Assembly: GCA_016793195.1 (NCBI GenBank) | Contig: JAEUJA010000024.1 | Location: forward strand, 1-44,371 | DNA: 44,371 nt | Source of the DNA: Phycisphaerae bacterium | Lineage (GTDB): Bacteria > Planctomycetota > Phycisphaerae > Phycisphaerales > UBA1924 | Direction: 5' to 3' | Part shown: positions 1 through 44,371 of the stretch, in pieces | How the letters are laid out: every line of letters begins with the position of its first letter | Numbering within the stretch: the stretch's first letter is position 1 | The notes under the pieces: model-generated | The model's input: only the letters and a program-made list of their open reading frames with translations | What the model was told of the DNA's origin: nothing | Databases searched by the model: none | Position numbers and translations under genes: made by a program

Positions 1-205
1 TGTCCGCGTCGCCGAACACCCGACCATGGGCGGCGAGGACTTCAGCTATTACGCCCAGCACGTCCCGGCGTGCTTTTTCTTCCTGGGGCTGCGCCCGGAG
101 CACGCCGCGAGCTATCCGGGCCTGCACCAGCCGGACTTTGATTTCAACGACGACGCGCTGGAGACGGGCGTGGAGATGATGGTGGCGCTGGCGCTGGGCG
201 GGTGA
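1..205 (+). CDS. M20-family amidohydrolase/peptidase, C-terminal end (partial)
   Basis: The reading frame is open from base 2 and stops at 203-205, so only the last 67 residues are in the window. It contains MGGEDFSYY, the conserved segment of M20 amidohydrolases (N-acyl-amino-acid amidohydrolase/hippurate hydrolase group) that carries a metal-site acidic residue. LHQPDFDFND follows, the usual family ending with a metal-ligand His. Family members hydrolyse N-acyl or peptide bonds in the cytoplasm using two metal ions; the substrate cannot be told from this fragment. It is convergent with the minus-strand run that ends at 422. Confidence 0.85.
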   Translation, partial: VRVAEHPTMGGEDFSYYAQHVPACFFFLGLRPEHAASYPGLHQPDFDFNDDALETGVEMMVALALGG

Positions 206-421
206 GGCGCAGGAAGAGAAGAGGCGGAGTGGCGGAGCGGGCCTGCCTTTTGTGATTTCGATCCTCGCGCTTATACACCTTGGGGCAATACCCCCCGCGT
301 TTCGCGGTGTGTTGCGGCTTCTGCCCCACGCCGCGAACACTTGCCGTTCAATCTCCAGGGGACAACGAACGGGTCCGAGCCGTTGTCACGTTGCCTCTTG
401 ACCACTCCGCCACTTTTCTCT

Positions 422-922
422 TCAGCACCCGGCGTACATGAACTCTTCGCGGACAACCTTGCCGTTCTTGACGGTGTAGACCGCGACTTCCTTCATGTGC
501 ATGACCTCGCCGCCCTTGGGCTTGAGCTCGATCTCGATGTGGACGGCGAAGCCGGTCGCGCCGACGAATGGGCCGCTGGCGCGGCAGCCGAGGATTTCGT
601 TGGCGCCCATGAACTCGGCGCACTTGGCCTCCATCGCCTTGCGCCCGGTCCAGCCGGTGCCGCTGCCCTCGATGCTCTCGATCGCGTCGGACCAGAACTT
701 GTCCCACAGCGGGGTGTCGCTCATGGCGCCGCTGTTGAGGTGGGCGACGACGGCGGCGCCGATCTCGCCGGGCGTCGCGCCCTTGCCGGACGACACGGGC
801 TTGGGCGCGAGCCTCGACGCGCCGCCTGGCTTGGCGGATTTCTTGGCGGCGGGCTTCTTGGTGGGGCTCTTTTTCGCGGGGCTCTTTCTGGCTGGGGCGG
901 GTTTCTTCGACTTCTTGGCCAT
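422..922 (-). CDS. SnoaL/NTF2-like fold protein with Lys/Ala/Pro-rich N-terminal tail
   Basis: 166 aa. Residues 1-34 are almost only Lys, Ala, Pro and Ser with repeated AKK/TKK/PAKKS units, like eukaryotic histone H1 tails and the Lys/Ala tails of some bacterial nucleoid proteins. Residues ~50-166 look like a SnoaL/NTF2-like alpha+beta cone: a helix with WSDAIESIEG, then strands ending VAVYTVKNGKVVREEFMY. A purine-rich RBS (AGAGGAAG) precedes the ATG. It is last in a minus-strand run behind the gene at 975-1565, with a 52-nt gap. NTF2-like folds serve many roles, so no substrate is proposed. The tail suggests nucleic-acid or polyanion binding, which is inference. Confidence 0.6.
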   Translation of the reverse strand: MAKKSKKPAPARKSPAKKSPTKKPAAKKSAKPGGASRLAPKPVSSGKGATPGEIGAAVVAHLNSGAMSDTPLWDKFWSDAIESIEGSGTGWTGRKAMEAKCAEFMGANEILGCRASGPFVGATGFAVHIEIELKPKGGEVMHMKEVAVYTVKNGKVVREEFMYAGC

Positions 923-974
923 GGTGTGCTTCCTCTGTTGGGTACGGCGGCGAGTGTATCAGGACTCAGGCGGC

Positions 975-1565
975 CTAGGCCATCTCCGCGTCGACCACGC
1001 AGAGCGGCTCGGCGCCGGGCTCAAAGAGCGCGTCGATCGTGAGCCACGACACGCGGTCGCGCGAGTCCGCGTCGCACGGATATTCAAAGCCGATCGATAC
1101 GCGGCCTTGCCTGATATGGGACTGGAACAGGGCGATTTCTTTCGGGGTGGGGGGTGATTGGCCGACGCCGATCAGCCCGCCTTGCTCGTCTTGCCATTCG
1201 CGCCGGAAGAGCGCGAACCACGGACCGCCCGGGCGGCGCGCGACCATGAGGGGCACATTTCCTTCGTCGACGGGCGCGATGACGGAAACTTCGAGGTCGA
1301 GCTGACCATCGATTACGACGTCGTAGATCGCCATGGTCGGTTCGCCGTGCCCGCAGAACTCGCCGCGAAAGAGCGCGGACGCGGAGGGGGACTTGGGCGA
1401 GGACTCACGCACCAATCCATCCAGGTAGGTCGGCGGGAGGGCGCCGCGGATGGCTTTCTTTGGCGCCCGCAGGCGCGATCGCGGGCCCGCGACCCCGGGG
1501 GACAGGAACGTGTGGTCACCCAGCACGAAGCCGGTTGGTGGTGACTGGCCGCTCTTGTCCGTCAT
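975..1565 (-). CDS. Conserved hypothetical protein
   Basis: 196 aa from the ATG at 1565, which has GGAG a few bases upstream. An ATG six codons earlier is in frame but lacks an RBS. I do not recognise a family. The N-terminal third is basic and Pro-rich. The rest looks like one soluble alpha/beta domain with acidic strands (YDVVIDGQLDLEVSVIAP), a Trp/Phe-rich stretch (GGPWFALFRREWQDEQGG) and an acidic C-terminus. No signal peptide or membrane segment is visible. It follows miaA by 34 nt on the same strand and is probably co-transcribed. It could be a small regulatory or scaffold protein, but nothing in the sequence fixes a role. Confidence 0.6.
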   Translation of the reverse strand: MTDKSGQSPPTGFVLGDHTFLSPGVAGPRSRLRAPKKAIRGALPPTYLDGLVRESSPKSPSASALFRGEFCGHGEPTMAIYDVVIDGQLDLEVSVIAPVDEGNVPLMVARRPGGPWFALFRREWQDEQGGLIGVGQSPPTPKEIALFQSHIRQGRVSIGFEYPCDADSRDRVSWLTIDALFEPGAEPLCVVDAEMA

Positions 1566-1599
1566 GATCGATCTCCGCGTCACATTCGACCTGTTCGTG

Positions 1600-2520
1600 C
1601 TACCCCCGCGGGCGCCACGCCCGCTCGATCAACCCGGCCCACTCCTCTCGCGGCATTGTGGCCGCGTCGATCCACAGCGAGCCCGGCGTGCGGCGGAGTC
1701 GCTTCAGCCACGTCCGCTGGTTCTTGGCGAAGCGGCGCGTCTCGATCTTGATCTTTTCCGCCGCGTCGTCGAGCGACATCGCCCCGGCGAGGTGCGCGAG
1801 AATCTGTTTGTACCCCAGCGCCTCGCGCGCCTGCGGCCCAAGGTGCGGCGCCAGCCGCCGCACCTCCTCGACCAGCCCACGCTCGATCATGGCGCGCACG
1901 CGCGCGTTGATACGCCGGTTGATCGTCTCGACCGGCCAGTCGAGCCCGACGAGCAGGCGCGAGTCGTCGGCGCCGGGCGCGTCCCATTGCGTCTGGTGCG
2001 TGCTGATCGCCCGACCCGTCTGGCGGAAGACTTCGATCGCGCGGATGGTGCGGCGTTCGTCGTTGGGATGGATGCGTCGCGCCGCGTCGGGATCAACGCG
2101 AACAAGCTCTTCGCGTCGGGCCTCGGGGGACATGGCGCGGAGCTGATCGCGCAGCGCGGGGTCGGGCGCGGGCCCCTCGAAGAGCCCGTCGAGCAGCGAT
2201 TTCACATAGAGATTGGTGCCACCGACCACGATGGGCAACCGCCCGCCCGCGCCGATATCGCCGATCGTGCGGTTGGCGAGCGCGAGCCATTGATGGACCG
2301 AGAAACTCTCGGGCGGATCGACGATATCGAGCAGGTGGTGCGGCACGCCGCGGCGTTCCTCGGGCGTCGGCTTGGCGGTGCCGATGTCCATGCCGCGGTA
2401 GACCTGGAACGCGTCGGCGGTGACGACCTCGCCCGAGAGCCGCAACGCGAGCTCAACGCCCAGGTCGGTCTTGCCGCCGGCGGTCGGGCCCACGATCAGG
2501 ATGGTCCGCGGCGTGTCCAC
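1600..2520 (-). CDS. miaA: tRNA dimethylallyltransferase MiaA
   Basis: 306 aa, the usual length. It transfers the dimethylallyl group of DMAPP to N6 of A37 in tRNAs that read codons beginning with U. Visible family marks: P-loop GPTAGGKT at residues 11-18; DAFQVYRGMDIGTAKPT, the substrate-binding segment; PHHLLDIVDP; VVGGTNLYVKSLLDG; and near the C-terminus ALGYKQI with a basic segment (RRFAKNQRTWLKRL). The start is GTG (2518-2520 on the complement). It lies between a DUF4139-like gene (54 nt upstream) and an unknown gene, all on the minus strand. DMAPP would come from the MEP pathway, for which ispF is present at 16350. Confidence 0.96.
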   Translation of the reverse strand: MDTPRTILIVGPTAGGKTDLGVELALRLSGEVVTADAFQVYRGMDIGTAKPTPEERRGVPHHLLDIVDPPESFSVHQWLALANRTIGDIGAGGRLPIVVGGTNLYVKSLLDGLFEGPAPDPALRDQLRAMSPEARREELVRVDPDAARRIHPNDERRTIRAIEVFRQTGRAISTHQTQWDAPGADDSRLLVGLDWPVETINRRINARVRAMIERGLVEEVRRLAPHLGPQAREALGYKQILAHLAGAMSLDDAAEKIKIETRRFAKNQRTWLKRLRRTPGSLWIDAATMPREEWAGLIERAWRPRG

Positions 2521-2574
2521 GGCGCATTGTTGCGGGCACGGACGGGTTGCGAAGAAACCCGGCGTCGGATCGGC

Positions 2575-4317
2575 TCACCGCAGGAACACGTCGTACTCGA
2601 CCTCCAGGGTCCGCGTCTCGCCGGGTTTGAGTTCGAGCTCCCACTGCACGTCGCTGTGGTTGTTGACGTTGGTGTTGTACGAGTCCTCGAAGTCTTCGCC
2701 TCGCCCCGCGTCGACGATGATCTCGCCCTCGGCGGTGGCCGCCTTGGCCCGCCCGCCCATCGACACGCTCACGCACACGCGCGACGCCTCCGTGCGCCGA
2801 TTCACCAGCGTCACCACGCCCTTCTTGCTCACCTTGGCGAATTGATAGCCGTTCCAGTTGAGCGCGTTGGGCTGACGCTCCAGCTCGGTTTCCTTGTAGG
2901 TGCCCGCGATGTCGGCGCTCACCGTCAAGGGCAAGCGGCACTTGGCCCCCTTGCTGGTGTACGTCAGCAGGTCCTGGCTGATCGGCATCACGCCGTTCAT
3001 CACCAGCGCCGGGCCCGTGGTCCAGGGCGAGGCGCCCGCGTTGGTCAGCTCGACCTGGTGCCACACGCGGTTCTTGAGCAATCCCAGCGGCGAATCGCCC
3101 GCCGGACCGCCGGGGCGATCGGCGGGATTGGAATACTGCGGCTCGGCGCGCCCGATCTTGCCGAGTTTCAGATCGAGCGTGTAGACATGTCGGACCGCGG
3201 CCTTGGCGTTCCACACCGGCACGCTGGCCCGCGCACCCTTCTTCAGCGTCATCTCGCCCAGCGAATACACGTGCAGGTCTTGCTCGCCCGCGGCGATCAG
3301 TTCGCCTGGGACGGGCGGCGCGCCGGGCTCGTTCGCTTCCGCCCGAACCGTGCCGCGCGCGTCGCGGAACGCCGCGTTGCTGAGCTGCTGGCCGAGGAAC
3401 GCCTGATCACGCCGCCCCATCGTTTCCCGGAGTGCGGATTCCAACGAGAGCGGCGAAACCGAATCACCGAACCTGAAATTCGGCACGCCCGCGACCAGGT
3501 CAAGCTTCGCGCCGCTCAGGTCTTCGAGGTCGTTGACCACCTCGCCTTGGAGCCACAGCGTCGCCTCGGGCGTGTCCACACCCTCGACGCGATAGGTCGG
3601 AATCCACGACAGGCCGGGCGAGAAGTACATCATCCGCAGGGAGACCTCTTTCTCGGCCGCGTCACGCCCCAGGTCGATGGTGAGGCGTTTCACGCGCGAC
3701 TTCACGGTCGCGCTCCGCGTGATGGTGGTCTCCAGCGAGGCACCAGAGATGTGCTGAACCTCGCCGACGGGGATCACGCGGCGAACGCCGTCGAGCTCCA
3801 GCACCACATACTGCCCGCCCGGCGCCGGGGGAACCACGACGCTGGAGAGCACGGCGCGGAGGTCGTCGCCAGCGTTGATCGGCGGCTGGGTTCCCTCCAG
3901 CACCTCGACAATCTTGGCGTCGAGGCGCCCGGAGCTGGCGAGTGTCAGCGTCAGCGATTTGCCCGCGTTGGCCCGGAGCAGGTCGGCCATGGAAAGGCAG
4001 GAGGACTTCTGTTCGAGCGTGGTCTCGCGCTCGGCGTATTCGGCGCGAAGGCCCACGGTCTTGCCGTCGGCGCTGAGGGCCCAGAACGTGCCGAGCACGG
4101 CCGAATCGGGCACGTTCTCGATGAACCCCGTGCCCGACCCGTCGAGCTTGCCCGTGACGGACTTGACCAGGAGCGCGTGCCCGTCCTTGAAGACCACGGC
4201 CCGCTCGGTTCTGAGCGACAACACGGAATCGGCCCACGCGGGGAGGGCGGAGGTGAGCAGGGCCGCCGCCACAACCGCCGCGGGGGAGAGGCAACGACCA
4301 GGGCGCGAAGTCAGCAT
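2575..4317 (-). CDS. Secreted DUF4139-like domain protein
   Basis: 580 aa from the ATG at 4317, which has an AAGGAG Shine-Dalgarno about 6 nt upstream; the longer open frame upstream adds a non-coding-like basic stretch. Residues 1-28 form a signal peptide (basic start, Ala/Leu-rich core, ending ALPAWA). The middle contains WLQGEVVNDLEDLSGAKLDL followed by VAGVPNFRF, the pattern of DUF4139, a beta-rich domain of exported bacterial proteins of unknown activity. The C-terminus is beta-rich, with a run of Asn/Asp-rich turns and an ending of the type ETRTLEVEYDVFLR. It is probably periplasmic. It is the first gene of the minus-strand run leading into miaA and diverges from the gene at 4498. Confidence 0.8.
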   Translation of the reverse strand: MLTSRPGRCLSPAAVVAAALLTSALPAWADSVLSLRTERAVVFKDGHALLVKSVTGKLDGSGTGFIENVPDSAVLGTFWALSADGKTVGLRAEYAERETTLEQKSSCLSMADLLRANAGKSLTLTLASSGRLDAKIVEVLEGTQPPINAGDDLRAVLSSVVVPPAPGGQYVVLELDGVRRVIPVGEVQHISGASLETTITRSATVKSRVKRLTIDLGRDAAEKEVSLRMMYFSPGLSWIPTYRVEGVDTPEATLWLQGEVVNDLEDLSGAKLDLVAGVPNFRFGDSVSPLSLESALRETMGRRDQAFLGQQLSNAAFRDARGTVRAEANEPGAPPVPGELIAAGEQDLHVYSLGEMTLKKGARASVPVWNAKAAVRHVYTLDLKLGKIGRAEPQYSNPADRPGGPAGDSPLGLLKNRVWHQVELTNAGASPWTTGPALVMNGVMPISQDLLTYTSKGAKCRLPLTVSADIAGTYKETELERQPNALNWNGYQFAKVSKKGVVTLVNRRTEASRVCVSVSMGGRAKAATAEGEIIVDAGRGEDFEDSYNTNVNNHSDVQWELELKPGETRTLEVEYDVFLR

Positions 4318-4497
4318 GGAAAACTCCTTGCGGGCGCCGCCCGCGTGCGACGGGCGGGCCGCCCGGCGCGGGGCGGCATGAGAGTGATACGAACGAGACG
4401 GGGCGAATGCTGTCACTCCCGCGTAACGCCCCGCGTGCCTACGATCGGCGTCAATTCACATCCGGCCGGGCGAAGGTCCGGCCCCGGAGGATTCGCG

Positions 4498-5466
4498 ATG
4501 ATCCCCAAACCCCCTCCGCGTGAGGGCTCGCTGGGCTTTCTGTACATCCCGCCGTACCGCGTGCAGGGCACGTCGATCGCCGGCGAGGTCACCACCATCC
4601 AGATTCCCGAACTCGATGTCTGCTTTGACATGGGCGCCTGCCCGCGCGCCATGCTCGCCAGCAAGTACGTCGCGATCTCGCACGGGCACATGGACCACAT
4701 CGGCGGCCTGGCGTACTTCTGCTCCCAGCGCCGCTTCCAGGGCATGGGAAACGCCAAGATCGTGTGCGACTCGCGCATCGCGCCCGCGATCCGCGGCATG
4801 ATGACCGGGTTCATCGACCTCGAACAGCAAAAGACCCCCTACGAGGTCCTGCCCCTGGAGCCCGAGGGCGTCGTCGAGATCAAGAACAACATCTTCCTCC
4901 GTGGCTTTCCCACCGAGCACACCGCGCCGTCGTTCGGATACTCGATCGTCGAGAAACGCAGCAAGCTCAAGCCCGAGTTCGCCGAGTATCCGCAGGAAAA
5001 GCTGCGCGAGTTGAAAGAGCGCGGGGTCGAGATCACGCGCACGCTGGAGATCCCGCTGATCGCGTACCTGGGCGACACCCAGCCCGGGCCCCACCTCATC
5101 CGCGAGGACGTCCGAAAGGCCCAGATCGTGATCTGCGAGTGCACGTTCTTCGAGCCCGACCACAAGGACCGGGCCAAGGTCGGGATGCACATGCACGTGG
5201 ACGACATCGCGGAGTGGATCCGCGTGCTGGAGTGCCAGAACCTCATCATCGTTCATGTCTCCCGGCGCACCGACCTTGGCTACGCCCGCAAGCGCCTGGC
5301 GCAGGCGGTCGGCGAGGAACTCGAAAAGAAGGTGCTGTTCATGATGGACTTCCGCACCCAGCGGACGCGCTACGAGCAGCAGGAGGCCGAGGCCCGGGCG
5401 CTGGAGGCCAAGCTGGCGGCCCGCACGCCCGCGCCCGAGCCGCCGGCGCCCGACGACGAGGAATGA
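4498..5466 (+). CDS. Metallo-beta-lactamase-fold hydrolase, RNase Z-like
   Basis: 322 aa, ATG at 4498 after a GGAGG at good spacing. The motif ISHGHMDHIGG is the zinc-binding HxHxDH of the metallo-beta-lactamase fold, with the spacing of the RNase Z/ElaC group. Other likely ligands are the His in FPTEHTAPS, the Asp in YLGDTQ and the His in IIVHVSRR. RNase Z trims tRNA 3' ends, but the sequence around the motif (MLASKYVAISHGHMDHIGG) fits a divergent RNase Z-like branch, so tRNA processing is not certain. The C-terminal 30 residues are an Ala/Pro/Glu-rich tail. The gene precedes dnaA by 289 nt on the same strand. Confidence 0.85.
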   Translation: MIPKPPPREGSLGFLYIPPYRVQGTSIAGEVTTIQIPELDVCFDMGACPRAMLASKYVAISHGHMDHIGGLAYFCSQRRFQGMGNAKIVCDSRIAPAIRGMMTGFIDLEQQKTPYEVLPLEPEGVVEIKNNIFLRGFPTEHTAPSFGYSIVEKRSKLKPEFAEYPQEKLRELKERGVEITRTLEIPLIAYLGDTQPGPHLIREDVRKAQIVICECTFFEPDHKDRAKVGMHMHVDDIAEWIRVLECQNLIIVHVSRRTDLGYARKRLAQAVGEELEKKVLFMMDFRTQRTRYEQQEAEARALEAKLAARTPAPEPPAPDDEE

Positions 5467-5477
5467 GCCGACGCCGG

Positions 5478-5506
5478 TTGACTGGGTCGGCGCTTGGGGG
5501 TACCTT
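5478..5506 (+). promoter_or_regulatory. Candidate sigma70-type promoter upstream of dnaA
   Basis: TTGACT at 5478-5483 and TACCTT at 5501-5506 are separated by exactly 17 bp. The -35 matches the consensus at five of six positions and the -10 at about four of six. It would give a ~240-nt leader before the dnaA ATG at 5756. The rest of the 289-bp gap (5467-5755) shows no obvious gene and no clear DnaA box. Inferred from sequence only. Confidence 0.4.
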
Positions 5507-5755
5507 CCGACGATCGGTCGGGTTGTGACGACGGCGTGGGGCGGTGGGCGTTCCGTGCCGGGCGTGGGTGGGTGAATGCTTCTTCGCCAAGGGGTGGGCC
5601 CTATGCGCGGATATCTCGAAATCTCGTGCGGTGTCGCGCGCTCGCGGACGGGCGCGGGTCTTGTTTTCATCGACGGTCGGCCCGCCGGCGTCGGCCCGGC
5701 GCCGCTCGTGCGTCTTTTTCTTCGTCGCCGAGCCTGAGCCGGGGAGCGATCGTCC

Positions 5756-7375
5756 ATGACCGACCCCGATCGCAAGCTCTGGGAAGGAATGCTGTCGCAC
5801 CTGCGCGCGACCAATCCTTCCATGTGCCGCCAGTGGTTCGCCGACCTCGACCCGGTGGGTGTGGCGTCGGGCGCGCTGGTGGTCCGCGTTCACTCGCCGG
5901 TTCACCGCGACTATCTCCGGCGGTACTGCGCGGACTCGTTCAACGACGCGGCCCGGACCGCCTCGGGCCGCCTCCTGGCCGTGCGCTTCATCGGGCCCGG
6001 GGACGACGCCCCTGAGATCCCGGCGCGCGACCCGCGGCGTGCCCCGCCCGCGCGCGAACCAAGGCCGGGCCCTGGCCCGGGACCGCGCCGCGACGCGGAA
6101 CGCGCTGTCACCCCAAGCGACGTGAACGGGCCCGGCCCGGGCGCGCGATCGCTCGAGCACACGCCTCTCCGTGCCGACCACCCAGGGCCGGGTGTCCATG
6201 TGCCGGACCACTCACAGGATCACCCACAGGACCGGCCCCCTGCTCGGGTTCAGGAATCGTCCCCGGGGTTTGGCACGCCCGGTGCCGGCATGGAGCCCGC
6301 GCCCGGGCCCACACTCGGGCCCGTCTCCAGCGTGGTTCGGCGCGATGCGCTGGTCATCAACCCCGACTACGCGTTCGAGAACTTTGTGGTGGGGCCGGAG
6401 AACCGCCTGGCCCATGCCGCCTCGGTCGCCGTCGGCGACAACCCGGCCAAGTCCTACAACCCGCTCTTCATCCATGGCGGGGTGGGCCTCGGAAAAACCC
6501 ACCTGCTCCAGGCGATCTGCCTCCGCATCCTCGAAACCCGCAAGGACGCCCAGCTCTATTACATCTCCTGCGAGAGCTTCATGACCCAGTTCATGGAGGC
6601 CGTGCAGGGCGGACAGATGGCCAACTTCCGCCACTGCTTTCGCGACGTCGATGTCCTCATCGTCGACGACATCCACTTCCTGGCCAAGCGCGACCGCACC
6701 CAGGAGGAGTTCTTTCACACGTTCAACACCCTCTACCAGTCCGGCAAGCAGATCGTGCTCTCGTCCGATGCATCCCCCAACGAGATCCCCGACCTCGAGC
6801 AGCGCCTTGTCAGCCGCTTCAAGTGGGGGCTGGTCGTCAAGGTCGAACCACCCTGCTACGAGACCCGGGTCGAAATCCTGAAGTCGAAGGCCCGCCTGCG
6901 CGGCCTCGATCTCCCGGACGACGTCGCGTGCTACGTCGCCGAGCGCCTCGACGCCAACATCCGCGAGCTGGAGGGCGCGATCACGACGCTGCAGATCCGC
7001 GCCTCGCTGGATGCCCGTCCGATCGACCTGGCGCTGGCGCGGATCGCCCTTGGCGACCAGACCGGCGCGCCGCCGTCGGCGATTTCCATCCACACCATCA
7101 TCGACGCCGTCACCGACTTTTATCACGTCAAGGTGACGGACCTGCAGTCCAAACGCCGCCAGCGGTCGGTCGCCCTGCCGCGTCAGGTCTGCATGTACCT
7201 GGCCCGGCGTCTCACGCGCCTCTCGCTGGAGGAAATCGGCGGCTATTTCGGCGGGCGCGACCATACCACCGTCATGCACGCCGTCAAGATCATCGACACC
7301 CGCCGCCTGGCCGACACGGAGTTCGACGGCGTGGTGAACGGGTTTGAGTCTTCCCTCAAGCCGGGGGCGGACTAG
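5756..7375 (+). CDS. dnaA: Chromosomal replication initiator DnaA
   Basis: 539 aa, long for DnaA. Domain I (about residues 1-80, WEGMLSHLRATNPSMCRQWF) is followed by a disordered Pro/Gly/Arg/His-rich linker (about 85-195) that accounts for the extra length. The AAA+ domain starts near residue 200 (INPDYAFENFVVGPENR), with Walker A GGVGLGKT near 241-248 and Walker B VLIVDD near 300-305. The C-terminal DNA-binding domain carries the DnaA signature GYFGGRDHTTVMHA near 496-509, which recognises DnaA boxes. GGGGAG lies about 10 nt before the ATG. The gene is followed by a 412-bp gap with DnaA-box matches (candidate oriC). dnaN and rpmH are not adjacent. Confidence 0.97.
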   Translation: MTDPDRKLWEGMLSHLRATNPSMCRQWFADLDPVGVASGALVVRVHSPVHRDYLRRYCADSFNDAARTASGRLLAVRFIGPGDDAPEIPARDPRRAPPAREPRPGPGPGPRRDAERAVTPSDVNGPGPGARSLEHTPLRADHPGPGVHVPDHSQDHPQDRPPARVQESSPGFGTPGAGMEPAPGPTLGPVSSVVRRDALVINPDYAFENFVVGPENRLAHAASVAVGDNPAKSYNPLFIHGGVGLGKTHLLQAICLRILETRKDAQLYYISCESFMTQFMEAVQGGQMANFRHCFRDVDVLIVDDIHFLAKRDRTQEEFFHTFNTLYQSGKQIVLSSDASPNEIPDLEQRLVSRFKWGLVVKVEPPCYETRVEILKSKARLRGLDLPDDVACYVAERLDANIRELEGAITTLQIRASLDARPIDLALARIALGDQTGAPPSAISIHTIIDAVTDFYHVKVTDLQSKRRQRSVALPRQVCMYLARRLTRLSLEEIGGYFGGRDHTTVMHAVKIIDTRRLADTEFDGVVNGFESSLKPGAD

Positions 7376-7787
7376 CCAGCGCCGGGGTTCCCCCGGGTTT
7401 GGCGCTGTCGGCATCGTGTGTGTAAGGCCTGTGGAAACCTTGGCTCCGGCGCGCTACGTCGGACGGCCACGGCACCTGTGTCAACCTGTCGAGAGCCCGC
7501 GTTGTCTCCGGCGTCATGCGCCCCCGCGTTCGATCGCCAGGCTAGCGACAGCTTGTGCGGGGGGCGATGCGCCAGAACTCACTACTGTGCTGCGAGTTAC
7601 GACGAGTTTCGCGTGTTTTCCACACCACGACAGGGCTTACTTCTATGACGATGAAGAGTTCTCTCTCATCTTTCAGAAGAGACCTCTGAAGCACGAGTCT
7701 TTGGTGACCTGTGATAACCCACAATGTGCCACGACCCGTGAATTGTGCAAAACTGTGGGTATTGGATGCTCTTGGCCGGCGGCCGGT
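7376..7787. other. Candidate chromosomal replication origin (oriC)
   Basis: A 412-bp gene-free interval between the dnaA stop and the mutM stop. Its second half (about 7560-7770) is visibly poorer in G+C than its surroundings. Two exact matches to the DnaA-box consensus TTWTNCACA are present: TTTTCCACA at 7616-7624 (+) and TTTTGCACA at 7744-7752 (-, read TGTGCAAAA). A one-mismatch copy, GTTTCCACA, is at 7430-7438 (-). Two-mismatch copies lie at 7710-7718 (-), 7715-7723 (+) and 7754-7762 (-). Position next to dnaA and box clustering support origin function. No GC-skew calculation was possible here. Confidence 0.6.
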
Positions 7788-8612
7788 TCAATGCTGGCAG
7801 CGACGGCAGTAGACCGTGGTGCGTTGGGCGAGCGTCGTCTGGGTCAGTTTCGTGCCGCAGGCGGTGCAGGGTTCGCCGCCCCTCCCGTAGACGCGGTGGC
7901 GCGACTGGAAGTCCCCGGCCTTTCCGGTGCCGTCGCGATAGTCCCGCAGGGTTGAGCCGCCGGATTGGATCGACTCCGAGAGTACTTCGCGGATGGCGGC
8001 GGCGAGGCGCTCGGATTGCTCGCGCGCCAGCCGGGCCGCGGTCTTACCCGGCCTGATTCCCGCTCGGAACAGGGCTTCGTCGGCGTAGATATTGCCGACC
8101 CCCGCGAGCGTGGCCTGATCGAGCAAGGCGGCCTTGATCGCACGGCTGCCACCGTCGAGAGCCTCGGCAAGTTCCGGCCCGGAGATGGTGAGGGCATCGG
8201 GGCCGAGTTTGCTCCAGCGCATGTGAACTTCGACCATCGACCCGAACGTCCACAGCCCGCCGAAGCGTCGCGGATCGCGGAACCAGAGCGTCTGTCGTGG
8301 GGAGGCCCTTGGGCCTGGCAACACCAGCGACCAGACCGCGTGGGTGTGTCGGTCGGGCGCGGGCGGCGTGGCGGAGAGTTCAAGTTGCCCGGTCATGCCG
8401 AGATGAACCAGCACCACACCGTGCTCGCCCTCGATCGCCAATTGCTTGCCGCGCCGGTGGAGCGCGAGGATCAACGACCCGGCGAGCAAGGCCGACGGCG
8501 AGCGCGGGCCCTGAACGATGTCGGCGCGTCGAAGCTCGACGGAGACGACGCGCCCGCCGAGGAGCGGGAGGAGCGATCGCCTGGTCGATTCAACCTCGGG
8601 GAGTTCGGGCAT
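7788..8612 (-). CDS. mutM: Formamidopyrimidine-DNA glycosylase (Fpg/MutM)
   Basis: 274 aa from the ATG at 8612. This start is forced because the mature N-terminal Pro is the catalytic nucleophile: the protein begins MPELPEVES, with Pro2 and Glu3. The upstream in-frame ATG would bury it. The enzyme removes 8-oxoguanine and ring-opened purines and nicks at the abasic site by beta,delta-elimination. Further marks are GKQLAIEGEHGVVLVHLGMT, the helix-two-turn-helix segment AGVGNIYADEALFRAGI, and a C-terminal zinc finger with two CxxC pairs (CTAC ... CRRC). It lies 99 nt downstream of nuoE on the same strand and is convergent with dnaA across the candidate origin. Confidence 0.96.
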   Translation of the reverse strand: MPELPEVESTRRSLLPLLGGRVVSVELRRADIVQGPRSPSALLAGSLILALHRRGKQLAIEGEHGVVLVHLGMTGQLELSATPPAPDRHTHAVWSLVLPGPRASPRQTLWFRDPRRFGGLWTFGSMVEVHMRWSKLGPDALTISGPELAEALDGGSRAIKAALLDQATLAGVGNIYADEALFRAGIRPGKTAARLAREQSERLAAAIREVLSESIQSGGSTLRDYRDGTGKAGDFQSRHRVYGRGGEPCTACGTKLTQTTLAQRTTVYCRRCQH

Positions 8613-8711
8613 GGCCGCTCGATCGCCAGAAGGGCGGCGCACACCGACGCGACTCGCGCCGGATCGCGCCCGGGGTTGTGGGTATCCGCGACGGCCGCCG
8701 GCGGGGGCGCG

Positions 8712-9254
8712 CTAGTGGTGCCCGGGGTGTTTTCGCGCCTCGTCGATCTTGTTCAGGAACTCGGCGGGCTTCAGCCATTCGTGCAGGTTTTCGTCGATGA
8801 GCGCCACCGGGGCTGAATCGCACGAGCCGAGGCACTCGACCTCGACCAGCGTGAACTCGCCGTCGTCGGTTGTCTCGCCAACATCGATCCCGAGCTTCTT
8901 CTTGATGGCGTCGGTGAGCTCCGGCTGCCCGCAGAACTCGCAGGCCAGCGAGCGACAGACGGCGATGGTGTGCCGGCCCTTGGGCTTGAGCCAGTATTCC
9001 TCGTAGAAGCTGGCGGTGTCGAGGACCTCGGCCGGCGCGATGTTGAGGAACGCCGCGATCTCCATCATCGCCTGGTGCGGGACCCAGCCGTATTCGTGCT
9101 GGATGGTGTGGAGCGTCGGGAGGAGGGCGCCCTTTTTGTCCTCGTAGCGAGGCAGGATGGTGCGCGTGAGCGAGTCCTTCATCGCGGGCGTCAGGTAGGG
9201 CTCCTGGCGCGTCTCGATCTTCATCCCGCCCGAGTTTTTGGTGATCCAGGCCAT
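8712..9254 (-). CDS. nuoE: NADH-quinone oxidoreductase subunit E (24-kDa [2Fe-2S] subunit)
   Basis: 180 aa from the ATG at 9254, preceded by GGAG; the longer frame upstream is a basic non-coding-like extension. The thioredoxin-like [2Fe-2S] subunit of complex I passes electrons beside NuoF. Cluster ligands are visible as C100, C105, C141 and C145 (CRSLAC and CLGSC), the canonical Cx4C...Cx3C pattern, with an extra Cys at 108. The N-terminal helical part (ILPRYEDKKGALLPTLHTIQ, EYGWVP) is typical of NuoE. No nuoF or other nuo gene is adjacent. It may serve complex I encoded elsewhere, or a related NAD-linked formate dehydrogenase or hydrogenase. Confidence 0.9.
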   Translation of the reverse strand: MAWITKNSGGMKIETRQEPYLTPAMKDSLTRTILPRYEDKKGALLPTLHTIQHEYGWVPHQAMMEIAAFLNIAPAEVLDTASFYEEYWLKPKGRHTIAVCRSLACEFCGQPELTDAIKKKLGIDVGETTDDGEFTLVEVECLGSCDSAPVALIDENLHEWLKPAEFLNKIDEARKHPGHH

Positions 9255-9336
9255 GTCGGTCTCCGAGAGGAGCCATCGTAGGTGGCGGCGTCGGTGTCGG
9301 CCAAGCCGCCCGCCCGCCTCCGAGTCTTGGGGACGA

Positions 9337-10167
9337 TCAGCCGCCCTTGGGTTTGGGCTTGGCGTCGCTTGGCTTGGGGTCGCGGGGCTTTTCGGCCGGC
9401 GTGGACTCGGGTTTGGGGTCCGTTGTTGTCCCCGGGCGCGAGACATCCGCGGGCGTCGCGCCGCCGCTCGATTCGAAATACCCCGGCGAGAACGGCACCG
9501 ACACTTCCTTGGCCACCGGCTCTCCCCGCGCCGGCTTGTCCCGCGGCGGGGCCAGCTTGCGGTGCGACACGAAGTCCTCGCTTGCGGCGCGCCGCTGCAC
9601 CGACGCGTCCCGCACCTGCTCGGTGATCTTGGAGAGCTTGGGCGCGACGGCCTTGGGCTCGCCCTTCTCGGCGTTGCCCCACAGCACGCACTCCAGGGGC
9701 TTGTTGTCGGGGCTTGACAGCATCACCCAATCACCGGTGTTGTTGAAGCCGACGCGGTCCGAGTCGTTGCGCGACGTGAAGACCCACGCGCGATGGAACT
9801 TCTCGTTCCGGCCCTCGGGCGCGCGGCTGGTGTCGCCGACCGGCCCGGACCACTTGGCGCCGTGCCCGTTGAACACGACCGCGACCTCGCCGGGCTTGAG
9901 TTCGAGTTCGGGGAACACGAAGCTCCAGCCGCCCTTGCGATCGGGCGAGGCGTCGTTGCGATCGCTGAGGCGGTAGCCGCGGAGCTGGATGGGCGCGTCG
10001 GTGGTGTTGGCGATTTCGACGAACTCATCCCCCACCGCGTCGCGCGTGCCGTCGGCGTTGGCGTCGCCCTCGGCCGTGGGGACCGCGTAGAGCACCTCGG
10101 TGATGACGGGGTGCTTTGGGGGTTCGGCGAGGAACGCGGTGAGCGCGAGTAACATCGCGGGGTTCAT
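9337..10167 (-). CDS. Secreted lamin-tail-domain (LTD-like) protein
   Basis: 276 aa. A short hydrophobic N-terminus (MNPAMLLALTAFLAEP) looks like a weak signal peptide. Residues ~18-165 carry lamin-tail-domain features: VITEVLYAVP, then a DANADGTRD acidic turn, GDEFVEIANTTDAPIQLRGY, LSDRND and the strand LELKPGEVAVVFNG. LTDs are Ig-like beta-sandwich domains common in exported bacterial proteins, often beside nucleases or adhesins. No enzyme domain is visible here. The last ~50 residues are a disordered Pro/Lys/Asp/Thr-rich tail. No strong RBS is seen before the ATG. It diverges from the PLP enzyme at 10282 and lies upstream of nuoE. Confidence 0.7.
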   Translation of the reverse strand: MNPAMLLALTAFLAEPPKHPVITEVLYAVPTAEGDANADGTRDAVGDEFVEIANTTDAPIQLRGYRLSDRNDASPDRKGGWSFVFPELELKPGEVAVVFNGHGAKWSGPVGDTSRAPEGRNEKFHRAWVFTSRNDSDRVGFNNTGDWVMLSSPDNKPLECVLWGNAEKGEPKAVAPKLSKITEQVRDASVQRRAASEDFVSHRKLAPPRDKPARGEPVAKEVSVPFSPGYFESSGGATPADVSRPGTTTDPKPESTPAEKPRDPKPSDAKPKPKGG

Positions 10168-10281
10168 AGAGAGAAGTATAAGCGCCGGGAGAATCGCGCG
10201 CGAATTTTCGTGGCGCCGGTCCCGGGGAGGATGTCCCGGCGCGAGCCAGCGCCGACTACAGTGGCGCGACCGGGAGGCACC

Positions 10282-11520
10282 ATGTCATTCAACCCCATCG
10301 AGTCGCTGGCCAGGGTTCGTCACGAGTTCGGCGAGCACGGCGGCGTCAACATGTCCATCGAGGCCTCGACCACGTTCACCGTGCTCAACGCCGCCACCAT
10401 GCCCGACATCTTCCAGGGCCTGCGTGGCCCGGAGGATCAGCAGAAATCCGCCGAGGGTTGCTATCTCTACGGGCGACACTTCAACCCCACGGTCTATGTG
10501 CTGGGGCGTTACGTCGCCGCGATTGAGGGCGCCGAGGCCGCGTACTGCACCGCCAGCGGCATGAGCGCGATCTCGGGCGCGATCATGCAGCATTGCGGCC
10601 CGGGCGACCACGTCGTCGCGTCGGACACGATCTACGGCGGCACGTTCGCGCTGCTCAAGGAGTTTCTGCCCGTCAAGGCCGGCGTGTCGACGACGTTTCT
10701 GAACATCGCCGATCTTGACGCGGTCCGGCGAGCCATTACGCCGCGGACGAAGGTGGTGTATTGTGAGACGGTCGCCAACCCGACGATGGTGGTGGCAGAC
10801 CTGCGCGAGCTGGCGAAGATCGCCCACGCCGCGGGCGCGTCGCTCGTCGTTGACAATACGTTCACGCCCATGATGGTTTCGCCCTGCATGCTCGGCGCCG
10901 ACGTTGTGGTTCACTCGATGACCAAGTTCATGGGCGGCGGGTCGGACATCATCGCGGGCGCGGTGTGCGGCACCAAGGCGTTCATATCGAGCCTGATGGA
11001 CACGCACACCGGCGCGCTCATGCTGCTGGGGCCGACGATGGACCCGCGCGTGGCGTTCGAGCTCTCACTGCGCCTGCCGCACTTGCCCCTGCGCGTCAAG
11101 GAACACGGGCGGCGGGCCCAGTTCTTTGCGGAGCGATTGAGCGGGCTCGGCGTTCCCGTGTCGTACCCCGGCCTGCCCGATCATCCGCAGCACAAATTGC
11201 TGGGGTCGATGCTCAACGAGGGCTTCGGGTTCGGCGGGTTGCTCGCCATCGACCTTGGCACCAAGGAGCGGGCGTTCCGCTTCATGGAGTATCTGCAGAA
11301 CGAGCAGCGGTTCGGGTTCCTGGCCGTCAGCCTCGGGTACTTTGACACGCTGATGTCGTGCTCGGCGAGCTCGACGTCGAGCGAGATGAGCGACGAGGAC
11401 CTGCGGGCCGCGGGGATCGCGCCGGGGCTCGTGCGCGTGTCGCTGGGCTATACCGGCACGCTCGAGCAGCGTTGGGCGCAGTTCGAGGCGGGACTGAAGT
11501 TCGTGGGCGCGATCAAGTAG
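10282..11520 (+). CDS. Cys/Met-metabolism PLP-dependent enzyme (cystathionine gamma-synthase/lyase family)
   Basis: 412 aa from the ATG at 10282 with GGGAGG upstream; the in-frame start at 10210 lacks support. It is a fold-type I PLP enzyme of the trans-sulfuration family: the Schiff-base lysine is K215 in HSMTKFMGGGSDIIAGA, the pyridine-N Asp is D191 in VVDNTFTPM, and YGRHFNPT near 63-70 supplies phosphate and substrate contacts. ASGMSAISGAI precedes the cofactor-stacking region. The family includes cystathionine gamma-synthase, cystathionine beta/gamma-lyase, methionine gamma-lyase and O-acetylhomoserine sulfhydrylase; the sequence alone does not settle which. It diverges from the LTD protein and is followed by a class V aminotransferase. 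Confidence 0.88.
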   Translation: MSFNPIESLARVRHEFGEHGGVNMSIEASTTFTVLNAATMPDIFQGLRGPEDQQKSAEGCYLYGRHFNPTVYVLGRYVAAIEGAEAAYCTASGMSAISGAIMQHCGPGDHVVASDTIYGGTFALLKEFLPVKAGVSTTFLNIADLDAVRRAITPRTKVVYCETVANPTMVVADLRELAKIAHAAGASLVVDNTFTPMMVSPCMLGADVVVHSMTKFMGGGSDIIAGAVCGTKAFISSLMDTHTGALMLLGPTMDPRVAFELSLRLPHLPLRVKEHGRRAQFFAERLSGLGVPVSYPGLPDHPQHKLLGSMLNEGFGFGGLLAIDLGTKERAFRFMEYLQNEQRFGFLAVSLGYFDTLMSCSASSTSSEMSDEDLRAAGIAPGLVRVSLGYTGTLEQRWAQFEAGLKFVGAIK

Positions 11521-11656
11521 CTCTCGCCGGTCGAACCGCGTGGCCGGGGACGCCGAATCGGGCGAGCCCGCGAGGAAGGTCCGGGTCGGTCGACGAACGC
11601 CACAGGCCGTGGCAGCTTGCCGGGGTGTTTCTGTGCGCCCGGCGATACAGTCCTGC

Positions 11657-12937
11657 ATGAACTCGCCCGGCCCGCGCACGCCATCGCTCGAACAGATACG
11701 CGCCCAGTTTCCGGCGCTCTCGCGCCCGACCGCGTTTCTCGATAACGCCGGCGGCTCGCACCTGCCGCGCTGCGTCCTCGACGCCATGACGCGGTACATG
11801 GCCGAGAACTATGTGCAGCTTGGCGGCGATTACCCCGAGTCCCTGGCCGCGGCGGAAAACGTCGCGGGCGCCCACGACCTGGTCAAGCTCCTGCTCAACG
11901 CGGGCGGCACAGGCGAGGTCGTACTTGCGCAATCGACCACCGCGCTCTGCCACCTGCTCGCGTCGTGCTACGCGCAAGCGCCGCGCCCCGATCGGAACGA
12001 GATCGTGGTCTGCACCGCGGGGCACGAGGCCAATATCGGCGCGTGGATGAAACTCGCCGAGCGAGGCTGGGTGGTGCGCGAATGGCGAGCCGAGCGCAAC
12101 CCCGATCAGGGCCACGCCTGGCGCATCCTCCCGCGATCACTCCGTCCACTGCTCAGCGAGCGCACGCGGCTGGTCAAGTTCCCGCACGTCTCGAACATCC
12201 TGGGCGAGGTCGTCGACGCCGCGGAGGTCGCAGCGCTCGCACACTCCGTCGGCGCCAAGGTTGTGTGCGACGGCGTGGCCTACGTGCCGCACCGCGCGCC
12301 CGACGTGCAGCGACTGGGCGTCGATTGGTATGTGTACTCAACCTACAAGGTCTACGGCCCGCACGGGGCGGCACTCTTCGGCACGCACCGGGCCTTCGCC
12401 GAACTCGAAGGCCCGAACCACTATTTCATCCCGCGCGAGCGCGTGCCGTACAAGTTTGAGCTGGGTGGCGTGAACCACGAGTCCTGCGCCGCGATCAACG
12501 GGCTGTGGGAGTATCTCTGCTTTCTGGCGGGCGAGGCGAGCCCGCCTGCGCGCGACGCCGGCACGCACACGCGCGACCGCGCCGTCGTCGAACGAGCGTT
12601 CGGCGTGATGGAGAAACTGGAACTTGCGACGCAGTCGAGGCTGCTCGACTGGCTGCGATCGCGCCGGGACATTGAGATCATCGGGCCGACGCACGCGGAT
12701 TCGTCGCGCGTGCCGACGATCAGCTTCGTCGTGCCCGGGCGATCATCGCGCGAGCTGGCGACGCGAGCGAACCGCGACGGCCTGGCGATCCGCTACGGGC
12801 ACTTCTATTCCAAGCGACTCGTCGAGTCGATCGGGCTAGAGCCCGACGACGGCGTGGTCCGCGTCAGCATGGTTCACTACACCAGCCCCGCCGAGATCGA
12901 GCGGCTGATCGCGTGGCTCGGGCGCGAGCTTGCGTAG
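11657..12937 (+). CDS. Class V aminotransferase (cysteine desulfurase-like)
   Basis: 426 aa from the ATG at 11657; the open frame upstream is non-coding-like. It is a fold-type I PLP enzyme of class V. Marks are FLDNAGGSHLP near residues 28-37, the PLP-stacking His in CTAGHEANI (H123), the pyridine Asp in VVCDGVAYVPHR (D205), and the Schiff-base lysine K231 in YSTYKVYGPHGAALFG. Class V members include cysteine desulfurases, isopenicillin-N epimerases and kynureninases. No active-site Cys loop is obvious, so sulfur transfer is not proven. It lies 136 nt after another PLP enzyme of sulfur amino acid type on the same strand, which makes a sulfur-related role plausible. Confidence 0.85.
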   Translation: MNSPGPRTPSLEQIRAQFPALSRPTAFLDNAGGSHLPRCVLDAMTRYMAENYVQLGGDYPESLAAAENVAGAHDLVKLLLNAGGTGEVVLAQSTTALCHLLASCYAQAPRPDRNEIVVCTAGHEANIGAWMKLAERGWVVREWRAERNPDQGHAWRILPRSLRPLLSERTRLVKFPHVSNILGEVVDAAEVAALAHSVGAKVVCDGVAYVPHRAPDVQRLGVDWYVYSTYKVYGPHGAALFGTHRAFAELEGPNHYFIPRERVPYKFELGGVNHESCAAINGLWEYLCFLAGEASPPARDAGTHTRDRAVVERAFGVMEKLELATQSRLLDWLRSRRDIEIIGPTHADSSRVPTISFVVPGRSSRELATRANRDGLAIRYGHFYSKRLVESIGLEPDDGVVRVSMVHYTSPAEIERLIAWLGRELA

Positions 12938-13134
12938 CGCGGCTTTCGGGTCTCGGGTGGCCCACCTCTCGAAAGCGGGCGTTGTCACCGGCCGGCGAGG
13001 GCGAAAGGGTGCGAGCCCGAGGGCGTGATCGGGAGCTCATCCCCTCGTCCGAAAACCACCGAAGATTCGGCTCGAATCGCGCCCGGCTTCGTGGTACATT
13101 GCGCGGTTCGTGGGCTGATTCAAGGGAGTGCGGC

Positions 13135-15153
13135 ATGAACAATGGCAAGAGCGTCACGATCGCGACCCTCGTCGCGGTGTGTGGGTTGTTGGTCGGCATC
13201 AACACCGCGTCGGCCCAGGTCGCGGGCCATCGCTGGGTCGATTCGCCCGCGCTCCCCACGCCCCCCAGCCACGAGGAGGTTCTCTCGATCGATTCCGGCC
13301 TGGTCGAGGCGCCCGCCGACGGCGAGGGCCTCCAGGCGGTCTGGGGCACGATCGTTGAGTCCAAGAACGCCCCGTGGCTGCGCCTGGCGTTCGAGTCGCT
13401 TTCGCTCTCGGGCGACCCCGCCAACGAGAATGCGTCGCGCCTCAAGATCACCTCGCTGCTTGACGGCGGGGTGCAATGGCTCAACGCCGAGACCGCGGGC
13501 CAGTGGCGCCTGACCTCCGCGTTTATGAACGGCGAGGCCGTGCTCGTCGAGCTGTTCGCGGCCCCGGGCACCGGGCCCAGCCGCGTCGTGATGACCAAGG
13601 TCACCGTCGGCGAAGACGGGCCGGACCAGCGGAGCATCTGCGGCACGGTCGACAACCGCGTGCTCAGCTTTGACGACCGCAACGCGCGCCACTCGGTCGG
13701 CTGCAGCTCCTGGGTCATCAACGACCTGAACTCCATGTTCATGACCGCCGGGCACTGCGGCACATCGGGTGGGCACGTCATGCAGTTCAAGGTTCCGCTC
13801 TCCACCGCGAGCGGCGGCTTGGTGAACCCCCCGCCCGAGCACCAGTACACGGTCGAAGCCACCAGCGTTCAGGGCGTCAACGGCGGCATCGGTAACGACT
13901 GGGGCTACTTCGGCGTCTCCGCCAACTCCAACACCGGCTTCACCCCTTTCCAGTCCTACGGCCTGCGCCACGTCCTCGGAAACGCCGGCGCGCCCAGCGG
14001 GCACACCATCCGCATCACGGGCTACGGCACGGTCTCTTCGCCCGTCTCTCCCACCTGGAATCAGGTGCAGAAGACGCACACCGGTTCATACACCGCGCTG
14101 GTCGGCACCAACGTGCAATACGCCGTCGACACAACCGGCGGAAACTCCGGGTCCTGCGTCCTCAACGACACCACCGGCTTTGCCATCGGCGTTCACACCC
14201 ACGCCGGCTGCTCGTCCTCCGGCGGCGCTAATAACGGCACCGCGGTCCAGCTCGCCAGCCTCCAGAACGCCCTCAACAACCCCACCGGCATCTGCAAGTC
14301 CGGCAAGGGCACGCCCACCGGGAACCTCTTTGTCGCCGGCGACCTCGCCAATAACTTCGGCACTCTGAACACCACAACCGGCAACTTCGCCAAACGCGGC
14401 GAAAAGGCCGCCCAGTTCCAGGGGCTTACCTCCGACTGGAACCTCGGCGTGCTGTACGCGATCGATACGAGCCGCAGGCTCTACTCGATCAACGCCGCCA
14501 CCGCCGCCGTCACGCTCAAGGGCACCGTCACCGGCACTTCGCTCACCATCAACGCCCTGGGCTACAACCCGCGCACCGGCGTCATGTACGCCTATTCCGC
14601 CGGCACCGGCCAGCTCATGACCATCAACATGTCCACCCTTGTCGCCGCCAACCTCGGCGCCGCTCAAGGCGGCAACGTCGGCGGCCTCGAATGGGACACC
14701 ACCAGCGAGCAACTCGTCGGACTCAACGACCAGACCAGCGGCACGCAGCTCGTCCGCATCAACACCTCCACCGGCGTTCGCACCGTCGTCGGCACGCTCG
14801 GCGCCAGCATCACCGATTGCAACGGCCTGGCCTATCGCGACGTTGACAACAGCTACTACACCATCAACGCCGCCAACGAGCAGTTGCTCCGCGTCAACAA
14901 GACCACGGGCGTCGCCACCAGCGTCGGTTCGACCGGCGGCCTTTTCGGCGCGCAATTCGGCCTGGCCGCCCTCAACACCCGCCCGCCCTGCCCGCCCGAC
15001 CTCAACAACGACGGCTTCGTCAACGGCGACGACTACGACCTCGTCACCGACGCCTTTGACATCGGCAGCGCCGCCGCCGACTACAACGACGATGGATTCG
15101 TCAACGGCGACGACTACGACGCCTTCGCGGAGGACTTCGAGGCCGGGTGCTGA
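13135..15153 (+). CDS. Secreted trypsin-like serine protease with GC-terminal dockerin-like module
   Basis: 672 aa, ATG at 13135 after AAGGGAG. A signal peptide (1-~27) ends around NTASAQ. A propeptide-like region leads to a chymotrypsin-fold protease: catalytic His207 in FMTAGHCGT, Asp255 in GNDWGYFGV and Ser338 in DTTGGNSGSC, with Cys pairs around them. Residues ~395-615 are a beta-rich repeat domain (LYAIDTSRRLYSINAAT and similar), like DUF4394/propeller-type domains. The last 54 residues are the two-repeat EF-hand/dockerin-like module ending in GC. The architecture suggests an exported protease retained at the cell surface. It stands apart from the five-gene cluster at 25-33 kb that shares the module. 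Confidence 0.88.
   Translation: MNNGKSVTIATLVAVCGLLVGINTASAQVAGHRWVDSPALPTPPSHEEVLSIDSGLVEAPADGEGLQAVWGTIVESKNAPWLRLAFESLSLSGDPANENASRLKITSLLDGGVQWLNAETAGQWRLTSAFMNGEAVLVELFAAPGTGPSRVVMTKVTVGEDGPDQRSICGTVDNRVLSFDDRNARHSVGCSSWVINDLNSMFMTAGHCGTSGGHVMQFKVPLSTASGGLVNPPPEHQYTVEATSVQGVNGGIGNDWGYFGVSANSNTGFTPFQSYGLRHVLGNAGAPSGHTIRITGYGTVSSPVSPTWNQVQKTHTGSYTALVGTNVQYAVDTTGGNSGSCVLNDTTGFAIGVHTHAGCSSSGGANNGTAVQLASLQNALNNPTGICKSGKGTPTGNLFVAGDLANNFGTLNTTTGNFAKRGEKAAQFQGLTSDWNLGVLYAIDTSRRLYSINAATAAVTLKGTVTGTSLTINALGYNPRTGVMYAYSAGTGQLMTINMSTLVAANLGAAQGGNVGGLEWDTTSEQLVGLNDQTSGTQLVRINTSTGVRTVVGTLGASITDCNGLAYRDVDNSYYTINAANEQLLRVNKTTGVATSVGSTGGLFGAQFGLAALNTRPPCPPDLNNDGFVNGDDYDLVTDAFDIGSAAADYNDDGFVNGDDYDAFAEDFEAGC
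14989..15153 (+). other. GC-terminal dockerin-like module (copy 1)
   Basis: Encodes 54 residues from the opening Cys (CPPDLNND) to the terminal Cys (EAGC). It has two DxNxDGFVNGDDYD loops, EF-hand-like calcium sites of the dockerin I type, about 30 residues apart. Confidence 0.85.
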
Positions 15154-15201
15154 CGAGCCCCGCGCGAAACGGACAAGCGTCGCGTCTTGCTGCCGTCGCC
15201 G

Positions 15202-15495
15202 CTACGACACGCGATCGATCAGTCGCAGGTTGTAGCTCTCGATCATGCCCGGGAGCAGGATCGCGTCGACCAGCCACCATGCGCCGATGACCAGGAGGCC
15301 CAAGACCCCCACCGCGACAAACGTCAGTACAAGCGAGACCACAAACAGCACCAGCATCACCAGGCCGCTGGCCATCCGCCCGGCGTACATGCGGTGGATT
15401 CCCAGTGAGCCGAGGAACCACCACAACAAATACGCGATCAAGAGCGACTTCTTCTTGGCGTCGTACACCATCGCGGCCCGGGATTGATCCGCCAT
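15202..15495 (-). CDS. TM2-domain membrane protein
   Basis: 97 aa. After a short polar start (MADQSRAAMVYDAKKKS) it has two or three hydrophobic helices: AYLLWWFLGSLGIHRMYAGR, then VMLVLFVVSLVLTFVAVGVL and LLVIGAWWLVDAILLPGMI. The LGSLGIHRMYAGR segment between helices and the closing WWLVDAILLPGMI are the hallmarks of the TM2 family (LGxFGxHRFYxGR ... DLxLIP). These small inner-membrane proteins have no established function in bacteria. The gene is convergent with the protease at 13135 and diverges from the TetR gene at 15683. Confidence 0.88.
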   Translation of the reverse strand: MADQSRAAMVYDAKKKSLLIAYLLWWFLGSLGIHRMYAGRMASGLVMLVLFVVSLVLTFVAVGVLGLLVIGAWWLVDAILLPGMIESYNLRLIDRVS

Positions 15496-15631
15496 GCAGG
15501 GTCCCTTCGGTTGGGGTCGTGTTCAGACTACCACGCCAACGCCCAGGTCACGGTTCGCCCGCCACACCGAGCATCCGATTCACGGCGGCCCGCGCCGCGT
15601 TGTGCCAGCGCCCCCCATTATGGTGCATGAA

Positions 15632-15682
15632 TTGACAATGAACCATTCGGTCGGTATGGTTTGACGTACCAACCGGTTTGTC
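15632..15682 (+). promoter_or_regulatory. Promoter with overlapping operator for the TetR gene
   Basis: TTGACA (15632-15637) and TATGGT (15655-15660) are 17 bp apart, a near-consensus sigma70 promoter. An inverted repeat ACCAT-N9-ATGGT (15642-15646/15656-15660) fills the spacer and the -10. Its centre, TCGGTCGG, resembles known TetR-family operators of the ACCGNNCGGT type. AACCGGTT just before the ATG is a second short palindrome. The layout predicts negative autoregulation. The leader is very short and no Shine-Dalgarno is visible. Confidence 0.7.
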
Positions 15683-16306
15683 ATGGATCATAATTCACCA
15701 ACTCTTGCCGACGCCAAGACTCGCCTGCTTCGAGCGGCGGTCCATGTAATTCGCGCCAAGGGTTACGCGGGGACCTCGGTTGACGAGCTGTGCAAGGCCG
15801 CGGGCGTCACCAAGGGCGCGTTCTTTCATCACTTCAAGACCAAGGAAGACCTGGCCCTCGCGGCGGTGGACCACTTCGCGTCGCAGACGGCGGGCGTCTA
15901 TGCCACGGCATCATTCAGCCAGGCGTCGGACCCGCTCGACCGCGTGCTCGGTTACATCGAGTTCCGGGGGAACCTCCTGCGCGGCGAACTCTCTGGCTGC
16001 ACATGCCTGCTGGGCACGCTGGTGCAGGAGGCGTTTGAGACGCACCCGGCGATCCGTGTCGCGTGCGACAAGCACATCGTCGAGCACGCGGCGTGGGTTG
16101 CCCGGGACATCGCCGCCGCCAAGGCGATGTATGTGCCCGACGCGCCGTGGAGCGCCGAGAGCCTGGCCTTGTGTATTCAGTCTGCGTTTCAGGGCGCGTT
16201 CGTGCTCGCCAAGGCCGCAAACTCGCCCGACGTCGGCGTGGAATGCCTCGGGCACCTGATGCGTTATGTCGAAGGGCTGTTCAGCAAGCACGAACAGAGC
16301 GACTGA
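15683..16306 (+). CDS. TetR/AcrR-family transcriptional regulator
   Basis: 207 aa. The N-terminal helix-turn-helix is clear: LLRAAVHVIRAKGYAGTS, then VDELCKAAGVTKGAFFHHF and KTKEDLALAAVDHF, as in the subgroup whose members often control oxidoreductase genes in response to electrophiles. The C-terminal ligand domain contains LSGCTCLLGTLVQEAFETHP, typical of this subgroup. A strong promoter overlapped by an inverted repeat precedes it, so autorepression is likely. There is no adjacent target gene of matching orientation: ispF is convergent and the TM2 gene diverges across 187 bp. Ligand and regulon are unknown. Confidence 0.92.
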   Translation: MDHNSPTLADAKTRLLRAAVHVIRAKGYAGTSVDELCKAAGVTKGAFFHHFKTKEDLALAAVDHFASQTAGVYATASFSQASDPLDRVLGYIEFRGNLLRGELSGCTCLLGTLVQEAFETHPAIRVACDKHIVEHAAWVARDIAAAKAMYVPDAPWSAESLALCIQSAFQGAFVLAKAANSPDVGVECLGHLMRYVEGLFSKHEQSD

Positions 16307-16349
16307 ACGGCGGGGCGTGTGCGGGGGCGTTGGCCGCGCCCTTTGGCGT

Positions 16350-16895
16350 CTAGCCCCGCCGCAGCAACACAACCGCGTGAACCTCAACCCCTTCGCCACG
16401 CCCAAGGGCGTCGAGGGTTTCGTGCGTCTTGCCCTTCACGTTCACGCGCGTCGCGTCAACCCCCAGCATCGACGCCAGGCTCGCGCGGATTTCTTCCTTG
16501 ATCGGCGACAGCCGCGGACGCTCCAGGATCACCGTCGCGTCAACGTTCACGACGCCGAACCCCATGGCCGCGGCCTTGGCGACCGCCGCCCGGAGGAACG
16601 TCCCGGAGTCGGTGCCGCGATACGCCGGGTCGGTGTCGGGGAAGAGCTGCCCGATGTCGGGCAGGGCCAGCGCCCCAAGAATCGCGTCGGTGACGGCGTG
16701 GCACAGCGCGTCGCCATCGGAATGGGCGACCAGCGGCGGCCCGCCCGGAATCCGCACGCCCCCCAGCATCATCGGGCGAGCGCCCTGCAGCGGGTTTCCC
16801 GCGCGGTGGATGTCATACCCAAGGCCCACGCGGAAATCGGGCGTGCAACTCGCAGAACCCGCGGCGGTGGCGGGCGTAGGTTCGCTTGGGCTCAT
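16350..16895 (-). CDS. ispF: 2-C-methyl-D-erythritol 2,4-cyclodiphosphate synthase (IspF)
   Basis: 181 aa, slightly longer than usual because of a ~20-residue Pro/Ala/Thr-rich N-terminus. It converts CDP-methylerythritol 2-phosphate to the cyclic diphosphate in the MEP isoprenoid pathway. Family motifs: VGLGYDIHRAG with metal ligands D28 and H30; MLGGVRIP; the block HSDGDALCHAVTDAILGA, containing the third ligand His; DIGQLFPDTDP; and GKTHETLDALGRGEGVEVHA near the end. It is not fused to IspD as in some bacteria and no other MEP gene is nearby. It is convergent with the TetR gene, ending 43 nt from it. Confidence 0.96.
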   Translation of the reverse strand: MSPSEPTPATAAGSASCTPDFRVGLGYDIHRAGNPLQGARPMMLGGVRIPGGPPLVAHSDGDALCHAVTDAILGALALPDIGQLFPDTDPAYRGTDSGTFLRAAVAKAAAMGFGVVNVDATVILERPRLSPIKEEIRASLASMLGVDATRVNVKGKTHETLDALGRGEGVEVHAVVLLRRG

Positions 16896-17066
16896 GATGC
16901 CAGTGTAACCCCGCTCGCCCCGCGGTCATGCCCGAGTGCTTTGGCCCGTGTCCAACAAGACGCCGAACATCCGTGCCGATCCGTCCGCCGGCGCTATCGA
17001 CCCCCGGCGGGCTTGGTCGATACAGTCAGTCCCCCGCCCGGCCCGGGCGGCGTTTCGGAGCCCTCG

Positions 17067-17531
17067 ATGTTGAACCTCGACCGTCGTCGCGTTCTCGCAC
17101 ACTCTTCCTGTGTCGCCCTGGCCGCGGCGTTGCTGTCGCTGGCGGGGTGCGCCACCTACACGCCCGGCGGCTCGGGCTTTTCCAACGACGCGTATACCTA
17201 CCACAGCCTGCCCCACGAGCCCAAGACGATCACCATCGTCGACACCCGCACCGGCGAGCGCTTCTGGATGTATGAGATCCCCGCGGGGCGGCAGCTGGTA
17301 GTTCGCTTCTATGAGGACCAGTACCGCGACAACGCCTACACCCCCGCCGCCATGCGCTGGCAGGAGATGCCGCTGGGGCAGAAGTACGGCACGCTGTCGA
17401 ACGTGATGGCGGTGCCCGACGCCGGATGCCGTCGCGTCGACCTCGACGTGCGCCCGGGCCCGGAGATGCCGACGACCACCGCCGACACGACGATCCAGTC
17501 GGTGGAGACCGAGGCCGGCCGCTCGTATTGA
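17067..17531 (+). CDS. Small lipoprotein of unknown function
   Basis: 154 aa. The N-terminus reads as a signal peptide, with basic DRRRVL, a hydrophobic Ala/Leu stretch, and a lipobox LAGC whose Cys28 would be lipidated. The RRR start could also be read as a weak Tat signal. The mature part is small and beta-rich (TITIVDTRTGERFWMYEIP, LVVRFYEDQYRDNAY) and ends in a Thr-rich disordered tail. The GERFWMYEIPAGRQL segment recalls small planctomycete lipoproteins of unknown role. ATG at 17067 was chosen because it gives a complete signal; the open frame upstream runs through intergenic DNA. It is followed by a GNAT gene on the same strand. Confidence 0.7.
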   Translation: MLNLDRRRVLAHSSCVALAAALLSLAGCATYTPGGSGFSNDAYTYHSLPHEPKTITIVDTRTGERFWMYEIPAGRQLVVRFYEDQYRDNAYTPAAMRWQEMPLGQKYGTLSNVMAVPDAGCRRVDLDVRPGPEMPTTTADTTIQSVETEAGRSY

Positions 17532-17633
17532 TGATGTTCTGAGCCTCGACTTGCTGCGGGTGTATTGGGGGCGCCACGCAAGACCCATCGGCGGACGCGC
17601 CGCGGTTCCAGGCCGCCCGGGAGGTCTGAGCCC

Positions 17634-18119
17634 ATGTCGAATACGCCAATCACGCCCGACCCGCCGGACACGCTGGTGGTCTCTACCGATGATTCGCTGC
17701 TGGACCTCGACGTCATTCACAGCTTTTTGTCGGCGAGCTATTGGTCGCCGGGGATCGCGCGAGAGCGGCTGGAGCGGGCCATCCGCAACTCGCTGAACTT
17801 TGGGGTGTACGACCGCGCACGGCCGCGCGTGTCCGATCCGGCCAAGGCGTCGCAGGTGGGCTTTGCCCGCGTGGTGACCGACCGGGCCACCTACGCGTAC
17901 CTGTGCGACGTGTTCGTGCTCGAATCGCACCGCGGGCGCGGCGCCTCGAAACGGCTCATGCGGGCCGTCCTGGACCACCCCGAGCTCCGGGGCCTGCGCC
18001 GGTTCTGTCTCATGACCCGCGATGCCCACGGGCTGTACGGCCAGTTCGGCTTCGGGCCCACGCCCGACCCGTCGCGGTACATGGAGCGGCTCGACCGCGA
18101 GAGCTACAAACTCCCGTGA
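17634..18119 (+). CDS. GNAT-family N-acetyltransferase
   Basis: 161 aa from the ATG at 17634, preceded by GGGAGG. It has the GNAT fold order: an N-terminal strand/helix (IHSFLSASYWSPGIARERLERAI), the central strand VGFARVVTDRATYAYLCDVFV, then motif A LESHRGRGASKRLMRAVLDH, whose RGRGAS loop binds the CoA pyrophosphate, and the C-terminal GLYGQFGFGP. The arrangement matches the small cytosolic acetyltransferases resembling YhbS/YjcF-type proteins. The acceptor is unknown. It lies between a lipoprotein gene and a DUF1569 gene on the same strand, 53 nt before the latter. Confidence 0.9.
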   Translation: MSNTPITPDPPDTLVVSTDDSLLDLDVIHSFLSASYWSPGIARERLERAIRNSLNFGVYDRARPRVSDPAKASQVGFARVVTDRATYAYLCDVFVLESHRGRGASKRLMRAVLDHPELRGLRRFCLMTRDAHGLYGQFGFGPTPDPSRYMERLDRESYKLP

Positions 18120-18172
18120 TTGTTTCCCGGCGGCGCGCCGAGCGCGGGATTGCGGCGCGGTACACTGGGCGC

Positions 18173-18670
18173 ATGGGCACGATCGACACGGGCAAGAGCA
18201 CGGACCGCAGGGCGCTCCGGTTCGGCGATTTCGCCGCGGTGACGCGCGACCTCGACGCGCTCCACGCCGCCAGCGCGGGCGGCACGCTCCGCGCCGTCGG
18301 CAATTGGTCCGCGGCCCAGGTGTTCAACCACCTGGCGGCGTTCATGGAGTATCCGTTCACCGGGTATCCGCCCGAGCTCGCAAGCCCGCCGGCGCTGGTG
18401 CGAGTTGTCATGAAGTTCATGCGCCGCAAGATGTGCTTTGGCACGATGCCCGCGGGCGTGAAGATTCCGCGCGTGAAGGGCGGCACGGTTGGCTTCGAGG
18501 AATCTCCCGCCGAGGTCGCGGAGGCGAGACTCCGGGCCGCCATCGAGAGGCTTGATCGCGAGGCGCCGACGCGTCCCAGCCCGCTCTTTGGGCCGATGTC
18601 GCACGAGGAATGGAAGGGGCTGAATCTCCGCCACTGCGAGCTGCACCTGTCGTTCTTGCACCTGCGATAG
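18173..18670 (+). CDS. DUF1569/DinB-like fold protein
   Basis: 165 aa, ATG at 18173. The helical pattern and the segments VGNWSAAQVFNHLAAFMEY, FTGYPPEL and MSHEEWKGLNLRHCELHLSF match DUF1569 proteins, which adopt the DinB/YfiT four-helix fold. The His in FNHL and the HCELH pair near the C-terminus are in the positions used for metal binding in that fold. DinB-like enzymes include metal-dependent thiol S-transferases (bacillithiol or mycothiol dependent), but no thiol cofactor gene is seen here, so activity is open. The gene follows the GNAT gene on the same strand and precedes a metal ATPase by 134 nt. Confidence 0.75.
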   Translation: MGTIDTGKSTDRRALRFGDFAAVTRDLDALHAASAGGTLRAVGNWSAAQVFNHLAAFMEYPFTGYPPELASPPALVRVVMKFMRRKMCFGTMPAGVKIPRVKGGTVGFEESPAEVAEARLRAAIERLDREAPTRPSPLFGPMSHEEWKGLNLRHCELHLSFLHLR

Positions 18671-18804
18671 GCCGCGCTTGAACACTGCTTACCGACCCGC
18701 CTCCAGAACATGGCGCGATCCGCGCCGGTGTGCGTGCGTATTGAGACTCCGTCTAACTTGGAGTTCATTCGCCCGCGTCGCCCGCCCGATCTCTACGATC
18801 ACGC

Positions 18805-20835
18805 ATGTCGCAGGCCGGCACGCCCCATCCCGTTCGCGCCACGCACGAGGCGTCGCCGCGTTCGGGCGGCTCGCTCCTTGGTTTTCTCGTGTCGCCCAAG
18901 GGAGAGCTGGCCGGCGCCATCGTCGCGGGCGCGTTCCTGCTCGCGGGCGCCGTCTTCCACACGCTGCTGAAGCGGGAGGACGCGGAGTGGCTGGTGTGGG
19001 TGAGCCTGAGCGTCGGCATGGTCTACGGCCTGCGGGCCGCGTGGCAGGCCGTCGCCCAGTGGCGCATCGATATCGACGTGCTGATGATCGTGGGCGCGGG
19101 GCTGGCGGCGTACATCGGGCACCCGGAGGAGGGCGCGCTGCTCCTCTTCCTGTTCACGCTCGCGGGCGCGCTGGAAGAACTCGCGATGCAGCGCACCAAG
19201 CGCGAGGTCGAGGCGCTCAACAAGCTCATGCCCGTTGACGCGATCGTCCGGCGCGAGGGTCAATGGGTCGAGGCCGACCCGGATTCGCTCGTCCCCGGCG
19301 AGGTCATCAAGGTCCGGCCCGGCGAGCGGGTGCCGACCGACGCGGTGGTCACCAGCGGCGCAACCTCGTTCGACCAGTCCGCGATCACCGGCGAGTCCAT
19401 GCCCCGCGGCGTCGAAGAGGGGGACGAGCTCTACGCGGGCACGATCAACACCGACGCGCCGGTCGAGGCGCGGGTGCTCCGCCCGGTGCGCGAGTCAAGC
19501 CTGCAGAAGATTTTGAACCTGGTGACCCAGGCCGCCGAGCAGCGCGAGCCCGTGCAGCGCATCATCGACCGCGTGAGCGAGCCCTACGCCCTGGGCGTGA
19601 TGGGAATCAGCTTCGCGGTGCTGATGGTGTGGTGGCTGGCGCTGGGGCGGGCGTGGTCCGACGCGCTCTACACCTCGATCACGCTGCTGATCGTCGCTTC
19701 GCCGTGCGCGCTGGTGATCGCCACGCCGACGGCGACGCTCGCCGCCATCGCCCGCGCCGCCCGGGCCGGCCTGCTCTTCAAGGGGGGCCAGGCGATCGAG
19801 CGCCTGTCGACGATCGGCGCGATCTGCTTCGACAAGACCGGCACGCTCACCATGGGCAGGCCGCAGGTGTACGAGATCCAGCCCGTGGCGTGGTCCGACC
19901 CGGCGCGCCTGCTGTCGATCGCGGCGGGGCTGGAGGCGGACTCGACGCACCCGATCGCCGCCGCCGTGCGCGACGCCGCCAGCAAGCGAGGCGCCTCGCC
20001 CGCCACCATCGGCGAACTCGGGCACATCACCGGCAAGGGCATCTCGGGCGCGATGGGCGCGGCCCGCGTGCGCCTGGGCTCTTACCCGTTCGCCGAGGAA
20101 CTCATCCCCATCTGCCTGCGGGCCCGGGTGCGTGAGCTGCTCGAACAGGCCCAGGGACGCGGGCACGTCGCCATCGTGGCGGCCCACGAGTCTCCCGACC
20201 TGCCCGCGGGCGGCGAGGCCGCCGTCATCCTCATGGCCGATCCGCCGCGCCCGGGCGCCCACGAGATCACCAAGCAACTCCACGAACTGGGCGTGCGTCC
20301 GGCCCGGATGCTCACCGGCGACAACCGGCGCACCGCCGAGCGCGTCGCGGCGGCCTTGGGCATCGACCAGGTCGATGCCGAGCTCCTTCCCGAGAACAAA
20401 GTCGAGATCGTGCGACGAATGCGCGACGAACGAAAGCACGCGGGCATGAAGTACCCGGGCGTGGCGCTCATGGGCGACGGCGTGAACGACGCGCCCGCGC
20501 TGGCGGCGGCGGACCTGGCGATCGGTATGGGCGCGATCGGCTCCGACGCCGCCCTCGAATCGTCCGATGTCGTGCTTCTGGCCGAACACCTGTCGGTCGT
20601 GCCCTGGGGTGTTGAGCTCGCGCGCCGGACGCGCACGATCGTCAAGGCCAACCTCGTGTTTGCGCTCGGCGTGATCGTGCTGATGTCGATCGCGACGCTG
20701 GTGGGCTCGCTCTTGGGGCGCGGCGTGCCGCTCTCGATCGGCGTGCTGGCGCACGAAGGTGGGACGATCCTGGTGGTCGCCAACAGCCTTCGACTGCTGC
20801 TGGTGCCGAGCCCGCGGACCACCCCGCAAAGATGA
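18805..20835 (+). CDS. P1B-4-type metal-transporting P-type ATPase
   Basis: 676 aa. The transmembrane metal motif is SPC (299-301, in IVASPCALVIATP), and the last membrane helix has HEGGT (650-654, AHEGGTILVVANSLRLL). This pair defines the P1B-4 (CoaT/CtpD-like) group that exports Co2+, Fe2+ or Zn2+. Catalytic parts are all present: actuator TGES (195-198), DKTGT with phosphorylated Asp343, an HP dipeptide in DSTHPIAAAV, and MGDGVNDAPALAAAD. There is no N-terminal Cys-rich metal-binding domain, only a 25-residue polar start. It precedes an Rrf2-type regulator by 116 nt on the same strand, which could fit iron or redox homeostasis. Confidence 0.93.
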   Translation: MSQAGTPHPVRATHEASPRSGGSLLGFLVSPKGELAGAIVAGAFLLAGAVFHTLLKREDAEWLVWVSLSVGMVYGLRAAWQAVAQWRIDIDVLMIVGAGLAAYIGHPEEGALLLFLFTLAGALEELAMQRTKREVEALNKLMPVDAIVRREGQWVEADPDSLVPGEVIKVRPGERVPTDAVVTSGATSFDQSAITGESMPRGVEEGDELYAGTINTDAPVEARVLRPVRESSLQKILNLVTQAAEQREPVQRIIDRVSEPYALGVMGISFAVLMVWWLALGRAWSDALYTSITLLIVASPCALVIATPTATLAAIARAARAGLLFKGGQAIERLSTIGAICFDKTGTLTMGRPQVYEIQPVAWSDPARLLSIAAGLEADSTHPIAAAVRDAASKRGASPATIGELGHITGKGISGAMGAARVRLGSYPFAEELIPICLRARVRELLEQAQGRGHVAIVAAHESPDLPAGGEAAVILMADPPRPGAHEITKQLHELGVRPARMLTGDNRRTAERVAAALGIDQVDAELLPENKVEIVRRMRDERKHAGMKYPGVALMGDGVNDAPALAAADLAIGMGAIGSDAALESSDVVLLAEHLSVVPWGVELARRTRTIVKANLVFALGVIVLMSIATLVGSLLGRGVPLSIGVLAHEGGTILVVANSLRLLLVPSPRTTPQR

Positions 20836-20951
20836 CTGTCGAGTCCTGATTTCGCGCCGAGAGCCTGCCAATACTTGACCTGCTGGTTTGCTTCCCGTCG
20901 CGGGAGGCGGACGCGGCGATTTCGGGTGTCGGGCGATTCTCGGAGTGCCAC

Positions 20952-21410
20952 ATGTATTCACAGACCGCCGAGTATGCGCTGCGGGCGATGAGCTGCCTGG
21001 CCCTGCGGCCGAACGTGCTGGTGTCGACGAACGTGCTTGCCCGCGAGACCAAAGTCCCCAGCAACTACCTCTCGAAAGTGCTCCAGACGCTGGCCAACGC
21101 GGGGCTCATCGAGGGGCGTCGCGGCGTGGGCGGCGGGTACAAGCTCTCGAAGGACCCCAAGGAAACGACGCTCCTGCAGGTCATCAACTCGGTGAGCCCG
21201 GTGGAGCGGATCACGAGCTGCCCGCTCGGGCTGCAGAACCACGGGCCGAATCTGTGCCCGCTGCACCGGCGCGCCGACATGGCCGCCGCCGCAGTCATCG
21301 ATATCTTCGGCAACACAACCCTCGCCGACCTGCTCACCAACTCCAACAAGCCCCTGTGCGACACGGAGAAGACGGCCCGCTTGTCGGTCCACGGCACGCT
21401 GTCGAAGTAG
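20952..21410 (+). CDS. Rrf2-family transcriptional regulator
   Basis: 152 aa with the Rrf2 winged helix: MYSQTAEYALRAMSCLAL, then VLARETKVPSNYLSKVLQTL and the wing GRRGVGGGYKLSKDP. Rrf2 proteins (IscR, NsrR, RsrR, CymR) often bind an Fe-S cluster through three Cys. Here C90 and C102 are in the sensor loop (SCPLG ... NLCPLH), with C136 further on. IscR-like spacing (three Cys within about 12 residues) is not met, so the cluster would need a different third or fourth ligand. It follows the P1B-4 ATPase, so control of metal export by iron, NO or redox state is possible but inferred only from position. Confidence 0.92.
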   Translation: MYSQTAEYALRAMSCLALRPNVLVSTNVLARETKVPSNYLSKVLQTLANAGLIEGRRGVGGGYKLSKDPKETTLLQVINSVSPVERITSCPLGLQNHGPNLCPLHRRADMAAAAVIDIFGNTTLADLLTNSNKPLCDTEKTARLSVHGTLSK

Positions 21411-21516
21411 TCCCTCCGCGCCCGCCCGTCGCCGCACCGTTCTCATCCGCCGCTCCGCGGCTCGCCGATATCAACCCCGGCGCGGTTGTCGTCGCGCGGC
21501 CGCCGGGGAGGCACGA

Positions 21517-22146
21517 GTGAAGTACCAGACCACGCGCACCTACACCGATCGCCCGACCAAGGCCGCGTGGATCGCCGACAAGTACCGGGCCATCCTCGCC
21601 GGGCACGTGCTCGACATCGGTTGCGACCAGAAGCACCTGGCCAAGCACCTGCCCGCCGGCGCTCGCTACCTCGGCGTTGACATGGGCCCGCCCGCCGACG
21701 TCGTCGTCAACCTCGACCGACAGGAACTCCCCTTCGAGGCACGCTCGTTCGACACGGTCCTCTGCGCCGACGTGCTCGAGCACCTCGACCGCCTGCACGA
21801 CGTCTTCGATCGACTCTGCGAGATATCGCGCGGGCACGTCATCATCGCGCTCCCCAATCCCCTGCGGAACATGCTGCTGGCGCTGCACGAGGGCACCAAG
21901 GGCGTCGGGCTCAAGTACTACGGCCTGCCGCTCGAACCGCCGCCCGACCGCCACCGATGGTTCTTCGGCTATGAAGAGGCCGAACGCTTCCTCCGCCTGC
22001 GCGGCCAGCGCCATGGCTTCTCCGTCGAGCAGGTCGAGCCCGAAGAACGCGGCGTCCCCGCCCTCACCAACGCCAAGGGCGCCAACCTCATCGACTCTCC
22101 CAACGCCACCTTCGGCACCATCTGGTGCGTGCTCAAACGCGACTAG
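21517..22146 (+). CDS. Class I SAM-dependent methyltransferase
   Basis: 209 aa, GTG start at 21517 with GGGGAGG upstream. Motif I is HVLDIGCDQKHLAKHLP, which binds SAM with a GxxxxHL variant of the usual GxGxG loop. Motif II follows as YLGVDM, and the post-motif segment is FDTVLCADVLEHLDRLHDVF, as in the Methyltransf_11 group. The C-terminal part (YYGLPLEPPPDRHRWFFGYEEAERFL) is typical of methyltransferases found near cell-envelope glycan genes, but no glycosyltransferase is adjacent. It is convergent with the zinc-ribbon gene at 22380 and followed by a strong hairpin at 22163-22184. The substrate is unknown. Confidence 0.9.
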   Translation: MKYQTTRTYTDRPTKAAWIADKYRAILAGHVLDIGCDQKHLAKHLPAGARYLGVDMGPPADVVVNLDRQELPFEARSFDTVLCADVLEHLDRLHDVFDRLCEISRGHVIIALPNPLRNMLLALHEGTKGVGLKYYGLPLEPPPDRHRWFFGYEEAERFLRLRGQRHGFSVEQVEPEERGVPALTNAKGANLIDSPNATFGTIWCVLKRD

Positions 22147-22162
22147 CGGCCTCTCCGGGTGG

Positions 22163-22184
22163 CGTGGCCAACCTGTTGGCCACG
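22163..22184 (+). terminator. Perfect 9-bp hairpin downstream of the methyltransferase gene
   Basis: CGTGGCCAA (22163-22171) pairs with TTGGCCACG (22176-22184) around a CCTG loop, 17 nt past the methyltransferase stop, and is followed by TTCTTG. It probably acts as an intrinsic terminator with a weak U-tract; it could also be a dispersed repeat. Confidence 0.55.
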
Positions 22185-22229
22185 TTCTTGATACGCCCGA
22201 GGCGCGAAAGGATCATCCCAAATTCGTGC

Positions 22230-22254
22230 CACCGACAGCGCTTCGCGGTCGGTG
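22230..22254. repeat. Second hairpin in the 22147-22379 gap
   Basis: CACCGAC (22230-22236) pairs with GTCGGTG (22248-22254). Inside, CGC (22239-22241) pairs with GCG (22245-22247) over a TTC loop. It lies between convergent genes. Confidence 0.5.
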
Positions 22255-22319
22255 CGTTTCACTTCGTGCCCCGGACCTGCTTCAGTTCCGAACTCTTTGT
22301 CCCCGCTTGGCCCGTCCCC

Positions 22320-22366
22320 GCTCGCCTCTCTGTGCGTCTCTGTGCTTCTGCGCCTCTGTGGTGAAT
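22320..22366. repeat. CTCTGTG-type dispersed intergenic tract
   Basis: Reiterated CTCTGTG/TCTGTGC words running to CTCTGTGGTGAA, immediately before the convergent zinc-ribbon gene. The same lexicon recurs at 40013-40150 and 43300-43620. On the opposite strand it reads as TTCACCACAGAGG..., a non-coding boilerplate text that I recall from many unrelated bacterial genomes. Confidence 0.65.
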
Positions 22367-22379
22367 CTCCTCTTCTCTG

Positions 22380-23564
22380 CTACCTCGAGTTCGCAACCAG
22401 CACGATCACCGCGATCGCCGCGAGAACTCCTAGCACCAGGAGCGTAATCTTCGCCGCGCTGTACGGCCTGTCGCCCGACAACTCGCCCGTCCGCGCGTTC
22501 ACCAGAAACCGATACGCCTTGCCCGCGTACCGATACGCGCTCACCCACACCGGCACCAGGATGTGTTTGAACGTCACGCCCGAATACGTGATGTACGTCG
22601 TCCCGATCCGCTGATGATCGCCGCCGATGTCCTGGCGGATCGTCGCCTCGATCGTCGGACGCATCCGCGCCTGCGCGTCGGCGAATCCTTCCTTGAGCCC
22701 CACGCTGTACGCCTCGGCCCGGAACCCCGCCAGGTACTCGTCCGCGTACACCACCAGCTCGCGCGTGTCGAAGTCCGCGATCTTTTCGAGGTGCGCGGGC
22801 GGCAGCGTCTTGCTCGCCGGCACCAGCACGTCATCAAACCGGTTCCGAACCACCCCCGACACGGGCCGCCAGCGCGTCTTCCGCACCTGCTGCGGGCGCA
22901 TCACCGTCTTCCCGTTCACCGTCGCACGGACCATCTGCGTCTCAAAGTAGTCATCACCCCGCTCGCCCGTATAGCGGCACGTCGTCGCGCAGTCATACGT
23001 CCAGTACGGCACATACACACCCGACAGCCCGCCATCGAGATTCGCAAAGTCCTTCAGCTTCCCCGGCGCAAACCAGCGCGAACGCAACCACCCCGCGAAC
23101 AGCGACCGCGCCTTCTCCGCGTCGACCTCGAACGGGAGCAGGCTTCGCGGCTTGAGGAATCGCTCCGACACCGCCTGCGCCACGATCGGCGTGCCGCAGA
23201 ACGCGCACGACTGCGACGTCACGTTCGACGCCAGCGTCTGCGTCGCGCCGCAGGAGTCGCAGTGCACCACCAGCGCCTCGGCCGCCCCCTCACCCGCCGA
23301 AAGCTCCGCGAGCGTTCGCTCAAAGTCGATCTCTTCGACGACCTCGGTGCTCGCCGCGACGCCGTTCTCGCTCGCGCCGGCATCCGCGCCCCCGCCCGCG
23401 ATCGGGTTCTCGTGCCCGCAGTACTGGCAGTGCAGCGAATCCGTCCCCGGCTTGAACACCAGCTTCGCCCCGCACCTCGAGCACGGAAACTCCCGATCGC
23501 CTCCCTTGGGCGTCGGGATAGGCGGAGATTCCGCATGCGGATTGGAACGAATCTCTTCACTCAT
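22380..23564 (-). CDS. Zinc-ribbon membrane-anchored protein, partner of the SPFH protein
   Basis: 394 aa from the ATG at 23564; the open frame begins 12 codons earlier. Two N-terminal zinc ribbons are visible: CSRCG ... CQYCG, and CDSCG ... CAFCG. A large conserved domain follows (PYWTYDC, YTYSG-like strands, ILVPVWVSAYRY), then RFLVNARTGELSGDRPYS, and a single C-terminal membrane helix (ITLLVLGVLAAIAVIVLV). Proteins of this build are often mislabelled as primosomal N'-like; their role is unknown. They commonly sit next to an SPFH-domain gene, as here (gene at 23740, 175 nt upstream on the same strand), suggesting a membrane-associated complex. Confidence 0.8.
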   Translation of the reverse strand: MSEEIRSNPHAESPPIPTPKGGDREFPCSRCGAKLVFKPGTDSLHCQYCGHENPIAGGGADAGASENGVAASTEVVEEIDFERTLAELSAGEGAAEALVVHCDSCGATQTLASNVTSQSCAFCGTPIVAQAVSERFLKPRSLLPFEVDAEKARSLFAGWLRSRWFAPGKLKDFANLDGGLSGVYVPYWTYDCATTCRYTGERGDDYFETQMVRATVNGKTVMRPQQVRKTRWRPVSGVVRNRFDDVLVPASKTLPPAHLEKIADFDTRELVVYADEYLAGFRAEAYSVGLKEGFADAQARMRPTIEATIRQDIGGDHQRIGTTYITYSGVTFKHILVPVWVSAYRYAGKAYRFLVNARTGELSGDRPYSAAKITLLVLGVLAAIAVIVLVANSR

Positions 23565-23630
23565 GCCCGAAACACCAAGACGTCGCCGCCTATTCCCCAC
23601 AGCCTGGTGCCATTCGCCTTCCCATCAGTA

Positions 23631-23650
23631 GCCCGACCGTCAGGGAGGGC
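23631..23650 (+). repeat. 20-nt tandem-GA hairpin repeat (copy A)
   Basis: GCCCGACCGTCAGGGAGGGC: a 4-bp stem GCCC/GGGC, a GA/GA internal loop, a 2-bp stem CC/GG and a GTCA loop. It is preceded by CATCAGTA and followed by GTCTTCT. It lies in the 175-bp gap between the SPFH and zinc-ribbon genes. Confidence 0.75.
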
Positions 23651-23739
23651 GTCTTCTGGTCGCGACTTCGCGACTCCTTCACGCGAGCCCCGGGCGCCAG
23701 CGAGGGGTCTCTTCTGTCTCACGATCCGTTTGTTCCCCA

Positions 23740-24852
23740 TCACATCTTCGGCGGGATCGGCGGCGGCACGCTCGCAAACACACCCGCAAGCTCCGCCACG
23801 CTCCCCGCCGCCGCCCAGCTCGCCATCCCCTGCTTCCACACCAGCGTCTCACGCGTCAACCGACCACTCGACGCCTGCTGCGACAACGTCTGTATGTCAA
23901 ACGGCCCGGTCTGCTGGTTGTTCACCGCCACAAAGAACAGCCCCGCCCCCGGAATCGGCGGCGGAGTTCCCGCGCCGCCCGCGTGTCCGCCCTGCGCCCC
24001 TGCGTTCAGCGCGCTCGCCATCTGCTGTGCCATCACAAACCCCATCGCCATCCCCGCTCCGTCGCCCGCCGAGCCCGGGTTCTTCGCCGCCGCCTCCATC
24101 GCGTTCGCGGCCTGGAACTGCGCATACTGCTGCAGGTTCCCCACCAGCCCCATGCTGCTCCGCTTGTCCAAAGCCGCCTCAACCTCCGGCGGGAGCGAAA
24201 TGTTCTCGATCAAGAGCTTCGTCAGGTCCAGCCCATAAGTCCCGAACTCCGGCCGGATCGCGCCCGCGACAAACTCGCCCAGCTCGCTCAGATTCCCCGC
24301 AAGGTCCAGCATCGGAATCTTGCTCTCGCCCAGCGTGTCGGTAAACCGCGACACGATCACATTGCGCAGCTGCTCGTTGATCCCATCTTCGGTGAAGCGG
24401 GCCGCCGTGCCCACCACCTGCTTGATCAGCTCGCCCGGGTCGCTCACGCGCATCGCGTAGGTGCCGAACGCCCGCAGCCGCACCGGCCCGAATTCCGGGT
24501 CACGCCGCATGATCGGGTTCATCGTCCCCCACTTGAGGTCCGTGAACTGCTTGGTCTGAACGAAATACACCTCGGCCTTGAACGGGCTCTCAAACCCGTA
24601 CTTCCACCCCTTCAGCGTCGCCAGGATCGGGAGGTTCTGCGTCGTCAGCGTGTAGGTGCCCGGCTTGAAGACGTCGGCCAGTTGCCCCTCGTTCACGAAC
24701 ACCGCCGCCTGGCCTTCGCGCACCACCAGCTTCGCGCCGTTCTTGATCTCGTTGTTCATCCGCTCGAAGCGATGAACCAGAACGCTCGGCGCGTCCTCCA
24801 GCCACTGCACGATGTCGATCAGCTCGCCCGACAGTTTCTTCCAGATGTCCAT
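23740..24852 (-). CDS. SPFH-domain protein with C-terminal GYF_2 domain (YdjI-like)
   Basis: 370 aa from the ATG at 24852, which has a GGAGG just upstream. Residues ~1-245 form an SPFH/band-7-type domain of the YdjI-like kind (often annotated as virion core protein homolog): WLEDAPSVLVHRFERMNNEI, VREGQAAVFVNEGQ, FKPGTYTLTTQNLPILATL, and a helical part ending PPEVEAALDKRSSMG. A Gly/Ala/Met-rich linker follows. Residues ~310-360 are a GYF_2 (DUF4339) module, GPFDIQTLSQQASSGRL, for binding Pro-rich partners, ending in a Pro-rich tail. There is no membrane helix. It pairs with the zinc-ribbon gene downstream. Confidence 0.85.
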   Translation of the reverse strand: MDIWKKLSGELIDIVQWLEDAPSVLVHRFERMNNEIKNGAKLVVREGQAAVFVNEGQLADVFKPGTYTLTTQNLPILATLKGWKYGFESPFKAEVYFVQTKQFTDLKWGTMNPIMRRDPEFGPVRLRAFGTYAMRVSDPGELIKQVVGTAARFTEDGINEQLRNVIVSRFTDTLGESKIPMLDLAGNLSELGEFVAGAIRPEFGTYGLDLTKLLIENISLPPEVEAALDKRSSMGLVGNLQQYAQFQAANAMEAAAKNPGSAGDGAGMAMGFVMAQQMASALNAGAQGGHAGGAGTPPPIPGAGLFFVAVNNQQTGPFDIQTLSQQASSGRLTRETLVWKQGMASWAAAGSVAELAGVFASVPPPIPPKM

Positions 24853-25099
24853 GGCACGGCCTCCGCGCGGCGACACCAGGCCCGGCCGCGTGCGGGCGAA
24901 ACATCTTTCGCAGTCTAGCACACGCGGTTTCAGGTTCATCGAATCGCGATCGCCCGCCCGGCGCACGAAAAAGCCCCGGTCCGGGCGACGCGCCCGAACT
25001 CGGGGTTCACAAAGAGCTCACCAAAATGGTCAGGCTCCCGCGAGCCGGACCCGCCCCTCCCATCCTCTCGCATCAAGTGCAGCCAGGGGGCGTCTTCTC

Positions 25100-25153
25100 T
25101 TCGTGGCTTCGTGGTCGTTCCCAGTGCCAAGTGCCCAGTGCGTTTAGCCTTCC
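25100..25153. repeat. GTGCCCAGTGCC boilerplate, 3' flank of a GC-module gene
   Basis: The end of the 300-bp gap 24853-25153. Text of the form CTTCGTGGCTTCGTGG...CAGTGCCAAGTGCCCAGTGCG leads directly into the stop codon region of the gene at 25154. Nearly the same words precede 27313, 29489 and 30664. The rest of the gap shows no gene. Confidence 0.55.
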
Positions 25154-25318
25154 TCAGCACCCCACATCGAACGCGATCGCAAACGCGTCGTAGTCATCAC
25201 CGTTCACAAAGCCGTCCCCGTTGAAGTCCGCCGCCGCGACCGCCGCATCAAACGCGACGGCAAACGCGTCGTAATCATCGCCGTTCACAAACCCATCGAA
25301 GTTCACGTCCGCGTCACA
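25154..25318 (-). other. GC-terminal dockerin-like module (copy 2)
   Basis: 54 residues from CDADVNFDGF to FDVGC. Both loops read GFVNGDDYDAFA. Confidence 0.85.
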
Positions 25319-25912
25319 GAACGGAACGACGAACTCGACCTCAACCGTGTCGATCGTGAACTCATAATCATTCGCCCCCAGGCCGATCAGGCTCCGTTCC
25401 GGCACGAACTCAACCGAACTCAGGCCCGTCCAGTTGAGCACCACGGTGTTCATCGCGTGATCGATCTGCCCGTCGTCGTTGAGCTCATACCACTTCGTGT
25501 AGTCCTGTCCGCCGCCCGCCCGGTGCCCGACAATGGTGACCCCAGACGCCCACGACCAGCGATGGACTTCTTCCTGGTTAAAGGTGCCACCGATCTCAAA
25601 GCGGGCAAGGTTGAACGCTCGCCCGTCGACCCCAGCGATCTTCAGGACCACGTGATTGGCGCACACCAGATTCGGTGTGCCGTTGTTCACCATGGCCTGG
25701 TTGTGCTGCGGGTTGTTCTCGGGCTGGTAGTTGCCGACGATGATGTACCCGCTGGCGCTGCCGAAACTCGGCGTGAACCCAAAGCCACGATCTGTGTGAC
25801 TGCCCGTGCCATTGCCCACAATCCGCACCGGCGAAACGCGGTCAAAGTCGATGACATCCGCCACGCACGACGCCGAACCCGCCAACACCGCCAGAATAAG
25901 GACGTTCCTCAT
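25154..25912 (-). CDS. Secreted protein of unknown function with GC-terminal dockerin-like module
   Basis: 252 aa from the ATG at 25912. A signal peptide (MRNVLILAVLAGSASCVA) is followed by a beta-rich domain of unknown type (IDFDRVSPVRIVGNGTG, FEIGGTFNQEEVHRWSW, TVVLNWTGLSSVEFVPE). It resembles the beta-sandwich domains of PEP-CTERM or choice-of-anchor proteins, but I cannot name a family. The Cys within SASC might be lipidated or simply part of the signal. The last 54 residues are the Cys-to-Cys GC module. It is the last gene of the five-gene exported set on the minus strand. No enzyme motif is visible. Confidence 0.75.
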   Translation of the reverse strand: MRNVLILAVLAGSASCVADVIDFDRVSPVRIVGNGTGSHTDRGFGFTPSFGSASGYIIVGNYQPENNPQHNQAMVNNGTPNLVCANHVVLKIAGVDGRAFNLARFEIGGTFNQEEVHRWSWASGVTIVGHRAGGGQDYTKWYELNDDGQIDHAMNTVVLNWTGLSSVEFVPERSLIGLGANDYEFTIDTVEVEFVVPFCDADVNFDGFVNGDDYDAFAVAFDAAVAAADFNGDGFVNGDDYDAFAIAFDVGC

Positions 25913-26286
25913 AACACAACTCCCGCAACGGCTGCGCGGACTCGCCGCGCCGCACACGTAAAGAGGAGACGCCCATCCTCTTGATACGCCGCCGCGCTCA
26001 AAATCATCCGGATCTGACAATGGGCATCGCCCACCGCCCAACGTCCAGATGAGCGCAAAAAGAACCCGCGCCCGGAGCACGCCGAGCGCGGGTCCAGAAG
26101 AGAATCAAGATCCGACGGCCTCGGGAACCCCGATCTCCGCCGGCCGCGAACCGGGCGACGTCAATGACTGCCAAAGCTCCAACCCCGAGGCCTCTGCCCT
26201 ATCAGTAGCTCGACCGCCAGGGAGGGCGTCTGCTCTTGTGCCTTCGCGACTTCACTTCACGTCGTCCCGTCCAATCTTCCCCCCGG
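25913..26286. other. Intergenic region with a hairpin repeat
   Basis: 374 bp between two GC-module genes. It holds one GA-hairpin repeat (26208-26227) and flanking TTCGCGACTTCACTTC boilerplate. I see no gene; the short open frames here overlap the repeat text. Confidence 0.5.
26208..26227 (+). repeat. 20-nt tandem-GA hairpin repeat (copy B)
   Basis: GCTCGACCGCCAGGGAGGGC. GCTC pairs with GGGC using one T-G wobble, with the GA/GA internal loop, CC/GG and a GCCA loop as in copy A. The change C to T keeps pairing possible only in the + strand RNA. Confidence 0.75.
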
Positions 26287-26451
26287 TCAGCACCCCGCAT
26301 CAAAGGCGCTGGCGAACGCGTCGTAGTCGTCGCCATTGACGAACCCATCGCCGTTGAAGTCCGCCGCGATGTTCGCGACGTCAAAGGCGCTGGCGAACCC
26401 GTCGTAATCATCGCCGTTGATGAAGCCGTCACCGTTGAAGTCGGCGGGGCA
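26287..26451 (-). other. GC-terminal dockerin-like module (copy 3)
   Basis: 54 residues from CPADFNGDGF to FDAGC, with loops GFINGDDYD and GFVNGDDYD. Confidence 0.85.
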
Positions 26452-26928
26452 GAGGTTCGGCGGGGTTTCGAGCTGGTTGGTGACGGCCGCGCTGGTGTTG
26501 GTGAAGCACGGGTCCGTGCCCGTGGTGCCGATCAAGCCCGGGTTGTAACCGACCTGTCCGGTCATGTCGGTGCGCTCCAGCAGGATCTCGTCGCGGTTGT
26601 TCACACCATCGCCGTCCGAGTCCAAGAGCTCTACGTCCGCGATCGCCTGGGCGTTGGTGCGCCCCGCGGCGATCCGCAGGGCGATCGCCTCCTTGTAGCA
26701 ATTGCCCGGATTCCCCGTGTCGCTCGGGTGATGGCACACATAGCACTGGTTCCCCGTCGCGGCGGCCGTGCGCGACAGCAGCGTCGATCCGGGGTACCGC
26801 GCCGCGAACGCATTCTTGAGGCCATTGGTCGCGCGGGCGTCCGGCGCGGTCGCGGCCATCACAACCGCGATCGCGGCAACGGCGCCGGCGGACACGAGAA
26901 CGTTGGAACGATTGACGTGACGATTCAT
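26287..26928 (-). CDS. Secreted c-type cytochrome-like protein with GC-terminal dockerin-like module
   Basis: 213 aa from the ATG at 26928 after GGAGG. An Ala-rich signal peptide (to about residue 34, PDARA) is followed by a single CYVCH (62-66), a CxxCH haem c attachment site, with HH next to it. The surrounding region (NAFAARYPGSTLLS) is short for a full cytochrome fold. A DSDGDGVNNRDEILL stretch near residues 100-115 is a thrombospondin-3/EF-type calcium loop. The last 54 residues are the GC module. It could be an electron carrier for the peroxidase encoded next upstream (27313). The haem axial ligand is not evident. Confidence 0.8.
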   Translation of the reverse strand: MNRHVNRSNVLVSAGAVAAIAVVMAATAPDARATNGLKNAFAARYPGSTLLSRTAAATGNQCYVCHHPSDTGNPGNCYKEAIALRIAAGRTNAQAIADVELLDSDGDGVNNRDEILLERTDMTGQVGYNPGLIGTTGTDPCFTNTSAAVTNQLETPPNLCPADFNGDGFINGDDYDGFASAFDVANIAADFNGDGFVNGDDYDAFASAFDAGC

Positions 26929-27312
26929 GCTGCCTCCGAAGAATCGAAGTCGCGCGAGAAGGACCGACCAGCCGCCCCGCTCGCGCGCGGGGCTCGGTCG
27001 TGGAAGTCCGTGGGCCGCCAAACAACGACGCCCACCGTTTGAATAGAGACACGCGCGAGCCGCGCAATACACGAAAAAGAAGAAAACCACACCCATTGGT
27101 GTGGTTTTCGCGGCGTTGGGGATGGTGAGCGGGAGTCTGGGGGAAATGGCGAAGACGGGCAGCGCACCGTCACCGCATGAAGCCGCTCCGAGTGATCCGC
27201 GCCCGCCCACACATGGTCGCGTGTTCCCTCGGCCGGAAGGGCGCCTTCTTGTTCATTTCACCACATCACCGGCCCGCCACTTCTTCTTCCCTCGTGCCCG
27301 GTGCCTTGCTCC
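26929..27312. other. Intergenic region with terminator and repeat text
   Basis: 384 bp between the cytochrome-like gene and the peroxidase gene. It contains a strong terminator at 27083-27108 and, at about 27213-27312, boilerplate (GGAAGGGCGCCTTCTTG ... CTCGTGCCCGGTGCCTTGC) akin to the 3' flanks of the other GC-module genes. No coding region is visible. Confidence 0.5.
27083..27108 (-). terminator. Intrinsic terminator after the di-haem peroxidase gene
   Basis: A perfect 11-bp stem (AAAACCACACC at 27083-27093 with GGTGTGGTTTT at 27098-27108) around a CATT loop. On the minus strand it is followed by a T-rich tract (TTTTCTTCTTTTT). It ends the minus-strand transcript about 205 nt past the stop at 27313. 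Confidence 0.85.
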
Positions 27313-27480
27313 TCAGCACCCCGCCTCGAACGCACCCGCGAAGAAGTCGTAATCGTCGCCGTTCACAAAGCCGTCGGCGTTGACATCACCGCGCGGGTCG
27401 CCGCCCTCGAAATACAGGGCGAAGAGGTCATAGTCGTCGGCGTTGGTGAAGCCGTCGGAGTTGATGTCCGCCGGGCCGCA
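27313..27480 (-). other. GC-terminal dockerin-like module (copy 4)
   Basis: 55 residues from CGPADINSDG to FEAGC, one longer than the others because of an inserted Gly after the first Cys. Loops are GFTNADDYD and GFVNGDDYD. Confidence 0.85.
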
Positions 27481-29172
27481 GGGGGAAGGGCATCCCGCCG
27501 AGCCGCAGAAGACCGGGATGCGCCCGACGCTGCTGGCGGCTTGCCCGCCCGCGGCCGCGGGATCATCGACGAACCACTGCGCGAACAACACCTGGCCGGT
27601 GTCCGCCTCGCCATCGACCAGGGCCCAGTGCTGCGTCGCCACGCCCGCGCCGGCCCCGGCGCCGCCGGCGCTGGTGACATCAAACCAGCGCGTCGGCGTG
27701 ATGCGCCCGCCCACCGGCGGCGAGAGCGAGATCCCAAGCCGCAGCGTCGCGCCGCCCAGCACCCGACCCGCGCCGATCCGATACTCGGTGTTGCCGAGCA
27801 TGGCCGGGGCGTCGACGACGATCTGAGGCACGATCCCGCCCGTGCCCGGCACACCGCCGCCGATCACCGTCGCTCGATCCGTCGGCCGCTCGCCGAACAG
27901 CACCGGACGATCGAACGGGAACGTCGCGTTGGCGACCCGCGCGTCGGTCAGGCCGTTCTGCAGGAAGTCCTGCACGTCCGCCGCGGCCTGGGGCGGGAGC
28001 TGGATCGTCGGGATCAGCGGGTCCTGGTTCTGCGGGAACTGCGGCGGAGCGCCCTGCCCGCGCGCGTACCAGCGCAGCACGTCGGTCAGCGTCTGGAACT
28101 GCCCGTTGTGCATGAACGTCCGTTTCAGGCCCACGTTCCGCAGGCCCGGCACCTTGAAGCGCCCCGCGTCGACCGCCAGCCCCGTCACCGCCTGGCGTCC
28201 GTTGTCCTCCGCGATCGGGCGCAGCCCGATGTTGCGGAACCCGTTGCCCGTGAACAGGTCGTCCACCAGGGTGTGGCACGCGTTGCAGTGCGCCGGCTGC
28301 CCCTGGAAAATCTGCAAGCCTCGCTGCTGGGCCGGCGTCAGGGCGTTCGTCTGCCCGTCGCGGAAGCGGTCATACGGCGAATCGTCCGAGATCAGCGTGC
28401 GCTCATACGTCGCGATCGCAAACGCAATCCGCGTCGTCGTGATCGACTCGTCGCCGAACGCGCGGGCGAAGAGTTCGCCATAGCTCGGCTTGTCGTCCAG
28501 CGCCGCCGCCACGTCCGCCGGCAGACTCGTCGCCAGGTTCAAGGGATGCACGCGCGACAGCCGCTCGGCCAGGTTCGCAAAGCTCGTCCCCGCGTGGGCC
28601 ATCTCGATGGTGTTCACGAGCGGCTGGAGCGATTGGCTCTCCAGCGCCCCGCCGTTCTGGATCGCCGTCTCACCCGTCTCGGGGTCAACAAACCGCGACG
28701 TTGCACGCCCGTCCCAGAACAGATTGGGCGCGAACGCGGCGTTGATCGGCGAGTTCGCCGTCCGCCCCGTGATCTGCGGATTGAGCGCGAAGACCACATC
28801 AGCCTCGTAGTTGTTGATCGAGTCCGACTTCACCACGCCCGGCGAGCCCTGGATGTCGTCCGGCGTGTTCAGAATGTTGTCGTCGCCCGGGTGGCGCGCC
28901 AAGCGCGGATCGGCCCCCGCCCGCGGCATCGCGTGGCACGTCGCGCACGCCACCGTGTTCGACGTCGACATCTGCTCGTCAAAGAACAGAATCTTCCCCA
29001 GCACCCGCTTCTCTTCCGAGAACGGATTCTCGACCGGGAACACCACCGGCGGCACGTCGGCGATCGCCACATGCGCCAGCCCAAGCGCCCCCAGCGCCAG
29101 CACACCCACCACCGACCCAACAAGCGAGCCGCGGCCCGGGCGCGCCGCCACCTTGCAACCAGCCTTTGACAT
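27313..29172 (-). CDS. Di-haem cytochrome c peroxidase (MauG/CcpA-type) with GC-terminal dockerin-like module
   Basis: 619 aa from the ATG at 29172 after GGAGG. The N-terminal hydrophobic stretch (20-39) is a signal peptide. Two haem sites, CATCH (76-80) and CNACH (296-300), are the two-domain layout of bacterial cytochrome c peroxidases, which reduce H2O2 with electrons from a small cytochrome. GKILFFDEQMS and YGELFARAFGDE are family segments. A ~200-residue beta-rich extension follows, then the GC module (55 residues). Peroxidase and MauG-like oxygenase roles cannot be separated here. The neighbouring single-haem protein at 26287 is a possible electron donor. Confidence 0.92.
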   Translation of the reverse strand: MSKAGCKVAARPGRGSLVGSVVGVLALGALGLAHVAIADVPPVVFPVENPFSEEKRVLGKILFFDEQMSTSNTVACATCHAMPRAGADPRLARHPGDDNILNTPDDIQGSPGVVKSDSINNYEADVVFALNPQITGRTANSPINAAFAPNLFWDGRATSRFVDPETGETAIQNGGALESQSLQPLVNTIEMAHAGTSFANLAERLSRVHPLNLATSLPADVAAALDDKPSYGELFARAFGDESITTTRIAFAIATYERTLISDDSPYDRFRDGQTNALTPAQQRGLQIFQGQPAHCNACHTLVDDLFTGNGFRNIGLRPIAEDNGRQAVTGLAVDAGRFKVPGLRNVGLKRTFMHNGQFQTLTDVLRWYARGQGAPPQFPQNQDPLIPTIQLPPQAAADVQDFLQNGLTDARVANATFPFDRPVLFGERPTDRATVIGGGVPGTGGIVPQIVVDAPAMLGNTEYRIGAGRVLGGATLRLGISLSPPVGGRITPTRWFDVTSAGGAGAGAGVATQHWALVDGEADTGQVLFAQWFVDDPAAAGGQAASSVGRIPVFCGSAGCPSPCGPADINSDGFTNADDYDLFALYFEGGDPRGDVNADGFVNGDDYDFFAGAFEAGC

Positions 29173-29488
29173 AAAGCCTCCGCGTTGTCGCCCGGCCATC
29201 CCACACGGCGTCCGCACCGGGCGTGTGCCCCAGCCCAACGCACGGCCAGGGCCGCTTATTGCCAGTCCCCGCCCAACGCGGAAAAATCATGTCGACTCAA
29301 CTTCAGCCCTGGCCGCAGCCCCGCGTGGCAGGCGTCCCCGCGCCGTCCCGGTTCCGCGTCTCCCTGACTCCGCGACCCACCGTCGCTTGGTCACCCCGTC
29401 ACTCGATCACTCGAACACACCACCGCACCAACACTTCTTGTCTTCCCCTGATGCCCGATGCCTGATGCCCAGCGCCTGTTGCCTCTCC
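29173..29488. other. Intergenic region with repeat text
   Basis: 316 bp. About 29440-29488 is GATGCCCGATGCCTGATGCCCAGC boilerplate that runs directly into the GC-module gene end at 29489. The rest is pyrimidine-rich and shows no gene or clear promoter. Confidence 0.5.
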
Positions 29489-29653
29489 TCAGCACCCCAC
29501 ATCAAAGTGGTCCGCGAACTCGTCGTAGTCGTTGCCGTTGACGTACCCGTCGCTGTTGAAGTCCGCGGCCTCGTCGGCCTCATCAAACTTCGCGGCAAAG
29601 AGATCGTAATCGTCGCCGTCGACATCGCCGTCGAGGCTGAAGTCGGCCGGGCA
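29489..29653 (-). other. GC-terminal dockerin-like module (copy 5)
   Basis: 54 residues from CPADFSLDGD to FDVGC. The 47 bases at 29493-29539 are identical to 30668-30714 in copy 6. Confidence 0.85.
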
Positions 29654-30343
29654 CACCGACCGCACCTCGAAACGCACGTCGTCGGCGAAGTGGCCATCAA
29701 ACTCCTCGCCGTACACATAGTCGCGGTGGACGTTCTCCTTCGCCCGCACGAACACATACACGAACGTCGAATCCGACTGCCACGGAAGATCGAGGTCGAG
29801 CACGACCTCAGCCCGCTCCCACGTTTCCGGCGAGTCGTCGGACATCAGCGACACCTGGCCCTCGGCGTCCCAGTAACGGTAGTTCAGGCACCAGGTGCGG
29901 AACCCCTCAAGCGTTGGCCGATCGAATGCACGCACCGTGATGAGAAACTCCGTATCGGTATGCGCATCCCCCGCGATCCGGTTGAAGGCCGCGGACACGA
30001 CCAGACGGGCGTTCCCCGAGTCAAGGAGATCGCGCACGGGCGCAAGATCGATCAACTGCCCGATGCAGGCCAGCTCTCCCCAGGCCCAGGGGTCTGTTCG
30101 CTGGCAGAACGGCGCCGTCTCCTGAAACTTCAGCATCTTGACGCCCTCGAGCGGCGTGATGCCAAGTGTCGGCCCGACCGCGGTCCCGCCGTCAACACTC
30201 CACACGCCAAACTCCTCCACGATCTCGCTGAGGATCGGCCCGGACTCAAAGCCAGGGTCGACGAGCTGCTGGGCGTGCGCGCCGCTCATCAGAACGAGCA
30301 AGCATCCGGCCGCGACGAACCCGAGCGATTTGGGCGTTCCCAT
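29489..30343 (-). CDS. Secreted protein of unknown function with GC-terminal dockerin-like module
   Basis: 284 aa from the ATG at 30343 with AAGGTGG upstream. The signal peptide is MGTPKSLGFVAAGCLLVLMS to about AHAQ. The mature protein starts QQLVDPGFESG, the opening typical of carbohydrate-binding-like beta-sandwich domains. Strands such as VVSAAFNRIAGD and FLITVRAFDRP continue in that style. A FVYVFVRAKENVHRDYVYG segment and several Cys are present. I cannot name an enzyme or ligand. The last 54 residues are the GC module, and its final third is almost identical to that of the protease at 30664, also at DNA level. Confidence 0.75.
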   Translation of the reverse strand: MGTPKSLGFVAAGCLLVLMSGAHAQQLVDPGFESGPILSEIVEEFGVWSVDGGTAVGPTLGITPLEGVKMLKFQETAPFCQRTDPWAWGELACIGQLIDLAPVRDLLDSGNARLVVSAAFNRIAGDAHTDTEFLITVRAFDRPTLEGFRTWCLNYRYWDAEGQVSLMSDDSPETWERAEVVLDLDLPWQSDSTFVYVFVRAKENVHRDYVYGEEFDGHFADDVRFEVRSVCPADFSLDGDVDGDDYDLFAAKFDEADEAADFNSDGYVNGNDYDEFADHFDVGC

Positions 30344-30663
30344 CGTAATACCACCTTTCCAACCCAGACACCGGACACACGGCGCCGCGCATGGCGCGAC
30401 TCGCGCCCGCCGGCCGCCACGTGACAACACCGCCCCACGGTCGGTTGCCCGCCGCGAGGGAAGCGTCTTCTGCAATTCACTTCGTCACTTCGTGGCTTCG
30501 CCGCCCAACCGCCCAGTCACTATGAGGCTTTCCCCCGATGTCCGAGGCCTTTGCTTTGTCAGAAGCCCAATCGCGAGGCAGGGCGGCTTCTGCCGTCCAC
30601 TCCGTCACCCCATCACTTCTTCGCTTCCCCTAGTGCCAGGTGCCCAGTGCCCGATGCCTCTCC
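30344..30663. other. Intergenic region with hairpin and repeat text
   Basis: 320 bp. It holds the GA-hairpin at 30565-30584, a degenerate relative near 30445-30465, CTTCGTCACTTCGTGGCTTC text, and at 30630-30663 the CCAGTGCCCGATGCCTCTCC tail shared by other GC-module genes. No gene seen. Confidence 0.5.
30565..30584 (+). repeat. 20-nt tandem-GA hairpin repeat (copy C)
   Basis: GCCCAATCGCGAGGCAGGGC. It has the same 4-2-2-4-2-2-4 layout, with AA/CA in place of GA/GA, TC/GG (one wobble) and a GCGA loop of GNRA type. Confidence 0.7.
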
Positions 30664-30828
30664 TCAACACCCCACATCAAAGTGGTCCGCGAACTCGTCG
30701 TAGTCGTTGCCGTTCACGAATCCGTCCCCGTTGAAGTCCGCGCCGGGGTCGGCGGCATCGAACAGCGCCGCGAACTCGTCGTAGTCGTTGCCGTTGACGA
30801 ACCCGTCGCCGTTGAAGTCGGCCGGGCA
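30664..30828 (-). other. GC-terminal dockerin-like module (copy 6)
   Basis: 54 residues from CPADFNGDGF to FDVGC. Both loops read GFVNGNDYDEFA, with Asn for Asp at one ligand position, as in the second loop of copy 5. Confidence 0.85.
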
Positions 30829-32877
30829 GGGGTTCACGAGCGAGAACGGCCTGGAGACCGCGAAGAAGACCTTGCCCACCGCGTCAACGCGGACCCGCGC
30901 GGCGGAGGTCGAGCGGATCGGGAAGAGCACGCTGGCCGTGCCATTGTTCGCAAACGTGCCCAGCACGCTCGGCCAGGTGACGCCGTTGTCGGTTGACAGG
31001 CGAATCTCGACATTGGCCGCGGAGATCGGGGCCGCGTTGGTGTTTCCAACGGTCCACGTCACGTTCGTGGGGTAGCCAGGGCCGGAGTTGAGCACCGCGC
31101 CCTCGGCGGGCCCGGTGACGCCGAACGCCGACGTGCCGTTGGCGATGGTGAGGTTGACCATGCTCGATGTGGCCGTTGCGCCCACGCCCGTGTGGTTGTC
31201 GCGCACCACCACGCGGAACTTGCGATTGACGCCCGTCACGCTCGGCAAGCGCTCGCCGCGGACAGAGCCGCCCGCCAGCACGCCGCCCATGTTCGGGAAG
31301 ACGCGCCACGAATCGAGCGTCGGCGGGAAAACCCGGAACAGCGAGCCCTGCCCATTGTCCTCCGAGCCCTCGCCCTCCAGCGGGCGGCGCACGCCGTTAT
31401 CGAACTGCTCCCACGAATACGTCAACAGATCGGCGTCCGCGTCGGTTGCGCTGGCCGTCAAGGTGAACGGCGTATTCGGCGGGATCGGCTGGTTGGGCGT
31501 GACAAACGTGATCACCGGCACGTCGTTGCTCGACCCGCTCGACGCCAGGCACGTCGCAAAGGGCAGGAACGCCTTCATCTCCTCGATCGAGCCGTGATGG
31601 AAGAACGGATCGGCGAATTGCACGATGTTGTCCGAGGGCGGCGCGTCGCCGACCGGGCAGCCGCCGGCATAGGCCATGGGCGTGGAGCCCGAGCCCGCCT
31701 CCCAGGCGGTGGAGAGGTTGGCGTTGTTGCCGCAACGCCCGCGCGTGCCGCTAAAGGTGTGGTTGGCGCCGAACTGGTGTCCGAACTCGTGGATGACGAC
31801 GAGGGCGGAGAAGGGATCGGCGTCGCCGCCGCGCGGGATGCCCGAGACGCCGCCGTTGCCGCTGCACACGTCCCAGAGGTACGCCACGCCGCCGGCGATG
31901 CGAGTCACGCAATGGGCAATGTCCCATGTAGAAGAAAGATTCGAGTTCAGCGCGCCCGGGAGAGCGCTGAGCACGGGCCCGGAGCAGTCCGAGCCACCCA
32001 GGCCGTCGCACGTCGTGGGAAATGGATCGGTGTCGGGATTGAAGAACACCACCTGATCGTTATCGCTCACGAGGTTGAAATGCACGCCCAGGTCGGCCTC
32101 GTACACCACGTTGCTGCGCGCGATGACGGTGACGATCGCCGCGAGCGGGTCGGCGAGGTTGGGTGCGTGCCCCTGGATGGTCGAGTGGTGCACGCCGTAT
32201 TCGCCCGTGCAGGCCATCGCCACGCTCGCGGTGAGCAAGTTCTGCGTCGCGCGAGTGGCCGGGCCGCCCGGCGCGTCGAGTTTCGGCCTGCGTGCGCCGT
32301 GCTTGTCCTGATCCGTGTGGCATGTCCAATCGATGTCGGCGTTCAGATCGCGCAGGTAGTACGACATCAGCGTCGTCGCGTCGCCGGACCACGCCGGATC
32401 GATCATCCACGCTTCGCCCTCGACCGTCCGCAGCATCGCCGTCACGCCCCGCGGCAAGACTTCAAGCCTTCCCGTCGCGCTCCCGTCCGCCGCGCGGACG
32501 ATGAACGTCTGGAACGCCGGATACCGCGCCGCCAGCGCCGGCTCCATCACAGGCGAGCGAGCGATGAAGGCGTCGACGAGCTGACCATCCGGCGTCGGCA
32601 ACTGCACCCGCAGGCCGTAGGCGATCAGATCGCGCGACAAGTCCTGCTCCGGCGCGCCCGCGACCGCCGCCGCCAGCCTGTCATGGTCCGAGAAGACCAC
32701 CGAGCCCGCGATCGGCCGCGGTCCCTCCACAGACCCGACAAACGGCGGGACGTCCGACGCCCGCTCGACGAACGAAAAGAACTGCGCGCTCGCCGCCCGG
32801 GCCAGCGTCATCGCGCACAGACCCGAAAAACAAACCATCCGCGCCACGCCGCCACGCGCCATCAAACTGCTCAGCAT
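30664..32877 (-). CDS. Secreted M12-type (reprolysin-like) metalloprotease with GC-terminal dockerin-like module
   Basis: 737 aa from the ATG at 32877 with GGAG upstream. The signal peptide ends around ARAASAQ. A propeptide-like region is followed by a metzincin catalytic domain: HEFGHQFGANH (363-373) is the zinc site HExxHxxGxxH, and the nearby SGSTPMAYAG supplies a Met-turn. Residues ~460-680 are Ig/CUB-like beta domains (FTLTASATDADADLLTYSW, VNLTIANG), then the GC module. It probably cleaves extracellular or surface proteins and is retained by the C-terminal module. It is the first gene of the exported minus-strand set, and diverges from lysS across 185 bp. Confidence 0.9.
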   Translation of the reverse strand: MLSSLMARGGVARMVCFSGLCAMTLARAASAQFFSFVERASDVPPFVGSVEGPRPIAGSVVFSDHDRLAAAVAGAPEQDLSRDLIAYGLRVQLPTPDGQLVDAFIARSPVMEPALAARYPAFQTFIVRAADGSATGRLEVLPRGVTAMLRTVEGEAWMIDPAWSGDATTLMSYYLRDLNADIDWTCHTDQDKHGARRPKLDAPGGPATRATQNLLTASVAMACTGEYGVHHSTIQGHAPNLADPLAAIVTVIARSNVVYEADLGVHFNLVSDNDQVVFFNPDTDPFPTTCDGLGGSDCSGPVLSALPGALNSNLSSTWDIAHCVTRIAGGVAYLWDVCSGNGGVSGIPRGGDADPFSALVVIHEFGHQFGANHTFSGTRGRCGNNANLSTAWEAGSGSTPMAYAGGCPVGDAPPSDNIVQFADPFFHHGSIEEMKAFLPFATCLASSGSSNDVPVITFVTPNQPIPPNTPFTLTASATDADADLLTYSWEQFDNGVRRPLEGEGSEDNGQGSLFRVFPPTLDSWRVFPNMGGVLAGGSVRGERLPSVTGVNRKFRVVVRDNHTGVGATATSSMVNLTIANGTSAFGVTGPAEGAVLNSGPGYPTNVTWTVGNTNAAPISAANVEIRLSTDNGVTWPSVLGTFANNGTASVLFPIRSTSAARVRVDAVGKVFFAVSRPFSLVNPCPADFNGDGFVNGNDYDEFAALFDAADPGADFNGDGFVNGNDYDEFADHFDVGC

Positions 32878-33062
32878 CGCGATCTCCAATCCATCGCCCG
32901 CCCCGGGCGCCCGGACCCCCACCGCAACCCACAACCTCCAAAATACTCGCCGACGGCCCCGGCGCAAAGGGGCAAGTTCCAGATCGGGGCGATTTCCGAA
33001 CCGCCCGCCGCCCCACCCAGCCCAGACTCCGGTCGCGCCCGCGGGTCCATACGATCCGCCCA

Positions 33063-34679
33063 ATGACCACGCCGTCCACCCCATCCACGCCGCCAGACCA
33101 CCCGAACCCACCCGCCGAGCCCGGCGCGCCGCACCCACACCACCTCGAGCAGCAACGCCGCACCAACCGCGACGCCGTCGCGCAGCTCGGCCTGCTCCCC
33201 TACGGCGTGCGCACCGACGGCATAATGACCATCGAGGGCGCCCGCGCTCGCTTCGATGAAGACGCCAACACCGAGTTCAACGCCAAGGGCAAGGAGCCCG
33301 GCTACGTCGACCGCCGCCCCGTCGTCCGCGTTGCCGGACGCGTCGTGCTCCATCGCGACAATGGCAAGCTCATCTGGATGAACCTGCGCGACCACACAGG
33401 CGACGTGCAGATCGCCGTCTCGCAGCGCGATTGCCAGGACCAGGGCTTCCCGCTGGCCAAGCTGACGGACCTGGGCGACGTCTTGGTCGCCGCTGGCCGC
33501 CTCATGAAGACCAAGACCGGCGAGATCACCATCTGGGCCAAGGAACTCTCGCCCGCCAGCAAGTGCCTCGTCCCACCGCCGGAAAAGCACGCGGGCCTGC
33601 AGGACGTCGAGATTCGTTATCGCCAGCGATACCTCGACCTGTGGTCAAACCCCGAGACGCTCAAGGTCTTTGAGCTGCGCTCGCGGCTTGTGGCCCGCAT
33701 CCGCGCCTTCATGCACTCGCGCGGCTATCTCGAGGTCGAGACGCCGATGCTCCAGACCCTCGCCGGCGGCGCCGCGGCACGCCCCTTCGTCACCCACATG
33801 AACGCCCTGGACATCAAGCTCTTCATGCGCATCGCGCCCGAGCTTTATCTCAAGCGCCTGCTCGTCGGCGGCATGCCCAAGGTCTTCGAGGTCAACCGCA
33901 ACTTCCGCAACGAGGGCCTCGACAAGCAGCACAACCCCGAGTTCACCATGCTCGAGGCCTACCACGCCTTCGGCGACGTCGAGACCGTGATGGAACTCAC
34001 CGAGTCCATCATCCGCGACGCCGCAACCTTCATCGCGCAGCAGCGCGAGGACACGCCCGGAAGTCTCGTCCTGCCCTTCGGCGATCTCAACATCGACTTT
34101 GCCCGCCCCTTCGATCGCGTCAGCTATGCCTCGCTCTTCGAGAAGGCCTACGCCTTCCCGATCACCGACGGCCCGCGCGCCAAGGCCGAACTCAAGAAGC
34201 GCCGCCCGAATCTCGCGGCGCAAGTCGACGCGATGGACGACATCCTCGTCGTCAACGAGCTCTTCGAAGATAAGGAACACGGCGGCGAGGCCCAGCTCGA
34301 CCACGCTCGCCCCACCTTCATCACCGATTACCCCGCGGCCATCAGCCCGCTCACGCGCCCCAAGCGCGACAACCCCGTGCTCGCCGACCGCGCCGACCTC
34401 TTCATCGCCGGCATGGAGATCGCTCCTCACTACACGGAGCTCAACGACCCCGACGTGCAGGAACAGAAGTTCCGCGAGCAGCTCCGCGGCCTCGACGCCG
34501 AGAAGAACGCGGAAGAAAACACCTTCCGCACCTTCGACGAGGACTTCATCCGCGCCCTGAAGGTCGGCATGCCCCCCGCCGGCGGCATGGGCCTGGGCGT
34601 CGATCGCCTCGTCATGATCCTCACCAACCAGCGCACCATCCGCGACGTGATGCTCTTCCCGATGATGCGGCCGGAGTGA
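33063..34679 (+). CDS. lysS: Lysyl-tRNA synthetase, class II
   Basis: 538 aa. A Pro/His-rich N-terminal extension (~30 aa) precedes the OB-fold anticodon-binding domain ([32 protein letters not shown]). The class II catalytic core has motif 1 near [17 protein letters not shown], motif 2 in [20 protein letters not shown], and motif 3 in [14 protein letters not shown] near the C-terminus. It charges tRNA-Lys using ATP in the cytoplasm. It is a single gene between the divergent protease and the convergent metal ATPase. No Shine-Dalgarno is obvious before the ATG at 33063. Confidence 0.96.
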
Positions 34680-34736
34680 TCGCGGAGTTTCCGAGCGCTC
34701 TGTCGAAACAAAGGGCTTGTCGAACGACAATGAAAA

Positions 34737-34761
34737 AGCCTCCCGCTTGAAGCAGGAGGCT
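34737..34761 (-). terminator. Intrinsic terminator after the CPS-type ATPase gene
   Basis: AGCCTCC (34737-34743) pairs with GGAGGCT (34755-34761), with an inner GCT/AGC. On the minus strand the stem is followed by TTTTTCATTG. It lies between convergent lysS and the ATPase and mainly serves the minus-strand gene. Confidence 0.8.
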
Positions 34762-34786
34762 CTGAATACACCAGTATCGGTTCACG

Positions 34787-36892
34787 TTAGACCGGCTGCA
34801 CCGACGCAAGCCCACGGACGCTCGCCGCGCGACGCCGCAGCACCGGCTGCTCGCCCTGCTCATTGGCGACGAACGACTCGCCGAAGCGGAACAGGCGGAA
34901 GCTGTTGGCCAAGACGAAGATGTCGCCCGCGAAGTGGTACAGGCCCGCCAGGGGCAGCGCGAACTTCCCCGTCTCGCTGATCAAGCCCGTCGCCGCCAGC
35001 GCCAGCCCCACCAGCGCGATCACGATCGACGCCGCGATGTTCTGCGTGATGATCGAGCGCGACCGGCGCGCCAGCTCGATCAGGAACGGCACGCGCGAAA
35101 GATCGTCGTTCATCAGCGCCACGCCCGCCGAATTCGTCGCGATGTCCGAGCCCTCCAGACCCATCGCCACGCCCACGTCCGCCGCCGCCAGGGACGGCCC
35201 GTCGTTGATGCCGTCGCCCACCATCAGCGTGCGATAGCCCGACTGCACCATCCCCTTGATCTGCTCGTGCTTCTCCTCGGGCAGGCACTCGGCCTCGATC
35301 GCGTCCACGCCCACGCCCTGACCCACCCGCGTCGCCACGCTCATGCGGTCGCCGGTAAAGATCGCGATATACCGCGCCCCAAGTTCGCGCAGACGCTGGA
35401 TCACCACCCGGGTATTGCCCCGGATCGTGTCCTCAAGCCCCACGGCTCCCAGATACTGCCCCGAGCGCATCACGTGCACGCCCGTCATGCCCTCGATGCG
35501 CGACTCGACCGATTCGATCTCGCCCCGGGCCGAGGGGTTCAGTTCCGCCAGCCAAGTAGCGCGCCCGACGCAGACCTCGCCGATGCTGGTGCGCGCCCGC
35601 ACGCCGCGCCCGCCGAACTCCTCGAAGTCGTTGCTCCCGTCGGGCTCGATCTTGGCGCTCCGGGCCGTCACGAGGATTGACTGCGCCAGCGGGTGGTTCG
35701 AGTGCTGCTCGCCGTTGGCCGCCGCACGCAGGAGTTCCGCGCCGTCGACGCCCGTCGCTGGCGCGAGCTTGGTCACCTGGAACTTGCCCGTCGTGATCGT
35801 GCCGGTCTTGTCGAACACGATCGCGTTGACGTTCGCCGCCGCTTCGAGCGTGCTGGGCTGCTTGATCAGGATGCCCAACCGAGCCGCCGCCGCGAACGAC
35901 GCCAGCATGGCGCTCGGGCTCGCCAAGAGCAGCGCCGACGGGCACGCCACCACCAGCACCGTCACCGCCGTAATCCCCGCCGAGGCACGCACCGCCTCGT
36001 CCGCCGAGCGGCTCATGAAGAACCACACCACCGCCGCCACCGCCAAGACCACCGGCACAAAGAACGCCGACACCTGCTCGATGAGCAGCTGCCGCGGCGT
36101 CCGGCTCTGCTCGGCCTGGCGGATGAGCTGCGTCACCTTGCCGATCGTCGTATCCGCGCCCACCGACGTGACCTGCAGGTCGATCACGCCCGTCAAGTTC
36201 ACCGTGCCCGCGTACACCATCCCGCCGACCTCGACCTCGACCGGGGCCGCCTCGCCCGTCAGTGAGGCCTGATTGATCGTGGATCGGCCCGTCATGATCT
36301 TGCCGTCCACCGGCAGGTTCTCTCCGGGACGCACGCGAACAACCTGCCCAACACGGACCTGTCCGAGCGGAACCTCGCGCTCCGCCCCGTCGGCGACCAG
36401 CCGCGCCACGTCGGGCGTCAGTTCAACCAGCTCCGCGATCGCACGCTGCGCGCCCGACGCCGAACGCCGAACAAGCTGGCCGAACACCACCAGGATGAAC
36501 GCCAGCCAGCCCGCGACGGCATACTCGCCCGTCACCAGCGCCGCGATGATCGCCAAGGCCGCCAGCGAGGAACTCGACAGCCGCGCCGACACAACCTCTC
36601 GCCCCGCCGCGATGAAGAGCGGCAGACCCAGCATCACCGCGCCGATCATGGCCGGGAGCTGCGCCACCTGATTGTCGCCCAGGCCGAAGAGATTGCAGAT
36701 GGTGGTGACCAGCACCAGCACGCCGCCAAGGAGATAGAGGCGCATGAAGCGCTCGATCTCGATCTCGTGGTGCGAGCAGCACTGGAGCTCGTGCTGGGCC
36801 TGCTCGCTGGGGCTCATGCCCGCGTGGCTGTGCCCATGATCGTGATGATCGTGCCCATGACCATGGCCATGCCCGTCGTGGTTGTGCGCCAT
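34787..36892 (-). CDS. P1B-type metal-transporting ATPase with His-rich N-terminus and CPS motif
   Basis: 701 aa from the ATG at 36892. The first 24 residues hold 11 His in (H-x) repeats, a Zn/Ni/Cu-binding tail, and QCCSHH follows at 38-42. The membrane metal motif is CPS (317-319, VVACPSALLLASPSA) rather than CPC or SPC. Catalytic residues are intact: TGEA (212-215), DKTGT with Asp361, an HP pair in SNHPLAQSI, and GDGINDGPSLAAADVGVAMG. The last helices read FALPLAGLYHFAGDIFVLAN. It is probably an efflux pump, but CPS ATPases are rare and their ion is not set by the motif. A terminator follows; gpsA diverges. Confidence 0.92.
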   Translation of the reverse strand: MAHNHDGHGHGHGHDHHDHGHSHAGMSPSEQAQHELQCCSHHEIEIERFMRLYLLGGVLVLVTTICNLFGLGDNQVAQLPAMIGAVMLGLPLFIAAGREVVSARLSSSSLAALAIIAALVTGEYAVAGWLAFILVVFGQLVRRSASGAQRAIAELVELTPDVARLVADGAEREVPLGQVRVGQVVRVRPGENLPVDGKIMTGRSTINQASLTGEAAPVEVEVGGMVYAGTVNLTGVIDLQVTSVGADTTIGKVTQLIRQAEQSRTPRQLLIEQVSAFFVPVVLAVAAVVWFFMSRSADEAVRASAGITAVTVLVVACPSALLLASPSAMLASFAAAARLGILIKQPSTLEAAANVNAIVFDKTGTITTGKFQVTKLAPATGVDGAELLRAAANGEQHSNHPLAQSILVTARSAKIEPDGSNDFEEFGGRGVRARTSIGEVCVGRATWLAELNPSARGEIESVESRIEGMTGVHVMRSGQYLGAVGLEDTIRGNTRVVIQRLRELGARYIAIFTGDRMSVATRVGQGVGVDAIEAECLPEEKHEQIKGMVQSGYRTLMVGDGINDGPSLAAADVGVAMGLEGSDIATNSAGVALMNDDLSRVPFLIELARRSRSIITQNIAASIVIALVGLALAATGLISETGKFALPLAGLYHFAGDIFVLANSFRLFRFGESFVANEQGEQPVLRRRAASVRGLASVQPV

Positions 36893-37129
36893 CCGCCGCG
36901 CTCCATCAAATGAACAAGGGCGTCGCGCCCCTGAAGTCCCAAAAGGAAAGCTCGATCCACCCGGAACCGTTCTACCCACGCCGCGCCCAGAACGAGCCAC
37001 GACGAATCCAACACCCGCCCCACGCGGGCCGAAAGCCTATCCACTTCCCGCCATCAACGCCCGGCCCAACCCTCGACCGGACGCGACCGCGCGTGCCCAA
37101 AGCCCGAATGGATCGGCTTCAGTACCATA

Positions 37130-37143
37130 CGGACCAAAGTCCG
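37130..37143. repeat. Short inverted repeat upstream of gpsA
   Basis: CGGACCAAAGTCCG is a perfect 5-bp stem with a CAAA loop, 33 nt before the gpsA start in the 283-bp divergent gap 36893-37175. It may be an operator or part of the leader. Confidence 0.3.
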
Positions 37144-37175
37144 ATCCTGTTCTTCCCAAACAAAGCGCGACCCTG

Positions 37176-38279
37176 ATGCCAAAGTCCAAGGCGAGTTCCC
37201 GCCCATCCAAAAAGCACCCCGGCGCCCCCGGCGTCGTGATCCTCGGTCCCGGACAGATGGGCCTGGTCTGCGCCGCCGTCCTCTCCAACCAGGACGCCGC
37301 CGCCGGCCCAAACGCCCGCCCCCTCAACGTCTCGCTCTGGGGGCACTCCATCGATGAGGCGGGCCCGCTGGCCCAGACCCGGCGCTCGCCGCGCCTGGAA
37401 GGCTTCGTCCTCTCCGACGACGTCCACGTCTTCTCGCGCGAGGACGAGCCGGCGATGTCGGGCGCGGAGCTCATTATCTCCGCCATCCCCGTCCAGTTCA
37501 TCCGCGACACCTGGAAACGAATCGCGCCCAACATCTCGCCCCGCGCCGGCATCGTCTCGGTCGCCAAGGGCATCGAAAACACCACCCTCCTCCGCCCGAC
37601 CCAGATCATCACCGAGGTCCTGCGACAGACCGGGCGCGACGACCCCGACAAGCCCGCCCGCGCCATCGGCACCCTCTCCGGCCCGACCATCGCGGTCGAA
37701 CTGGCACGCTGCCTCCCCGCCGCCATGATCGCCGCCAGCGACGACCACGACTTCGCCAAACGCGTCCAGGCCGTCTTCTCCACAAGCTGGCTCCGCGTCT
37801 ACACCAACTCAGACCTCCTGGGCGTCGAACTCGCCGGCGCGGTCAAGAACGTCATCGCCATCGCCGCCGGCATCGTCGACGGCCTGCAGGCCGGCAACAA
37901 CGCCAAGTCCGCGCTCCTGGCCCGAGGCCTCGCCGAAATCGCCCGCCTCGGCCTGGCCATGGGCGCCTCGCCCGAAACCTTCTTCGGCGTCGCGGGCGTC
38001 GGCGACCTCGCCACCAGCTGCTTCTCGCCCGAAGGCCGAAACCGCTCCTGCGGCGAGGCGCTCGGCAAAGGCGCCACCCTCGAAGACTTCCTCTCGCAAA
38101 CGCCCCACGTCGTCGAGGGCGTCGCCACCGCGCGCAGCGTCGTCGACCTTGCCAAGAAGTACCGCGTCGAGATGCCGATCGCGCAGGCCGTCCACGCCGT
38201 GCTCTTCGAGGGCGTCGATCCGATCGAGGCGATCGGCAAGCTCATGAGCCGCGAGCCCAAGGCCGAACGCGTCCGCTGA
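37176..38279 (+). CDS. gpsA: NAD(P)H-dependent glycerol-3-phosphate dehydrogenase (GpsA)
   Basis: 367 aa from the ATG at 37176; the longer frame upstream is intergenic. It reduces dihydroxyacetone phosphate to sn-glycerol 3-phosphate for phospholipid synthesis. The dinucleotide fold starts VVILGPGQMGLVCA, with Pro in the usual GxGxxG loop (GPGQMG). IISAIPVQFIRD, SVAKGIE, GTLSGPTIAVELARCLPAAM, GVELAGAVKNVIAIAAGIVDGL and GVAGVGDLATSCFSPEGRN are family signatures, including the catalytic Lys in AVKN. A ~20-residue basic N-terminal extension is present. It is convergent with coaD, with only 16 nt between the stops. Confidence 0.93.
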   Translation: MPKSKASSRPSKKHPGAPGVVILGPGQMGLVCAAVLSNQDAAAGPNARPLNVSLWGHSIDEAGPLAQTRRSPRLEGFVLSDDVHVFSREDEPAMSGAELIISAIPVQFIRDTWKRIAPNISPRAGIVSVAKGIENTTLLRPTQIITEVLRQTGRDDPDKPARAIGTLSGPTIAVELARCLPAAMIAASDDHDFAKRVQAVFSTSWLRVYTNSDLLGVELAGAVKNVIAIAAGIVDGLQAGNNAKSALLARGLAEIARLGLAMGASPETFFGVAGVGDLATSCFSPEGRNRSCGEALGKGATLEDFLSQTPHVVEGVATARSVVDLAKKYRVEMPIAQAVHAVLFEGVDPIEAIGKLMSREPKAERVR

Positions 38280-38295
38280 GCGCGGGGCCGCCCCC

Positions 38296-38859
38296 TCACT
38301 CTCCCACCGGGCGATCGTCGCGCAGCCGCTCCAGCGCCGGGTGACGCTCCGCCTTCTTCTTCCGAAGCACCTCGATCACCGCCGGTGGCACCATCGTCGC
38401 CAGCCCCGAAAGATCGTGGCCCATCGCCGTGATCTGCTTGATCAAGCTCGACGACGTATACGCGAAGCTCTGGCCCGCGACGACAAACGCCGTCTCCAGC
38501 CCCGCAACCTCGCGGTTGGTCACCGCCTGCTGCACCTCATACTGCAAATCCGACAGGTTTCGCACGCCCCGCAGCAAAATCGTCGCGCCGATCGAGCGCG
38601 CAAAGTCCACCGTCAGCCCCGAGAACGCCCGCACCGTCACCGGCGAATCCCCGGGGTGCTGCGACACCAGCTCCCGGACCAGGCTGGACGTCAGCGACAG
38701 CCGCTCCTCGGCCGAGAGCAACTGGTCCTTCCCAGGATTGCGCCCCACCGCCACCACCAGCTCGTCGAACAGCCGCCGCCCGCGCTGGATCACGTCCAGG
38801 TGCCCGAACGTGATCGGGTCAAACGACCCCGGAAATACGGCCAGGTGCTTGGTCGCCAT
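38296..38859 (-). CDS. coaD: Phosphopantetheine adenylyltransferase (CoaD)
   Basis: 187 aa from the ATG at 38859; the longer open frame upstream is non-coding-like. It transfers AMP from ATP to 4'-phosphopantetheine to make dephospho-CoA, the penultimate step of CoA synthesis. The nucleotidyltransferase motif is VFPGSFDPITFGHLDVIQRG, with the TxGH-type HxGH in FGHLD. ILLRGVRNLSDLQYEVQQA and FVVAGQSFAYTSSSLIKQI are also typical. The C-terminus has about 25 extra basic residues (RKKKAERHPALERLRDD) beyond the standard length. It diverges from the HAD gene at 38957 by 97 nt. Confidence 0.95.
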   Translation of the reverse strand: MATKHLAVFPGSFDPITFGHLDVIQRGRRLFDELVVAVGRNPGKDQLLSAEERLSLTSSLVRELVSQHPGDSPVTVRAFSGLTVDFARSIGATILLRGVRNLSDLQYEVQQAVTNREVAGLETAFVVAGQSFAYTSSSLIKQITAMGHDLSGLATMVPPAVIEVLRKKKAERHPALERLRDDRPVGE

Positions 38860-38956
38860 CGCCAGAGTGTAGGAAACACCGGGCCGATCAATCACCACGC
38901 CCGCCTCCCTACGCTCATCCGGCAACGCAATCGCCCCGACCCCGCCGGGAGACCAA

Positions 38957-39853
38957 ATGACGTGCCGCTTCGGCCTGATCGCGATCGACCTCGACGGCAC
39001 GCTCTTTGACCCGTCCGGCGCCGTGAGCGACCAGAACGCCGCCGCCCTGCTCCGGGCCCGCGACGCCGGCGTCCGCATCACCATCTGCACCGGCCGCGGA
39101 CTTGTCGAGTGCCAGCACGCCCTCGACCGCGTCGGACAATCCGAGCCCGTCGTCGTCGCCGGCGGCTCCATGATCGCCTGCCCCATCCGCAAACGCACCC
39201 TCCACCGCTTCTCAATCAATCAGGACGTCGTCCGCCACGCGACCGGACGCGTCCTGGCCCACGGCCACCCCGCCCTCGTCCTCAAGGACCCCCTCGAAGC
39301 CGGCTATGACTACCTCGTCATCCAAGGACCCGATCGCATCCCCATCGACCCCGTCACCGCCTGGTGGTTCGACTCCATGGATGTCCGCGTGCGCTACGCC
39401 GCCTCGCTCGACGAAGACGAGCACCCCGAGCACACCGTCCGCGTCGGCGCGTGCGGCCTGTCGGGAACCCTCGCCCGCATGAAGTCGGACTTGATCGAGT
39501 CCTTCGGCGACGCCGCCCTCATCCACCACTTCCCCGCCGTCGTCGCGCCCCACCACGCCCGCACCACCGACGACGGCCAGACCCTCCACGTCCTCGAGGT
39601 CTTCGACAAAGACGCCAACAAGTGGTCCGCCGTCCGAACCCTCGCCCGCGAATGGGACATCCCCGACCAGCGCATCGCCGCCATCGGCGACGAGATCAAC
39701 GACCTCCCCATGATCCGCGGCGCGGGCCTGGGCATCGCCATGGGCAACGCCGTCGCCGCCGTCAAGGACGCGGCACGCCGCCACACCTCGCCCAATACCC
39801 AGAGCGGCGTGGCCCACGCCATCGATCACATCCTCTCCGGCCAGTGGACCTGA
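38957..39853 (+). CDS. HAD-superfamily hydrolase (Cof-type)
   Basis: 298 aa. HAD motif I is AIDLDGTLFD (nucleophile Asp, second Asp acid/base). Motif II is the Thr in ITICTGRGLVECQHAL. Motif IV is AAIGDEINDLPMIRGAGLGI. The cap is a C2B-type insertion in the middle (about residues 85-195), which places it with Cof/YidA-like phosphatases. These dephosphorylate small phosphates such as sugar phosphates, PLP or nucleotides; which one is not shown. GGGAGA precedes the ATG. It diverges from coaD. Confidence 0.92.
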   Translation: MTCRFGLIAIDLDGTLFDPSGAVSDQNAAALLRARDAGVRITICTGRGLVECQHALDRVGQSEPVVVAGGSMIACPIRKRTLHRFSINQDVVRHATGRVLAHGHPALVLKDPLEAGYDYLVIQGPDRIPIDPVTAWWFDSMDVRVRYAASLDEDEHPEHTVRVGACGLSGTLARMKSDLIESFGDAALIHHFPAVVAPHHARTTDDGQTLHVLEVFDKDANKWSAVRTLAREWDIPDQRIAAIGDEINDLPMIRGAGLGIAMGNAVAAVKDAARRHTSPNTQSGVAHAIDHILSGQWT

Positions 39854-40175
39854 TCAAGCCCCGCCTTCCCTGATCTCCTGGTGCCCCTCCGAGCCCACCT
39901 CTTTGACACGACTTCGCGCTCGTCGCGCCCCTCTTGTTCATCCTCTTCTTTTCACCGCTTCACACTCCCCACTCCCCTCTTCTCCGCGCTCCCGCCTTCT
40001 CCGCTTCGAGCACCTTCGAGCCCTTCGAGTTCATCCTCTCTTCTTCGCCACTCCCGACACCGCTCTTCTCCGCGTCCCTCTGCTTTCCTCTGATTCCTCT
40101 GCGTTCCTGCCTTCTCTGCGCTCTCCGCGACCTCCGCGTTGAAACTTCTTCTCTTCCAACCAGCCCGAATCCGTC
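39854..40175. repeat. Pyrimidine-rich intergenic boilerplate tract
   Basis: 322 bp without a gene. From about 39960 the + strand is almost purine-free in long stretches: CTTCGAGCACCTTCGAGCCCTTCGAG, CTCTTCTTCGCCACTCCCGAC and CTCTGATTCCTCTGCG, ending TCTCCGCGACCTCCGCGTTGAAAC. Large parts reappear at 43300-43620. Confidence 0.7.
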
Positions 40176-41648
40176 TCACTCATCCTTCGGCGGCGTCTTG
40201 CGCACCTTGTCCCGAGGGATGTGCAGGTCCTTGAGCTGCCGACGCACTTCCTCCTGCCGCGCCTCCTCCGCCTTCCGCTCGATCGCCTCCCGCTGCTCGG
40301 GAGTCAGGTCCGCCGGCAACCCCGGCAACGCATCCTTCTCCTCCGGCCGCACGTACGGGATCGCCTTGATCCCCTGCTCCCGCGCCTCCTTGATCAGCAC
40401 CTGCAAATACATGAACTCGCCCGTGGCCATCTTCTTGATGTCCTCTTCCAGCGCCTTGGTCCCCGCGCCCAGCGCCCCGTCAAAGCTCTCCAGCGACGCC
40501 TGGTCAAACGTCCGCTCATCGCCCAAAAGCGACCGCAGGTTCGAGGTCCGCTCCAGCTCGTCCTTCCGCGCCCGCCCCATCATCGTCGTCTCCAGCCCGA
40601 CCATGTGCTCGCGCCCGGCGTCCGTGAAAAACCCGATGTAACAGTGCTTGGGCGTCAGCATCAGGAACACGTCGATCCCGATCTTCCGCAGCACCGACGC
40701 GAGCAGCACGCTCCCGTCCACGCAGTTGGCCTGCTTCATGTCGAACGACTCATCCAGGAACCGCACGTGCTGGCTCGGCACCCGCCCCTCGCGGCTGCTC
40801 ACCCGCGAAATATCCGAGTACGTGATCCCGCGCTGCTGCAGCACGTTCCACACCGCGAACACCTGCTTCATCACGTCGTCGACCGAGCCGGCCTGATACC
40901 CCACGAAGTTCTCGACCGTCCGCGATTCGATCGCCTGCTTCAGGATCTGGTCCACCCACGGATGATCCTCGTTCACATACGCCGCGAACAGAAAGCTCAT
41001 GTTGTGCGCCGTCATCTGCCCGCTCTCGTCGGCCTCCGAAAGGTGCAGGTACGGGCAGTCGTTGATCGTGTGCAGCGTGCACACCCGCACGTCCTCCTCC
41101 ACCTCCCCGTTGTCCAGCTGCACCTTGAACACCACGTTCACCGGGAGCGACTGACGCACCCGCGAAAGCTCCCGGTACTTCCAGCGGACCTTCGGCCCCA
41201 CGCCGTACGTCGCGCCCCCCTCCTTCAGCACCCCCTTGAACGTGCTGGGCTCCATCACGTCCGGGCACTCGATCGTGACCTTGATCGGCGTGTCGTCCTT
41301 GGGCGCCTTGACCATCACATACAACCACCCCTCGGGGTCGCCCAGCGTCCGCTCCACCGTCAGCATTTCCTTCTGGATGAGCTCGAGCGCCGGCAGCGTC
41401 GAAAGCTCCTCGGGCGCGTCCCCGGCCTTGGCCGTCGCCATCGCAATGATCATCGCGGGATAAAACTGGTTCGCCGGATCAACGTGGCACGTCCACGCGT
41501 CGTCCGCCGCACGCCCCCCGACCAACCCTCCCGCCACAGGCGAACCAACCACCGCCGACATCGCCCTCGACTCGGGCGCGGCGGCCAAACCAAGCACGGA
41601 CGCCAGCACCACGCCCGCCGCCACAATGTACGAAAGCCGAAATGTCAT
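40176..41648 (-). CDS. Secreted transglutaminase-like/unknown protein
   Basis: 490 aa, ATG at 41648 after GGAGG. The signal peptide is residues 1-~29. The middle carries a beta-rich domain (MVKAPKDDTPIKVTIECPDV) and several Cys. The most informative block is KQANCVDGSVLLASVLRKIG (C309) with LTPKHCYIGFF (H335) and an acidic residue in GLETTM. This Cys-(helix)-His pattern resembles the transglutaminase/NlpC-like Cys-protease fold. The C-terminal ~50 residues are a charged Glu/Arg/Lys-rich helix. It is probably exported. No partner genes are visible, and I treat the enzyme fold as a suggestion. Confidence 0.6.
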   Translation of the reverse strand: MTFRLSYIVAAGVVLASVLGLAAAPESRAMSAVVGSPVAGGLVGGRAADDAWTCHVDPANQFYPAMIIAMATAKAGDAPEELSTLPALELIQKEMLTVERTLGDPEGWLYVMVKAPKDDTPIKVTIECPDVMEPSTFKGVLKEGGATYGVGPKVRWKYRELSRVRQSLPVNVVFKVQLDNGEVEEDVRVCTLHTINDCPYLHLSEADESGQMTAHNMSFLFAAYVNEDHPWVDQILKQAIESRTVENFVGYQAGSVDDVMKQVFAVWNVLQQRGITYSDISRVSSREGRVPSQHVRFLDESFDMKQANCVDGSVLLASVLRKIGIDVFLMLTPKHCYIGFFTDAGREHMVGLETTMMGRARKDELERTSNLRSLLGDERTFDQASLESFDGALGAGTKALEEDIKKMATGEFMYLQVLIKEAREQGIKAIPYVRPEEKDALPGLPADLTPEQREAIERKAEEARQEEVRRQLKDLHIPRDKVRKTPPKDE

Positions 41649-41760
41649 GCAATCCTCCAGGGTCGAGGATCATACGTCACGCTCCCCGCGCGGCGTACCA
41701 TGTTCCCCGCCCCGACTCGCCCGCCCCGATGCACGCCCCGGAGCACACCACGGAGCACAT

Positions 41761-42210
41761 ATGGCCACGACCATCGCCGACGTCATGACCAAAAACCCCG
41801 TCTGCGCCACCCCGGGCATGAGCATCAGGCAGCTCGCCGGACTCTTCGCCGAGCACGGCGTCTCCGGCGCCCCCGTCACCGGGCCCGACGGAAAACTCGT
41901 CGGCGTCGTCTCACGAACCGACCTCTTCCGACGCGTCACCGCCGAGGCCAGCGGCCCAAGCGCCGACTACCTCTTCGACCTCCTCAACGATCGCGCCCCC
42001 GCCGACAAACAACCCATGCCCGAACCCCTCATCGTCGTCGGCGACTTCATGAGCGAGTCCCCCGTCACCGCCGTCGCCACCGACACCGTCGCACACGTCG
42101 CCCGCATCATGGCCGAACGACGCGTCCACCGCGTCGTCGTCGTCGACGCCAACAAAAAACCCGTCGGCGTCGTCACCACCCTCGACCTCCTCCGCGTCTT
42201 CCCCGCCTGA
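41761..42210 (+). CDS. CBS-domain-pair protein
   Basis: 149 aa from the ATG at 41761. It is made entirely of two CBS domains: TIADVMTKNPVCATPGMSI ... GAPVTGPDGKLVGVVSRTDLFR, and VGDFMSESPVTAVATDTVAH ... HRVVVVDANKKPVGVVTTLDLLR. Stand-alone CBS pairs bind adenine nucleotides (AMP, ATP, SAM) and regulate other proteins. There is no attached effector domain and no obvious adjacent target. It diverges from the exported protein at 41648. A CGGAG-type site lies upstream of the ATG. Confidence 0.93.
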   Translation: MATTIADVMTKNPVCATPGMSIRQLAGLFAEHGVSGAPVTGPDGKLVGVVSRTDLFRRVTAEASGPSADYLFDLLNDRAPADKQPMPEPLIVVGDFMSESPVTAVATDTVAHVARIMAERRVHRVVVVDANKKPVGVVTTLDLLRVFPA

Positions 42211-42217
42211 TCGCCCG

Positions 42218-42262
42218 CCCCCGGCGACGCCGCCCCCGGCGACGCCGCCCCTGGCGGCTCCG
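42218..42262. repeat. 15-nt tandem repeat, three copies
   Basis: CCCCCGGCGACGCCG is repeated at 42218-42232 and 42233-42247, with a diverged third copy at 42248-42262, just after the CBS gene stop. Confidence 0.7.
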
Positions 42263-42303
42263 TTCTGGGTGGCACCACTCTCCAGAGCGGTGCTCTTGAC
42301 GAG

Positions 42304-42323
42304 CCCCGAGCGACAACGAGGGG
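42304..42323 (+). repeat. 20-nt tandem-GA hairpin repeat (copy E, CCCC type)
   Basis: CCCCGAGCGACAACGAGGGG: CCCC/GGGG stem, GA/GA internal loop, one G-C pair beside a C-A mismatch, and a GACA loop. It has the same 20-nt geometry as copies A-D with a different stem sequence. It lies in the 394-bp gap 42211-42604. Confidence 0.6.
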
Positions 42324-42403
42324 GTTGCCTTTTCTGGCATCGCGCTCGGAGGCACGCAACCACGTCTTCTCTTCCCCTGCCTCGCTGTCTCGCTCCTTCA
42401 GGA

Positions 42404-42423
42404 GCCCGACCGTCAGGAAGGGC
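42404..42423 (+). repeat. 20-nt tandem-GA hairpin repeat (copy D)
   Basis: GCCCGACCGTCAGGAAGGGC. GCCC/GGGC, GA/AA internal loop, CC/GG, GTCA loop; followed by GTCTTC as in copy A. The remaining 42424-42551 is pyrimidine-rich boilerplate. Confidence 0.75.
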
Positions 42424-42551
42424 GTCTTCGTCTCTTCTCCGTCACTCCGCCACTTCTTCTCTCCTTCGCCTTCCCGAGTGCCCCTTGCCTTCCCCCTTCA
42501 CTTCGTCTCTCCGTCTCTTTGTCTCTCTATCTCTTCTGCCCCCAAAAACAC

Positions 42552-42582
42552 AACCGGGCCCCTCGCGGAGCCCGGCTGGTTT
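42552..42582 (-). terminator. Intrinsic terminator of the Cys-rich lipoprotein gene
   Basis: CCGGGC (42554-42559) pairs with GCCCGG (42570-42575), with AACC/GGTT outside. On the minus strand the stem runs into GTGTTTTTGGGG. It lies 23 nt past the lipoprotein stop at 42605. Confidence 0.75.
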
Positions 42583-42604
42583 CAATCTCGAATCATCGTT
42601 TGAC

Positions 42605-42970
42605 TTACTTGGCCTTGGCCAGCGCCGCGCTCTTCGCGTCCGCGCCCATCGCCTCGAACTTGCCCACACACCCCGGGCAGCAGAAGCCCACGGCCTGGCC
42701 GTTGAAGCTCACCGTCTTGGCGCCCGCCGGAAGGGCCTCGCCGCTCACCGGGCACTTGCTGTTCACCGGCGCCGCGCCGCCGCCCTGCGCCTTGGCCTTG
42801 CACGCGTCGCACATCTTCCCGTCCTTGCAGTCCGGGCACGCCTTGTCCGTGCACGCGGCCTTGTCCGTGCACTCCGCCCCATCCTTGCACTCGGCCTTGT
42901 TGCTGTTCACCGAGCACGCCGCCAGGCTCATCGCGCCGACCGCGGCCAACATCGTCAAGAACTTCTTCAT
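42605..42970 (-). CDS. Cys-rich metal-binding lipoprotein
   Basis: 121 aa from the ATG at 42970 with AAGGAAACGGC upstream. A signal peptide ends in the lipobox LAAC (C19). The mature protein has 11 more Cys: C28, C34, C40, C45/C48, C54/C57, C73, C97/C98 and C101, many in CTDKAAC/CPDC/CDAC spacings like metallothionein or EGF-like repeats. Its C-terminal 50 residues (KCPVSGEALP ... FNGQAVGFCCPGC) resemble a YHS/TRASH-type metal-binding module. It probably sits on the outer or inner membrane facing the periplasm and binds Zn, Cu or Hg. No oxidoreductase CxxC of thioredoxin type is seen. Confidence 0.8.
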   Translation of the reverse strand: MKKFLTMLAAVGAMSLAACSVNSNKAECKDGAECTDKAACTDKACPDCKDGKMCDACKAKAQGGGAAPVNSKCPVSGEALPAGAKTVSFNGQAVGFCCPGCVGKFEAMGADAKSAALAKAK

Positions 42971-43624
42971 GCCGTTTCCTTCCATGTCTTCGATGATTCC
43001 GCCGGCCCGCACGAGCCGGTCTATTTCCCACAACCCATTCTACGCCCACCCCCCACCAATCGTTCGCCCTACTCCCATCCCCGGATGTCGAGTTCGCCCA
43101 ACCCGCGCGAGTCGCATCGCCGTCACCCGCCCTCGCCGAGCGCGTAAATCATTATTTGACAATATGTTGCGTCAGCGTCCGCCGGCCGCGTTCCTGGCGA
43201 GCGTTCGCGGCGCTCCGGCCCCGGCGCACCCCGCCGACTCCGCGACGGCGCCCCGGCGCTCCCCTGACCTGTCCCTCACCCCTCCGTGCTTCCGCCCTCT
43301 CCGCCGTCCCACGCTTCGACCCCTTCGTGTTCATCCCCTTCTCTTCACCACTCCCGACCCCCGACCCCCACTCTCGTTTCCTCTGCGTTCTCCGCGACCT
43401 CTGCGTTCAACCTCTCCTGTATTGGCCGCTTCTTCCTCTGGGTACCTCTGCTCTCCTCTGATTCCTCTGCGTTCCTGTCTTTTCTGCTTCGAGGATCTTC
43501 GAGCCCTTCGAGTTCCCCTCTTCTCTTTCGCTACTCCCCACTCCCGATTCCCCACCCCGCTTCCTCTACATTCAACCTCTTCTCCCCTCCGTGCTTCTCC
43601 GTGTTCCTTGTGGTGCGCGGCTTC
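42971..43624. repeat. Long non-coding region with dispersed repeat text
   Basis: 654 bp between the lipoprotein start and the ABC transporter end, with no convincing gene. An AT-rich patch with TTGACAATATG lies at 43146-43170. From ~43300 to 43620 the + strand is pyrimidine-only text (CTTCGACCCCTTCGTGTTC, CTCTGCGTTCTCCGCGACCT, CTCTGATTCCTCTGCGTTCC) matching 39960-40150 in words and order. Confidence 0.7.
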
Positions 43625-44371
43625 TCACGCCACGCTCGGCTTCTCTTCGCCCCCATCCTCCGCCCACGGATCGCCCTCCACCTGCAGCCGGAGCAGCGCC
43701 GCGTACCGCCCGCTCTTGGCGATCAGCTCCGCGTGCGAGCCGACCTCCACGATCCTGCCGCCCTCCAGCACCACGATCCGATTCGCGTGCCGGATCGTGC
43801 TGAGCCGGTGCGCGATCACAAAGCAAGTCCGCCCCTGCATCAGCCGCGCCAAACTCCGCTGGATCAGCGCCTCGCTCTCGGTATCAAGGTTGCTCGTCGC
43901 CTCGTCCAGGATCAAGACCACCGGGTCCGCCAGCACCGCCCGCGCGATCGCGATCCGCTGCTTCTGCCCCCCCGACAATCGAACGCCCCGCTCGCCGATC
44001 ACCGTGTCGTACCCGTTCTCAAGCTCGCGCACGAACCCGTCCGCGTTCGCCACCCGCGCCGCCTCGACGATCTGCGCCATCGTCGCGTCGCGCCGCCCGT
44101 ACCCGATGTTCTCCGCGATCGTCCCGTCGAACAGGAACACGTCCTGCTCCACGATCCCCAAGAGCCGCCGATACGACGCGATCTCGATCTCGCGAAGGTC
44201 CACGCCGTCGAGCATCACCTTCCCCTGGCCGGGGTCATAGAACCGCGCCACCAGGTTGCACAGCGTCGTCTTCCCGGACCCGCTCGGCCCCACCAGCGCG
44301 ATCGTCTCCCCCTCGCGCACATCCAGCGTCACATCGCTCAGCACCGGGCCGCGCTCGACCTCGTCGGGCTT
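43625..44371 (-). CDS. ABC transporter ATP-binding domain, C-terminal end (partial)
   Basis: The frame runs off the window at 44371, so the membrane part is missing. The nucleotide-binding domain is complete: VTLDVREGETIALVGPSGSGKTT (Walker A), VEQDVFLFDGTIAENI (Q-loop), VRLSGGQKQRIAIARA (signature), VLILDEATSNLD (Walker B) and the H-loop IAHRLSTIRHA. The C-terminal tail (LIAKSGRYAALLRLQVEGD) is typical of fused TMD-NBD exporters of the MsbA/LmrA type (ABCB). Substrate unknown. The 3' side is a long non-coding region. Confidence 0.93.
   Translation of the reverse strand, partial: KPDEVERGPVLSDVTLDVREGETIALVGPSGSGKTTLCNLVARFYDPGQGKVMLDGVDLREIEIASYRRLLGIVEQDVFLFDGTIAENIGYGRRDATMAQIVEAARVANADGFVRELENGYDTVIGERGVRLSGGQKQRIAIARAVLADPVVLILDEATSNLDTESEALIQRSLARLMQGRTCFVIAHRLSTIRHANRIVVLEGGRIVEVGSHAELIAKSGRYAALLRLQVEGDPWAEDGGEEKPSVA

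Follow-up and report, generated by a model that had tools for sequence, protein, structure and literature searches.

MYXO-CTERM and other Cys-containing sorting signals (myxosortase) are located at protein C-termini, occur in many copies and contain an invariant Cys; signals of the MYXO-CTERM type are tripartite, consisting of a motif, a transmembrane (TM) segment and a basic end, and are processed at the membrane. A different type of C-terminal module, the dockerin, is a folded domain, and in the known dockerins the N- and C-terminal ends are in contact (PMC4728124, PMC5934362). For freshwater Phycisphaerae, a published proposal describes a 'planctosome' composed of M12B and M14 peptidases whose dockerins are bound to cohesin adaptors (PMC6461901). 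The window analyzed here, a 44,371-nucleotide stretch of DNA from a Phycisphaerae bacterium, encodes several exported proteins that share a dockerin-like C-terminal module bracketed by two Cys residues.

Six exported proteins with a common C-terminal module

All six proteins start with a signal-peptide-like sequence (judged by eye) and, in agreement with the original prediction, end exactly in Gly-Cys, with the translations closing, in gene order, in AGC, VGC, AGC, AGC, VGC and VGC. The module spans 54 residues from the first Cys (Cys1) to the terminal Cys in five proteins and 55 in the sixth, and in each case encompasses two predicted calcium loops of the DxNxDGxxN(G/A)xDYD type, each followed by a Phe-rich helix.

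The only one of these genes on the plus strand (13135..15153; module 14989..15150) encodes a trypsin-like exported protein with the signal-peptide-like start MNNGKSVTIATLVAVCGLLVGINTASAQ and triad-like motifs (TAGHC, GNSGS) that are seen by eye, with no Pfam peptidase match. The other five genes are on the minus strand. The first of these encodes an exported protein (25154..25912, inferred start MRNVLILAVLAG; module 25157..25318) the body of which resembles the PEP-CTERM family NF038120, with a score below the cut-off, and the second encodes an exported protein (26287..26928, inferred start MNRHVNRSN; module 26290..26451) with a haem-like CxxCH motif (CYVCHH). These are followed by a MauG/di-haem cytochrome c peroxidase-like protein (27313..29172; PF03150, E = 1.9e-38) that carries the 55-residue module (27316..27480), an exported protein without a family match outside the module (29489..30343; module 29492..29653, with the first loop DFSLDGDVDGDDYD), and an M12B reprolysin-like metallopeptidase (30664..32877; motif HEFGHQFGANH; PF13583, E = 5.9e-22), the module of which (30667..30828) is the first row of alignment A1. 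Of the front domains named originally, the metzincin and the haem peroxidase are thus recognized by Pfam, the trypsin-like body is assigned by eye, and no model supported the beta-sandwich label for the other bodies.

The GC-type dockerin model that had been named for planctomycete proteins does exist, as NCBIfam NF041540, and the six modules match it over the full length (1-67 of 67), four of them exceeding the curated cut-off as open frames and two as printed proteins. The family is, therefore, already catalogued; a literature search for 'GC-type dockerin' found no paper. The source genome (3.59 Mb) contains 114 matches to NF041540, and the columns D4, D15, D17, D31, D42 and D44 are 100% conserved among the 86 copies in this genome with a length of 54 aa and both Cys, which together exclude chance as the source of the pattern. 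Judging from these matches, about 100 different exported proteins of this planctomycete appear to share the same C-terminal module.

This module can be described as a type I dockerin-like double calcium loop-helix, on the strength of its computed homology to dockerins and a predicted fold that resembles theirs. The Pfam family Dockerin_1 (PF00404) is matched by 64 of 73 modules (E up to 0.1; best 2.7e-9), with the representative from the window falling just below the gathering score (20 vs 22.9), and in a comparison of the module profile with the PDB, dockerins rank first (E = 5.1e-7). The AlphaFold model of the metallopeptidase module (30667..30828) has a mean pLDDT of 85.5, and its structural matches are led by dockerins, with residues 7-61 aligned and Z scores of up to 5.3, values that are low, as is typical of any 60-residue module; no matches of note were found outside dockerins and EF-hands. 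The loops retain the residues that would be expected to bind calcium.

We consider it fairly probable that the module is a dockerin-like C-terminal tag on Sec-exported proteins that is stapled head to tail by the Cys pair and binds a lineage-specific receptor. This receptor would probably be common to all tagged proteins and reside either on the cell surface or within the matrix.

Genome-specific consensus, exchanged tails and candidate partners

The sequence of the module tracks the genome rather than the gene that carries it. Identity between modules is 0.46-0.80 within a genome compared to about 0.3-0.5 between most genera; orthologues carry the module type of their own genome, with 63% identity to the module of the orthologue vs 80% to those of the paralogues, and respective values of 46% and 87% on one paralogue.

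Homologous bodies end either in the Cys-bracketed module, at the very C-terminus (families f1 and f81 of Phycisphaerales), or in a Cys-less dockerin followed by PEP-CTERM (f3). Two f3 genomes together encode 20 proteins with the latter arrangement, among which the single flagged Cys lies inside a loop; a search for literature on dockerin together with PEP-CTERM found none. The M12B body elsewhere, in different phyla, carries a Bacteroidetes-type (T9SS-like) tail, a GlyGly-CTERM-like tail or RTX-like repeats. The combination of a Cys-less dockerin with a known sorting signal in relatives makes the module look like a docking tag that is used across the whole genome. The exchange of tails between homologous bodies, along with the mostly reciprocal counts of PEP-CTERM and of the module across genomes, fits the proposed tag-like role separate from PEP-CTERM. 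The module is also not confined to the source genome, a point on which the original prediction had staked itself: all 36 f1 genomes carry it.

An alternative is that the module is a mobile C-terminal cap that stabilizes the proteins without any receptor, the genus consensus having arisen through copying of module DNA between genes. Two-loop calcium modules can indeed stabilize folds, and the search for a receptor (cohesin, in the own genome and in f1) was negative. However, although codon identity between module copies slightly exceeds the expectation (0.70 vs 0.62), the codons remain near the background of the bodies despite the strong amino-acid conservation, so that recent DNA copying explains little. 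Furthermore, a single consensus per genome is shared by 100 or so unrelated bodies, and on homologous bodies the module fills the slot of PEP-CTERM and other tails, all of which makes such a cap unlikely.

For the docking tag that we favor, one candidate partner is cohesin. A search with the cohesin model PF00963, which divergent cohesins may escape, yielded 7 matches among 35 f81 genomes but a single weak one among 36 f1 genomes; the source genome (84% completeness) had none. Cohesin was, accordingly, set aside as the general partner. A custom profile of cohesin-adaptor proteins, derived from f81 and one f1 genome, had no strong match in f1. Exosortase, also considered as the partner, is present in all 121 Phycisphaerales sampled and, being universal in the order, does not track the module; it was set aside as uninformative.

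These observations also make it quite unlikely that the module belongs to the cohesin-based planctosome. To be sure, the M12B peptidase of the window bears a GC-dockerin, and part of f81 possesses a multi-copy family that combines cohesin with a dockerin-like part and resembles the proposed adaptor. Nevertheless, the module is present throughout f1, where the adaptor profile has no strong match and cohesin is nearly absent, and peptidases are a minority among the tagged proteins of the window.

More tentatively, the clasped tag could represent a non-cohesin, lineage-specific surface docking system that involves at least about 100 Cys-clasped exported proteins per genome and a receptor co-evolving in each genus, and that replaces, in the families f1 and f81 of Phycisphaerales, the PEP-CTERM/exosortase route of f2 and f3.

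The Cys pair across lineages

The Cys pair at the edges of the module, which had been singled out as the part worth attention, proved to be conserved and informative. A survey of about 25 genomes comprised 302 modules, of which 288 contain both Cys and three have neither, the latter compared to 0.24 expected under independence (Fisher p of about 1e-3 after cleaning, in which the rows G271 L200, MAG_20 L064 (parsing error or unrelated) and G284 (f3 outgroup) were corrected beforehand). The coupling is imperfect: in the cleaned table, six modules lack Cys1 but retain the terminal Cys, and the converse is true of five. In 44 of 252 mature proteins (delimited by a rough signal-peptide rule), the module pair comprises the only cysteines. 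Cys parity of the whole protein was considered as evidence of disulfides and found to be uninformative beyond these Cys-free bodies, the remaining bodies being split into 106 even and 102 odd. Several lineages have extra linker Cys that come in pairs, after helix 1 and before loop 2, in positions that are the pseudo-symmetric equivalents of the outer pair.

The ending itself is less constant. The exact GC end that had been predicted holds for 93 of the 94 last-Cys copies of the source genus, with one own-genome copy ending in GCP, but gives way in other genera, where GCP, GCE, GACP and LCP are often found. In many lineages, one or two residues follow the last Cys (in all 5 modules of G282; a single residue in 13 of 14 in G214), and the Gly that precedes it is variable in the sister family f81. 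The conserved Cys pair combined with the varied endings favors a head-to-tail clasp over chemistry at the terminal Cys. An enzyme that joins, lipidates or cleaves at Gly-Cys, as in MYXO-CTERM, would accommodate the near-invariant GC in the source genus and the six modules with only the terminal Cys. Such anchoring or processing is quite unlikely, however, given these endings, the equal conservation and partial co-loss of Cys1, the lack of a TM helix or Arg cluster downstream of the motif in the sequences, and an exosortase distribution that does not follow the module.

Under the clasped-tag reading, Cys1, just before loop 1, and the second Cys, at or no more than two residues from the C-terminus, would most likely be joined by a disulfide within the module, which would be the covalent counterpart of the hydrophobic 'intramolecular clasp' seen in cellulosomal dockerins. 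The originally suggested disulfide clamp fits the dockerin fold, the co-presence of the two Cys and the proteins with only these two Cys; the lack of matches to the VKOR and DsbB oxidases in the f1 genomes tested weakens it and lends some weight to terminal-Cys anchoring. With cohesin, VKOR and DsbB not recognized in f1 as general components, we infer, rather than identify, the partner, the localization and the bond, along with the calcium dependence.

Implications and comparison with known systems

Across lineages, conservation centers on the Cys pair rather than on GC. If our interpretation is correct, at least about 100 proteins per genome would share one docking address in a planctomycete order that is widespread and mostly uncultured. 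The genus-specific consensus would then reflect orthogonal tag-receptor pairs, useful for finding receptors by co-variation and for engineering, and the homologous bodies on which the module alternates with PEP-CTERM would provide a natural experiment in the exchange of one bacterial surface-attachment system for another.

Unlike the tripartite MYXO-CTERM signals, the module appears to be a folded calcium-loop domain with two Cys. The PEP-CTERM/exosortase signal is likewise found at the C-termini of many diverse exported proteins per genome, including, in f3, homologous bodies, where it comes after the Cys-less dockerin instead of replacing it; its tripartite organization (motif, TM helix and basic tail with an Arg cluster) is not seen in the six proteins, which stop at GC.

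With the cellulosomal type I dockerins (PF00404; e.g., 2ozn, 6kgc, 1ohz), the module shares tandem DxNxDGxxNxxD loop-helix repeats, the predicted fold, C-terminal placement and presence in many copies per genome. It differs from them in having a Cys pair instead of the aromatic/proline clasp, in the bodies in front of it, which are not mainly glycosidases, and in the lack of a cohesin in f1 beyond the weak match. The planctosome has in common with it the Phycisphaerae host, dockerins on M12B peptidases and a non-cellulosomal use, but its cohesin adaptor is missing from f1, and the Cys clasp and genome-wide use do not feature in the accessible part of that proposal (PMC6461901). The known family is NF041540, annotated as GC-type dockerin domain-anchored protein, which the modules match along its entire length; whereas that model ends in GC, the wider set delineated here has the Cys pair in common without sharing the GC ending, and includes four-Cys forms as well as modules lengthened by inserts in the loops (54 to about 79 aa).

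The cysteine-bracketed module and its predicted dockerin fold

The six window proteins predicted to share a C-terminal module (at 13135, 25154, 26287, 27313, 29489 and 30664, the last an M12B peptidase, 30664..32877, minus strand) all exist, and their translations end exactly in Gly-Cys. The Cys-to-Cys span is 54 residues in five of them and 55 in the protein at 27313, and between these cysteines lie two calcium loops of the dockerin type with a Phe-rich helix after each; the underlying observation is accordingly confirmed. The module family is already catalogued, the GC-type dockerin of the original prediction being NCBIfam NF041540 ('GC-type dockerin domain-anchored protein'). Beyond the catalogue are the Cys pair as the conserved feature, the wider and more variable spread of the module, its alternation with PEP-CTERM, and the finding of no recognizable receptor or oxidase.

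The genome that contains the window (3.59 Mb in 342 contigs, 84% complete) has 114 matches to the module model, so the modules of the window are six among about a hundred. Among the 54-residue copies with both cysteines from this genome (n = 86), the final GC is invariant, and the loop aspartates and several Phe, Ala and Asn positions are 93-100% conserved. On either side of the GC-dockerin cluster, two P-type ATPases (E1-E2) are encoded (18805-20835, plus strand; 34787-37000, minus strand); elsewhere in the window, DnaA (5756-7375) adjoins a 1338-residue protein with a C-terminal beta-lactamase-fold domain (1450-5466).

Of 73 aligned modules, 64 are recognized by Pfam Dockerin_1, the window representative by itself falling slightly below the curated cut-off, and PDB dockerins are the first matches to a profile built from the 73 sequences. 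The AlphaFold model of a 62-residue tail (mean pLDDT 85.5) contains two helices (21-32 and 48-60); its nearest solved structures are dockerins, cohesin-bound and free, with modest Z values (4-5 over 48-54 residues), yet nearly all matches are dockerins. In profile comparisons, the module is related both to the versions with longer loops in other genera (E 5.9e-16) and to the form without cysteines in the Phycisphaerales family f3 (E 1.6e-7).

The cysteine pair: disulfide or anchor

We gathered 304 modules from about 25 genomes by pattern-based delimitation; 302 were counted once two rows, misparsed or unrelated, and the outgroup from f3 had been dropped. Both cysteines are present in 288, only the first in five, only the last in six and neither in three (Fisher p ~1e-3, indicative only, the sequences being related). 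Two modules lacking both (G308 L158 and G269 L196) are otherwise well conserved, indicating specific loss of the pair. Four of the five first-Cys-only modules (L117, L134, L095, L096) form a divergent subset with an extra Cys about 10 residues upstream; the fifth (L093:11100-11306) has a stop two codons early (...EEFEN*) that removes GC and keeps the first Cys. By a rough signal-peptide rule, the pair provides the sole cysteines of 44 of 252 mature proteins; in proteins with further cysteines, parity (even/odd 106/102) lends no support to pairing. A second pair, equivalent to the outer one under the dockerin pseudo-twofold symmetry, occurs in the linker (end of repeat 1, start of repeat 2) in G271, G280, ACE_PLA1/G279, OFTM382 and G213. 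A 313-aa minus-strand ORF in L085 ends in a one-loop half-module, CPADFNGDGFVNGDDYDLFAEHFEEGC, a single Cys-loop-helix-GC unit, and tandem neighboring genes in L081 carry modules of 54, 56 and 58 aa, the divergent ones with longer linkers.

In known dockerins, the head touches the tail via an aromatic-proline 'intramolecular clasp' (PMC4728124, PMC5934362). Together with the Cys-pair data, this contact makes a head-to-tail disulfide the simplest reading, and we infer such a bond, as well as calcium dependence of the module. Under the alternative, the last Cys would be an anchor and the C-terminus would be recognized by an enzyme, in line with its being the final residue in 93 of 94 own-genome copies. 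However, one or two residues follow it in many relatives (5/5 modules in G282; a single residue in 13/14 in G214) and in most of the few modules sampled from the sister family f81; the preceding Gly is present throughout the window's genus and often in f1, the window's own family, but is not conserved in f81; and the module comes without a transmembrane segment or basic tail. The folded clasp therefore fits better than enzymatic recognition. The original interpretation is supported in part: the predicted disulfide clamp and tag role gain support, the terminal-Cys anchor does not.

The main weakness of the disulfide model lies in the lack of Pfam matches to VKOR in six, and to DsbB in eight, f1 genomes tested (drawn from G000, G095, G002, G034, G291, G308, G207 and G214, several of them 99-100% complete). 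One or the other is often found in f81, f3 and f2 genomes. Either f1 has another oxidase or its module thiols have another fate. Exported proteins are cysteine-rich in the f1 genomes without such matches.

A probable genome-specific tag and its possible partners

The module sequence follows the genome. Mean module identity between unrelated proteins of one genome is 0.46-0.80, compared to 0.3-0.5 between most genera, the within-genome values for relatives being inflated because regions were picked around the best model matches; in the window's genome, sampled nearly completely, it is 0.64. The module of the SJ353 orthologue of the window metallopeptidase is 63% identical to the window's and 80% to other SJ353 modules, and that of MAG-53 46% versus 87% to a single MAG-53 paralogue. 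Where modules share a residue, their codon identity is 0.70, compared with the 0.62 that the bodies predict; the likeness is thus preserved mainly at the amino-acid level.

The C-terminal slot accepts different tails interchangeably. The double loop also occurs, minus its flanking Cys pair, in 20 PEP-CTERM proteins of two f3 genomes, where it sits immediately before the PEP-CTERM signal. Several of these proteins have bodies homologous to those of f1 proteins with the Cys-bracketed module at their end, for example at 36% (368 aa), 32% (360 aa) and 34% (381 aa). Among proteins whose body is related to that of the M12B peptidase (31-35% identity), the tail is a C-terminal domain of Bacteroidetes type (T9SS-like by eye), a GlyGly-CTERM-like one (Paraglaciecola) or a set of RTX-like repeats (Rhodopirellula). 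The module extends to relatives, being present in 36/36 f1 and 32/35 f81 genomes sampled and weakly in five others of the order. Its distribution is mostly reciprocal to PEP-CTERM, with 46-135 matches in five f2/f3 genomes (a sixth, G245, has 8), compared with 1-22 in module-bearing f1 and f81 genomes; exosortase, found in every genome sampled, has not been lost. The genome-wise sequence, the interchangeable slot and these counts lead us to read the module as a probable tag; its function and localization are inferred as well.

The search for a co-occurring receptor suggested by the original prediction was unsuccessful in f1, where cohesin, the classical dockerin partner, is all but missing: the 36 genomes gave one weak match between them, and the window's genome gave none. 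Part of f81 encodes a multi-copy family that combines cohesin, HYR-like and beta parts with an atypical dockerin that lacks a final Cys (L245, L246, L248, L250-L260); a profile of these proteins has no strong match in f1. This f81 family resembles the adaptor of the 'planctosome' that has been proposed for freshwater Phycisphaerae (PMC6461901).
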